Positions 1 through 64,000 of a stretch of 64,000 bases of DNA are shown piece by piece. The stretch covers positions 29,297,760-29,361,759 of the forward strand of contig CM026557.1 of NCBI GenBank assembly GCA_015143295.1. Direction: 5' to 3'. The stretch is from Tetracentron sinense (taxonomy: Eukaryota; Streptophyta; Magnoliopsida; Trochodendrales; Trochodendraceae). The notes beneath the pieces are model-generated. The model was not told where the DNA came from. It did no database searches and saw only the letters and a program-made list of their open reading frames with translations. The position numbers were made by a program, and so were the translations under genes. The number at the start of each line of letters is the position of its first letter. The first letter of the stretch is position 1.

Positions 1-931
1 CCAGGGCGATGGCGGCGAATACACGGTAGATGTGGCCAGTCAATTGAATGGAAAAATGTTCTTATTGGGTGAATGCCCATGTTGTGTGTGTAAGCTTCGG
101 ATACGAAGTGGTCTGAGTTGGTATACTCAGAGTTGGTGTATTTGTTTGAGTTGGTGGACTCATAGTTCGGTATGGAATCATCGGATTCCAGGTGAGTTGG
201 GTTGGTATACCCAAGGTTTTGTCATGTTTGGGTGAAAGCCGGAACAGCGTGTGTGAGTCTAAATGACTCAATGTATTATGGTTATGATTTAGAGACTTTA
301 AGCTAAACATTTGTGGGCTGTGGCCAATTAATAGAGTCTTAGGACTCGAAATGAAACATGATTGATGATTGAAACGATAATTTGGTAATATAATACATTC
401 ATAACTGAACCTCATAATTGGAAAGTAATGTGAGGTCGGGAACCTCTGTTAGGGTGACGTAACCCTAAGTGACCTTGGGTCACAATTTATTATATACTGT
501 TCTATTTTACTGTAACATGCAAATTGAACTGCTTATTATATCATTATTGATGCGTGTTATTATGTGGAAAATAGTTTAGAAGGATTGTGGTTTTATTGGG
601 CTTCATAGCTCACTGACTTTTTGTGTCAGCAGATCTTGGAGCTGCTGATCCGTAAGTGCAAAATCTATCTGGATGTTTTGGAAGCTTGTACAAGTTGTAC
701 CTGGCGTGATAGAGACGTCTACTTTTGTAAAACAAACTTGATGTAAATAATACAGGTATATGGTTTGTATGATGGCTATTGTGATGACAGGTATTATTTG
801 CTTTTGGGGAGCATCTGATAAATGTTTAAATTTCCCGCATTTTTGCGGGTAAAGTCTTCCGCTTGCATGATTTGACGAACGGACACGCGTCTCGGAACTT
901 GATTCCCTAGGCGCGGGTTCGGGGCGTCACA
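1..931 (+). mobile_element. 3' part of a long gypsy-type LTR, cut by the window edge
   Basis: The last ~130 bases (a block around 'gctcactga', then a GC-rich end finishing ggcgtcaca at 931) match the end of the LTR at 47619-50673, and the two share motifs such as 'gagtctaaatgactcaa'. Long LTRs ending like this are typical of Tekay/Del-type Ty3/gypsy elements; the lineage is inferred. Short reading frames here are not conserved. The start and any internal region lie outside the window, so I cannot tell whether it is a solo LTR or a 3' LTR. Confidence 0.7.
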
Positions 932-1025
932 GAAGAGATAAGAGCAAAATGTAGTTTTGGTTATAAAAGATTCAATCAACGTTTTGAATATGAACATCCT
1001 CTTTATAAAGTAAAGAAGATATATA

Positions 1026-1578
1026 TAACTGTGGTTAAGATTCTCACCCCTAGCATTCATCCATCTAACCTGGGTTCTTAGGAAAAATATATATATCAAC
1101 ATTAGGTTGATTATGCTTAACCACAGTTAAAGGGGCTCTACAAGTCACCACATGCCCCTTTTAACATCCACTAACTGTGGTTAAGATTCACTCACCCCTA
1201 GAGTTCATCCATCTAACCTTGGATTTAGAAAAAAAAATTAATTAAACTTATGTTGACTTAACCACAGTTAAAAGGAGGCTCTACAAGCCCCCACGTGTCC
1301 CTTTTAACACTCACTAACGAGTTAAGACTCAATCACCCTTAGGTTCATCCATCTTACCTTGGTTTTTAGAAGAAGAAAAAATATTAGCCTTGGGTTGATT
1401 ATGCTTAACCACAGTTAAAGATGGCTCTACAAGCTGTCATGTGTCTCTTTTAACACCCACTAATGTAGTTAAGATTCACTCATCCCTAGGTTCATCCATC
1501 TAACCTTTGTTTTTGGAAGAACTTTTTCTTAAAAAATTATTAACTTTAGGTTGATTAAGCTTAACCATCATTAAAAGG
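1026..1578. repeat. Tandem repeat, ~145 bp unit, about four copies
   Basis: Units start at 1026, 1172, 1315 and 1461, giving periods of 146, 143 and 146 bp; the last is partial. Each begins with a version of taactgtggttaag and carries the inverse, cttaaccacagtta, about 90 bp later, so each unit could fold into a hairpin with ~14 bp arms. Copies have diverged by substitutions and small indels. The gypsy element at 1579 is inserted in or at the end of the last unit. Confidence 0.85.
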
Positions 1579-1674
1579 TGTAATGGGTAAATTTCGTAAA
1601 AACCTAAGTATGGTAGCAACGAGCTCGTCCTCGATGTGGTGTTATCGTTTGAGCTCATTTCCGTCGTCTCTTCG

Positions 1675-2362
1675 ACGACGGGCCCGTGGTCTCATAGACG
1701 ACGATCACGTCCTCGTTTCGACGACGGGCCCGTGGTCTCATAGACGACGATCACGTCCTCGTTTCGACGACGAGCCCGTGGTCTCATAGACGACGATCAC
1801 GTTTCCATTCAGACAACGTACCCGTCGTCTTATTGTCAACGACCCCGTATCCCAACACGTAATGAGATCCGGCGCTACTGCCCAGTCGCCTGGGACTGAT
1901 CCTACCTCTACGATGGTAGGTGGGAAACATTGTCTTGGCATTAAATGCAGCATTAAATGCCATTTAATGCTAGTCACCTCGGACGAGTTCCTACTCTATG
2001 CCTGCTCTCTTTTATATGACGATGGGCCCGTGGTCTCATAGACGACGATCACGTCCTCGTTTCGACGACGGGCCCGTGGTCTCATAGACGACGATCACGT
2101 CCTCGTTTCGACGACGAGCCCGTGGTCTCATAGACGACGATCACGTTTCCATTCAGACAACGTACCCGTCGTCTTATTGTCAACGACCCCGTATCCCAAC
2201 ACGTAATGAGATCCGGCGCTACTGCCCAGTCGCCTGGGACTGATCCTACCTCTACGATGGTAGGTGGGAAACATTGTCTTGGCATTAAATGCAGCATTAA
2301 ATGCCATTTAATGCTAGTCACCTCGGACGAGTTCCTACTCTATGCCTGCTCTCTTTTATATG
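1675..2362 (+). repeat. 344 bp tandem duplication inside the 5' LTR, containing 46 bp subrepeats
   Basis: Copy one is 1675-2018 and copy two 2019-2362; they look identical apart from about one base. Each starts with a run of 46 bp subrepeats (starts 1675, 1721 and 1767 in copy one) built on acgacgggcccgtggtctc. The 3' LTR has a single block with two subrepeats (12207 and 12253). The near identity of the copies means the duplication arose at or after insertion. Confidence 0.9.
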
Positions 2363-2481
2363 CAGATACGCGTGCAGTATGAATGACCGGGAGATCTATC
2401 TAAAATGATTACTGAAGTACACATCAGAGATTTGAGGTGTGCATGGACATCCATGGGTGCCCATGGCCATGGCAGGAGTGG

Positions 2482-2493
2482 CCTATAAAAACC
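2482..2493 (+). promoter_or_regulatory. TATA-type box of the 5' LTR
   Basis: The sequence gcctataaaaacc lies about 220 bp before the LTR end, a normal place for an LTR promoter, and is conserved in the 3' LTR at about 12618-12630. The call is by motif and position only. Confidence 0.55.
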
Positions 2494-2712
2494 TATGAAA
2501 AACAGTATGAAGGGGATGGAATTTTTCAAGAGCTAAGACCCTCAAATTCTCTGTATTTTCTTACTGTTCATCATCTTCTATACCTACTGACTTTATCATC
2601 GGAGTACAGGTCAGGGTATCACACCCTCCACTCCAACCTTCTACCGGTAAACCAGAACTTGGGAGGAGCTACTGCTGACGCGTGTCCTTTCGGTAAATTC
2701 CCCTCACAAAAT

Positions 2713-2728
2713 TGGCGCCGTCTGTGGG
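2713..2728 (+). other. Primer binding site of the Tat-lineage element
   Basis: The sequence tggcgccgtctgtggg starts a few bases after the LTR end. This string, complementary to a tRNA 3' end, is the usual primer site in many plant Tat-like gypsy elements. Which tRNA is used was not tested. Confidence 0.75.
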
Positions 2729-2997
2729 AACTTCAGCCGAACTCACCCTTTGCTCACACCACCTCTCCCTTCAGCATGGCAGACAAAACTCCTCAGTCTA
2801 TCGTCGAAAACCAGCCCCCTCAAGCCGTTCCATGCACCCCTTCCACCATGCAGACATTCGTTTCAGGCCAATTTTCCGGACAATCAGAGAGGCCCACGAC
2901 CATACCTGATCCCATCCTGTTACTATTACAACAACAATAGGCCACTCTGGCCCAGATAGTCAGTCAGCAGCAGTCACTGCAGGAGCGGCTTGATGCT

Positions 2998-4738
2998 TTG
3001 GAGCATGGTAACTTGGAGATCGATGACGAATCTCCTAGAGGGGGCTCTGCGGCTCGTAAACTCAATTTCCCTTCTTCCCCTCCTCCCAAAGCAACAGTCC
3101 CGATCTCGCCGTCTGCACCAGAGAATCTGGAGAGAAGATTCACTCTCACTCCTTCTACTGCCGAGACTGTCTATCCTCGTTCTCTTGGTGCTCATGCTGA
3201 ACAACAAAATCTCGGTGTCAGCAATGACGGGTTGAAGACAGGCTTAACCCTCAAGGACGTGGAAGCCCTGATCAATGCTCAAGTCAGAGGAACGACGAGC
3301 GGGGCCTCTCTCGATCAATACGCTCAGAAGTATAAGGACGAGGAGGAGACGTCCCCTTTTTCCAAAGAGATCGTCGAATCTTATACCCCATCAAAGTTCA
3401 CGGTACCGAATTTTGTTAAGTTCGATGGGAAGAGAGATCCTATTGACCACCTGACTGACTTCAAGAATGCTATGGCTGTCCGTAACCCAGATGATAATCT
3501 CCTCTGTAAAGCCTTCCCTAGCAGCCTGACTGGAGCGGCTGCGAGATGGTTCCGTAATCTACCCGCGGGGTCGATCAGGTGTATGGCTGATCTCAGGTCA
3601 GTTTTCATTGACCAGTATATCATTAACAAGAAGAAGAAAGCTGGCGCAGATTCACTCTTCGCCATGAGAATGAAGTCGGCGGAACCCCTTAGAGATTTTA
3701 TTCAATGGTTTACCGATGAAGTCTCTAATATCGATAAGATCGAGGATTGCACTTGCATAGCGGCCTTCAAGAATGCCATACCCAAGAGTTCTAAGCTCTA
3801 CGAATCTCTTGCCCTTGACTGTCCAATCAAGATGGACGAGCTGATAGTCCGTGCCTCTAAGTACGGGAGGATGGAGGAAGATATTGCAGCAACGACGAGA
3901 CCCAGAGCACGAGGGGTAGATGCTGTGGAATGGGGAAGCAAACCCTCCTCGAAGAGAGGGAAGAGACCAAAGTATGAATCATCTTCCAGCGACGAGGAAC
4001 CACGGAGACGCACACGACAGGAAAAAGTGGTGTACGTTGAACGACGGGGAGAACCGAACCGACTCTCGTTGGGAGTCTGCCAAGATGTAGACTCATCAAG
4101 GAGAACGGATCTACGTTCCAACTTCCAATGGCGGGACGACCGTGCCTATCAAAGACGAGAGGAACCCAGGCATTACAAGGAGATGGAGAATCAAGCAACC
4201 AGAAAGACGTCCTTTTGCATATCGCGGTGGTCAAGTCAACTTCTCAGCAAGCCCGGCGACGATTATGAAGACGATGGAAGATAAACCCTACTTCGAATGG
4301 CCAGCACGGACCGTTCGTGATGTCACCTCGGGACCCAGGGCGCATGAGTATTGTCAGTTTCACAAGTGCCACGGGCACCTTACAAATCGTTGTCGCATTC
4401 TGAGAGAATATCTGGAAAGATTAGTCCGTAAAGGCTATCTGGGAGAGTATGTGGACTCTGGAAGAGAAGAAGGGCATATTACGGACCCATCCACTCGATC
4501 TCACGAGGGAGAGCCATCTGGTCATATGGGCCGAGGCGGAGAAGCTCCGAAGGGAGTCATAAATGTCATCCATCGCGCTCGAGTACCGGAGGTAGATATC
4601 GAGCAGCAATACCGAGCGAAGGCAAGGAAGTTATCACACGTGGCAAAAGTTTGTCAAGTGCGATCGACGACGAAGGAAGTCGAACAGGCCCTATCGTTCA
4701 CTGATCAGGACATGACAACTGTGGTCAGGCCCCACTAA
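2998..4738 (+). CDS. gag region of the Tat-lineage element
   Basis: The N-terminal part is hydrophilic and rich in Pro, Ser and Gln. It is followed by a capsid-type retrotransposon gag domain with the usual landmarks (FDGKRDPIDHL, then AARWFRNLP, then PLRDFIQWF about 50 residues on). The C-terminal part is basic and rich in Arg, with a CxxH..HxTNRC-type cluster resembling a zinc knuckle near 4350-4395. The product would form the virus-like particle and bind element RNA. Limits are approximate because this is a fossil element. Confidence 0.85.
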
Positions 4739-4750
4739 GATGCTCTTGTC

Positions 4751-5164
4751 TTGACCATGCGTATTAGCGATTTTGACATCAGGCGAGTGCTCGTCGACCC
4801 TGGAAGTGGGGCAGATATCCTGTATCTCCATGCTTTCGCAAAGATGGAGTTGGACCCGACGGTTCTCGTCCCTGCACAGACCCCCTTGATAGGATTCGAC
4901 GGAAGCTCGATGCAACCCGTAGGAGAAGTCGTCCTACCGGTCAAAGCTGGACCTATCATCCTGTCCACCCGGTTCTCCATTGTCGACGCGCCGTCCCTAT
5001 ACAATGCCATCCTGGGGCGATGGTGGACTCACGAAATGAGAGCTGTTCCGTCTTCCTATTATCAGGTACTGAAATTTCCTACTCCAGACGGACCCAGTGA
5101 AATACGAGGCGACCAGCTAGCATCACAGAAATGTGATTATGCCCCACCTGACCTATTCAAATAG
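4751..5164 (+). CDS. Aspartic protease region of the Tat-lineage element
   Basis: It contains the retropepsin active-site context VDPGSGADIL near its start (family consensus D[ST]G, here DPG), then PLIGFDGSS, and ends in the typical YNAILGR motif of plant gypsy proteases. In the family it cleaves the Gag-Pol polyprotein. It sits between gag and RT, as expected. Confidence 0.8.
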   Translation: MTMRISDFDIRRVLVDPGSGADILYLHAFAKMELDPTVLVPAQTPLIGFDGSSMQPVGEVVLPVKAGPIILSTRFSIVDAPSLYNAILGRWWTHEMRAVPSSYYQVLKFPTPDGPSEIRGDQLASQKCDYAPPDLFK

Positions 5165-5182
5165 CAATTACCGATCGGGTCC

Positions 5183-6436
5183 GTGGAAGAGGAGAACACG
5201 GGTGAATTGTTGACAAACCACTCTGTTGAACCCACGAAGCTTGTCAACCTGGGGACGGAGAACGAGCCAAGGACGCTACAAATTGGGACCTGTTTGACAA
5301 CGGACGAAGAGCAAGAGTTGATAAATTTTCTGAGGAAGAATCTTGATGTTTTCGCTTGGTCACACGAGGACATGACGGGTATCCGTCCTGAAATCATCTG
5401 TCACCATCTCAACGTTGATCCCGTAGTCAATCCTGTTAAACAGAAGCCTCGTAGACTTGCTCTGGCGTACCATGAGGCCGTCAATGAAGAGATCGATAAG
5501 TTAATTCGGCACGGGTTCATTCGTGAGGTCCAATATCCGGAGTGGATAGCCAATGTAGTAGCTGTTCCGAAGAAGAACGGGAAAGTCAGAGTCTGTATTG
5601 ATTTCACTAATGTTAATAAAGCTTGTCCGAAAGACTTCTTCCCAGTTCCCAGAATCGATAGACTTATCACTGCCACCGCGGGTCACGAGATGTTGAGCTT
5701 CATGGATGGGTATTCGGGTTACAATCAAATCTTGTTAGCTGAAGACGATCAAGAGAAGACGGCCTTCATAACGGAGCGTGGCCTGTTCTGTTACCGGGTC
5801 ATGCCCTTTGGCCTGAAGAATGCCGGGGCCACTTATCAACGGTTAATGAATCTGATGTTTGGACCCTTGCTTGGTAAATTGGTGGAGGTGTATATTGACG
5901 ATATCGTTGTGAAAAGCCGAACTCGGGTCTCTCTTGTAGCCGACTTGGCGGAGCCGTTCTCTATTTTACGCACTTTCAATCTGAAGTTAAATCCTGAGAA
6001 ATGTACATTCGGCGTCGCCTCGGGCAAATTCCTTGGTTATCTCGTCAGTCAACGAGGCATCGAAGCAAATCCCACGCAAATCCGTGCTCTGATAGATATG
6101 CCGGAACCGAAGACAAGGAAAGAAGTTCAAAAACTAACAGGACGTATCGCTGCTCTCAACCGGTTTATATCAAAGTCTTCTGACCGTTGTAGACCTCTGT
6201 TCGAGTTGTTGAGGAAGGATTCCGTCTTCAGATGGACAGAAGAGTGTTCCCAATCTTTCGCCGCCTTGAAGACGTATCTAGGCTCCGCTCCGATCCTCTC
6301 CGTACCTGAACCTGGTGAAGTGTTGTACCTCTATCTCTCCGTTTCGGAACGATCCATTGGCTCCGTGCTGCTCAGAAGTCACAACGGCGTAGAGAAGCCT
6401 GTTTATTTCGTCAGCAAAACTTTCCACAAGGCATAA
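5183..6436 (+). CDS. Reverse transcriptase region of the Tat-lineage element
   Basis: The RT blocks appear in order: PKKNGKVRVCIDF (fingers), SFMDGYSGYNQI, VMPFGLKNAGATYQ, the catalytic YIDDIVV near 5890-5910, and the LGYLVSQRGIEANP connection motif. The start of the RNase H-like region (RPLFELLRK, later VLLRSHNG) follows. In the element's cycle it copies the RNA into DNA in the particle. It is collinear with the protease upstream and RNase H downstream. Confidence 0.92.
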   Translation: MEEENTGELLTNHSVEPTKLVNLGTENEPRTLQIGTCLTTDEEQELINFLRKNLDVFAWSHEDMTGIRPEIICHHLNVDPVVNPVKQKPRRLALAYHEAVNEEIDKLIRHGFIREVQYPEWIANVVAVPKKNGKVRVCIDFTNVNKACPKDFFPVPRIDRLITATAGHEMLSFMDGYSGYNQILLAEDDQEKTAFITERGLFCYRVMPFGLKNAGATYQRLMNLMFGPLLGKLVEVYIDDIVVKSRTRVSLVADLAEPFSILRTFNLKLNPEKCTFGVASGKFLGYLVSQRGIEANPTQIRALIDMPEPKTRKEVQKLTGRIAALNRFISKSSDRCRPLFELLRKDSVFRWTEECSQSFAALKTYLGSAPILSVPEPGEVLYLYLSVSERSIGSVLLRSHNGVEKPVYFVSKTFHKA

Positions 6437-6451
6437 TCCAACTACAGCAGA

Positions 6452-7200
6452 ATGGAGAAGGTATGCCTGGCTCTTGTCTTTTCTGCTGAAAAGTTACATC
6501 CTTATTTTCAGGCACATACCATCGTCGTCATCACCACGTACCCTTTGAAAACTGTGTTGGGGCGACCTGAAACCGCGGGACGTATGTCAAAGTGGGTAGT
6601 GGCACTCAGCGAGTTCGATATCCAATATCAGGCTCGAACCGCAGAGAAAGGGCAGGCCGTTGCAAGCTTCCTAGCCGATTTCCCCGTGGAGGAGGCCGAA
6701 ACTTCAGTAGAGCCCGACCGTCACGAGCTCCCAGACGATGCGGAGGAGGATCCCGTTGTGGAAGACGAGGCAGGAGACGGAACCAAACTGACGGCGTGGT
6801 GCGATTGGGTCTTGTACGTGGATGGGTCGTCTAATGTCAGCGGTTCGGGACTTGGTGCTGTTCTTGTCAGCCCAGATCATGTTAAAGTACAAAAGTTGAC
6901 GCGTCTTGGCTATGCTGCTTCCAACCAATAATGAAGCTGAATATGAAGCGTTAATACTTGGGTTGCAAAGTGCCCGAGAGTTGGGAATTTCTAAACTCCG
7001 AGTGTTCTGTGATTCACAGCTCGTGGTTAACCAAGTCAACGGTACCTATGAATGTCGAGATGAGCGGATGAGATGCTACGCTGCACTTTTACAAGAACAA
7101 CGAAAGGCCTTTGATGTCATCGAGATTAAACATGTCCGAAGGGACGATAACAGGCATGCTGATGCATTGGCCTACCTCGCCTCGATGATACAAACTGATG
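6452..7200 (+). CDS. RNase H regions of the Tat-lineage element
   Basis: The first part continues the gypsy RNase H (PLKTVLGRPETAGRMSKW, then LADFPVEE). A second, plant-type RNase H follows, with YVDGSSN, the NNEAEYEALILGL acidic-residue motif, CDSQLVVNQVNG and a D near RRDDNRHADALA. Paired RNase H-like domains are a known feature of the Tat lineage and support the assignment. The enzyme removes RNA from the RNA-DNA hybrid. Confidence 0.85.
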
Positions 7201-7269
7201 AACCCAAGACAATCCTCATGGAGTATAAGGAATACCCCTCTATTGAGCTGCAAACGCAACGCACGGTGT

Positions 7270-8534
7270 TATCTGTAAATCAAGTGCCGAGCTGGATGAC
7301 GGGCATAATAACTTATTTGAAGAATGGAATTCTCCCCTCTGACACAAAGGAAGCAAGACGAATACAATATAAAGCTCCCCGTTATACCCTTGTGGATGAG
7401 GAACTGTACCGTAAATCCTTTGGAGGACCCCTATTGAGATGCGTGCATCCTGAAGACGTAGAGAAGATCTTAGCCGAGCTCCACGAAGGGATTTGCGGCA
7501 TCCATTCGGGAGGACGGACTATCGCTCATCGTGCTCTGGGGCAAGGATATTTTTGGCCGTACATGCAAGCTGACGCACAGAAGTACGTACAAAAATGCAG
7601 TCAGTGTCAGCGTCATGCAAAATTAATTCATGCCCCCGCTCAGGAACTCAACATCGTATCTCAACCTTGGCCATTCGCTCGTTGGGGACTTGATATCGTA
7701 GGACCCTTTCCTAAGGCTCCCGGTGATCTAATTTTTCTGCTGGTGGCCACGGATTACTTCTCCCGGTGGATCGAGGCTGTTCCACTTGCGCGTATTAGAG
7801 AACAAGAAGTGAAGAAGTTCTTGTGGGAACATATTGTCTGTAGATTCGGCATTCCGCAGTCCATCATTTCTGATAACGGGAAGCAGTTCACAGGAAAACT
7901 CATCGCCGACTTTTGCCGAGAGTATAAAATCAAGCACATCTTCTCTTCCCCTTATTATCCTCAGGGGAATGGCCTTGCCGAAGCAGCTAACAAGAATATT
8001 TTGAATGCCCTCAAAAGAAGACTGGAAGATTCCAAGGGAAAGTGGACCAGCGAGTTGCATAACGCGTTGTGGGGATACAGGACAACACCGCGGAGCCCTA
8101 CGAACGAGACCCCGTTCTCTTTGGCATACGGGGCGGAGGCTGTTATTCCCACCGAAGTCTGCCTGCCAACAACACGTTCCCGAAAGAAGCACGGAGAGGA
8201 AGACAAAAACGTCGAATTAATGGCTATTCATTTAGACTTGCTGGAAGAAAAGCGGGAAGATGCTAGTATTCAGATGAAACGGTATCAGTAACAGTTACGA
8301 AAGGCATACAACAAGAAAGTACGGAAAATGATTCTTCAAGTCGGAGATCTCGTTCTTCGAAAGGTCTTCCAAAATACACGAGAAGTCAATAGCGGAAAGC
8401 TGGGTCCCAACTGGGAAGGGCCATACATCGTGGACCGTGTCGGGAGCCCCGGTGTGTACTACCTTAAAGACCTACAAGGTAATGTAATTCAGAAGTCGTG
8501 GAACATTATGAATTTAAAGCAATTTTTCCAATAA
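7270..8534 (+). CDS. Integrase region of the Tat-lineage element
   Basis: An HHCC zinc finger (HEGICGIHSGGRT ... CSQCQRHA) precedes the catalytic core, with the first Asp in WGLDIVGPF, the second in ISDNGKQF and the Glu in YYPQGNGLAEAANK. The core ends at the conserved LWGYRTTPRSPT and SLAYGAEAVIPTEV blocks. The C-terminal part to 8534 has the GDLVLRKVF ... LGPNWEGPY motif. It inserts the cDNA into the host chromosome. No chromodomain is visible, unlike chromoviruses. Confidence 0.9.
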
Positions 8535-8619
8535 AGTTGTGCGTTATGAACATTTGATATGAGCATGTGATCAATCGTTTTATTTACATATTCAGTACTT
8601 GGTAAAATGTTCTAGATGT

Positions 8620-8905
8620 GTTACCACGACGGGTGCATTCCCCTCGCACAGGGTACTCACCACGGGACACAGGTGGCTCATACAAAGGAATTGCCATCTG
8701 AGCATCTTGGTGGCTTATACTAATGGAATGTCCTCTGAGCATGGTGTCCCACCACGAGTTACCACGGCGAGTGCATTTCACACGAACAGGGTACTCACCA
8801 CGGGGCACAAGTGGCTCATACAAAGGAATTGCCATCTGAGCATACTGGTGGCTTATACTAATGGAATGTCCTCTGAGCATGGTGTCCCACCACGAGTTAC
8901 CATAA
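8620..8905 (+). repeat. 138 bp tandem repeat between integrase and the antisense ORFs
   Basis: Units begin at 8620, 8758 and 8895 (partial) with gttaccac-type sequence. The first two are full and similar, each with ggtactcaccacgg and catctgagcat inside. It lies in the non-coding part downstream of pol. Tandem repeats there are common in Tat/Ogre-type elements. Frames read through it are not conserved proteins. Confidence 0.85.
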
Positions 8906-9248
8906 GTTCGTCTTTATGAAATGAACTTTTTGTCGAATTACGTCCGTAGTGTTAATCCGCGTCTTTGACAACCCGTTATTAGAATGATATAGTGAATTAT
9001 ATTCGTTATGAGATTTGTATCAAATCACGAGTTAATTATGTGCTATTTGTCTTATTTGAACGAGATGACTATTCCGGCTCAATCGGTTGCAACACAATGA
9101 CCACAAAAGGAGATATATATATAAAATTTTTACTGACAGGAGTCGAACATGAGTACAGCCGATACAAAATATGAAAAGAAAAGGATAGGAAGGAGGAAAG
9201 ATCAGTCTTCGCCAACGTCAACGACCACGACAGCGTCATCAGGAACGA

Positions 9249-11608
9249 TCAGAGCGTTGTCGGCAGCAACAGCGGGATCGGCAGAAGCAGCTTCAGCTGG
9301 AACCTCGGAGAGAACGGGAGATGGTCCAATAGGTGACGGGGGTTGCCCCCTCCTTGTACCTCGGGCTCTTCACCGAGCGGGACCTCCATGCCCACAGCCT
9401 CAGAACGAGTGGCCTCGTCCTTCGATTGCTGGGGAGACTCTACCAGTCGTCCCGATTCTCGGAGCTCGTTCATCAGTTCTCTCTCCGTCTCGACCCGATC
9501 TTCGGCTATTAGCCGTTCCATCTCCGTCTGGAAGTGGGCTCGAAGAGACTCCGTTAAAGCCTCCTTGGCGGCTTCAACCTCCTTGTCCCTCACGGCCGCG
9601 GCCTCCTCAAGCTGTTCGGCCAATGCTGCCTTCTCGGCTTCAGTCGCATCTAGCCGTTGACGGAGAGTGTTCACGATCTCGTCCATCTCGCTGATCCGAA
9701 GGACGGATCTCTCGGCCTGTTCCACCGCCGCCTTCTCTCCTTCCATTGCCTTACAGGCTTCGTCCCGAGCTTTGTCCTGTTGTTTCACGGCCGTGGCAAT
9801 CGTGCTTTTAGCAGACCGCAAGTCAACTTTAACGGACATCAGCTCGTGGTTCAGCCGTTTCACGTCCTCGGCCCCCCTCCTCTCCAGGTCAAGGACTTTG
9901 TCCCTCAGCCCATTGGCAGTACGCCTGTTTTCGGCTGTGACCTCGTACATCCCTGCGAGCATGTTGCCCAGCTAAAAAAGAAGAGAAAGAAAGATGGTAT
10001 CAAAAAAAAAAAAAAAAACGTACCGTGGCAACAGCTCGACTCGCGGCACTGAACATCCTCATCCAGTGCAAATCTCTTGTTGCGGCTATATCCGCTGGGA
10101 GTCTCATCGCCAACATCATCGATGTGGCAATGGAGTCGTGCTCCATCGCCGAATGGACGACGGTAGGACGAGTATATCCTCTGGGGAAGACGGGATTCCA
10201 CAGCTCAGCGGGGCCCCCCATGGTGATCCTCTCTTGAGGAGGGGAAGAAGACGAAGAAGCCACGTTTGCGGCTGGTGAGGAAGTAGAGGCCGGGACAATC
10301 GCAGGAGCAGCCGTATCTGCCACGGTAGACGGAGCAGCTACGACGTCCACGGGAGGGCCGGTGCTGATAATTGGAGGCTCCTCCACGGGGTACCACTCCC
10401 CTCGCCGAATGTTGCGGCTTGAGTAGACGACACCCCGACTGACTCCCGTTCTCGAACCCGTTGATCGTGCTCCGCCTCTCGCCGAGCTTTCTTCGACTTC
10501 AAAGCTTTGAGAGCTTCTACCCTCTCTCTTTTCTCCGCCTTCTTATCCGCTGCGGATAGACGGGAGGGACGAGAAGGACGGGGAGGACGAGTCAACGTTG
10601 GAGCCTGTGAGGATCGCGGTGGAAGTTGGTCAGCCATGTCTTCCTCTGTCTCCTCGTCAAGGATAGCTGCCGGTCCTGGCGGTCTCTGAGACGGTGGATG
10701 AGCTGGTCGACGAGACTTCTTAGGTAAGGTCCCTGCTTCGACAACGGACCCTGTCTCTCGAGCAGAGGACGGCTTCCAGGTGACGTAAGCGTCCCCTTTA
10801 TCGGTGCGAACCCTCCGAAGCGCGTACTCTTCTTCCGCGGAAAGATCAGAGAAGCCTGGCTTAGAAGCCTCTGCAGAAAGAACGAAACGTTATTAGCCGT
10901 GTAACAGGAGTACGTTTTCAGAACAGACAATGGAGAACGATTGAAAAGTAACAGACCTGAAGTAAATTCGTGGGGAACAGGACGGGCAGTCTCTGCCCTC
11001 CAAGCTCCGGAGACCACGAAAGGCATCTCCTTCCAGTCTCGTTCCACATCAGGGAGGTGTGAGATGATATCGGGGATTCTGGATTTTTGCCTCCAGGTGA
11101 AGTACGTCTTCTTTCCCTCCTCAACAACCCCGGGACACTTCACGACGTGGCGGAAGTGGAAGACGTGCCTGACCTCTACATTGTACCCGTCTCTGTTGAA
11201 CTTGTCCATCAGAGACATGTATTTGTAGAACTTCGGGTGCATTTGCCCCGGGGCAACTTGGAGCGCGGACAGGATGGAGTCCGTGATGGGAGATAAAGGA
11301 AATCGAAGCCCAGCCTCGAACTGGGCGAGGTAGACGATAGTACAGGAAGAACGGTGGTCTGGTATAACGTCTTCTTCCTCAAAATGGATGTGGACATGAG
11401 GGGGAATTTGGAAAAGGGCTCTGTAATGGTCAAGTGCATATCTGACGACTAGTTTGGTTTTGGGGTTGGAAACATTGGCAATAACACCGTGAGGGGCACT
11501 GCCTGAACAACTGGCCTCATCGGCACTGTCTATCCTAACTACTTCGGCAGACATGGTGGCAGACAAGAAGAAAAAGAAAAAAATACAGGGAAAACGACCA
11601 CAGAACAA
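9249..11608 (-). CDS. Antisense ORF block of the Tat-lineage element
   Basis: On the strand opposite pol is a long coding-like block. Its N-terminal part (11608-10592) resembles the plant 'putative gypsy type transposon' domain (Transposase_28-like), with landmarks such as GLRFPLSPI and LHPKF-like QMHPKFYKY. The middle is low-complexity, rich in Ser, Pro, Lys and Glu. The C-terminal part (about 9962-9249) is a charged, Ala/Glu-rich coiled coil. The blocks are separated by short intron-like gaps on the antisense strand. Antisense ORFs at this place are known in Tat-lineage elements; their function is unknown. The family assignment is from memory of the domain. Confidence 0.7.
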
Positions 11609-12098
11609 AAGGAAAAGAGAAGGATCTTACCGAAAACTGTATTTAGGAAGCAAGGGGCACAGCCGGAGAAGAGAGAAGAGCAGAACAGCAGACCGTCGGT
11701 GAGAAGAAATTCCGGCAGAGTAGCAGAATGCAAGAGTCAAACGAAGAAGATGAAGTACTAGACCTTCGGTACTTATAAACCAGTCCATAACTCTAAGGAC
11801 GATAATGACCTCGATCTGTACCGTACGCGTGTCCACGCATGCAGACAACGTGAAGGACAGGATGGTCTTCTGACCGAGTTAAATAACCGTCGGGAAATAC
11901 GAAGCGTCCGGAAGATAATGATGACAACCTGCCAAGCATTTATGAGGTATGACGTTTCGGCACGCGCAATACAGCTGGCACGACGCTACGTCTTCGCGTG
12001 CAGAATATGTGACCTATCACAATTCTGAGGTTAGCAGTATCTTCTCCTCCGTCGTTTCGCTATATTTATGACACTCTGAACCACGTTCAAAGTATCAT

Positions 12099-12110
12099 AA
12101 AGGGGCAATT
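12099..12110 (+). other. Polypurine tract of the Tat-lineage element
   Basis: The sequence aaaggggcaatt lies directly before the 3' LTR start. A purine run ending in GGGGCAA-type sequence is the usual plus-strand primer site in this lineage. Confidence 0.75.
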
Positions 12111-12844
12111 TGTAATGAGTAAATTTCGTAAAAACCTAAGTATGGTAGCAACGAGCTCGTCCTCGGTGTGGTGTTATCGTTTGAGTTCATTTCCGTCGTC
12201 TCTTCGACGACGGGCCCGTGGTCTCATAGACGACGATCACGTCCTCGTTTCGACGACGGGCCCGTGGTCTCATAGACGACGATCACGTTTCCATTCAGAC
12301 AACGTACCCGTCGTCTTATTGTCAACGACCCCGTATCCCAACACGTAATGAGATCCGGCGCTACTGCCCAGTCGCCTGGGACTGATCCTACCTCTACGAT
12401 GGTAGGTGGGAAACATTGTCTTGGCATTAAATGCAGCATTAAATGCCATTTAATGCTAGTCACCTCGGACGAGTTCCTACTCTATACCTGCTCTCTTTTT
12501 ATATGCAGATACGCGTGCAGTACGAATGACTGGGAGATCTATCTAAAATGATTACTGAAGTACATATCAGAGGTGTGCATGGACATCCATGGGTGCCCAT
12601 GGCCATGGCAGGAGTGGCCTATAAAAACCTATGAAAAACAGTATGAAGGGGACGGAATTTTTCAAGAGCTAAGACCCTCAAATTCTCTGTATTTTCTTAC
12701 TGTTCATCATCTTCTATACCTACTGACTTTATCATCGGAGTACAGGTCAGGGTATCACACCCTCCACTCCAACCTTCTACCGGTAAACCAGAACTTGGGA
12801 GGAGCTGCTGCTGACGCGTGTCCTTTCGGTAAATTCCCCTCACA
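12111..12844 (+). repeat. 3' LTR of the Tat-lineage element (734 bp)
   Basis: It starts tgtaatgagtaaatttcg and ends cctcaca, followed by the AAAGG target duplication. It has only two 46 bp subrepeats and a single copy of the block doubled in the 5' LTR, so it is probably nearer the ancestral form. A TATA-type box is at about 12620. Confidence 0.93.
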
Positions 12845-12849
12845 AAAGG

Positions 12850-14112
12850 TGATAGAATCAGGATGCATTAAAATTGTTATTTCATAGGAAATTTAACATA
12901 CGTTAATTACATTATGGATGGAATAGTGGATTTGCAAAAGATTTAAAAGTTACATTATGGATGGAATAGTAGATTTGCAAAAGATTTAAAAGTTAGTAGG
13001 GTAGAATACAAAATCACAAAAGGCAATGAGGTATTTACAAATGCTGTAGCTGAAAATATAGGGGGTATGACATAGTAGAGATATGTAATAATATAAAGTG
13101 GAGGGCAGGGGCAGGCTAGGTGTTTAATGGGCCCGACCTTTAAGTAAAAGGGTCGTTCAAAATTAAGTCCAGCTTAGCCCTAGGGCTGTGAAAAAATAAA
13201 GTCTTCTATTTTGCGAGTTTTGAAGGGCTGACCCTAATCAAAAAAACAGATTGACAGCCCGTGGATATGATGTATCTCTTGCTTTTTAGCACTTGCCTCT
13301 TGTAGCCTAGATCTTTATTTGACATTCTTTTATTGGGTCATGCTAACTACACTTTCTTTTAAACCCATTTTCTTCGAGGGAAAGACATATGTTATAGTTT
13401 TCCATTAAAAGTAAGACCTCCCTTGGACCAACACTCTGTCCACTCATAAATATAGTATATTAACAAAGAGAGTGTTGCTAGCATTATCCTTCTATATTTT
13501 ATGCATATTGGATGTAATGACCAAGTTATAATCTTAATTATGGCATATTCATTTTTCTTGTGATATACCCGCAAAATACTTGGGTCCATTCCATATGCAT
13601 ATCGTATATTCATTAGTTATTCTACATTTTTTAAAAACTTCTATCTTTGTTTAAGTTTAATTCAAATATTTTCTCAATTTTTAGAAAATAATCTGTAATT
13701 TTCTTTTTTCATTAATTTTTTCCACTCTGCAAAAAATTTCAAATATCAAAGTTTGCAAGATTTCACAAAGAATTGTGTATTCTGAATCTGCGGAATCAAT
13801 ATTTTAAACCTTGATTTAATGAACAATTTGAAAACTAAGTGCAAATTCAATAGAACATAAAACCCAACCTATCACCAGCCCGAGGAATAAAATGACACAT
13901 ACTTCAGCAGTCATTCTGGATTCTTTGATGGTTAGGGAGTCAAGCCACATCCTCGCAGGAACTGAAAACAGTACTCCCAAGTTCATTATATTAAACACCC
14001 TTTTTAATTGCAAGCTTCATGAGAAGTGCCTAGTGTTAGCCAAAAACACACATTTATTGAAAAAGTTTCCATTATATGCACACTTCCTCTTGCAGCTTAT
14101 TAATCTCAAATG
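12850..14112. other. No gene recognised; AT-rich intergenic DNA
   Basis: This stretch holds short direct repeats (ttacattatggatggaatagt occurs twice near 12910-12970) and a GC-richer patch at 13100-13260 with scattered gggcccgacc/cagcccg motifs. I see no coding frame with family similarity, no tRNA-like fold and no clear transposon ends. Confidence 0.6.
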
Positions 14113-14325
14113 TGGACGGAGCCAGGATTCTCTTGCCTCGGAGAGGGGGGCTAACAATGAGGATTCGGGAGTGTAGCCCCAGGGAAAAAAAATTTGAGGG
14201 CTAAGTTCATGGGCCGTCACATTTGTTTGTGTCCGTTTGTAAAGAATATATTTTTACTCAAAAGTTTAGGGGGGTTGGAGACTTGGAGTCCCCCCAGCTC
14301 CGCCCCTCTCCCAGGTTACACCCCT
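14113..14325. mobile_element. Candidate MITE with imperfect terminal inverted repeats
   Basis: The left end has ggacggagccagga and the right end, read in reverse, gaggggcggagctgggg, sharing the core cggagcyrgg. The interior has complementary purine-rich and pyrimidine-rich runs. Elements with such 'GGAGCCAGG' ends are common in plants. I could not fix a target duplication, so the exact ends are uncertain. Confidence 0.45.
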
Positions 14326-15061
14326 ATTATTTATATAGTTATTGTTTTTAGACTCAAATGGAAAATGAAGAAAGTTCCATGAAAAGACTGATTCATATTA
14401 AAAGCTCAAATGAAAATATCTTTTCACAGTAGATATTTAAAAAAAAAATGTTTGTATCTGGGTTTTTGCAGAATTATATTATGTGTGAGTTAGTGAGCTG
14501 AAAGATGTCTAGGTAAGTATAGAGGTTACATTGCAGCGGGTAAGCGTGTAAGTTCTCTTGGAAGGTTAGCTGGGTAGTGCCTTCATCCACTCCTACGAGA
14601 AGAAAATCGCTTGCCCAAACAACCACCCAACCTGATCAAATGAAATCAAAACATTAAGTTAAATTACTAAACCCAAATTTAACCCTCTAGTTCTCTTCAA
14701 CAGCTCAAAAGAGAGGAAATAAAAAATACTACAGAGACAATCGATCTGTTCTACTTGGAACGACTTTCCTGGATGAAGTGAAAAATAAATAGAGATCTTG
14801 GGCAAGAGAGAGAGGAAGTGTGGAAGACAGGGAGGGAAAGCACATCTGTTAATAAGTCAATAACATGAAATGTAATAAAAAAAAAAAAAGCAATAAGAAA
14901 AGGTTTGCTAATGAAAACGAATTGAAATCCTATTTAGGCAAATCGAGTGCAATTCCAGAGAGTAAAGCTAACTGGAGAAGGAAGAAATTAAGAAAAAAGA
15001 ACATAGGAAACAAAAAAAGACCCCACTTAACATACAGTAAAGATTGTGAGCATAATAATCA
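14326..15061. other. No gene recognised
   Basis: AT-rich sequence with a poly-A run near 14877-14889. The forward frame starting at 14865 is lysine-rich low complexity and shows no family similarity. It lies beyond the 3' end of the MAG2-like gene. Confidence 0.5.
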
Positions 15062-15450
15062 TGAACCCATGTCAAGAATCAGCAATTGCAGGTGGCTCTT
15101 GAGGAGAATGCATAGCCTGCTTTGTTTCTTGAGGAGTCTTGATTGGAATTTCTACTGGAGCAGAATTGGCAGAGCCATTAGTGTTGGGTGGTGCTGGTGG
15201 TGGAGGAGGATTGATCCTCCCGTCGATGCAAGGATAGCAGTTCCTCTGAACCCAACCTATGAAATTGTATCCATGATTCTCCTCCTGGAACATAGCTGGA
15301 TAATACAAGCGACAATGCCTAAGATAGTAATCACGTTGAGAATGGTGATAACAAGGTAGATTCCGTGACCCAGGTGAGTGTAAGCTCCTGTCTTACAGCT
15401 ATAAGTGGTAGTGGTTAATATATATACTCCGTAATAAACCAATCTGCATG
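15062..15450 (-). pseudogene. Unassigned coding-like remnant: membrane segment plus Pro-rich tail
   Basis: I do not recognise this. Two overlapping minus-strand frames look protein-like. One (15442-15257) has a hydrophobic stretch containing GIYLVITILNVITILGIVAC, which could span a membrane. The other (15308-15072) has Cys residues (RNCYPCIDG), then a run of five prolines and an Asn/Pro/Glu-rich tail. A frame change would be needed to read both, so it may be a decayed end of a small membrane protein or an exon whose partners are lost. It starts about 150 bp beyond the MAG2-like stop codon, on the same strand, and could lie in that gene's 3' region. Confidence 0.3.
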
Positions 15451-15577
15451 AGCTCCGCAGTACTAATCACCATATATCAGGATATAAGATTAAATAGATG
15501 AAACAGAAAAAAATGAAAAAGTAAAGACAATCAATGAAAGCTCTGAAATTCACACAGCCTGAAAGGCTAAATCTGTA

Positions 15578-15583
15578 TTTATT
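15578..15583 (-). terminator. Possible poly(A) signal of the MAG2-like gene
   Basis: Minus-strand AATAAA lies about 15 bases after the stop codon in a U-rich context. Plant poly(A) signals are loose and this is very close to the stop, so a more distant site is equally possible. Confidence 0.3.
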
Positions 15584-15597
15584 ACTTTTTTTTTGAA

Positions 15598-17574
15598 TCA
15601 ATCTCCAAACTTCCTATTCCTCAAAATCTTCTCAGTTTGATCAGGGGAAATGTGTAAAATTCCATAAAGTCGCAAGCATCCTATTCTCTTTTCATTGTTG
15701 GATAAATATGCTTGCAAATGCTTTACATCTTCCTTGCGCATTTCTAGTAGCTTGAGAGAATCTCTAATACAAGGAAAAAAGGCTTCGGGCCGAGCACTAA
15801 AAGACTGGAAAATCAAGAACAAGGCTCGCATATCAGATCCAAACTGATTGACCCCCTGACCAGAAAACCTCGTATCACTCATGATAATGCTGCCAAAAAT
15901 AAACTGGTCAAGCCCATCTGCAACGCTTCTCCATAAATCCAAGAAGTCCTTCGAGTTCAGACACGCCTGCAAAATATGGAGCTGACTTCTCAAAACATCC
16001 AATGCTTCAACAAAGTCAGCAGAAACAATAAAATCCGTGGCTCCCCAAACAATGTTCAGGCCAAAATCTTCTCGCCCCCATTGTTCCCTATTTTGGACAT
16101 GTTCCAAGGAAAGAGTGTTGAATTGACAAAGAAGATTAGCCATTATGTCCATAAGCCAATCAGTTTGAAGCTCAATCAAGCTCTTTATATGTTCCCCAAA
16201 GAACCAACCATGATCGTCCTTGTCATTTCTTATAAGGATGTTTGAATCATCTTCCGCCATTTTCATCTCCAAGAAATTCACATCTTCGCTCCATTCCCGC
16301 AAAATAAATTCACAGTATCTGGCTGCATCTATTGATATGGAGACTGTCATTAAGACATCATCCTCTACATGGCCAGCAGTGAATTCTGCTTCCTTGCAGT
16401 GCTGAAGCAACACTTTGAAGAATTTCCACAAGAATATGGCTGCAGACAATCTGATAAATTGGGCTCGAAGTAAGATATTTGGTAAAGTTTTGCACCGTTG
16501 TATCATTGCCCACGTGATTTTAATAACAGTCTCTGCAATTGGTGGAGCTTTATGGTCTTCCCTAGTAGACAGGAGAAATTGTTCAGGTTCTCTCTCGGTA
16601 TGAAACTCAGCTCCTCTCTTGGTGTCGATCAACCAAGCTCTGTCATCTTCCAACTCCAATTTTAGTATCTTCTGGGCATCTTTGAGCTCTATCTTGGCCC
16701 AAATTCTGAGCCAGTCGGGCCGATCACAAAATATTGATAAGGCTGAGATGCCACCTGGAATTTCTTCAAACCTAGAAGACTCCCCAACAAATAGTGGAGT
16801 TCCCAAACTTACAAGTGATTGCATCTGGTTATCAAAAGCAACAATAAGATCAACAAGATGGAGCCACGAAGCAATAACCTCTGATTTGGCATTTTTCTCC
16901 GTATATCTTTCAGCAAGAGCAGATAGGATTCTCTTAGCTAGGTACCCTGAAAGCATTTTAACCATTGCCGATACCCAAGCTTCCTTAGCACTACAACCCA
17001 CTAACCTTGCTTTATCAATCAAAGGCTGCAAAACATCGTCCACTCCAACAATGAAATCCCGGGTAATTTTATACACTAGAGCAAACATAAATTTGGGTTG
17101 ATCAGCCCATTTCGAAAAATGGTGTTCGACTCTTGCTGCAATGGGAGATACCAATTCATCAATGGCCCAAAGTCCTAAGTTATGCTCCCTCTTGTGTCCT
17201 AATAGATCAAGTTGCCGTGCTTCCCTCTGGAACTGGAGATGCTGCAAAGCACAAAGAGCTAGAAAGCTCTGAGAATACCTCTCTCTTTTGTCTCCTTGCA
17301 TCAAAACCAGTGGATTTGGAAGGCCCAAGTTCTTTCCAATTTCTGTTTCAGACATCAAAAGTGCTGGTGGCCATCCAAGAGAAGCAAGGAGAGCTCTATG
17401 ATCTGCGAGAGCTTGTGGCCTGAGAACCCCCAGAGTTTTATCTACTCTAGCATCGACGGACTTCAGAAGATATTTCCACTGTGGCTGGCATTTTGCAACA
17501 CTCAGAATAACTTTCTCAATATTATTCATGGCTTTTACAGCGAGAAGCAGCTTTTCTTGCTTCCATCCAAATTC
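15598..17574 (-). CDS. MAG2L: MAG2-like exon 4 (terminal coding exon)
   Basis: A single open exon of 658 codons plus TGA. The acceptor is ATGCAG followed by GAATTTGG. It carries the LRPQALADHRALLASLGWPP block (about residues 221-240 of the protein) and the whole RINT1/TIP20 domain. No stop or frame break is seen, so the gene looks functional despite its surroundings. An in-frame ATG lies six bases upstream, inside the acceptor, and is not needed as a start. Confidence 0.95.
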   Translation of the reverse strand, partial: EFGWKQEKLLLAVKAMNNIEKVILSVAKCQPQWKYLLKSVDARVDKTLGVLRPQALADHRALLASLGWPPALLMSETEIGKNLGLPNPLVLMQGDKRERYSQSFLALCALQHLQFQREARQLDLLGHKREHNLGLWAIDELVSPIAARVEHHFSKWADQPKFMFALVYKITRDFIVGVDDVLQPLIDKARLVGCSAKEAWVSAMVKMLSGYLAKRILSALAERYTEKNAKSEVIASWLHLVDLIVAFDNQMQSLVSLGTPLFVGESSRFEEIPGGISALSIFCDRPDWLRIWAKIELKDAQKILKLELEDDRAWLIDTKRGAEFHTEREPEQFLLSTREDHKAPPIAETVIKITWAMIQRCKTLPNILLRAQFIRLSAAIFLWKFFKVLLQHCKEAEFTAGHVEDDVLMTVSISIDAARYCEFILREWSEDVNFLEMKMAEDDSNILIRNDKDDHGWFFGEHIKSLIELQTDWLMDIMANLLCQFNTLSLEHVQNREQWGREDFGLNIVWGATDFIVSADFVEALDVLRSQLHILQACLNSKDFLDLWRSVADGLDQFIFGSIIMSDTRFSGQGVNQFGSDMRALFLIFQSFSARPEAFFPCIRDSLKLLEMRKEDVKHLQAYLSNNEKRIGCLRLYGILHISPDQTEKILRNRKFGD

Positions 17575-20500
17575 CTGCATTCCAATAAGATAACACTGTT
17601 ACCTTTTGCTCCTACCACAGTAGGATAATGTTACACCTAACAAATTTCCCAATGACAAATAAGAAAAAGATACAAAAGAAAAAAGAAGAAAACATTTTAT
17701 AAAGCCTTACAGGTGGATTTGATTCATTTAAAAGATTTCCTGAGAAAATATTCCTTGTGTTTCGTTTCATGACAAAGAAAACTGCATCTTCAAGATCTCC
17801 TACCAGAGCTTCTAAATGTAGAGTGGTCTCTGCAAAGTTAGAAAGGATAGAGTACAGAGTTGTAAGAGAGGCTATTGCTTGATGTAAAGTTCCAAGATCT
17901 TCATTTCCAAGAGATATATATCATTAACAAAGAACAAAAAAAATATGCAAAATAATTTACAGTAAAGATATGAAAAGAAACAATACAAGACAAGCGCACA
18001 AAAAAATCATATAAAAAAGGAAAAGAAACAGTTAAAAAGAAAGAAAGAACTATCATTTCTCAATATATAAACATCATCTGACACATTACTTGTGTTGCCA
18101 TATCATGTTTTGTATAAAGAGGCACGATTCCATTTTGCACCACATTTCTCTCTGTTATTGGTTGAAAACACTCCTCCAGCACTGCATTTTCAAAAGTCAA
18201 GAGAGAGATGTGCCTTGGAAAGAACCTTGATTTCAAGCAAGGAACAATCAGCTATCATTTCAAATTCCATTAAAATGATATTCAACTCCAATTAGCAACT
18301 CCGTCATGCTGATTAGACACAAGTTCAAGATACACAACATGGGATATAAAAAAGAGCTTTAAAAAATAAATACAAATAAATCCTAGATAGTCTTTATACA
18401 TGAAACAGAATATAAGATATTTAACAAACTCATTGCCTCAAGCTGACGAACCAATGTTTGAAAATTCGAGTGTAATTTTGATAAATCGGCCGAATTATCC
18501 TTAATTCGGAAACTTCTAAGAAAGGTGCAGCAGTTAGAGAGATATAATCTCAGGCTTCTATTGAATCAAAATTGAAGTATGAAGTATGAACTTACCTCAA
18601 TAATCGGCTACAGTTTTACAAAGTAGATAATGTGTAAAACTTGTATAAATCAATAGAAGAACCAATCACTGAATCAGCTTCAGCAAGCTCGAAGGAATCA
18701 GTCTCTCTTATTCATCATAACAAAATTTAAATCCACATAAAAACTTCTAACAAAAGACTCAACGCAAGGCCTATATATAGATAGCTGAAAATTCAGTTCC
18801 TATTCCTATTCTAATCCAAACTTAGAAAAATCTCAATCTGACTTGACTCTTATTTACCTTGAGGAATTAAGAGAATATCTGACTTCTAAAAGCAAAAGAA
18901 GATGTACTTAAATGAAAGATTTCTAATTAAAATAAACTTCCAATAACTCACCTCAAAATTTACTATTTATTATAATCCAAAAATTACTATTTATAGTAGA
19001 TTTTTTTTTGTTTTTTGATGGATAATGAGAAAATTTTATAAATGAGAAAAGAATATACAAACGATGCAAGAAACATCGCCCAGCAAAAACAAAAAAAGTC
19101 AAGCTAAGATACTTGACCAGCTATATAGAAAATCAGACCAACGAACCTTCTCAAAGTCAGCTAGAACAGACGACCAAGAGTATAACAACCACCCAATTTT
19201 AAGAATGACTTTGGGCATCGACTCTTCTTTATCTTCAAAAATTCTTCTATTCCGTTCCTTCCACAAACCCCAACAAATCGCCACCGGTAGCATCTTCCAA
19301 ACCTCATTCCCTTTCTAACTGAACACACCTTTTGACCATCTCATTACAAATTCTCCCATACCCCCTTGCGAAACCCAGTTCATCCCAAAAAGACCTAAAT
19401 AATGATTCCACACTACCTGCGCTTGCGAACAATGAATGAAAAGATGCGGAACACTCTTCTCAGCCTGCTTACACATAATACATCTATTGGGAATTGTCAT
19501 ACACCTATGCTACAAATGATCGACCGTGAGAACTTTGTTTAAAGACGCAGTCCACAGGAAAGCCTGCACCTTCGAGGGTATCTTAGGAGTCCAGATCTTC
19601 TTGAAAGCTTTGGTTTCCCTCCCCTCCTCCCCCACATCCTTCTTCCAAAGCACCGAGTAATAATGTGATGTTGAAAATTCCTCCTCTACTCCCCCTTCCC
19701 GTCTTCTTCTATCTTCCAAATCTTGATGAATCACGCACTCCGTAAGAATTCTTTGTAGCTCCAACCAGTCACCCAACTCTCTCACCCCAAAGTGGTCCCT
19801 ACTAAACCGTGGATCCCACCTAACCTCACCATCATGTACCACATAGCAATCCTGCACCGCCACCTCTCTCCTCATCACCAATCTATAGAGATTTGAAAAC
19901 CTATTGCAGAGCATCCCGTCCCCCAACCAGCCATCTTCCCAGAATCGCACTCTACTCCCGTTCCCAACCCTAAATTTCAAAAATTCCTGAATCAAAACCA
20001 TAGTCGTCATCACCCCTTTCCAAACTCCCACCCCATAAGCCCTCCTCATCGGCTTCGGATCCCAATCACCCCTACAAGCCCCGAATTTGTGTTTAATAAC
20101 CCTCATCCACAACGCCGTCTTCTCTGTATTGAAGCGCCAAATCCACTTTCCCAATAAAGCTTTATTCATGCACTTGATTCTTCTAAAACTCAAACCTCCA
20201 AACTCCTTTGGTCTCACTACCCAATCCCACTTCACAAGATGTAACTTCCTGGAATCCCCCCTGCCCCCCCCCGCCCCCCCCACAAAAAATCCCTACCTCT
20301 TGATCATTGTCCTAGGAATCTTGAACAAAGACATGTGAAAGATTGGAAGACTCGTCAACACACTTTTGATCAAAGTTATCCGCCCTCCTAAGGATAAGAA
20401 CCTTTTCTTCCACCCCGTTAATCTCACCTCAACTCTCTCCACCACCGGATCCCAAATAGCCGTCGACCGTAGATTCACTCCTATTGGCAATCCAAGATGA

Positions 20501-23500
20501 TGGGCAAGGAAACCAACTTGCAACCCAAACTTCTAGCACTCATTTCCAAAAAACCTCCCTCCACCTCCCCCCACCCCTGACAGCTTACTCTTGGCAAGAT
20601 TAATCTTCAAACCGGATAAGGCTTCAAAGCATCTAAGAATACCTCTCATATTGGCCACCTGATCTCCATCCGCCTCCAAAAATAGAATTGTGTCATCTGC
20701 ATACTGAAGATGGGAAATAAAAGGACCCTCCACTCCCGCCTGAAACCCCTTAATCATCTCCAAACTTTCTGCCTTTGACAGGAGTTTACTAAAAGCTTCC
20801 GCCACCATAATGAAGAGGAAAGGGGATAAGGGGCAGCCTTGATGTAATCCTCTAGAACTAGGAAAGAAACCATGCGGACATCCGTTCACTAGAACAGAAA
20901 AATATGACGACGACACACACCCCTTCATCCATCTAATCCATCTCTCCCCGAACCCCATAATATTCAGCATCTCTTCCAAAAACCCCCAATCCACATGATC
21001 ATAGGCCTTCTCCATGTCTACCTGGCAAACAAGGCCGCCTGACCCCTCACTAAATCAAGAGTCAATACACTCACAAGCAATCATAACACCATCAACTAGT
21101 TGCCTCCCCTTTACAAAAGCACCTTGATAAGCCCCCACCACCTTCCCGACCACCCTCTTCAATCAATCCGCAAGAACCTTAGCCACAAGGAGCTTACCCA
21201 TGGACTATTCTCATGGACTTTGACTTAATCCATATTAATCTGGCACACTCAAGGAGCTTGCCCATTTAAGAACATAAAGGCAAACGTATGGCCCTTTGTA
21301 GATCTAAATGGGGCATATAACAGAAAATCTTGAATTTTCTGGGCTTCTTCTCAACCTGATTTCAGTTCCTGCATCACAAAGTTTTGATGAACTTCCAAAA
21401 CTTTGACAGTTTGCCAAAAAATTTCTACATTTAGGTTTTCTTCTTGGTTTTTTCCTCCCCCAATCTTTTTCACTCCATTTTTGGGTGAAGATCAACCTAA
21501 AAGAGATGAACGTCGATGCAAGGACACTATGTGAAGGATTATTTTTAGGGAAAAGCCTTATAGAAGGTAACTTTTTATTTATTTTGGAATTTTTAGGCTT
21601 AAATTTAGTCCATTTCATTTAATTTTCAGTATTTCATGTTTCCAGACGATCTATCGATTGGCCGGAAAAAATTGAATTTTCTACCATTACACTAATTTTT
21701 TAGGGCCCTGCTACCCTCGTAACCCAGCATTTGCTGCCTATATGCCATAGCTAAAATCTACAATAATAAATTCCAACTACATACCAAATGAGAATAAAAA
21801 GAAAATAATGTCCCTTTGTCTTCAAACACTTCATTTTTCTACTATCTCCCACCAAAGAACCTGGCAACCCTGGCTATATCACTGGACTTCAGCCCTAGCA
21901 TACCAATGATGAACATTGGAGGCAGAGTACTCTTTCACATCTATCAGTGTCGAAGACATGGGAGACATTTCCGTTTTTGAATATTTTCGATCTCTTCCGT
22001 TTACTCCACATGAGAGACATTTCTACTCTTGATCCACTAATCTAATCTATTTCTCTCTAGTTGATTCTCTTAATCGAAAGTTTCAAGTTCAATCCACAGC
22101 ATGTTGTACCTCAAAGCTCAAATCTCTTCAAATATCATATTTTTCCTAAATATGGGAAAGATTTATCATGATTGGGCTCGAATCTACATGATCTACGATA
22201 TGGACTAATTCCATACTTTGCAGTTTGCATATCACTCTTCTATGCTCTCCTAGTCGGAGCTCCTTGCTTCATCGTGGGCTTCATAGAAGTCTTTCGTTGA
22301 ATACAAGATGAACAATGATTTGGAGACAGGGGCATTGTTGTCCTTTTATTCTATTTTGGTGTCTGCTTTGAATGCCGATTTTAATATGGGTATAGCAGCA
22401 ATTGTTGGGATGCCCGTGCCTTTTTTATTTTTATATAGAATAATTATTTAAAAATATTAATCTGATTCTTATTATAAAATAATAAATAGAAGTCCATATT
22501 AGGTGCAATTTTAATATGTTATGTATCTTTGACTGATCTTTTGATTGCGGATTTTTTTCAATTTAGTCTAGTTGAAACTTATATATGAATATTTGATTAA
22601 TATTTAATAAAAACCATCGAAATTAACTTTAATTATTAATAAAATAAATTTCAAATTAAATAATAATAATTTACAGAACTCAGATTAATTGGATATCGCA
22701 AACACGTGTTATATAAAATACATGGCTGATTTACCAAGATGGAGCCTAAATGATTTTTTTTATCGATAAACGTCTTTACTGAGATTCCCTAGGATAACAA
22801 TAACATGGATGCATGTGCCATTATGAGACATTTGAGGGCATCTAGAATACTGTTCATTGTACTCTTGATCTCTTGGATGTCCCCAACGTGGTTACGAAAG
22901 ATATCTATGACTGGCTCATGGATGTTAGATGTTCTTCCCATGGTGGATACCTCACCTTGCTCTATTTTTTTAGACAACCTTGTGGATGTTGCTTTTGGAG
23001 ATGTTAAAAGATCTTCTGATTGGTCTGATTCTTGTTCTTTTGCTTGAGCAAAGGTGAGCGCTACAGACATAAAGCGAGTGATTTCAAACTCATAAAATTG
23101 AAAGGTACTACAATCGAGACGAATGAGCTTAACCGGAAAAGATGCACTAACATTTTATTAATCAGACAATGTGTACAACGAATATAAGGGAGAAAAAGAA
23201 TAACCCTTACGCGATGCTACATGCCTAGTGCCTAATAGATAGGGTGTCAATGGGTCGGGTTGGCCCGCATTTTAGGCCAGGCAGGCCCGATAATTAGTTG
23301 GCTTGGGCTTGGGCTTGGGCTTGGAGTCTAAAGCCTGCGGCCCGTTTCAGTAGGCTTCTAACAGGGCTTGGCCCGATTAGGCCCATTTAGTTCATAAGCA
23401 AAATTTTACACATGGTTTTTAGGCGGGCTAGACCAGCTCAGCCCGATTAATAAATGGGCTGGCCCGGCCCGGCCATTAATCGGGCCAAGTCAGGCTCGAG

Positions 23501-26500
23501 GCCGAGCCGGGCTGAACCTGGCCCTTTTAAACCCCTACTAACAGATTGAAACCAAAGGTAGGTCCTTCATAGCCGGGGTAACCAAACCAAGCCAAGTGAC
23601 CACGATACACACTCTAGGTCCATGATTTGTTGATGAAGTGCCTCGATGTGAATCTCTGAGGTGTCTATCATTTTTACTGCCCTCTTAGGCATATTAGCGT
23701 ATTCGGGTGTATAACTCTTTGGTTGCTATATCCAATTGCTCTTACGTAAACTGCAGATGAGTACTAAGCCCTATGAAATCCTTGGGCTAATGTTTGATGG
23801 TCTTTTAAAGTGTTTTGACTAGGTGCTCTGTATGCTTCTTCTCGCCTTAGTTACAAAGTTTTTCAATTTTTTCAAAAAGTCCTAAATTGTTGGTATAATG
23901 TAATGGGCCTCTATTGCCCTCTTATTTTATGTTCTCTCTTGCATGGGCCTTGGGCCCAACCTTGTTTTATTTCCTAGTTAATATAATTACTATAGAGAAG
24001 AGGAAACCCTAACTTCCTCATTCTCTCTTTCTCCCATCTCTCTTCTTTCTCTCTTCCCCTCTTTCTAAAACCCTAGCTACAAATTTACTTGGTATTAGAG
24101 CACAAAGAGGGAAGAAGAAGCTTGATACAACAAGCAACAAACAGCAAGCTAGAAAAGGCATCATAGTGACGTTATTGCCGTATGACTGACGTCAGCCATA
24201 CAGCCTAAGCATGCGGTGCGTTTGAAGGTAATTTTTTAGAGACCTTGATTTTAGGAAAAATTTTAATCATGTAGCATGTGATTTGGTTGAATATTGGTGA
24301 AGTTACAATGATTTGAAGGAAAAATACAAAAAAAATCCACAAAAAAAAACACTATTGAAGTTCAGATTCGATTACGCTCATATGGATCCTTTTTAGTTTT
24401 GATTATTTGTCAAGGCTGGACTGTTTTTTTGCAATGAGTATTTCCAAATTGAGTTTGGTGAATTGGGTGGAAATTTGAAGGAGTTGTGAGCATTTTTCTC
24501 AACACTTTGGTACCTTTTTTTTTCTTGTGGAATTATGTTTTGTGGTTGCTTTGCTAATGGGAGTGCCTTGTGCCACGGTCATCTCGTCCAGTGCGTTGCA
24601 CATGACCATGACCCGTGACTTTGTAAACTTTGTATATGTGAATCCTGTAAAGTTTTGGGGAAAGTATGTAAATACTATTTGTAGTTAAGGGTAGTTTAGG
24701 TACAAAAGTTTGAGTGGTAAAGTTGTAAATAGCCAGTATGACTCTCCAGCAAGGAGGATGTTTTCCTTCTGAAAATGGGTCAAATGCTTAGTTTCCTACC
24801 TTGAGGAGACGTGAGCAAGGTGAGTCCTTGTACATGTCCCTTGTGAAGTTCCTAGCAAGCTCAATCTCCTCATAATTGTAGTCTTAAATTGTTGCCTTAA
24901 GGATCAATAAAGCTACAAGTTGCCTCGGATTGCTTAAGTGTTGCTATAGGTTGCTTAACATTGCCCTTTATTGACTTTGTGTGTTTGTCACTTGGGGTAA
25001 AATTCCTTAAGTGAGTGTCTTGTGATTGGGTGTAGCCGAGTGTTGCATAGTCACTTCGCTTAATAGGGTGTTGGACCATAACAATTGGTATCAGAGTGGT
25101 CATTATGATCCCCTAGAAAGTTGGAATCATGCCCCAAGACCAGAAAAAACAAACAAAGAGCGGATTGAGGACCTCGAGTCAAACACATCCCAACTCGACG
25201 GCCTTGCACAACTTGTTGAGCGTGTTGATGGGATCGAGATGGAGCAAAGAAACGTTGCAAGCACTACAGAGGTGCTTAGCAAGGACTTTAGGGCTACGGT
25301 GGAAGGCCTACAAGCCAACTTGGTGACCTTTCAGCGAAGGAGAACATTCTCATGAGGGCAATGGGGTCGATCAGCTAGTCCGACCATGGGCGAAACTTCT
25401 AGGATTCGAGTTCTAGAACCAAGAAACTATGCTGGTGCCGGTGATGCGAAGGATCTCGAGAACTTTTGTTCAATATGGAACAATACTTCAGGGCAGTTAG
25501 GCCCAACTCGGAAGAGACCAAAGTTACTATGGTCACTATGTATTTGGTGGGTAATACTAAATTGTGGTGGCGAACAAAATATGATGATATGGTCAGTGGT
25601 CGTTGCACCATTGATTCCTGAGAAGATTTAAAGAGGGAATTGAAAGCTCAATTCTTCCCTGAGAATGTCGAGTATATGGCTCGATGAAAGCTGAGACAAC
25701 TTCATCAGATTGGTACAGTGCGTGAATATGTCAAGCAATTCTCGTCGTTCATTTTGGATATCTGAAACATGTTAGAGAAGGACAAGCTCTTTTCTTTCCT
25801 TGAAGGTCTCAAACCTTGGGCTCAAGCTGAGTTGCAAACACAAAGGGTGCAAGATCTTGTGTCAGCGCAAACTGCAGGTGAGCGTCTAACCGACTACACT
25901 CTTGAGGATGGTGGTAAGAAGAAAGCAAATAACTCGGGGAACTCAAACTCGGTTGCAAAGTGGGGGAAGTTCAACAAACCCAAGAGTGTGGGAGGTGACA
26001 AGAGACCTTTAGGGTCCTCACAATCCAGAGGATCAACATAATCCTCGACCGGGTTGAAGACCATTAGTTGTTTCCTTTGTGGAGGGCCACATCAAGTTGG
26101 AATGTGCCTAAAAAAGTCAGATTTGAATGCCTTGCAAGAGAGGTGAGCAAGGTGAATTTGTACATATCCCTTGTGAAGTTCCTAGCAAGCTCGATCTCCT
26201 CATAACTATAGTCTGTAATCTGTTGCCTTAAGGATCAATAAAGCTATAAGTTGCCTCAGATTTCTATAGGTTGCTTTATATTGCCCTTTACTAACGTAGT
26301 GTGTTTGTCACTTGGGGGAACATTCTTCTAGTGAGTGTATTGTGATTGGCTGAGTCGCAAGTGTAGCCGAGTGTCTCATAGTCGCTCTGCTTAATAGGGT
26401 GTTGGACCATGAAACTTGGCTAGCCTCCCTTGGTGTTTTTAAATGGGAAGGTTTTTCATGATTTTTAATGTCATGGTAATATTTTAAGTGTTACTCGACT

Positions 26501-29500
26501 GTGTGTTGCCTTGTGTGTGTTTGAAGAAAAGCCCCATGTCGAACGAATCTCCATCCTCAAGTGTGGATCCTACGGGTGATGGCAAAAGCCATAAGGGTCA
26601 AGTAATGACAACTCTCACTTACAAATCACCTTAGAGAAGCTTGATGGTGAGAATTATATCTATTGGGCAAAGTGTATGGAAATGTTTATTAGAGCAAAGG
26701 GTAAATCGGGATACCTACTTGGATCGATAGAGGAGCCCACCTAGTCGGACCCTAAACACGCCAAATGGGTTCAGGACAATTTGATTGTGATGTCTTGGCT
26801 AACCAATTTGTGTTGCCCCGCATCAACAAGGGCTTGGTGTTTTTGAAAAAAATTTGGGCTAAAAGGGACACCCTTGCTCAAAACACTCGAATGTAGGTAA
26901 CTTTGCCTTATAAGCTCCAACAAGATATCTCCCAAATTCGTTAGGGGGAGATGCCCTTGAATATATACTATGCTAAGTTGAAAGGAAAATGGGAAGAATT
27001 CGATCACTACTCAACCTAGCTATGTTGAGGGTCTTGTTGCCTTCAAGAAATGGATTGAACGGATGCAAATATTTAAGTTCCTCACCAGATTGAACCAGGA
27101 ATACGAGAATGCTCGCTCCCAGATCCTCGGTCTGGATTCTCCTCATGACACTCTTACTCGTGTTTATGTCTACATCTAGAGTGAAGCAAGTAGGAATGAT
27201 GTGATGACTCCTAGCATGATTACTACTCCTGAGAGGTCTGCTCTTTCCTCCACTTTCCAAAGTGGTGAAAGAGGAGGTGATAGAGGAATCCTAGGGGTCG
27301 AGGTAACCGATTTGATGGTTCCTATGCCGATGACAAAGATAAGTTCAAATGTGATTATTGTGGTGACCCTTGTCATACCCGAGATTAGTGTTGGCAATTA
27401 AAAGGACGATCTCACTAGAGAGGGGGTCACAAAGGGAGATTTAGAGGTGATGCCCGTCGCACAGGTGGGATTGGAGACACTTCTGCCCATGTTGCCACAC
27501 CAGCAACCCAGGACGCTCCTTAAGATTATATGGCATCCCTCCACTGTGACCTTGAAGCCATGCGTACAACTATATCCCAGTTGGGGACTCCTTCCATTAC
27601 ATCCACATCCTCTTTTGCACAGTTAGGTACCTCTGCCACTACCCTAACTGTCTCTGTCCCATTTCCCCATTCCTCTTGGATCATTTGATTCTGGAGCCTT
27701 TGAGCATATAACTGGTATGTCTTTCATTTTGTCTTCATATCATCTATATTTTTGGCGAGATAAAGTTGGTATTGCGGATGTTACAATGTCTCTTATTGCA
27801 GGCAAGGGTACCATCCATGTTTCTCCATCTATGCAGTTGTCTACTGCTTCATGTACCTAAAATCGATACTAATCTCTTGTCAGTTAGTAGTATTATCAAG
27901 TCCCTCAAATATAGTGTCACATTTTTTTCCTTCTCATTGTGTTTTTCAAGACCCGGTGACGAGGCGGGAGTGGTCATGAGAAGGATGGTCTCTATAGCTG
28001 GATTCATCTCCTATGATGCGTGCTATCAATCCTCTTAAGAGCACTAGGGTCATTTTGACCAGTTGATGAAATGACATTTTCATTTAGGCCATCCCTCTTT
28101 TTTGCTTCTCAAGAGGATATTTCCTTGGTTGTTTCTTTCTTTATCTGATGTTTCTTTTAAATGTGAAACTTGTGAATTGTCTAAACTTTATTGGGTCTTA
28201 TACCCTGCTAGCACTTCTAAATGCTATTCACCTTTTGAGCTTGTTCACTCAAATGTACTGGTTCCTACACCCATTACATCTGCGTTTAGTTATAAAGATT
28301 TTGTGACTTTTGTTGATGCTTTTTCTTGTGTTATTTGGGTTTATCTTCTTCAGTCTAAATTTGATGTTTATGCTCCTTTTAAAGCTTTTCACATGATGGT
28401 ATGCACTCAATTTGATATTAAAGTTAAGATCCTTCGCTCCGACAATGGTGCGGAATACTTGAGTGGGGACCTATGTACCTATTTTACAAACCATGGAATT
28501 ATATACCAAACCACTTGTGTTCACACCCCATAATAGAATAGAATTGTTCCTTTATTTTTTGTTTAAATAGAATGGAGTTGTGGAACGCAAGAATCGACAT
28601 CTTCTTAACATCACCAGATCGCTTCTCCTTGCCATGCATGTTCCCAAATACCTTTGATTTGAAGTATTTACTTTTCGTTGTCTTTCTTATATGGCATGTT
28701 CCCGAACACCTTTGATATAAAGCCTTACTTTTCGTTGTCTATCTTATAAATTGGATGCTCTCACGGATCTTGGCTTTTAAGGCCCCACTTGACATCCTTG
28801 CACCTACATCTCCCTATTTTCCTATACCACCCAAAGTGCTTGGGTTTGTCTACTTTGTCCATGTGCCCAAACCTGACCACACCAAACTTGATCCTCATGC
28901 GGTCAAATGTATCTTCCTTGGATATTCTCCCACTCAAAAGGGTTATAAGTGTTACCATCCTCCTTCCATGTTATGTCTACGGATGTCTCTTCTTTGAGGA
29001 TGCTCCTTACTTTCTTGCTCTGAAGACTACTATTCAGGGGGAGAATGTTGAGGTTGAGGAGTTGTCTTCTCGTATTTCTCTTCCTCTTCCTGTTATTGAT
29101 ATCCATGATTCTTTTGTGGTTGACATTAGGAATTAGAAAGGAAAGATTTGCAGGTTTATTCCAGGCGCCCAAGATCTATGTCTCAGGCCCCCTGCCAAGA
29201 TTTACCCTCATATTTGGATCATTTCAACTCAAGTAATGATTTTGATCCCTCACCTATTAATGATTTCAATCTTCCTATTGCCATTAGAAAGAGAGTTAGA
29301 TCTTGCACTCAACAGCCTATCTCAAACTCTCTTATAATTCTCTATTTGTTTCCTATCGTGCCTTTGTTTCTTCCTTGTCTTCGGTGTCTTTACCTTGTAG
29401 TATCTCTGAGGCTCTTGTTCATCCTCAGTGGAAGGATGCGATGTATGAGAAATGAGGGCTCTTAAAAAAAAACTACACATGGAAACTTGTAGATCTTCTA

Positions 29501-32500
29501 AAGGGAAAGAAGCCAGTTGGATGCAAATGGGTCTTCACAGTAAAATACAAATTAAATAGATCTGTGGAAAGGTATAAGGCAAGATTGGTAGCGATGGGTT
29601 TCACCCACTCATGGAATTGATTACCATAAGACCTTTGCTCCCGTGGCAAAAATGAACTCCATCAGTGTGATTCTCTCCCTTGTTTCTAATCAAGACTGCC
29701 CTCTTCATTAATTTGATGTAAAGAATGTATTCCTTCATGGAAACTTTGAAGAAGAAATTTACATGACTGTCCCTCCTAGTTTCAACTTTCCCACAATACA
29801 AGAAGGGAAGGTTTGTAAACTCAAGAAAGCCCTATATGGGCTAAAGCAGTCTTCTCATGCCTGGTTTGAAAGGTTCAGTGGGGCTATGAAGAAACAATGG
29901 TACACTCAAAGCCAAGCTGATCATACTTTGTTTATCAAACAATGTCAAAGAAAGACGACCATTCTTATAGTCTATGTGGATGACAGTTTTGACAGGGTTT
30001 GATGAAAAAGAAATAAAGAGGTTGAAATCTCAACTAGCTACAGAGTCTGCAATAAAGGACTTAGGATAGTTATGGTACTTTCTTGGCATAAAAGTTGTCA
30101 GATCAAAGAAATGACAAATTTTCATCTCACAAAAGAAGTACATTCTAGACCTTCACAAGAGAAACGGGAAAGTTGAGATGCAAGCCTTTAAATGTGTCAA
30201 TAGAGCAGAATCACAAGTTAGCAGACAATGGCGGTGAACCTCTCAGTGATGCAGGAAGATATCAAAGGCTTGTTGGTAGTCTTATCTATCATTCTCTCAT
30301 ATGCAGTGAGCATGGTGAGCCAGTTTATGCATACTCCCAAAACCTCTCAGCAAGAAACATTTTACAAGATTCTTAAGTACTAGAAATCCTCTTCGAGGAA
30401 ATGGATTCTCTTAGGTCGCCATGGGCACTTAAGAGTAGAAGCCTACACAGATGTCGATTGGACAGGATCTGTTTCCAATAGAAAATCTACATCTGGGTAC
30501 TGCATTATTGTTGGGGGTAATCTTGTTACTTGGAGAAGCAAGAAGCAGGCCTTAGTGGCAAGGTCTAGTGCAAAAGTCATGGCTCATGGAATATGTGAAT
30601 TGTTATGGGTAAAGGTTCTCTTGAAGGAGCTTGGGTTTCCAGTGGACAAGCCTATGAGTCTTTGTTGTGACAACAGAGCTGCGATAGCATTGCCCACAAC
30701 TCAGTCCAGCGTGACATAACCAAACATATTGAGATTGATTGACATCTCATTAAAAGAAAAACTCAGTTCTGGAGAGATATGCATTCCTTATGTGAAGACT
30801 GGTGACCAACTTGCAGATGTTATAACCAAGTGGGTTCCTAGCTATCGCTTATTTGACCTGCTTAGCAAGTTGGGTATGTTTGACATATATGCACCATCTT
30901 GACAGGGAGTGTTGGTATAATATAATGGACCTCTAATGCCCTCTTATTTTATGTTTTCTCTTGTACAGGCCTTGGGCCAACCTTGATATATTTTCTAGTT
31001 AATGCAATTACCATAGAGAAGAGGAAACCCTAACTTCCTCATTCTCTCTTTCTCTCATCTGTCTTCCCCTCTTTCTAAAACCCTAGCCACGAACCTACTT
31101 AAACAATACCCAAGTTTTTCATCGAACAATTAATTCACCGAGTATTTGCAACTTTATGAAAAAAATGACGACTTTTCACAAAGTTGCCGATTTTCACGAA
31201 TTTTTTTAGTCCCGGGTAAATATCTAATATATGAAATATAATTTTTGATAAATTTTCATGATTGATAATCTTATTTTATAATTTTGATATCCTGATAAGC
31301 ATTTTCCCACTTTATTTCCGAATCTCCCAAAGCTTGCCAATATATTTTGGACTTTTCCCTAGACGAATAATCCCCGAACCTCGACTTGGTAACTATGCTT
31401 CTTACGTCTAGCTCAATTGAGTTGTTGGCGTATCTCATCCATATACTATTGGTCCTATAGTCGTGCATCATAGAGCTTCCTCTTGTCTTGTGTAATGCGA
31501 AGATGGGCCTCTCAAAATGTGTCTTCCCATAGCAAATGCAATAGGTATGGTCCCCCTAGTGGGTGCAAAAACTGATGTAGACAATTCTGAAGGCTTTGGC
31601 ATTTCTGAAATCGTCTCTAGATTCTCAAGCCATGGACGATAACCAAAAGTTGTGGTGTGATTTGGTTTCAAAGATAACTCGAGCAAAAGATTCCTCTTGG
31701 CCAACCACTAGAATGAGCAAAGTTGGCGTAGTCTTTCTCCAAAGGTCCACTGTAGGTATGTTTGTATCCAAACTATCTGAGCTCTCGCAACAGTAATGGG
31801 TGCAAGGATAAGGCTATTCTCGTACCCAAAATGATTAAGGCACGGACTTAAACCATTAGCAAAATAGGGTTAAGGTTATCCTCCTTCCTTTGGGATTAAT
31901 TTAAGCCCAAATACACACCTATAGACTATATGCTCATGCTTGTATAAGCAAGGTTTGACTTTAAGGCCAAGGGACACTTGACATAATATGTGCACCCCTA
32001 CACGGAGTATTAACCAAGTGACTCAAGGATCAATTGGTGCAAGTGGGAGCGTCCAAATCTCTTTCTAAGGATAGCCATCCCAAGGTTGTGATCCAACTAG
32101 ACCATGGTTCGTTCGCTCCCGCTGCCAAGGATAGTCATCTCACGTTCGTTGAACATAATATATCCAACTAGATAGGAAATTGGGATTTCTAATTCTAGAA
32201 TGACGCAAATGAATGCATAAACAAGTATTCAATCAAGAATTAGAAAGTGATTGCCTAAGCATTAGTTTGTTACTAAGCATAAATTGAGTATACATTTAGA
32301 AACTAAATTTAGACATGGATTTAGAAACTAATTAAAGCCCTAAATATCATGTGAATAAACATAAAATTTCTAATTAGGTTTTCATAGTCTAATTTGGATT
32401 TAAGTTTTGGCTTGAATCTTACAAAGTTTCTATGGTGGAGACACCAAGTTTTGAGTGGCAGATTTCGATCGTTGTCCCAAACAGGAATGTTTTTTAATTT

Positions 32501-32659
32501 GGAATAACGTCCAAAATCGCAAGGAGATTCATTTGTGCTAAGAGAATGTGTTAAGACACCTTTAAACCAGTGTTCAAAAACTCGAAAACTCGACTCAGAA
32601 GTTAGTCGGGTCGAGCAACTTGAAAGATTCGAAAAAAACTTGTCTCAACCAACTCGGAA

Positions 32660-32696
<37 letters not shown>

Positions 32697-35600
32697 AATA
32701 TTATAAAACTCCATATAAAAAAATAAAATAAAAATATAATATTTCTACAAGAGTATCATCAAATAACTAGCATTTATGATAGATATTAAACAACATTGAA
32801 CTAAAGCACCACTACCACTAGCAAACAAGATAAGTGTCTCTAACAATTTGTGGCAATAATAATTTCAAAATTTTTTTCTAGCCAGACCAGAAAAAAAAAT
32901 CTTCTAGAGCCTTTTTCTCCAAGACTAGGTTATGCTGTGGTTTTGTTCTTGTAAAACAGAAAAGGATCCGTTGTTGATCTGTTAATAACAAACAGGGTAG
33001 GCCCACCGCCCACCCTATTCTGGCCTACCCATTTAGGGTTAGTTGTAGACCATGCTATGATGGTTATGGAAGGCGGTCACCGTGCTGTGACAACTGTGAT
33101 AGAAGGGGTAATACAATTCATCGTAATTACTTTAGTGAAGAAAATCTGTCATGCATGCCTATGTAATAAGGGTCTTCACCATTTCAAATTCTCAGAAAAA
33201 AATAAATTGCAGCAATGTTCCAAAAAAAATGGCGTACATTGGCACTATTAGCTTTCGCTCTCAACAAATTTTGAAACCCTAAACCCTTGAAATCGACGAA
33301 ATAAGCTTATAAAAGGGATTTTTTTTAATTTTAAAAATTGCATTTGTGTCTCGTTAAAGACTCGCCCAAGTTGAGTCAATAAACCGACCCAACCGAGTTC
33401 GAGTTTTCTCTGATTATTCATAATCGAGTTTTTTCAAGCGAGTTGACTCGAAACTCAGCCGAGTCGAGTTGACTCGGCCGAGTTTCGAGTCAACTCGCCA
33501 AGTTTTAGTACTATGCCTTGAACACCTGCTAAAAAGCAATTATCTACTTCCTAAATTCACGTTATACTAAGATGGAAACCTTACTAAAATTCCTAATTAA
33601 GATAGTGATGTGGACGTTGGTGAGTCCAAGAAATTTCAGATTTACCAAAGGAGGATGAAGAAGAAGAAGATCCCCATGTCACTTTGGATAGATGACTTGA
33701 GGCATTGAAGACCTCATATGCACACATAGAGCATTAGGAATGCCCCACATTAGAAAGGTGTGCATATGAGCTGATTTAGCAGGTATTATTTAGTTAGCAA
33801 AAGCCCAATGGGCTGGATTAGTACTCAGGAGGGTTATTTTATTAGTTATTTCATTAGTTTGGGCTATTATAGTCTTTTTATTATGTTTTGGTTATTTTGG
33901 TCTTTTTATAATTAGAGTTTCACCTATTTAAAACCCCCTTTTGCTATAAACTTTCAGTTAATGAATCATAATCAAATATTAGAGGCTTTTGAGCATTCTC
34001 CAGCGATTGGAAATTGCTGTGATGCCATGGGAGTGATTCCTTAAGAAATCTAAGGTGTGCTTTTCAGTTTTCTCTATTCTTTCTATTGATCTTCTTTGAT
34101 TTTCTGTTCTTTCATTGAAACTCTAACTCACAAAAAACCCTAGATCCTATCTCCCTTGCAAGAAACCTAACCTAACCTTCCCTTCCCCGTGACTGTTACA
34201 GCCCTTCCCCAGCCCCTTTTGGACTGCCTCACCTGCTCTAGACTGCCGCAGCCTTCCCACTGCCTTTCGCTTGTCACCAGCCACCCTGCAGCCTGTCCTA
34301 GTGCTGCTGCACCACCAGAACCTTATTTCCTTGCTGCTCCTGCTTCTACAGCCTGTCCTCTTCATCTTACAGCCCCTACACCTGTTCTTTCTCAGCCGCA
34401 GACCACCATACCCCATCCCAATGCAACTGCAGCCCCTCTATCTGTCCAAAACATTAAAACAGTAGAAACCAAAACCCTAACCTCTATACAGTCATCTAAA
34501 ACCTTCCTTATCTGTCCAAATCCCTTAACAGCAGGCCCTATGATCCCTGAAACCCTAAACCATAACCCTATGTGATCAAAACCCTAAATCAGAAACTCAA
34601 ATCCTTATGTTTGATTAAACCTATATCCAAAACCCTAAATAGCAAGTAACCTCCTTCAAAACCCTAGAAAAAACCAAGAAATTTGCATTGAACAAAAGGT
34701 TAATCCCTAAGCTTGTAGAAACATAGAATTCCATACAACCCTCATAATATAACTGAGGGTCACTATTGTAGGTATGTGACGTGGCCTTGAATCTCCATAA
34801 AATTGTTTACTTGAATTTTCTGGAACAATGATTTATAATAGGATTGTAATTTTATAGTTTTCTTTATTATTGTTAATTCAATCTTGATCTCAGCACAATA
34901 GATTTTAGGTCATTGCATAGTCCTACATCAGATAGCATGTTATTTAAGGATATCATGGGGGATTGAGGCAGGAGGATCCCCTATCCCCGTTTCTCTGTGA
35001 TTGTATTAGAGTCCTTAAGTAAGATGTTGTCTAGAGCCGAGGGGTCAATGTTCAAAGGTTTCTCGATTGGCCAAGATCAACTTCGTATCTCTCATTTTCA
35101 GTTTGCAGACGATACCCTGATCTTCTGCAATGGTATCCAGCATAAACCTTTTGTATCTACGATGTTTTCTTTGATGCTTTGAAGTTGTGTTGTGATTGCG
35201 AGTGAATTTGACCAAATCAGAGATCGTGTGTGTGGGGGAGGTTTTAGACATTGATCAGCTTGCGTTGCTTTGGTTGTCGGGTGGGATCTCTTCCATCTGT
35301 ATACCTGGCTATGCCTCTAGGGGCAGGGTTCAAAACTAAGGTGGTGTGGGCACCGGTGCTAGACAGGTGTGCTAAACGGTTATCATAATGGAAAACAAAT
35401 TTCCTATCGAAAGGGGGAAAGTTAACCCTTATCCAAAGCATCCTCAGCAGTCTTCCAACGTACTTCATGTCCACCTTATCCATCCCTAAGTCGGTGGTTG
35501 TTTCTCTTGAGAAATTACAGCGAGAGTTTCTTTGGCATGAGAAAGTTGATACCTTCAAATATCATCTCGTCTCTTGGAAGCAAATTTGCCGATCCAAGGA

Positions 35601-38600
35601 GGAAGGGGGGTTAAACCTCAAATCTCTGGTCCAAGTTAATAAGGCTCAGGTAAATGGGTTTGGTGTTTTAGGGTGGAAATGGAGAGTTTGTGGTGCTCTG
35701 TGATAGTGGCCAACTATGGGGAATCTTCATGTTGGGTTCCGAGAGAGGTTAGGGGGTCTTATGGAGTGGGTTTATGAAAGGGTATCATAGCGATGGCTAG
35801 TTTGGTTATGCCTCATTTTAGGTTTAGAGTGGGGCAAGGTTCAGAGGTAAGGTTCTAGAAGGACGTGTGGAGTGGATCCACTAGTCTTCAGGATGACTGT
35901 GGCCATTTGTTTTCGTTGGCCTCTAATAGGGAGGCTGGTAGGGGACTATTTTGAGAGGTAGTGGGAGGGGGTGGTATGGTGTCCTAGGTTGAGACGGGAT
36001 TTAAATAATTTGGATATTGAGGAGGTGTTGAGACTTTTGGCGAGAATTAGTTTGGTTTCCCCATGCCCAGGAATTAGAGATTACAGGGTTTGGTCTTGAA
36101 GCAACCATGGTCGTTTCTCAGTAAGATCCATTTTACAGTCATTTGATCCAGCTCCCTCGAGTCCGTTCCCTCATCGGATTGTGTGGAATCCGGGCATCCC
36201 CTCCAAGGTATCTTTCTTTCTCTAGAATGCAGCACTACATAAGATTCTCACATGTGATCACTTACAGCATAGAAAGTGGAGATTAGCCAACCGATGCTAT
36301 ATGTGCATCCAAGAGGAGGAGACTGTGGACCAGTTTTGCTCTGCATTATCCTATTGTGTTTGGTATTTGGGGTTATTTCCTCTCCCGCATGGGGATGGAC
36401 CGGGTCTTCCCTTCTTCCTTTCACAACTTCTTATCTTGTTGGTCCTTGGTCAGTGTGGATGGTGCTCGAGAAGTGATATAGTCAATTCTACCTGGAGCCA
36501 TCTCTTGGATGATATGGAAAGAGCGAAATCTTCGAGTCTTTGAGGGTTCTTCATCATCCCTGTCTCGCATTCGGGCGCGCATTAGGATGGTTGCTTTGGA
36601 ATAGGCAGGGCTTCAAAGTGAGGGCGAGGTGCTTTAGGAGATATTGGGTTGAAAGCCATGTATATCGATTAGAGGTCATGATAGCCACCTTCTAAGTTGC
36701 TTTTGAGTTTATTTGCTTGTAAACTCTAGCTTCAAGTGCTTTCATGCCTTTCTAATTTGGTTCTACTTTTTAATATATTTTGTGCCTTTACCGATCAAAA
36801 AAAAACATTGGAACACAATCATAAATCAAAATATGCTGAGACAATTTAGGAAATATTTACCCGAATTAATAACATGCTAATTCTAGAAAATTGCAACATA
36901 TAATAAAAATGAAAACTAACCTAAATTTCTAACCTAAGCATGTGATAAAGTCATGCGTAGTTCCAACGCATACAAGCACTCAATCAAGTAAGCAATTTTT
37001 TTTTATTTTTCATTTGTTTGGCTTTTTTGGCTCTAGCAATTTAGGCTAATGCGAGTGTGGAGCATGTGGTCACAAAAATAAGTCCTATATGTTAGGACCA
37101 TGCATACTCAACTATCTCAATTAAATTTTTTTTGAGCTGAATAGATTCTAAAGATACCACAAAACAATAATTATGATGCTAAACATGGTGTTGGCCCATA
37201 GCTTAATATCTCTAGATCGTCCAACTAATTTAACTTCTAAAAAAAATTCCCAAATCAGAGGATCACTCATCTTTGATTTAGAAAGTCTTTTTTTTCTTTG
37301 ATCGGTAGATTTAGAATGAATGAAAAGAGGGGCAGTGCTCCCTCGCAAATGTATAACAAATTCCAACCATGAGACTCAACAAAGGTCAATCATAGACTTT
37401 CCTCTGCAGATCATTGAAATTCAGCATACAAGATCTCACTCAAAAGCTCAAGCATGAGGTAGTGTGCCTTTGCCAACTATGAGTGGCGATGCCAGACCTG
37501 GTGCTCACCAACGGCCGCTTCCTAAGGAAGCTCTTTTCCTCTTTGAAGTCTGTGTATGGTATTGATCGGGTAAGATATAGAGAACCACAACAAAGAGAAT
37601 TCTTTAGCCACCATCTTCAAAAAGTTTCAGAGAAAACAAAGATCAGAACCGCAAGACCCTCGTTGGAATGGAAACCAGAACCGGCCTCGCAAAAGCACTG
37701 ATCCACTGCCCCTTCACTACTTGAGCCTTTCTGCAATTCTTTCATATCTCTTGCCTCTTTAGAAGACGACAACTTCCAGTCCTCCCCCTTATAAACCTAA
37801 ACCTTGGGCTTAGCATTTTTTGGCCCAATTTGGAGAGCTTCTGGCCCACTTCTCCAAAGCCTGCCTCCTCGATCAAGGGCTTGGCCCTACTAAGAAGCCC
37901 GAAACCTCAACTTAGGTTTATGCTCTTGGCCACTCCTGAAACCCCCTAGCTGGCACCCACCCAAGTAAGCCCTTAAAGTTCTTTAGCTATCTACCAGTAC
38001 CTTCGAACCCTCATTGCCCCTAGGGGGTAGTCTTCCACCAGCCAATGACCCAGCCCTCCAAGTTTTCTTTCACTAAATACTGGTAGTCCTAACATGTTAT
38101 TGGGTGGTGGTCCACTTATAGGGTCAAATCAATACGTTCTAAGAAGAAATATTTGAATATCAATTTTCCCTCTAATTCTTGTCACTTGTCCACCCCTATT
38201 AAATGTTTCTGATTTGTTACTATTTTTTGCAGGTGTTTCCTAGGTTCATACTCTACCTTTGACGCTTTTTAGGTTGAGCCATCTCCCAAGGAACCTACAA
38301 TCTCCAATGAGGCTTGAGTGAACAGAATACCTGTTAGTCTGTTACTGCTTGAGACTCCTCCACAAGGATTATAACACTTGTTCCACCGAGCGCCACCTCA
38401 GTATCTTCTACCTTGGTTCTTGCAACCACTGAGGCCACCACCTTCATCGCTGATGAGAGATCCTCTACGTCTCCTAAAATAGTGATCTCCACCAGAAACA
38501 AATTCGAATTGTGTTGGACTGTTACTAATCTTGGAATGGCAAGGACCCACCCCCGATGTTCTAATAAAAGGCTTACGCTTGAGAAAGAGGTCGTAGAATG

Positions 38601-41600
38601 GTGCATTTTCGCCAATCCACCATAGCAAGCTCCTATCCTTTCAAACACCTCTTTGATTGATAGATGAAAAGGGAGTCCAGATAGCGCCCCACTTTGGTTT
38701 AGATATACCTGTGAAAGACAAGTCATTTGCATCAGGCCAGCACTTGTGGAATGCCATGGAAATGCCACCTTGGAAGGGGCTTCTCAAGCTTAACTCGAAT
38801 AATAAGTCATCATTTCTGGTGTTATCGAATATTATCGCTCTCTCTCAGTATCAAACGGTAGAAAGATTACTTCGGACAAAGAAGTGCCCTGATTTTGTGT
38901 GTATTCTTGAGCCTCTTCCCAGTTGACTGAAGATGATGAGGTTGTAGCAATAGTTGTCAAGTTCCATCTATGCATAGGGGAGAGTACCTCCGCGGCATTC
39001 AAACGCATCATTCGACCAACTATTTCTTTACTAACACCATTATCCCATTTTGATGCACCATTAGATTTTATTTATGATAGAGATCCACTGTTGGATCACG
39101 ACTTGGAGGACTATTGACCGTCGGATCGAGAGATGGCGATTGGAGGGCCTAGATCAGGCCATAGATGGGCAACCCCCCACTTTAGTTATTTAGTTGCTTA
39201 TTTTATCTAGATTGTTATTACTTTGTTTTGTCCATTGTAGTTAGTTTATTATGAGAGAACTTAATAAGGGTAGTTTGGTATTTGTCTTTTAAGTAGGGTT
39301 TTATGATTGTCTATAAATACTCTCTTTAGAGATTAGAAATTTACAGAATTTTTATGAATGAACATGACAGCTTTTTTGGCTTTTAGAATCTCCTGTGATG
39401 GGAATGGTGTGATGCCAACCTTGGAGTGATTCTTAGGTAATCTTATCTACTTTCTTCTTCTCTATCTCTCTCAATCACTATTCACGGTTACTATTCACGG
39501 GTTACTATTCACAACAATTATTCTCCATTACTTCTTCTCTCTATTTTGTGTTTTTTTCTTTACAAAACCCTAATTACACAAACCATAGAAACCATTTCTT
39601 GCTGCCCCCAAATCCCTAGCCCTTCTCCCATCACTGTTACAGCCCCCCAGCCTAACTCCCAGCACTGCTGAACCTTTCCCTAATTCCTACAGTCCCCCCT
39701 ATTGCTGCCACACCTGTTCCCAAGTCCTTGTGGCTGCAGTAGCATTTCCCAACCTTCCCCTATTGCTGTCCCAGCCATACTACAAGCCCAGAACAGCCTA
39801 TACCTTATTGCCACATCCCCTTGCAGCATTCCTATTGCTGCAGCAACACAAAAACCCCTCTGCTTGCTGTCCCCTTACCCTACAGCCACCCCAGTCCATA
39901 TTAATTGCTTTCCCTGACCAAGTTCAACCCTAAAACCCTAGAGACAGCCTTTCCTTAAAGCAAAAGTCAAAAATCTAAAACCTGATTCTTTTATATTTCC
40001 TTTTATTATTGCTACTGGGTTTTTTTTGTGATTCAATACAACAATGTTTGAAACCCTAAATCACATGCATATTACAACCCACTAATACTTGTTGAGCCTA
40101 GAACTATCTTCTGAAATCCTTAATACAACAATGTTTGAAACCCTAAATCACATGCATATTACAACCCGCTAATACTTGTTGAGCCTAGACCTATCTTTTG
40201 AAATCCTCAATTGAAAAGGGAAATTACATTGATTATTTAACTGAAATCACTAAGCTAGTGGAAGTTCCCACTTCCATTACGATCACCCAATTCAGATGTG
40301 AATGTTCATTATTACGGGATTGTGGTTTGACCTAGGGTATTACTAATTCCCTTTTGGGCTTTCTTTATTGTAGTTGTGGAGTCCTAAGTAATTTTATGAT
40401 TTCCCTTATTACCACAATTCAATTTTGATCTCTCAATCACATCATCCTAGGTTTATTGCATTGTCCTGCATCAACTTTGGTATCAGAGCCAGATTAGCTT
40501 AGGTTCAAGCTCATTAACATCTCATGCATCACATATAGCCTTAGGACACTAGCTAGTCTCTAACCAAACATGGACCCTACACAATTCAACCAAGTCATAG
40601 GTGAATCTAGTAAGTATTCTGAGAGCACCAATGAGAAGTCTAGAGTCATGGTTGTTAGGAGTGCCCTAACTCAAATCAAGGAAGATGATGACTGGCGTAG
40701 GAATTCTATTTTCCATACGTACGTCAAGTGTGGTGAAAAGAGTTGCAAGCAGTGTAGTCAAAGCGTCCAGGCAACGCCTAGGCGATAGGGGGTTCCCTAG
40801 GTGAGGCGATGCCTAGGCGACCAAAATTTATTTATTTTGTTTATATTATATAAGAATTAACGATTGCCTATCTAGATCATGATCTAGGCAATAGGGGTCC
40901 TGACTAGGCGAGGCGGTGGCCTAGGCATTGCCTAGGCCACATTTTGACTACACTGGTTGCAATGTGATCATAGATAGCGGGAGTTTCACGAATGTGGTCT
41001 CATCTAGTACTATCTCCCGTCTTGGATTGACGCCAATAGCCCACCCTCAGACCTATCGAGTTGCGTGGATAGATACATCTTCCATCCCAGTTGTCCGGAG
41101 GTGTCTTGTCCCTATTCAGTTCGCCTTATATAAGGACACATTGTGGTGTGATGTTGTGCCTATGGATGTGGGCCACATCATTTTGGGTCAACCTTGGTTA
41201 TTCGATAAGGATGTAACAATATTCGATAGATCGAATACATGCTCCTTTATCCATGAAGGCAAGAGGATAAAGTTAAATCCTCTCCCACCCAAAGTTCTCA
41301 CTATTGGGAAGGACATGAATACGGGTGAAAGTCATGAAGAGAACAATTCTAAATCCCTTCACAACATCAGTCTCAAGGAGTCCTTTATAGAGCTACCACC
41401 AGCTCCTAAGCCCCCTATGGAGCTACTATCAGCTCCTGAGACCCTTGTGGAGCTACCACAAGCTCCCGAGTCCATTGTGTAGATTCCACTAGCTCTTGAG
41501 TCCCTTGTGGAGCTACCACAAGCTCCCGAGTCCCTTGTGGAGCTTCCATGAGCTCTTGAGTCTCTTGTGGAGCTTCCACCAACTCCTGAGTCCCTTGTGG

Positions 41601-44430
41601 AGATTCCACTAGTCCTTAAGTCATTTGTAGAGCTATCACCATTTGTGGTGTCAGTAGTCCCTAAATTTCAGGAGGTCTTCCCTGAAGATGTACTAGATGA
41701 GTTCTCACTCATGCGTGACATCCAACATGCACTAGATCCCATTATCATAGGTCATCAGAGTGAGTCCACAGATTCATTTGCATAACAAATTCATGGTTTG
41801 CATAATGAGATCGAATAACAAATTGCAGTCAATAATGAAACTTATAAAATATATGTTGATTCACATCAAAACTATAAAAAGCTTTAAGAGGGAGTTTATG
41901 AGATGACAATGGTATCAAGGGCCCGTAGTGTTGGACCACATAAGATCTTGAAGCGGGTTGATCCTAATGGATATATGGTGGACTTTTCACCTGACATGGG
42001 AACTAACCCAATATTTAATGTGGAGAACCTTGTTCTTTTCAGAGGTTTAGCAGCATCACCTATTGACCCATATGATAGCCCACATGATGACCTTCCCGAT
42101 GAGCTTAGTCCAGACTCACCCTTCATCTCAGACCCACCTCCCCTAAACCTGCCTCCCCCAGACATACCGCCCCTTCTTGATGGCCCTCATGCTAATCCTA
42201 TTCTTGACTCACCATTCGCCTAAGACCCACCCCCCCAAACCCGCATCCTCCAGACCTACCTCTCCTTCATGATGACCCAAATGTTGATCCTATTCCAGAC
42301 CCACCTTCTCTAGACCCACCTCATGTCCACTTCCACTATTATTTTCTCCTTCATTTTCATTGCATCTACTACTCATGCCTAGCATTACAAAAGAGATAGA
42401 GGATGTCTTGGAAGTTCACATGGTTTCTACTAGACACGGGAAATATCACAAGTATCTCACCAAGTGGAAAGATCGATCGAGATGGATCACATTAGAGACA
42501 GATTGTATTTGGCATTCAGGGCGGATCATGCGGGGTGAGTTGCAGCGACTTCTTGGAGCAGTAAGATAGTTTTATTTCGCCAGTGGCGAAATCTTCTCAG
42601 TCGAGGAGAGTTAGCGGACATCGGACCGTTAGATTTTGTTTATGATGGACATCCACCATTAGATCACGACTTGGAGGACGATCGACCATCAGATTGAGAT
42701 GGCGATTGGAGGGCCGATATCAGGTCATAGATGAGCATAGGCAGCCATAGTGGCCAGCCCACCCCTTTAGTTATTTTAGTTGTTTATTTTATCTAGTTTT
42801 TTATTACTTTGTTTTGTCCATTGTAGTTAGTTTATTATGAGAGAACATAATAAGGGTAGTTTGCAATTTTTCTTTTAAGTAGGGTTTTATGATTGTCTAT
42901 AAATACTCTCTTTAGAGATTAGAAATTTACAGAATTTTTATGAATGAAGCTGAGAGCTTTTTTTACTTTTAGAATCTCCTGTGATGGGAATGGTGTGATG
43001 TCATGGTACGATGCCAACCTTGGAGTGATTCCTAGGTAATCTTATCTACTTTCTTCTTCTCTATCTCTCTCAATCACTATTCATGGTTACTATTCAGAAC
43101 AATTATTCTCCATTGTTTCTTCTCTCTATTTTGTGCTTTTTTCTTTGCAAAACCCTAATTACACAAACCCTAGAAACCATTATCTTGCTGCCCCCAAATC
43201 CCTAGCCCTTCTCCCATCACTGTTACAGCCCCCCAGCCTAACTCCCAGCACTGCTGCACCTTTCCCTAATTCCTACAGTCCCCCCTATTGCTGCCACACC
43301 TGTTCTCAAGTCCTTGTGGCTGCTGTAGCATTCCCCAACCTTCCCCTATTGCTGTCCCAACCATACTACAAGCCCAGAACAGCCTATACCTTATTGCCAC
43401 AGCCCCTTGCAGCATTCCTATTGCTGCAGCAACGCAAAAACCCCTCTTCCCTGCTGTCCCAAGCCTTCTATAATCCCCCTCTGCTTGCTGTCCCCTTAAC
43501 CTACAGCCACCCCAGTCCATATTAATTGCTTTCCCTGACCAAGTTCAACCCTAAAACCCTAAAGACAGCCTTTCCATAAAGCAAAAGTCAAAACCCTAAA
43601 ACCTGATTCTTTAATATTTCCTTTTATTATTGCTACTGGGTTTTTTTTGTGATTCAATACAACAATGTTTGAAACCCTAAATCACATGCATATTACAACC
43701 CACTAATATTTGTTGAGCCTAGACCTATCTTTTGAAATCCTCAATTGAAAAAGGAAATTACATTGATTATTTAAAAGAAAGTCTGAAATCCCTAAGCAAG
43801 TGGAAGTTCCCACTTCCTTTTCGATCACCCAATTCAGATTTGAATGTTCATTATTGCGGGATTGTAGCTTGACCTAGGGTATTACTAATTCCCTTTTGGG
43901 CTTTCTTTATTGTAGTTGTGGAATCCTCAGTAATTTTATGATTTCCCTTATTACCACAATTTAATTTTGATCTCTCAATCACATCATCCTAGGTTTATTG
44001 CATTTTCATACATCACATTTACTTGGGTGATCCTATTGGGAAGGGGGTAAACCCCAAGATGTTTGGTTTGAAGAGGACTTACAACTTTGTGAGTTTGCTG
44101 CCCTTGAGAATGAGTAGCATATCTTGGCATCACCAAATTGAAGTTCAGTTCACGTTTGGTTCGTTCAATTAATGGTTTTTTTTTTCTTATACCTATAAAA
44201 GCCGAAAGTCCTCTCGAACCACACCCCCCCTCTCTCTCATCTCGGCTCCCCTCAGTGACGAAACCCCAAATCTGGCTCACCGGCGTTCGTCTAGGCTCAC
44301 CGGCGGCGACATCTCCTTCTTCGGTAATCTCTTCTCTCTCTCTCCTTCTCTGTATCTCTGAAATTTCAAAGAGAAATTTATCTCACTCTCTCTCCCTCCC
44401 TCCTTATCTCTGAAATTTCAGAGAGAAATT

Positions 44431-44474
<44 letters not shown>

Positions 44475-46348
44475 TCTCTGATAGTTATTACAAATTGTCG
44501 GAGAAGGATTCATCGCCGAGAGTTGTAACTAGTTAATGCATACAAGGATGAGACAGTCAGCAAGAGATATCATTCGAAAAAGGTCTGCGATCGATTTTAA
44601 GGCAGGGCAAAAACATGTATTATGGGATGATCCTTGGGCCCAAGCATTGAAAGGTGAGACAAACAATACTCAAGCTCCCTGATTGTTTCACGGTAAGGTT
44701 GAAGATATTATAGACGCAACCAATAATCAGAGGAGGACACGTATCATAGACTCTCTTCTTCCACCCACCACCACATTCAAAACACACAAGATCCTCCTTC
44801 CATTAACAGAGGAGGAAGATGTAGTGGTATGAGATCGAAGAGGAAGGGGCTTACTCAAAAAATTCTGCCTACTACAATCTTGACACCCCCAAAAAATGCT
44901 TAGTGGTAGATTTGTAACAGTTAGAGGACTAATAGTATCATTAACATCAGACAAAGATGAGTTATGGAAAAGCATCTGGTCAATTAGTTGCCACTGGGTG
45001 AAGGACGCCTTACGTGCAGAAGTAAAATTAGTTGAAAGGGAGATTAGGCAACCAATTATATGCCCAATATGTCGGGGTACCATTATTCTTTTTGTAGTGA
45101 CGAATTGCTCCTAAGAAAAGGAATTTATCCATTTTTCGAGATCTCAAAGCGGAGTGGAATAAGAACTCTTGAATGAAAATGGAAATGGAAAAAGAGATGT
45201 AACTCCAGTTGCTTAGGAATTGGTAAGATCTTTGGCGGACTTGTTTTCTGCTTCCTCGGAAGGATGATTAACCTCAAAATCATGTCTTAATGAAGTGTGA
45301 AGAGGTAGAGGAGGTATGGTTTGGGTCCCATCTCTCACCAAGATTGTTGATACTACCCTTTAACTCCTTCGCAGAATGCTTTGAATCTTGGTAGATCAAC
45401 AATCAGATCATGAATAAAGTCTCCATAAATGCCTTCAAACTGATCATATGTTGGACCATGTGAATCTTAAACGACAGAAAATGTTATCCTTATATGCTTC
45501 TCTCATCTTGTTATGATGTAATCAAGGAGTGCTTTAATGTCTTAGATGATGTGGGTTAAAGAATGGATAGCATCATAGCAACCAATATCTTTATTCCAGG
45601 ACAGGAACATAGTCACTTCATGGGAAACAATTGGGCTATATCATTGTTAAGTGCATACAAACTGTTGTTAAATGCATACAAGCTAACTCTGACAAGCTAG
45701 AGACAGACAAACATACCAGCATAATCGCGAACCATGTCGATTCGACGCAATTCCTTTGCAAGCAACGGCAACTCCTCGCGTAGAGTCTTCCCAATTTGCT
45801 TCAAACCCACCTTCTCCGTCTCTCCTATAATCAGCCCCAGAAAAAAAATTAATAAATGATTCACGATATTAAAACTGCCTTTAGATCCACCGCCCCCATT
45901 TCTTCTAAAACTCACAAATCCATTCATACCCATCATATCAAAGCCACAGAATAAACAAACATTTGGATTATAAACTTAACGAATGCCGTACAAGGCAAAG
46001 TTGTAAGGGAAAATTTTGAAAGAAAAAAAAAATGTTTCTGGAGCTAAAGTTGGGGACACCCTTCTAACCTCGAGAGGAATAGAGACCAAAATTCAAAAAT
46101 TTGAGATTGAGCTGATGAAGAACACTTTTAATGCCGTTTGAACGAGAAATCCATGTAGTAATGAGCCCGGAGAGATTCTTCTGCAGATTTATAAGATATC
46201 GGTCCAAGTCGACGCAATTTTTCTTCAATTCTGTCGCAAGAGCAGCGGCCATAGAAAGATCTTCGCAGGTCTTGAAATGCTCGTCCAGAAACCCTAACTG
46301 GTGCGGGGAGAGGTCAATGTAGTTGGGCAAAACAAGAAAAACTTCCAT
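15598..46348 (-). CDS. MAG2L: RINT1/TIP20-family tethering protein, MAG2-like; four coding exons
   Basis: Coding exons are 46348-46069, 45824-45717, 17829-17711 and 17574-15598, giving about 827 residues; Arabidopsis MAG2 and MAG2-like are near 800. All introns are GT-AG. Phases fit: the split codon across the giant intron restores DYAETTLHLEALVGDLEDAV, matching MAG2's YAET..L.TLVGDIEDAV region. The N-terminus is helical and coiled-coil-like (LATELKKN.., REELPLLAKELRRI). The RINT1/TIP20 domain follows from roughly residue 320, with FALVYKITRDF, SLSIFCDRPDWL-type (here ALSIFCDRPDWL, ~452) and REWSEDVNFLEM. In plants these proteins sit on the ER with SEC20-type SNAREs in a Dsl1/NRZ-like tether for Golgi-to-ER transport; MAG2 mutants mis-sort seed storage proteins. 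The start has a good context (AAAATGG). MAG2L rather than MAG2 is my preference from the sequence of exon 4, with less certainty than the family. Confidence 0.93.
17711..17829 (-). CDS. MAG2L: MAG2-like exon 3
   Basis: The 119 bp exon starts after TTCTAACTTTGCAG, a strong acceptor with a pyrimidine-rich tract, and ends before GTAAGG. It gives two bases of a split Glu codon plus 39 codons, including LEALVGDLEDAVFF, the family's conserved LDTLVGDIEDAV block. Intron 3 (17710-17575) is 136 bp. Confidence 0.92.
17830..18998. other. Intron 2, acceptor-proximal stretch without recognised elements
   Basis: AT-rich intronic DNA, about 1.2 kb. Possible old repeat-like sequence at 18440-18960 (tcggccgaattatcc, gaacttacctcaataatcgg) could not be assigned. 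No conserved coding frame is seen. Confidence 0.5.
18999..21199 (-). mobile_element. L1-type LINE, 5' truncated, minus strand
   Basis: Minus-strand frames encode, in order, the RT palm (KAYDHVDWGFLEEML, GCPLSPFLFIMVAEAF, catalytic LQYADDTILF near 20690-20720), thumb and connection (20523-20293 and 20283-19510, with PSKVQAFLWTASLNKVLT), and a zinc-binding zf-RVT region (CIMCKQAEKSVPHLFIHC, 19480-19420). It ends with LWKERNRRIF and an A-rich tail (plus-strand T-run 18999-19018). The endonuclease and ORF1 are missing, as in a usual 5' truncation near 21199. Frames are interrupted at several points, so it is dead. A C-homopolymer patch lies at 20256-20281. It is sense to the MAG2-like gene. Confidence 0.9.
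21200..23231. other. Intronic DNA, no element assigned
   Basis: Mostly AT-rich. A direct repeat of aaggagcttrcccat occurs at about 21197 and 21250, at the LINE boundary. The minus frame at 23070-22789 (93 codons) is hydrophilic with a coiled-coil-like end but resembles nothing I know. The forward overlap at 22805-23047 is its shadow. Confidence 0.45.
23240..23537. mobile_element. hAT-type MITE, 298 bp
   Basis: The ends are tagggtgtcaatggg and, in reverse, taggggtttaaaaggg. It is flanked by an 8 bp duplication with one mismatch, ctaataga (23232-23239) and ctaacaga (23538-23545). The interior is rich in ggcccgg/gggcttgg motifs, a family seen in many plants, and includes a short (cttggg)n run. 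Eight-base duplications and these ends point to hAT. There is no coding capacity. Confidence 0.8.
23888..24089 (+). repeat. 5' LTR of the copia element (202 bp)
   Basis: It runs from TGTTGGTATAATG to the base before tggtattagagc. It contains a CT-rich stretch near its end and ccctagctac. Confidence 0.85.
24569..26414 (+). mobile_element. Gypsy-type LTR element remnant nested in the copia leader
   Basis: An LTR of about 515 bp (24569-25083) is followed by a primer site tggtatcagag (25086) and a gypsy-type gag fragment (25386-26040, with a block ending RLTDYTLEDGG). A second, partial LTR copy (26143-26414) repeats the last ~280 bp of the first. Pol is absent, so it is a deletion remnant or a non-autonomous member. 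The LTR start is approximate. It lies between the copia primer site and copia gag, so it inserted after the copia element. Confidence 0.75.
30910..31099 (+). repeat. 3' LTR of the copia element (190 bp)
   Basis: It begins TGTTGG right after the purine-rich gacagggag and matches the 5' LTR through ccctagccac. It lacks an ~11 bp CT segment found in the 5' copy. Confidence 0.85.
31105..32555. other. Intronic DNA, origin unclear
   Basis: Before the copia insertion this joined the sequence ending at 23882. A minus frame at 31704-31468 has a protein-like look (GYRPWLEN, AFAMGRHILRGPS) but I cannot place it. The following ~700 bp are repeat-like (ccaaggatagtcatctcacg occurs in two variants near 32065 and 32125). 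This is probably an older, unidentified element. Confidence 0.4.
32567..33521. mobile_element. hAT-like MITE, ~955 bp, with inverted 'actcg' ends
   Basis: The left end starts ccagtgttcaaaaactcg with dense cgactc/gagtcg motifs; the right end carries their inverse (gagttgactcggccgag, then caactcgccaagtttt). The flanks acacctttaaa (32556-32566) and acacctgctaaa (33522-33533) look like one duplicated site. A (TA)n(TG)n microsatellite lies inside. No transposase is visible. Confidence 0.65.
32660..32696. repeat. (TA)n(TG)n microsatellite
   Basis: About ten TA units followed by eight TG units, inside the large MITE. Confidence 0.95.
33606..34930 (+). mobile_element. Solo LTR of a gypsy element (1325 bp)
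   Basis: It starts TGATGTGG and ends ctacatca, with a perfect 5 bp duplication GATAG on both sides (33601-33605 and 34931-34935) and no internal region. It shares layout and end sequence with the LTRs of the gypsy element at 39051-44015 (tgatg start; TATA-like leader; gtgatgccatgggagtgattcc-type block; Pro/Ala-rich frames in 'acagcccc' repeats; catca end), but is diverged, so it is a related subfamily. Recombination between two LTRs is the usual origin. The 128-codon frame inside is a product of the C-rich leader and not a gene. Confidence 0.88.
34936..36805 (+). mobile_element. L1-type LINE, 5' truncated, plus strand
   Basis: It opens inside the RT domain (DPLSPFLFV-like sequence, then ISHFQFADDTLIFCNG, a catalytic FADD, near 35085-35135). 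It continues with the thumb (LEKLQREFLWHEK, SWKQICRSKEEGGLNLKSL), a zf-RVT region (IVWNPGIPSK near 36180; RCYMCIQEEETVDQF near 36300) and ends in a 9-base A tail after ttaccgatc. Endonuclease and ORF1 are missing. The frame is interrupted repeatedly, so it is dead. It is antisense to the MAG2-like gene and directly abuts the duplicated GATAG of the solo LTR. Confidence 0.85.
36806..38333. other. Intronic DNA, no gene recognised; part may be LINE ORF1 remains
   Basis: 36806-37440 is AT-rich and featureless. 37440-38330 is more GC-rich and, read on the minus strand, may be the hydrophilic tail of the LINE ORF1 found next to it, but I see no firm motif. Confidence 0.4.
38334..38935 (-). pseudogene. 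LINE ORF1 fragment (DUF4283-like), minus strand
   Basis: The 144-codon frame has the plant LINE ORF1 pattern: a 'GLPFHL ... EVF+RIG..YGG' motif (here SGLPFHLSIKEVFERIGACYGG) followed by a segment like 'W.R+L......P..L.+.......++WE'. Sequence upstream on the same strand to about 38935 fits the preceding part with breaks. In intact LINEs this protein binds element RNA. No matching ORF2 follows on the same strand, so the piece is an orphan. Confidence 0.6.
39051..40473 (+). repeat. 5' LTR of the gypsy element (1423 bp)
   Basis: It starts TGATGCACC right after CATTT and ends tgcatca. A TATA-type ctataaatac lies near 39312, followed by a CT-rich leader and a C-rich block (acagccccccag). An internal direct repeat of the 'acaatgtttgaaaccctaaa' segment (about 40042 and 40128) is absent from the 3' LTR. 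Confidence 0.88.
40478..40490 (+). other. Primer binding site (tRNA-Met type)
   Basis: The sequence tggtatcagagcc lies four bases after the LTR end. This is the standard initiator tRNA-Met site. Confidence 0.85.
40750..40955. mobile_element. hAT-type MITE, 206 bp, nested in the gypsy element
   Basis: The terminal inverted repeat is cagtgtagtcaaa at both ends, with an 8 bp duplication gttgcaag/gttgcaat (40742-40749 and 40956-40963). The inner part is built on cctaggc/gcctagg palindromes. It inserted after the gypsy element. Confidence 0.88.
40964..41380 (+). CDS. Aspartic protease region of the gypsy element
   Basis: The retropepsin active site IIDSGSFTNVVS is followed by HPQTYRVAWID, WCDVVPMDVGHIILGQPWLFD and SFIHEGKRIKL, which is the normal chromovirus-type protease signature. 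It lies downstream of gag remains and upstream of where RT would be. Confidence 0.8.
41385..41640 (+). repeat. ~30 bp coding minisatellite in the protease-RT linker
   Basis: About eight units of the type gagctaccacaagctcc(c/t)gagtcc, encoding repeated ELPxAPES(L/I)V-like octa- to decapeptides. The region lies in the variable linker before RT, where length change is tolerated. Confidence 0.8.
42619..44015 (+). repeat. 3' LTR of the gypsy element (~1397 bp)
   Basis: It matches the 5' LTR from about 42629 and ends acatca before the CATTT duplication. The first ~10 bases differ from the 5' copy, so the start is approximate. TATA-type ctataaatac is near 42898. Confidence 0.85.
44186..44530 (+). 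repeat. CT-rich microsatellite tract with an upstream TATA-like box
   Basis: A tacctataaaagcc motif (about 44189) precedes about 280 bp rich in (tc)n, including a pure run at about 44431-44470, and two copies of atctctgaaatttca. On the plus strand it looks like a promoter plus leader, possibly of the decayed LINE that follows. It is antisense to the MAG2-like gene. Confidence 0.5.
44540..45560 (+). mobile_element. Decayed LINE ORF2 C-terminal end (zf-RVT region)
   Basis: Plus-strand fragments follow the plant LINE pattern: ARDIIRKRSAIDFKAGQ then LWDDPWAQ (family: GxxWRVGNG..I.+W.DPW+P), KVEDIIDATNNQ (V.DLID), a segment ending IILLPLTEEEDVV-like, IICPICRG (zf-RVT Cys pair) and a late 'ICW.IW..R' echo near 45440. 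There are many stops and frame changes. It is a fossil LINE inserted near the intron donor. Confidence 0.6.
45717..45824 (-). CDS. MAG2L: MAG2-like exon 2
   Basis: The 108 bp exon follows the acceptor GATTATAG and ends at the GTATGT donor of the giant intron. It encodes a Gly-completing dinucleotide, 35 codons (ETEKVGLKQI .. REELPLLAKELRRIDMVRDYA) and one base of the next Glu. The segment aligns with MAG2's EDLPSLAKEVAQVESVRAYA region. Confidence 0.92.
46069..46348 (-). CDS. MAG2L: MAG2-like exon 1 (start codon)
   Basis: The exon has 93 codons plus one base from ATG at 46348, with donor GTTAGA after the codons for SSR. Intron 1 (46068-45825) is 244 bp. The helical N-terminal region (FLDEHFKT, ATELKKNCVDLDRYLINLQ) has the coiled-coil character of the family. 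The ATG is in a favourable context and no earlier in-frame ATG with family similarity is seen. Confidence 0.9.
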
Positions 46349-46377
46349 TTTCGAACACCCAAAACTCGATTATCCCT

Positions 46378-46560
46378 CTACCAGAACAAACCCTGAGATC
46401 CAAACCAAGAAAAAATCCTGAAATTATTCAGCATGGTGCTTGAACTTTCAAAATTCCATCGGAATGATAAGGATCTTGGGCTTGGGCTTGGGCTTGGGCT
46501 TGGGCTTGGGCTTTGATCTTGGGAAGGCATTCGTCTTATAAACGGAATACCTGGAAACAT
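46378..46560 (-). other. Possible upstream ORF in the MAG2-like leader
   Basis: A 60-codon frame ends 29 bases before the main ATG and includes (SP)n from the hexanucleotide repeat. It would reduce initiation at the main ATG only if the transcript starts above 46560, which is unknown. There is no conserved protein similarity. Confidence 0.25.
46475..46510. repeat. (CTTGGG)6 hexanucleotide repeat upstream of the MAG2-like ATG
   Basis: Six perfect units, read as (CCCAAG)n on the gene strand, about 130-160 bases before the start codon and so probably in the leader or core promoter. Confidence 0.9.
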
Positions 46561-47618
46561 AGCGCAAATGCTGAGTGCTCTAATCCACAGATCTGTGAGA
46601 CTCGCCGATTAGTTCTTGTTTTACTGTGGCGACCCAGAAGTCCTTGATATTCCGGGGATGTGACGTGCGGCTTCACAGATAAAGTTGATATGTGCTCTGT
46701 CCTGGTGGTGGTAGGTAGTTCGAGAAAATTGACGTCTTCGTAATGGCCTCGGATTTTCTCCGGCTGATGCTATAAAAGTGGTTTTGGCCATCACACATTA
46801 AAGGGACATGTGGTTGGATAAGTAATTTTATATATCCTTGATGATGACTTCTTCACGCATTATTTGATACATGACAATAAAGTAATGAGATAAAGAGAGA
46901 GAGATATCAAGTAGGGAGAAGTCAAAATTAGAAGAGAAAATGAAATGACTTCTACATTTTTATGCCACTTGTTGCTTAATGCATAGTGGCCCGAGACCAC
47001 TTTTTTGGCATCAGCCAGAGAGAATATGAGACCCTTAATAATACATGGGTCATTGATGCAGAGACAGATATTGGGGAAGGATAATGAATGTTTCTTGAGC
47101 TTCTCTTTGGTATTAAAAAAAAGTACATGTATTAGTGCACACCACCTCTTTGGCAAGTGGTGGGGTGTGGCCTTTCTGTCGAGATTGGGAGGTCTTGGGT
47201 GACTCAATGGACTCCGTCTATGCATTTTCTCATTATTTAGTAGCTTTTCAAGGGGGTGTTTTCAATTCTCTTTTAACATCTTCAATCTTTTTCTCATTTT
47301 TTTTAGTTTTAAGGTTATCATTTAACCCACTGTAAACGCATAAACGTATACTCAATCAGACCTATGGTAATCGCTAAGGTGCCATAAGAATAGATCCTCA
47401 CACCCACTTCAATCCACAAATGGTACCTGTGGAACTACATACATAAAATGCCATTGTTATGAAAATTAGGGAGTGGGGTTTGCACATGGGCCTGGCATGC
47501 TAGATGGGTTTCGATCTTGGGCATTACTTTCAGCCCATTAAATATTTTACGAAAGTTTTAGTTAGTAACTAGTAAGGAGCCCGTGTAAGTGTAAATGCAT
47601 GGGGAACTTGAAAAGAAT
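46561..47618. other. Upstream region of the MAG2-like gene; no gene recognised
   Basis: The promoter should lie in the lower part. I see no clear minus-strand TATA box. 46860-47340 is unassigned and holds no family-like frame; the 121-codon minus frame at 47225-46860 has no recognisable motif. Confidence 0.5.
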
Positions 47619-50600
47619 TGTAAAGACCCAAAACTTGGTTGTCTTAAAATCTGTGCAAATTAAATGATAACCTTAATATTTGTGTTAAAAATAATGCATT
47701 TAATGTTTATTGTGATTATATATGTTATGTGGTCAAATGGTAAGTGTTAGAATGAAGAAAAAGATCAAAACAAGCAAAAACATGAGAAACCTGTCAACCC
47801 CCTCAAGCCCAGTCAACACATAGTGCAAAAAGTACCAAAAAATGCATGAGAATTTTGGGCAGAGAGCATGCAGACCACCGGTCGACCGCCGACCAAGGCC
47901 GATCGACCAGTCAACCACCAGTCGATCGCCCACTAAAGATTTGCCCATTTGCCCATAAACTTTCTAATTTCTGGAAAATCTGAGAATTAGAATTTGTTTA
48001 GGATTCTAGGGTCTATAAATAAACCACTAATTTGTAGTTATTAAAGTTCTTAACATTCCAAGAGTTCCATAAATTTTAGAGAGAGTTTTACCAAGTTGTT
48101 TGGAGAAAAAGGAGAATTTGGAGATCAAAGTCTAAGACCATTCTAAAGCGTGAGATTGTAGGGAAGCGATCGAAAGAGGTTTGATATATAGTCTTATTAA
48201 TGATAAGTAGTGATTAAGATCTGAATAAGCATATGTTAAGGTTTTGATAAATAATAATCGAATGATGTGGTTTTGCATGATTATAAGGTTATGATTTCAA
48301 GATTTAGACTAAACTAATAGAAAGTATTATGATATGATTGTTGTTTCATGATTTTAATTAAAGATGATGATGAAAATTGTTACATGATAATGATATGGTG
48401 ATTTTAGGGTTTTAATGCATATGAATATGGAGCAAGGGATATATGATGGCTTATGGTCGAATGGATAATGATGGAATTAATGATCTATGTTATGCTATGA
48501 TATTAAGAACTTTGTTAAGGCATGATTTGATTATAATATCCTAAATGAATGATAAAGTATTATGCTATGATTCACATGATAAATTATGATTATCTACGTA
48601 TATATGATGATTGAATTTCGGATAGGCAAATACTTAGAGGATGATACTGAAAACCTATAATTATTTATCAGTGTGGTATGAGCCGCTTTGGTAGAATTTT
48701 GATGGTGAGATATTGGAATCTAATGGATAACCTAGATGAAAGTTAATTGTGACACTCAAACACATGTTCACGGCATGATAAGTTGGTAAGTCTACACAAG
48801 TCTGCACATGATCATGCATTGGATACGGACGGACATGACTCTGGTATGAAATTAATATGACTCAAGTATGGAACTGATAATGGACAAACAAGAATCTGGT
48901 ACAGATTTAGTACGAACTGACATGTTACTATTATGATTTGACATGCATCACAAGTATGCACAAGTCATGAGTTTGAACATGTCATACAATGATGATATGA
49001 TATGGTTACATGTTTTCCGCACTCTAATCATCTAAATTATGATATGACTGAAAATATATAGTATTATATATTGTTAACTATACTTTATATCCATTGAGCA
49101 TTTTTGTTGTTGATCAGCTGAATTGTTATTATCAGCAGGATCATGATTTGATATTTGCATGGCGGAACCTTGGGTTGAGGAAGAATACTTTGAAGAGGCC
49201 GAAGGTGATTACCAATAGAGAGATTGATTTGAATCAATATCCTTATTCTTGATCAATTAGTTAGTTTATTTGTTTAAAGGGTTGTAATAAGATAATTTTA
49301 AGTTTGATGTTGCATAGGTTTAAATCTAAGATTTGAGATTATAAAGGATGATCGGGATTATTTATGTTTAAGATTGGTTATATATTGATGATTCATGGAT
49401 TATAAGGGCCGTAGTCAGGAGAGACGGTGTCCAGTAAGGCCCAGGGTTCCTCTATTGACTAGGTTAAGAGATGTCAGTGTCCCAGTATTGTCATTTAAGT
49501 GACTTAACATGTTATGGTGTATGGCCGGGGTGCCTCTATTTGGTTGGGTCAGGAGAGACGGTAATAATGCTATCGGGATCCTCCAATTGGCTGTAAGTCA
49601 GGAGAGACGGTGTCCAGTAAGGCCCGGAGTTCCTCTATTGACTTGTTAAGGAGAGACGGCATCCATAGAGCACCGGGGTGCCTCCATTGTTGTAGCCAGG
49701 AGATGTGATAGGCCAGATTGTCGGGGTGCCTCCGTGATTGACAATCAGGAGAGACGGTGACCACACAGTAAAGATGTTAAAGTCGACTTAATTTAGGACA
49801 ATTAGTCCTAATGGATGAAGACCCGGGGTAGGTATTGAGTCTATAGATTCAAGGTGGCACTGGTTTACGGACCTATGGTTGTATTGAGTCTGAATGACTC
49901 AAGGTATGAGTGTAAATAAACTAAGGTCCGATTTGTGTTTAGAGTTTAACAACTCGCAGTTTAGTTCCAACAGATATAGTTCTGGTTGATCGTATGGAGT
50001 CTACAGACTTAGGGGTTGAAGGTGTTGGTTACCTGGATGGTAACTTAATGTCATGGACACCATGTGTGTTGGATGTACTTGATCTTGGAAAATGTGCTAA
50101 TGTCAAAAACCTCGATGGGATGAAATAGCCCTAAAGGACCATAGGTCATCATGTGAATGAAATGTGTTATGAGTCGATAAGCTAGGGTTTATGCGGTTAT
50201 GTTTCTTGATATTATTGTTGTTTTATTATGCTCTTGCATATGTTAATTTGGGTAATATAACTTCACCTACTAATTCCCTTATGTTACTATTATCAATGAT
50301 GCATGGAATATAGTTAGAAGGATTGAGAATTTTGCTGAGCCTCATAGCTCACTGAAATCTCATGTCAACAGATCAAGATGCCCTAGTTCGTTGAATCTAG
50401 ACATAGGAGAATATGTTGGAAAATTGTAAAAGATTATATATGGCGTACGATAGACGCCCCTTTTTGTAAAAGGCCTAATGATACTTAACACAGGTATTTG
50501 TTTTGGATGTGATGGTTATTGTGATGACCAATTATAATTGCTTTTAAGCTCTTCATATAAAGTTTAAAATTTCCCGCACTTTTGGGGGGCATAAGTCTTC

Positions 50601-50673
50601 CGCTGTGTGTTAATGAAAAACGGGCACGTGTTTTAGAACACAATTCCTTAAGGCGCGGGTTCGAGGCGTCATA
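47619..50673 (+). mobile_element. Long gypsy-type LTR, apparently solo (~3.05 kb)
   Basis: It starts TGTAAAGACCC and ends gcgtcata, matching the LTR end at 931. A TATA-like ctataaataaacc is near 48013. Degenerate tandem repeats based on caggagagacggtg and ggggtgcctcc occupy 49415-49765. Long LTRs of this kind are typical of Tekay/Del-type chromoviruses (inferred). The flanks (agaat, gtact) do not match, so this is not a simple solo LTR; a flank was deleted or it marks a rearrangement. It abuts a CACTA transposase fragment with no gap. Confidence 0.8.
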
Positions 50674-51990
50674 GTACTGGCCCTTAGTGCTTTATCTAGA
50701 TAAGTTCGCATATGCAGGGAAGTCATTGATTGTCCATAATAATGCTACTCTCAGCAGGAAATTTTGACCACTTGACGCATCGTACGTGTACAGGCCATCA
50801 GTCCACAGATCTAATAATTCATCTACCAGTGGTTGTAAGTAGACATCAATGTCATTTCCTCGAGCACTAGGACTGGGAATAAGACGTTATCAAAAAAGGC
50901 TTCTTCATACACATCCAGGGCGACAAATTATATAGAGTCAAAACAACAGGCCAAATACTGTGTGCGATGCTAAGTGTACCGAATGGATTAAAACCTTTGC
51001 TTGCCAACCCAAGTCTGACATTGTGAGGTTCTGCAACAAATTCATGGTATTATTCGTCAAGATGTCGCCAGGCTTCAGAGTCAGCTGGATGCCTTAGAAC
51101 CCCATCTAGGGTGCGACCCTCTGCATGCTATCTCATGGACCCAGTTGTCTTATCTGACATGAAAAGTCTTTAAAGTATGAGCTTTAACAGAAAATGACGT
51201 AAAACCTTTGCTGGGATTCTACCTTCCTTCCTAGATGACGGTGTTATACAGGAGTTCGCAGTCTTCCACCATGAAATACCACAGACGGAACATGCAATAT
51301 CATTGGCATGTTCCTTCCAATATAACATGCAATTGTTTGGGCATGCATCAATCTTATTATAACCAAGACCTAATTCTCTGATTATCTTTTTAGTTTGGTA
51401 GAAGGATATAGACAACATCTCACCCTCGGGAAATGCCTCTTTCATTAACTCAAGTAACATTGTGAATGATTTGTCACTCCATCCATTGAGACACTTGATA
51501 TAACTGAACAACAAAAGAAAGTTTACTGAACTTTTTACACTCAGGATATAAATCTTGCTCGACATCTTCCACTAGCTTATAGAATTTTGCTGCTTCTGCG
51601 TTGGGACTCTCTTATTTCACTTGGTCCCTCATCAACTGTCACTTCATTTGCACGATTGGGCCCGAATGCCAAGTGCAACATCTCGTGCATATCATCAATT
51701 ACAGGGATATTCTCATCTCCCACCACTTAGGCAATTGAATATCTAGGATGCAGTCTTTCCCCGTGGAAAATCCACGTAGCCATGACATAATTCTTATCGA
51801 ATCAATTGCAAATCAAATGCTCATACACACTGGGCTGTATCCAATAATATCGATTACTGCATTTTTACACGGATACTTGATAATACTATTAGCATGTGTT
51901 GACTTACTAAATCAAAATCCAAGAAATTCTTCACACCCGCTTTGTATATATCACTCCATCTATTTACAAAAACCCAAATTTTATCCATGG
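50674..51990 (-). pseudogene. CACTA (En/Spm) TNP2-type transposase remnant
   Basis: On the minus strand the order is that of a plant CACTA transposase. It starts with a transposase-associated N-terminus (MDKIWVF ... YKAGVKNFLDF, 51988-51930). Next comes the tnp2 core (SDKSFTMLLELMKEAFPEGE, IIRELGLGYNKIDACPNNCM, LYWKE ... CSVCG, GRIPAKVLRHF; 51490-51175), then, with broken frames, echoes of RWHAEGR, HPEF and ND+D+YL.P+.DEL to about 50700. It stops at the LTR border, so the C-terminal half is gone. Several frame changes and stops make it dead. Confidence 0.88.
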
Positions 51991-52829
51991 TGACTTTATC
52001 AGTTGTTGTAATCACTAACAACAGAAGACAATATATGTTTGTCATTAGTGGATGCTACTGGTTGTAAACTCTACAATGGATATATGAATCATTAAGTCAA
52101 TGTGATATAGAACTGACACACTATGATTAGGGTAATGCATGCACAATAATTATTGAATACATATTGGGTGAGGTGTTCCTATCCCATTCAGGAATACATA
52201 ATCCCCAAGAATCAATAGCTCACATGCTTTGTTCAATTTAAAGGAAATTTTGGCAGTAGCTCCCTATGACTCTCTAAGTACATAATTTAGACAAGGGGCA
52301 GATGCATTCCTCCTCTAAATATGTACCCAGAGAACAATAGGGATTACTGACTAACGAAAATATTCTCAAAATTGAGTGTGCACAGGCGATTGACACATGC
52401 TTCGGGATTATACATTCCCAAACTGTCCACGCGGACAATTCAAGAATCATTTACAGACAAACACTCCTCTTCACATACAGGATAGATCAGTTGTTGGATG
52501 CAATGTAGTCCATGTACGAACTAAACATCGTAATCTACAACGAATCCGTTCATAGTGATGATAAGAGTATTCATCAGACAATAATTCTTGAACGGGAGAT
52601 CTAAGTTTCAATGCTTGGACATTCACAATGACATATCCTATAAGAGGAGTGTCGGTTAAAGATAATCAACAATAACAAGATGCTAAGTAAACATGAGTTG
52701 TCACAAAATAATATCGGCAAGGAAAAAAAAAGCAAATTTGTAAGAAAAACAACAACTTCACCTACTTCACAAAATAAATCCCTTTGCTATATATATATAT
52801 ATTATAATACTTTTGAAGCAAAAACCTAA
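51991..52829. other. CACTA upstream sequence or intergenic DNA; no gene
   Basis: This lies 5' of the transposase start and may be its leader and subterminal region. No CACTA terminal repeat was found. (TA)n occurs at 52788-52803. Confidence 0.4.
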
Positions 52830-54825
52830 TGTAGACCCGGGATTTTAACCCCACTCCCGATCAGGATTGAACCCGATGAGGAATAATGCTAAAAATGCAA
52901 AAAAAAAAAGAGTCGCCACCTATTTAGATTGTGAGGGAAAATAGGATCTCTGAAAAGGTTGGATAAGGCTTTAGTCTAAAAATAGAGTTTAAGGTAAGAA
53001 TTCATTTGAGTTAGGGGAAGGTGTTAGGCACCCCTAAACTCTCATCCAGATATGGTTACCTACTCCCTAAGTCTGAATTAAAGTGAGGGAAACCATAAGA
53101 GAAGCTTATATTTTATATATATGCTTGATATATGTTATATGAACAGTAATATACATGTTAAAATGAGCAGGGACATGATTGGGGCTCTATTTTGGGTGAG
53201 CTGAACCCAATCAAGGTTGCCTACGTATCCACTATTAGTGAAATCAAGCTACACGTAGTTCTAGAAGATGATTGATGGTTTGATTTGGATTATTTAGATT
53301 GTGGGTGTTTGATGGGCTGAGAATTTGTCTTTGGATGTTAGGGTGTTTTTGAATGGTTTAAGCTCATATTCAGGAGCGTTTGGGCCTTTTATGCTCTTGC
53401 CAGGGAACATCTAGACAGTTTTAACTCATGTCAAGGAGCATTGGGTTAGGTTAGGGTTTGAACGAGGGTTTGAAATGAGATTTAGATAGAGGTTCAACTA
53501 GGTGGGTAGGGTTTGAAACAAGGTTTGAATCGAGGTTCGAACAGAGGTTCGGCTAAGGTAAGTGGGGTTTGAACCGAGATTCGGACAGAGGTTCAGCTAA
53601 GGTAGGCTAGGTTTGGATCAAACCGGGCAGGGGTTCGACAAAGTTTGGTAAATTTGAATCAAACTGGGCAGGGATTCGACAAGGTTTGGACAGAGGTTCG
53701 ACAGGGTAGGTTAAATTTGAACTGAAGTTCGGGCAGAGACTCGAGGGTAGGCTATGTTTGAACCGAAGTTCGGGCAGAGGTTCGACAGGGTAGGATAATT
53801 TTGAACCGAAGTTCGGGAAGAGGTTCGACAGGTAGGCTAAGCTTGAACCGAATTTCGAGCAGAGGTTCGACATGGTAGACTAAGCAAGCAGTCTAAGTAT
53901 ATAAAATCAATAAAGAAATTTAAAAAACTAATAAAAGACTGGAAAAAGACAAAGTTTTGGAGAGATTTTACCTTCCGGAAAATCCAAAAGGGTTTCTGAA
54001 ATAAGTACTCCCGAGAATGATTCTTCGAAATCACCTCCCAGGATCTTTAAACGCTAAAGAGGGATCTTTGAAAGAGAAGAGAGAAAGTGGAATTGAATGA
54101 AAATGAAGGAGAAGGGGTGGGGTATTTATAGGGGTCAAAAAACAAGGGGGGCGCTACTTCAAGTAGCGCCTTTATTTTGATATTTCCGAAACTGTAGGCG
54201 ATAATGAACAGTAGGGCGGCAAACAGGGGCAATTTTGTAATTTAATGGGAGCGTTGTTTGAAGTAACGCCCCTATTTAGGATATTTTTAAAAACTATGCC
54301 GACAGGGTTGACCAGTCAAAAGAGAGTGGTAAAATTGTAAATATAGGGACATTGTTTGAAGTAGCGCCCTTATTCAGGGGTTAAAAAATGTCACGTGACA
54401 CTCTCCGATTCGCCGATAAACCGTTTTTCCGTTTTTAGCCCAAAAATAGTCAAAATTGAACTGATAAAATCCAGAAAAATATTTTAGATAAAACATGAAT
54501 TTTTCAGTACTTTTCAGGGGCATTTTGGTCATTTTGCACTTCATGTGTATTTTGGTCATTTTCTACCGTTTTAAGTCCAATTTAATCCCAAAAATAGCCA
54601 AAATTTATCAAAAAATTTGTAAAATTATTTTGGACAAAATGACAACTTTTTAGCACTTTTTCAGGGGTATTTTGATTATTTTTCATCCTAGGGGCATTTT
54701 GATCATTTTTCACCACCGTTTTTGAAAATCGAAGCATGTGGGAAGAAGGTTTTAAAAGAGAGGTTTTGAAAGGGTTTTTAAGGGTACGAAAAGAGACTAG
54801 TGGGTGCAAAATTGGGGTGTTTACA
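52830..54825 (-). mobile_element. LTR in minus orientation, Tat/Ogre-like (1996 bp)
   Basis: Read on the minus strand it begins TGTAAACACCCC (54825) and ends GGGTCTACA (52830), and is preceded by AAAGCGGGGCAAC, a polypurine tract of Tat/Ogre type, so it is a 3' LTR. A minus-strand TATA box (CCTATAAATACC, about 54132-54121) is followed by a CT-rich start region. Degenerate ~45 bp repeats (gcagaggttcgacagg) fill 53520-53880. The rest of the element would lie to the right but has been replaced or interrupted. Confidence 0.8.
54150..54170. promoter_or_regulatory. Perfect 10 bp inverted repeat near the LTR promoter
   Basis: The arms GGCGCTACTT and AAGTAGCGCC are separated by a single C. Weaker versions recur at about 54250 and 54355. 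It lies upstream of the minus-strand TATA box. A protein-binding or hairpin role is only a guess. Confidence 0.5.
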
Positions 54826-55127
54826 GTTGCCCCGCTTTATCGGAGAGTGCGGGCACGTGAACGACAAAGGCTGATAACGCTTCAATTTTGTACGCATGTG
54901 TGTGGAAAACCTGTAAAGCTTAAGAAAAGACAAATTCTTCTTAAACTGCTTGCCATAGACAGGATGACTGAAGGGTGACAAAGGAAGGGTGCGCTCATGC
55001 TAAGTTGGCACTTACTGGGGATGGAGAGGCTTATGGTGTATGAAGCTACTTGCTAATCGATTACACGACCAAATAGTGGGGTGCATGATATAAGTGGGTG
55101 ATATGAAAATGAATGATGATTGTTGAA
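54826..55127. other. 3' untranslated part of the Tat/Ogre-like element
   Basis: It contains the polypurine tract next to the LTR and unique sequence before the tandem arrays. There is no coding frame with similarity. Confidence 0.5.
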
Positions 55128-55130
55128 AAA

Positions 55131-55660
55131 CTGGCTTCACAAGAGGCCGCAACTGATGATCGATCAGACAACCGTTTCAGTTACTCCTTGAAGAGTGAGC
55201 AAGCAATACAGTGTGGTGCAGTACGGTGAAGTGTGCAAAACTGGCTTCAGAAGAGGCCGTAACTGATAGTCGATCGGACAACCGTGTCAATTACTCCTTT
55301 AAGAGTGAGCAAGTAATGCAGCGATGTGTGTGAAGTGTGCAAGAGTGGTTTCACAAGAGGCCATAACTGATGGTCGATCAGACAATCGTGTCAGTTACTC
55401 CTTTAAGAGTGAGCAAGTAATGCATTGATGTATGTGAAGTGTGCAAGACTGGTTTCACAAAAGGCCACAACTAATGGCCAATTAGACAATCATGTCAGTT
55501 ACTCCTTTAAGAGTGAGCAAGTAATGTAGTGATGTGTGTGAAGTGTGCACATGTGGTGAAAGATGCAAATGAGTGAAGGTTGGTTACACAACCAGCTTCA
55601 CGAGAGGTCGCAACTGAAGGTTGATCAGACAATGGTTCAGTTACTCCTTCAAAAAAATGG
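55131..55660. repeat. Tandem repeat, ~104-110 bp unit, five copies
   Basis: Units begin with ctggcttcac-type sequence at 55131, 55241, 55345, 55449 and 55592, and include gaggcc, ctgatggtcgatcagacaa and agttactcctttaagagtgagcaag. The last interval is longer (143 bp). Confidence 0.9.
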
Positions 55661-55669
55661 TAAAGATGC

Positions 55670-57255
55670 CATTAGTGCTGACAACCGTGCGGTTGCCCCA
55701 CTAGGTATTATGTCATGGTGCAGACAACCACATGGTTGCCTCACCAGGTACTATACCATGGTGTAAACAACTACACTGTTGCCTCACCAAGTACTATACC
55801 ATGGTGCAGACAACCACATGATCGCCTCATCGGATACTATGCCATGGTGCAGACAACCACACGGTTGCCTCACTAGGTACTATGCCATGGTGTAAATAAC
55901 CACACGGTCGTCTCACAGGGTACTATGCCATAGTGCAGACAACCACACGGTGGCCTCACCGGGTACTATGCCATGGTGCAGACAACCACACGGTCGCCTC
56001 ACCAGGTACTATGCCATGGTGCAAACAACCACACAGTTGTCTCACCGGATACTATGCCATGGTGCAAACAACCACAAGGTCGCCTCACCGGGTACTATGC
56101 CATGGTGCAGACAACTATACGATCGCCTCACTGGGTACTATGTCGTGGTGCAGACAATCACACGGTCGCCTTACCGGGTGCTATGCTATGGTGCAGATAA
56201 CCACACGGTTGCCTTACCAGGTACTATGCTATGGTGCAGACAACCACACAATTGCCTCACCGGATACTATGTCATGGTGCAGACAACCACACGGTTACCT
56301 CACCAGGTACTATGCCATGGTGTAGACAACCACACGGTCGTCTCACCGGGTACTATGCCATAGTGCAGACAACTACACGGTCGCCTCACTGGGTACTATG
56401 CCATGGTGCAAACAACCACACAGTCGCCTCACCGGATACTATGCCATGGTGCAAACAACCACAAGGTCGCCTCACCGGGTACTATGCCATGGTGCAGACA
56501 ACCATACGATCGCTTCACTGGGTACTATGTCATGGTGCAGACAATCACACAGTCGCCTTACCGGGTGCTATGCTATGGTGCAGATAACCACACGGTTGCC
56601 TCACCGGGTACTATGCCATAGTGCAGACAACCACATGATTGCCTCACCGGGTACTATGCCATGGTGTAAACAACCACACGGTTGCCTCATCGGGTAAGAT
56701 GCTATGGTGCAGACAACCACATGGTTGTCTCACCGGGTCAGATGCTATAGTGTAGACAACCACACAGTTGCCTCACCGGGTGAGATGCTATAGTGCAGAC
56801 AACCACACGGTTGCCTCACTGGATACTATGTCATGGTGCAGACAACCACATGGTTGCCTCACCGGGTACAATGCTATGGTGTAGACAACCATAAGGTTGC
56901 CTCACCGGGTACTATGCCATGGTATAGACAACCACACGGTTGCCTCACTGGATACTATGTCATGGTGCAGACAACCACATGGTTGCCTCACCGGGTACTA
57001 TGCCATGGTGCAAAAAATCACACGGTTGCCTCACCGAGTACTATGCTATGGTGCAGACAACCACACAGTTACCTCACCGGGTACTATGTCATGGTGTAGA
57101 CAATCACACGGTTGCCCCACCGGGTAAGATGTCATGGTGCAGACAACCACACAGTTGCCTCACCGGGTGAGATGCTATGGTGCAGACAACCACACGGTTG
57201 CCCCACCGGGTAAGATGCCATGGTGTAGACAACCATACGGTTGCCTCATCAGGAA
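55670..57255. repeat. 43 bp tandem array, about 36 copies
   Basis: The unit is gcctcaccgggtactatgcc plus atggtgcagacaaccacacggtt, 43 bp with scattered substitutions and few length changes. Variants with 'aagatg/cagatg' cluster at 56690-56790 and 57125-57220. Because 43 is one more than a multiple of three, and few stops occur, all three forward frames stay open over hundreds of bases and repeat every 43 residues; these frames are not genes. The array lies in the 3' untranslated zone of the Tat/Ogre-like element. Confidence 0.95.
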
Positions 57256-57258
57256 CAA

Positions 57259-57888
57259 TGTAATGCCCCAAAATACCCCCTACGAGTTAGAATACTTTGG
57301 CGATGTGACTTATCTACCAAACCATCCTGCAAGAGTATACAAGGCAAGCTAAATAGTGGGCCTGAAAATTTCTTTTCATGACTTAACCATATTCCAAGTG
57401 CAATTGGCTACAATAACTGAATAGAAATTAAAAACATGTACATGAACTCCTTAACTTGAATTCCAACCCAAGTGATACAACCATTCCCAGACATAAGAGC
57501 CCAAAATACATGTCTCTCTCTCTCTCCCCAACTGTAAGGCCACATATCTAACCCCTAATAGTTGGGCGAAAACTAGAGCAATCTCCTGCTCTCCCTAAGC
57601 TGCCTCGACAATTGTACAGTGTACCTGCCGACTTAAAAGTACGGTTGAGCATGGAATACTCAGCGAGTACAAGTTACTAGCTAACAATAGTAATAACATT
57701 AATATATCATACATGATACAGTTCATTAAAGGATACATAATCAGAGTGCGGAAGCTAAAACGAAATAACAATGTAAAGTAAATCATGAACATCATATTTT
57801 AACTCATGCATTGTCACTCATATTCAAAGTCATGACTTGTTCTTGAATATACTTTTCATGGTTTTCAAAACTTGCTTTCCGTATTTAC
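57259..57888 (-). mobile_element. Part of another long LTR, minus orientation, split by the copia element
   Basis: On the minus strand it ends GGGGCATTACA, like the LTR ends at 931 (GGGGCGTCACA), and holds a CTCGCTGAG block similar to their gctcactga block. The sequence resumes after the copia target duplication at 63973 and runs out of the window. Tekay/Del-type is inferred. It borders the last 43 bp repeat. Confidence 0.6.
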
Positions 57889-59268
57889 TGATGCCCAGAC
57901 AATGGACCATAGAGGGGGCGGTGAATAGGGTTTATGGCAAATTTTAAAAAATACTCTAAGTGATATTAGCGGAAATTAAATCTTATCACAATAACTACCA
58001 ACTAAAATCAGAGATGAAAAGAAAAGGGAGGAATAGAGATACCAGACACCTGATATGTTATCGGGGTTCAGCAACTTGCCTACGTCCCCGTATTTCAGCT
58101 TTCCTGCTTCAAGGATTTCCACACGATTCACTAATCGTACTCTTCTTTTCGGCAAAGAGCAAACCTTACACTCCTTTTACAGGGTCAGGAAGAACCTTTC
58201 ACTATCCTTTTACAGGCTAAGGACTAACCTCTTCAAGAGAGACTCTCTCTCGGATACAAGAAGACTTTCTCCTTAACAAAGTGCAAGAATCCCTGATTCT
58301 TGGCTTTCAAGAACAATAGAGATTTGTGGATTTTTCAATCCAAATTGGAAGCTCCTAGTCTGAGCTATATAAGAGATGAATAAAAGGCTCAAGATCTCTC
58401 AAGATAGAATGGAATTGATTGCTCAAAAGAAAAGAGATTTCGATTCTAAATATTTTGTGAAAAACAGAGTATTGATTGCTAGGAATTTATGACTGATAAA
58501 GATTTAATGAAACAGTGTTAAATCAATGTTTAAATCATCATAAATTTGCTCTATTTATAGTTAAGCAATCAATATAGCCGTTGGGAGTAGCATTGAATAC
58601 AAAATATCCGTTAAAAAATAGCCGTTATAGGTTTTTTCCCGCAGGCACTCGTCGACGAGTGGGAGAGAATCAGGCTTGATTTGTCGCTGAGTGGAGACAG
58701 AAGCAATTGCTTCAGTTTTCTGTCACCCACTCGTCGACGAGTCCCTTGTACTCGTTGACGAGTCCACTGAAGATTTTTCAGTAAACTCATCTTTATGAGA
58801 CCAAAAAGATGGGAAACATATTAGGACCCTTAGGCAATAGATTTAATATTATTTTAATCATTTTAGGGCCTTAGAAAGATGTTCATGTTGTACTGACCTC
58901 CTAGGGTCATTTTAGGTTATCTTTGAGCAATCATTTTCCAATGTCTTGAGACCTTTTTAGACAGACTTAGACATTTTTAACTTTAGACACCAATCTTCAT
59001 TCTTGATTTGAGAAGCTCTACTTTTGATGGATCTTCAAGAATCTGTCTTGAGCTTTTGGGGCTTCTAGCACTTGAACTTTGACTTTGATGACTTTGAAAG
59101 TGAATTAAGCTCTTCAATTCTTCATATCTTGAATCTTTGATCTTAATAGGCTTCTTTTCTAAAATATCATATACTCAATGAAAATATTAGTGCAACTACA
59201 GTCATTTCATTATTGTGTCATCATTGAAACTTATAAGGGTACTTATAGTTGTAACCTTGAGGCTAACA
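57889..59268 (-). repeat. 3' LTR of the minus-strand copia (1380 bp)
   Basis: On its own strand it begins TGTTAGCC and ends GGGCATCA. The 14 bp palindrome ACTCGTCGACGAGT occurs at about 58647 (arms conserved) and 58733, with a one-base variant at 58752. A minus-strand TATA-type box (CTATAAATAG) is at about 58561-58552. Confidence 0.9.
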
Positions 59269-59394
59269 ATCTCCCTCTTTTTGATGACATGGGCTACCAA
59301 TCTAGCTTTATTTTTAACTAAAAACTCTCTCTGCCCAAAACTCTCTCTTTTTGATGACATGGGCTGATGACTCTACTAGGCACACTCTCCTTTA

Positions 59395-59925
59395 CTACTG
59401 GAGCTTGTAACATTGGGCTACCAATCTAGCTTTATTTTTAACTATATTTCCTTCTTCATCCTTTTTCTTTCTAAATACCCATTTAGTACCTATTATAGAT
59501 TTACTTTTAGGCCTAGGTACTAAAATCCATACTTGATTTCTTTCAAATTGGTTTAATTCTTCTTGTATAGCTATTCCCCAAGATTCATCTTTTATTGCCT
59601 CAACAGCATTCTTAGGTTCAATTTGAGAGATGAATGCAAGATTATTGCATCTGTTTCTTCTAGTTCTTACACCTTGATCCATGTTACCAAGAATTTGTTC
59701 TTTAGAATGATATTTAATTAATCTCCAAGCCTTGGGTAGATGAATTTCATTTTCTTCCAAGTCTTCATCATTTAAGTTAATAGGATTACCTTGATTTACA
59801 TTTTCTTCTTTGTTGATTTCCAAGTTAGCTATATCCTTAGATAGACCATTTAGTTTATCAGTCTGATCATCATCTTCAAGATTTTTAGTTTTAAAAGGAT
59901 TTGATTCATCAAAAATAACATGCAT
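59395..59925 (-). CDS. Start of the RT region of the minus-strand copia
   Basis: It has the copia entry motif WGIAIQEELNQFERNQVWILVPRP, split here as WGIAIQEELNQFE and VWILVPRP, followed by GTKWVFRKKKDEEG and KARLVAQ. An acidic Asn-rich spacer precedes it. The catalytic part of RT and all of RNase H are absent from the element. Confidence 0.8.
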   Translation of the reverse strand: MHVIFDESNPFKTKNLEDDDQTDKLNGLSKDIANLEINKEENVNQGNPINLNDEDLEENEIHLPKAWRLIKYHSKEQILGNMDQGVRTRRNRCNNLAFISQIEPKNAVEAIKDESWGIAIQEELNQFERNQVWILVPRPKSKSIIGTKWVFRKKKDEEGNIVKNKARLVAQCYKLQ

Positions 59926-59970
59926 AGATTCTTCAACAATTAAAGATGTTTTATTAAATACCCTATAGGC

Positions 59971-61175
59971 TTAGCTATTTGTAAAGTAACCAAGAAAGAT
60001 TCCTTCACTTCGTTTTGGTTCAAATTTTTTCAAGTTTGGTTTACTATTTAGAATAAAACATTTGAAACCAAAAACTTTGAAGTAACCAATATTTGGTGAT
60101 CTACCATGCCAAAGTTCATAAGGAGTTTTGTTTAACTTGTTTCTAATAATTACTCTATTAATCACATAGCAAGAAGTGTTAATGGCTTCAGCCCAAAAAT
60201 AGTTAGCCAAATTATGTTCATTTAGCATAGTCCTACCCATTTCTTGTAATGATCTATTCTTTTTTCAACTACTCCATTTTGTTGAGGAGTTCTAGGAGCG
60301 GAGAAATTATGGTTAAAATCATTTTCTTCACAGAAAGATTCAAGATCCTTGTTCTTGAATTCTCCACCTCTATCACTTCTTATTACATTAATGGAGTATC
60401 CTTTTTCATTTTGCACTCTTTTATAGAATTTTTTAAATAAGACATGTACTTCATTTTTATGAGCTAGGAATAATACCCAAGTGAATCTAGAATAGTCATC
60501 AACAATAACAAATGCATAAAGTTTAGCGGCTAGACTGCATCATTAGGTCCAAACAAATCCAAATGTAGTAATTCTAGAGGTCTAGAAGTGGATATTACTA
60601 GTTTCTTTTTAAAAGAGGATTTGATTTGTTTACCTAGTTGACAGGCATCACATACTTTATCTCTTAAAAACTTTATTTTGGAGGCCTTTAACTAGGTCTT
60701 TTCTAGATAATTTTAAAAGTAAATCCATACTTGCATGACCAAGTCTTCTATGCCATAACCAACTAGTTTCATTAATGGCTGAAAAACACATAAGGTTTTG
60801 GGAAATAAGTTCATTAAAATCAATTGTGTACACATTTTCATGTCTATGAGCTATGAATAAGGTAGTAATGTTATCTTTATCCTTAATAATGCAAACGTTT
60901 GATTTAAAGAAAACATTTAAACCTTTATCGCACAATTGACTAATACTGATTAAGTTATATTTAAGACCTTCAACAAGTAGAACATTTTCAATAAAAGTAG
61001 TGGAGTTCTTACCAATATTACCTATGCCGATGATTTTCCCTTTTGCGTTGTCCCCGAAGGTCACATGTCCTCCATCATTTGGAGAGATTATGATGAATAG
61101 TTCTTTGTTTCCCGACATGTGCCTTGAACATCCACTATCCAAGAACCATCTTGTCTTGGAGGAGTTAGATTTCAA
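59971..61175 (-). CDS. Protease and integrase regions of the minus-strand copia
   Basis: From the right: a protease-like WFLDSGCSRHMSG start (61140), the GAG-pre-integrase segment with WLWHRRLGHASMD (about 60760), then integrase core pieces with VIRSDRGGEFKN (about 60380) and TPQQNGVVEKR (about 60280), and the C-terminal NKTPYELWHGRSPNI (about 60110). Order and motifs are standard for copia. Limits are approximate. Confidence 0.85.
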
Positions 61176-61413
61176 ACAAACCTACAAAACAAAATTTAAG
61201 TAACTCCAACATATAATCCTCCCGAAACCCACACAGTTTTGGATGGAATCCAAACTGATTTTTGAATGTTTTTGAGAGGGTGAGTTCCTTTTGGTACCTA
61301 AACCATATGTGGTCCTTTGTGGGTAGTTTTAGGAGCGTATGATCCTTTTGGAACCCACATCTTTTTAATTATCTTCTTTCCATTAAAGGTGAAAAAAGCA
61401 TTAGAAGAAGCAT

Positions 61414-62591
61414 TCAAAACATTTTGGATTTTGAAAAGAAATTTTGGTATTCCTTTTGTTTAGAGAAGGGGTTATATCCAAGACCGGCTTTTCCAAAGAC
61501 ACATCTTTGTTGACCCAAAAGTCTTTCAAGATTCTTTTCCCCCGTTGATAAGGTGTGAGCTATTTTAGTTAAATCGATGACTTTGGTTTTTAGCTCTTCA
61601 CACTCACAAGTTGGTCCTTGGGGTGACTTTCGAAATTTTTCATTCAAAACATTGTTTTCTTTTTCAAGTATGATTTTCTCATTGAATAAATCATTTTTCT
61701 CTTTTAGTAAAAAATCATTTGAGTTTGAAAGAGAGATGTTGTCCTTTTTAAGTTGTTTGTTTCTTTATCCTAATTTAAGAAATTTTACATAGAGTTCATC
61801 AAATGCCTCTCAAATTTCTTCATACGATAGAGATTCACTAGGTGAAGAATTTACCTCCTCATTATCAAGAGCCATGAGGCAAAGGTTGGCAACTTCTTTC
61901 TCACTCGAGTTGTCATCTGAACCACTTCCGTCGGAGTCATCCCAAGTGGCTTTCATTGCCTTTTTCTTGAATCTTTGGCCTTTCTTCAGTTAAGGACACT
62001 CGGTCTTGATGTGTCCTGACTTCTTACACTCATAGCAAATGATTTGCTCCTTTTTGCTTGATTCTCTTTTGGCTACCTCCTTGGAGAATTCTCTCTTGTA
62101 AGGCCTTTTCTTGAAGTTCTTCTTGTGCTTCAAGAATTTTTTGAACTTTCTCGCCATTAACGCGATGTCATCATCTTCATCACTTTCTTGAGTAGTCTTC
62201 AATGCAAGTCCCCTTTTTGCTTTTGGTTCATCTTCTTGATCTTTCATTATGACTTCGTGAGTCATGAGACATCCAAGAAGCTTGTCCATTTGAAGCTTGG
62301 TCAAATCCTTTGCTTTTTGAATGGCGGTGACTTTGGGACCCCAACTTTTTGGAAGTGAGCGAAGGAATTTTCTAACATTTTCTGCATTTGAGGCCCTTTG
62401 ACAATGACTTTCCAACAGTCATAGTCAAGAGCTTGTAAATAGACCACCATTCTAGTTTTCCAATAATTATAGTTTTTCCCATTGAACAATGAAGGTCGGG
62501 TGGTCGATTGGCCCTCTCCTAAGGTAGTAGCAAAAATGTTTGCCATAGGGGATCTTTTACTCAAGATGGTTAGATCTAAAAGAGAGCACAA
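61414..62591 (-). CDS. gag region of the minus-strand copia
   Basis: It starts with GRPSLFNGKNYNYW-like sequence (FNGKNYNYWKTRM) typical of plant copia gag and continues with a UBN2-type domain (FLRSLPKSWGPKVTAI). It then has a basic Lys-rich stretch and a CCHC zinc knuckle, CYECKKSGHIKTEC (about 62035-61993). A coiled-coil segment follows to about 61414. Confidence 0.85.
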
Positions 62592-62592
62592 A

Positions 62593-62606
62593 GCTCTGAT
62601 ACCAAT
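62593..62606 (-). other. Primer binding site of the minus-strand copia
   Basis: Minus-strand ATTGGTATCAGAGC directly follows the 5' LTR. It is of tRNA-Met type. Confidence 0.85.
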
Positions 62607-63967
62607 TGATGCCCAGACAATGGACCATAGAGGGGGGGGGGTGAATTGGGTTTATGGCAAATTTTAAAAAATACTCTAAGTGATATTAGCGGAAATTAAA
62701 ACTTATCACAATAACTACCAACTAAAATCAGAGATGAAAAGAAAAAGGAGGAATAGAGATACCAGACACCTGATATGTTATCGGGGTTCAGCAACTTGCC
62801 TACGTCCCCGCCTTTCAACTTTCCTGCTTCAAGGATTTTCATACGATTCACTAATCGTACTCTTCTTTTTGGCAGAGAGCAAGCCTTACACTCCTTTTAC
62901 AGGGTCAGGAAGAACCTTTCACTATCCTTTTACAGGCTAAGGACTAACCTCTTCAAGAGAGACTCTCTCTCGGATACAAGAAGACTTTCTCCTTAACAAA
63001 GTGCAAGAATCCCTGATTCTTGGCTTTCAAGAACAATAGAGATTTGTGGATTTTTCAATCCAAATTGGAAGCTCCTAGTCTGAGCTATATAAGAGTTGAA
63101 TACAAGGCTCAAGATCTCTCAAGATAGAATGGAATTGATTGCTCAAAAGAAAAGAGATTTCGATTCTAAATATTTTGTGAAAAACAGAGTATTGATTGCT
63201 AGGAATTTATGAGTGATAAAGATTTAATGAAACAGTGTTAGATCAGTGTTTAAATCATCATAAATTTGCTCTATTTATAATTAGGCAATCAATATAGCTG
63301 TTGGGAGTAACATTGAATGCGAAATATCCGTTAAAAAATAGCCGTTATAGGTTTTTTCCCACAGGCACTCGTCGAAAAGTGGGAGAGAATCAGGCTTGAT
63401 TCGTCGCCGAGTGGAGACAGAAGCAATTGCTTCAGTTTCTGTCACCCACTCGTCGACAAGTCCATTGAAGATTTTTCAGTAGACTCATCTTTATGAGACC
63501 AAAAAGGTGGGAAACATGTTAGGACCCTTAGGCAATGGATTTAATATTATTTTAATCATTTTAGGGCCTTAGAAAGATGTTCATGTTGTACTAGGTCTCC
63601 TAGGGTCATTTTAGGTTATCTTTGAGCAATCATTTTCCAATGTCTTGAGACCTTTTTAGACGGACTTAGACATTTTTAACTTTAGACACCAATCTTCATT
63701 CTTGATTTGAGAAGCTCTACTTTTGATGGATCTTCAAGAATCTGTCTTGAGCTTTTGGGGCTTCTAGCACTTGAACTTTGACCTTGATGACTTTGAAAGT
63801 GAATTAAGCTCTTCAATTCTTCATATCTTGAATCTTTGATCTTAATAGGCTTCTTTTCTGAAATATCATATACTCAATGAAAATATTAGTGCAACTAGAG
63901 TCATTTCATAATTGTGTCATCATTGAAACTTATAAGGGTACTTATAGTTGTAACCTTGAGGCTAACA
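62607..63967 (-). repeat. 5' LTR of the minus-strand copia (1361 bp)
   Basis: It begins (minus strand) TGTTAGCC at 63967 and ends GGGCATCA at 62607. It has a longer G-run near its end than the 3' LTR, lacks a ~22 bp segment with one of the palindromes, and its remaining palindromes are altered. Confidence 0.9.
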
Positions 63968-64000
63968 TTTACAACTTATTCTTGTTTTGTTCTTGTATCG

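Follow-up and report, generated by a model that had tools for sequence, protein, structure and literature searches.

The window analyzed here, a 64,000-nt stretch of the Tetracentron sinense genome (C7:29297760-29361759, CM026557.1), carries on its minus strand one intact four-exon gene, MAG2L (Table 1; element and exon coordinates below are window positions unless a contig is named). Its structure is confirmed as real. Exons 2 and 3 are separated by 27,887 bp with GT-AG borders, just as the original prediction had it, and the intron between them also preserves the frame, in keeping with the U2 type. The donor at 45717 reads GATTATGCTG followed by gtatgt, and the acceptor at 17829 reads tttgcag followed by AGACC. 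Codon 130 is divided after its first base (G + AG, Glu), which verifies the predicted codon split, and the 4 exons sum to 2484 nt, or 827 codons plus a stop, with no internal stop codon, the open frame of about 827 codons that was expected. The window contains no ambiguous bases (N). The exon positions were matched by tblastn with 9 homologues, 8 of which possess the N-terminal exons; in exon 1, 6 of the 9 align starting with their own residue 1.

Table 1. Positions of MAG2L, of the elements in its second intron, and of related loci in T. sinense.
Feature	Location	Strand	Description
MAG2L exon 1	46069..46348	-	280 nt, beginning with the start codon at 46348; phase 1 at its end
MAG2L intron 1	45825..46068	-	244 bp, GT-AG
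MAG2L exon 2	45717..45824	-	108 nt; supported by tblastn of homologues
MAG2L intron 2	17830..45716	-	27,887 bp, GT-AG, phase 1, splits Glu130
MAG2L exon 3	17711..17829	-	119 nt; supported by tblastn of homologues
MAG2L intron 3	17575..17710	-	136 bp, GT-AG, phase 0
MAG2L exon 4	15598..17574	-	1977 nt including stop; contains whole RINT1_TIP1 domain
LINE piece A	19195..21618	-	same strand as gene; broken frame
Ty1/copia element	23888..31100	+	antisense to gene; integrase, RVT_2, SH3_retrovirus; broken frames
Dispersed repeat, ~0.95 kb	32561..33516	.	61-bp near-palindrome (92%) at 33438-33498
LINE piece B region	33602..36652	+	repeat matches 33602-34930; LINE 3' part 34958-36652
Ty3/gypsy-type element	39046..44020	+	LTRs 39051-40473 and about 42625-44015
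MAG2	C4:49406948 on		4 exons, 806 aa; named by its relatives
5'-truncated MAG2L copy	C7:28948198-28950049		many indels, two stops
5'-truncated MAG2L copy	C7:30550141-30552174		matches in overlapping pieces
5'-truncated MAG2L copy	C7:30802554-30804700		1-bp and 22-bp deletions
5'-truncated MAG2L copy	C20:32746119-32748288		one stop

The product matches the RINT1_TIP1 domain (PF04437) at E = 2.2e-31 over profile positions 1-514 of 514, and it fits a Tip20-like CATCHR fold. Among the matches listed, its nearest named full-length relatives are the MAG2L proteins of Telopea and Macadamia (62% identity over the full length); within the 120 homologues listed, those bearing a MAG2-type name are all named MAG2L, and many bear no such name. 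A paralogue on C4 finds proteins named MAG2 and is about 40% identical to the window protein. These comparisons place the window gene nearer to the MAG2L than to the MAG2 proteins of other plants. The full domain and the MAG2L-named relatives support the earlier claim of a MAG2-like tether gene, and the best explanation is that the gene encodes the predicted Tip20/RINT1-type member of the Dsl1/MAG2 tethering complex on the ER side, a protein that would bind ZW10/MIP1 and SNAREs and tether vesicles at the ER. Arabidopsis MAG2 and MAL (MAG2L) are reported to be redundant in vesicle transport, and MAG2L/MAL (At1g08400), a member of the RINT1-TIP1 family, likewise has a fourth exon, the site of a T-DNA there (PMC8966843). 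An Rfam search gave no match at gathering scores, and in the PDB a sequence search gave two hits, both to chains named aBAK (E 0.09), which we took as chance. Among the matches listed in a literature search, no title treats MAG2L of Tetracentron. An in-frame ATG at window position 17580 lies 6 nt ahead of exon 4 and opens a 660-aa frame; a Davidia protein (P0041) begins at the matching place (MQDLG..).

Continuity of the family alignment over the exon 2/3 junction had been proposed from the sequence, and it held: the junction was gap-free in 91 of 95 near-full-length homologues among the 120 listed. A second homologue search used the C4 protein; of 592 homologues, 120 were listed, and with Tetracentron's own P0121 (HHK36_007220) left out (n = 119), the junction was gap-free in 114 and irregular at or beside the junction in the remaining five. 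Some homologous proteins diverge exactly at this junction, which maps within one long helix of a homologue's structure model. We searched the genome (1,161,278,568 bases) for RINT1_TIP1 and obtained eight matches from ten candidates scored; besides the window gene, only the C4 copy was modelled with a full open frame. This MAG2 gene has the same exon order as MAG2L, and its second intron is phase 1, lies at the equivalent residue, and also contains LINE-like sequence and an LTR element. It differs in the length of that intron, 15,130 bp (between C4:49407442 and 49422573) compared to 27,887 bp, and in the limited protein identity given above. Because residue and phase are the same in both paralogues and the homologue junctions are gap-free, intron 2 predates the split of MAG2 and MAG2L; judged from these alignments, its position is old and shared with relatives. 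The 15.1 kb in the one intact paralogue found goes against the expectation that the intron should be short in relatives, as judged on paralogue DNA. A MAG2-like copy on C10, in which about 10 kb separates exon 1 from exon 3, was considered as a third intron length and rejected, since exon 2 was not found and the frame is broken. At E 0.001 the C17 match gave no alignment with the window protein and was set aside.

Intron 2 owes its length to repeats (LINE, copia, gypsy and others) and is transposon-filled, as had been proposed; the assigned element spans total 18,619 of the 27,887 bp. The proposal that the transposons are nested was neither borne out nor contradicted: the recognized elements lie side by side, and none was seen interrupting another. 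Several of the domain matches fall below Pfam cut-offs. LINE piece A contains a reverse transcriptase (RVT_1, 20536-21054, E = 1.4e-19) and a zf-RVT match slightly below the cut-off (19513-20292, E = 7.4e-6), and its 21307-21618 portion is an adjoining ORF without a Pfam match. Over 19195-20850 it matches LINE piece B by tblastx; piece B itself has a weak zf-RVT match (E = 2.8e-4, below the cut-off). The LTRs of the copia element (23888-24090 and 30910-31100) differ by a K2P distance of 0.109 over 191 sites, and its flanks, TAAAT/TAAAC, are a candidate target duplication that is not decisive. The gypsy-type element has a closer LTR pair (K2P 0.058 vs 0.109), a CATTT target duplication at 39046-39050 and 44016-44020, weak matches to aspartyl protease and to a Tf2-1-like SH3, and presumably a primer-binding site after 40473, assigned by motif; RT and integrase domains were not found in the two ORFs scanned. 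The dispersed repeat at 32561-33516 is high copy (best 40 of 4872 candidate places scored), with its near-palindrome near one end. Another copy of 31101-32560 was not found in one search in which the best 40 of 4872 candidate places were scored.

Besides the window, four places in the genome, one on C20 and three on C7, carry the DNA of exons 3-4 (15598-17767), making five occurrences in total. Three of these four copies start exactly at the equivalent of window position 17767, inside exon 3, and the fourth starts at 17424. The three copies that were compared sit in larger shared segments, and each of the four has LINE piece B-like sequence upstream. Compared to exon 4 of the window, the three copies measured have dS values of 0.03-0.06. 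We considered the copies as partners from a whole-genome duplication and rejected this, given the breakpoint common to three of four, the location of three of four on C7, and the low dS. Searching the genome located MAG2L exons 1-2 only in the window; elsewhere, on C4 and C10, MAG2-type exons were matched. MAG2L exons 1-2 were not recovered from the DNA ahead of the C20 and C7:30.80 Mb copies (up to 50 kb) or of the C7:28.95 Mb copy (20 kb). Since exons 1-2 occur only here and the other copies are 5'-truncated, the window copy is the only complete MAG2L gene seen. An LTR element at window 1581-12846 (ORFs 2998-8291), flanked by AAAAGG, is absent from the C20, C7:28.95 and C7:30.80 copies, where the empty site is continuous. 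Repeat arrays with units of about 850 bp lie upstream of two of the truncated copies (C20; C7:30.75-30.79 Mb).

These results allow more than one scenario for the long intron. We consider it probable, at about 0.9, that MAG2L is an intact gene whose old phase-1 intron 2 has grown to 27.9 kb by repeats and is most likely spliced, either whole or stepwise. Its position is conserved as well as old, and the growth is attributed to inserted LINE, copia and gypsy elements and other repeats. The gene would be transcribed through intron 2, the U2 spliceosome would most likely excise the intron, whole or in stages, so that 45717 is joined to 17829, and the transcript would then be translated. Anti-silencing factors of the IBM2/ASI1/EDM2 type may assist transcription through the intron; in rice and Arabidopsis, IBM2-type factors are reported to be needed for transcription across heterochromatic introns (PMC7145194). 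Counting against this reading, no deposited Tetracentron protein of 0.55-1.75 times 827 aa was identical to the window MAG2L or matched it in full, and several 'isoform X2' proteins named by NCBI in other plants are cut short at the N-terminus.

Intron 2 could instead be two shorter introns with an additional exon between them, and a few homologues do have extra residues at the junction, namely soybean (P0059) and the MAG2 proteins of Corchorus (P0208) and Gossypium (P0236). However, among the matches listed nothing is inserted there in 91 of 95 and 114 of 119 homologues, and tblastn of 9 homologues revealed no separate coding segment of significance within the intron, all matches there having E values of 0.75 or worse; some alignments only extend a few dozen bases beyond exon 3 into the intron. 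A conserved exon between exons 2 and 3, named beforehand as a finding that would overturn the prediction, was not found with these homologues, and this reading is very improbable. An assembly error that misplaced two halves from different places 28 kb apart has a comparably slight chance of being correct. Four truncated copies of the 3' half, three of them on C7, could confuse an assembler. Nevertheless, the window has no N, exons 1-2 of MAG2L are found only in it, exon 3 is complete in it whereas three of the four copies break off at 17767, the halves are correct in order, strand and phase, and MAG2 on C4 has the same layout.

The gene could also be functionally split, such that transcripts from the exon 1-2 promoter stop early in the intron and a second start, inside the intron or beyond it, yields an N-terminally truncated tether from exons 3-4. 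Truncated models named 'isoform X2' in Cornus, Nelumbo, Juglans, Magnolia, Carya, Jatropha, Prosopis and Cajanus are consistent with this, as are the 660-aa frame opened by the ATG ahead of exon 4 and the early polyadenylation within heterochromatic introns reported for rice and Arabidopsis ibm2 mutants (PMC7145194). Unused 5' exons would be expected to decay, yet exons 1-3 are still conserved and in frame with intact splice sites, and we regard a split gene as quite unlikely. The 'isoform X2' names of other plants nevertheless suggest that transcripts starting after intron 2 may exist in addition to the full-length one. In a broader form of this idea, intron 2 of MAG2 and MAG2L would be a long-standing regulatory split point between the N-terminal-arm exons and the body, lengthened in parallel in the two genes, with downstream starts giving armless isoforms. 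The N-terminal arm of Tip20 docks to Dsl1. Armless tether isoforms are suggested by the same X2 models; a regulatory split point of this kind is nonetheless unlikely, and an intact MAG2L with a repeat-grown intron remains the preferred reading.

An annotation pipeline had been expected to split the gene into two models. The deposited models do go wrong; however, the pattern is one of fusion with intron or foreign sequence rather than a clean split, and a separate N-terminal model (0.55-1.75 times 169 aa) was not found at E 0.001. The deposited MAG2 protein HHK36_007220 has 1327 aa and consists, in order, of about 140 residues encoded upstream of MAG2, exons 1-2, 381 residues, and exons 3-4. 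Pieces of the 381 residues map inside the 15.1 kb intron 2 of MAG2 (C4:49408383-49413834), where an LTR pair is present (49408515-49409088 and 49413667-49414225, 92.7% alike), and most of the pieces fall within or across the borders of the LTR-flanked interval. Three pieces have matches below cut-off to Retrotrans_gag (E = 0.01), gag-asp_proteas (E = 0.018) and Gag_p10 (E = 0.21). A retroelement is the likely source of the 381 residues, on the better support of the flanking LTR pair together with the weak gag/protease matches; the whole protein had no retroelement domain in Pfam at E 0.1, which counts against this reading. Two other deposited proteins, HHK36_027288 (P0006) and HHK36_011664 (P0008), have a foreign N-terminus joined to residues 149 or 161 onward, and their similarity to MAG2L stops near residue 630. 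Their contigs and identities point to the truncated C20 and C7:30.80 Mb copies as the most likely origin. MAG2L and MAG2 of Tetracentron illustrate cleanly how gene models fail at introns filled with transposons. The average annotated intron in Tetracentron is given as 283 bp (PMC7709256), and a table value for Trochodendron, its only sister genus, is 2,308 bp (PMC6859433); the two genera are reported to have diverged about 31 million years ago (PMC7709256). The comparison of these two published figures, 283 vs 2,308 bp, is a hint that annotation across the Tetracentron genome may miss long introns.

Introns swollen by transposons have already been described in grapevine and gymnosperms, and the MAG2L intron is therefore ordinary in kind. 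Gymnosperm genomes are far larger than the 1.16 Gb of Tetracentron. Gymnosperm introns over 20 kb are likewise long, repeat-filled and retained in genes (PMC9364684). In grapevine, 2,697 large introns are described; many introns there exceed 3 kb, one class exceeds 20 kb, and repeats make up over 80% of them. As in MAG2L, these repeats include LTR elements and LINEs, and in the 39 genes compared the introns are mostly 5', chiefly the first and second (PMC3058033). Gene predictors are also said there to split genes at large introns. The grapevine introns differ in being from another species and other genes, and in having EST evidence of splicing.

Upstream of MAG2L, the window contains an LTR-like direct pair at 57889-59268 and 62607-63967 (K2P 0.031) and a tandem repeat array at 55664-57273 whose repeats are spaced about 43 and 129 bp apart.
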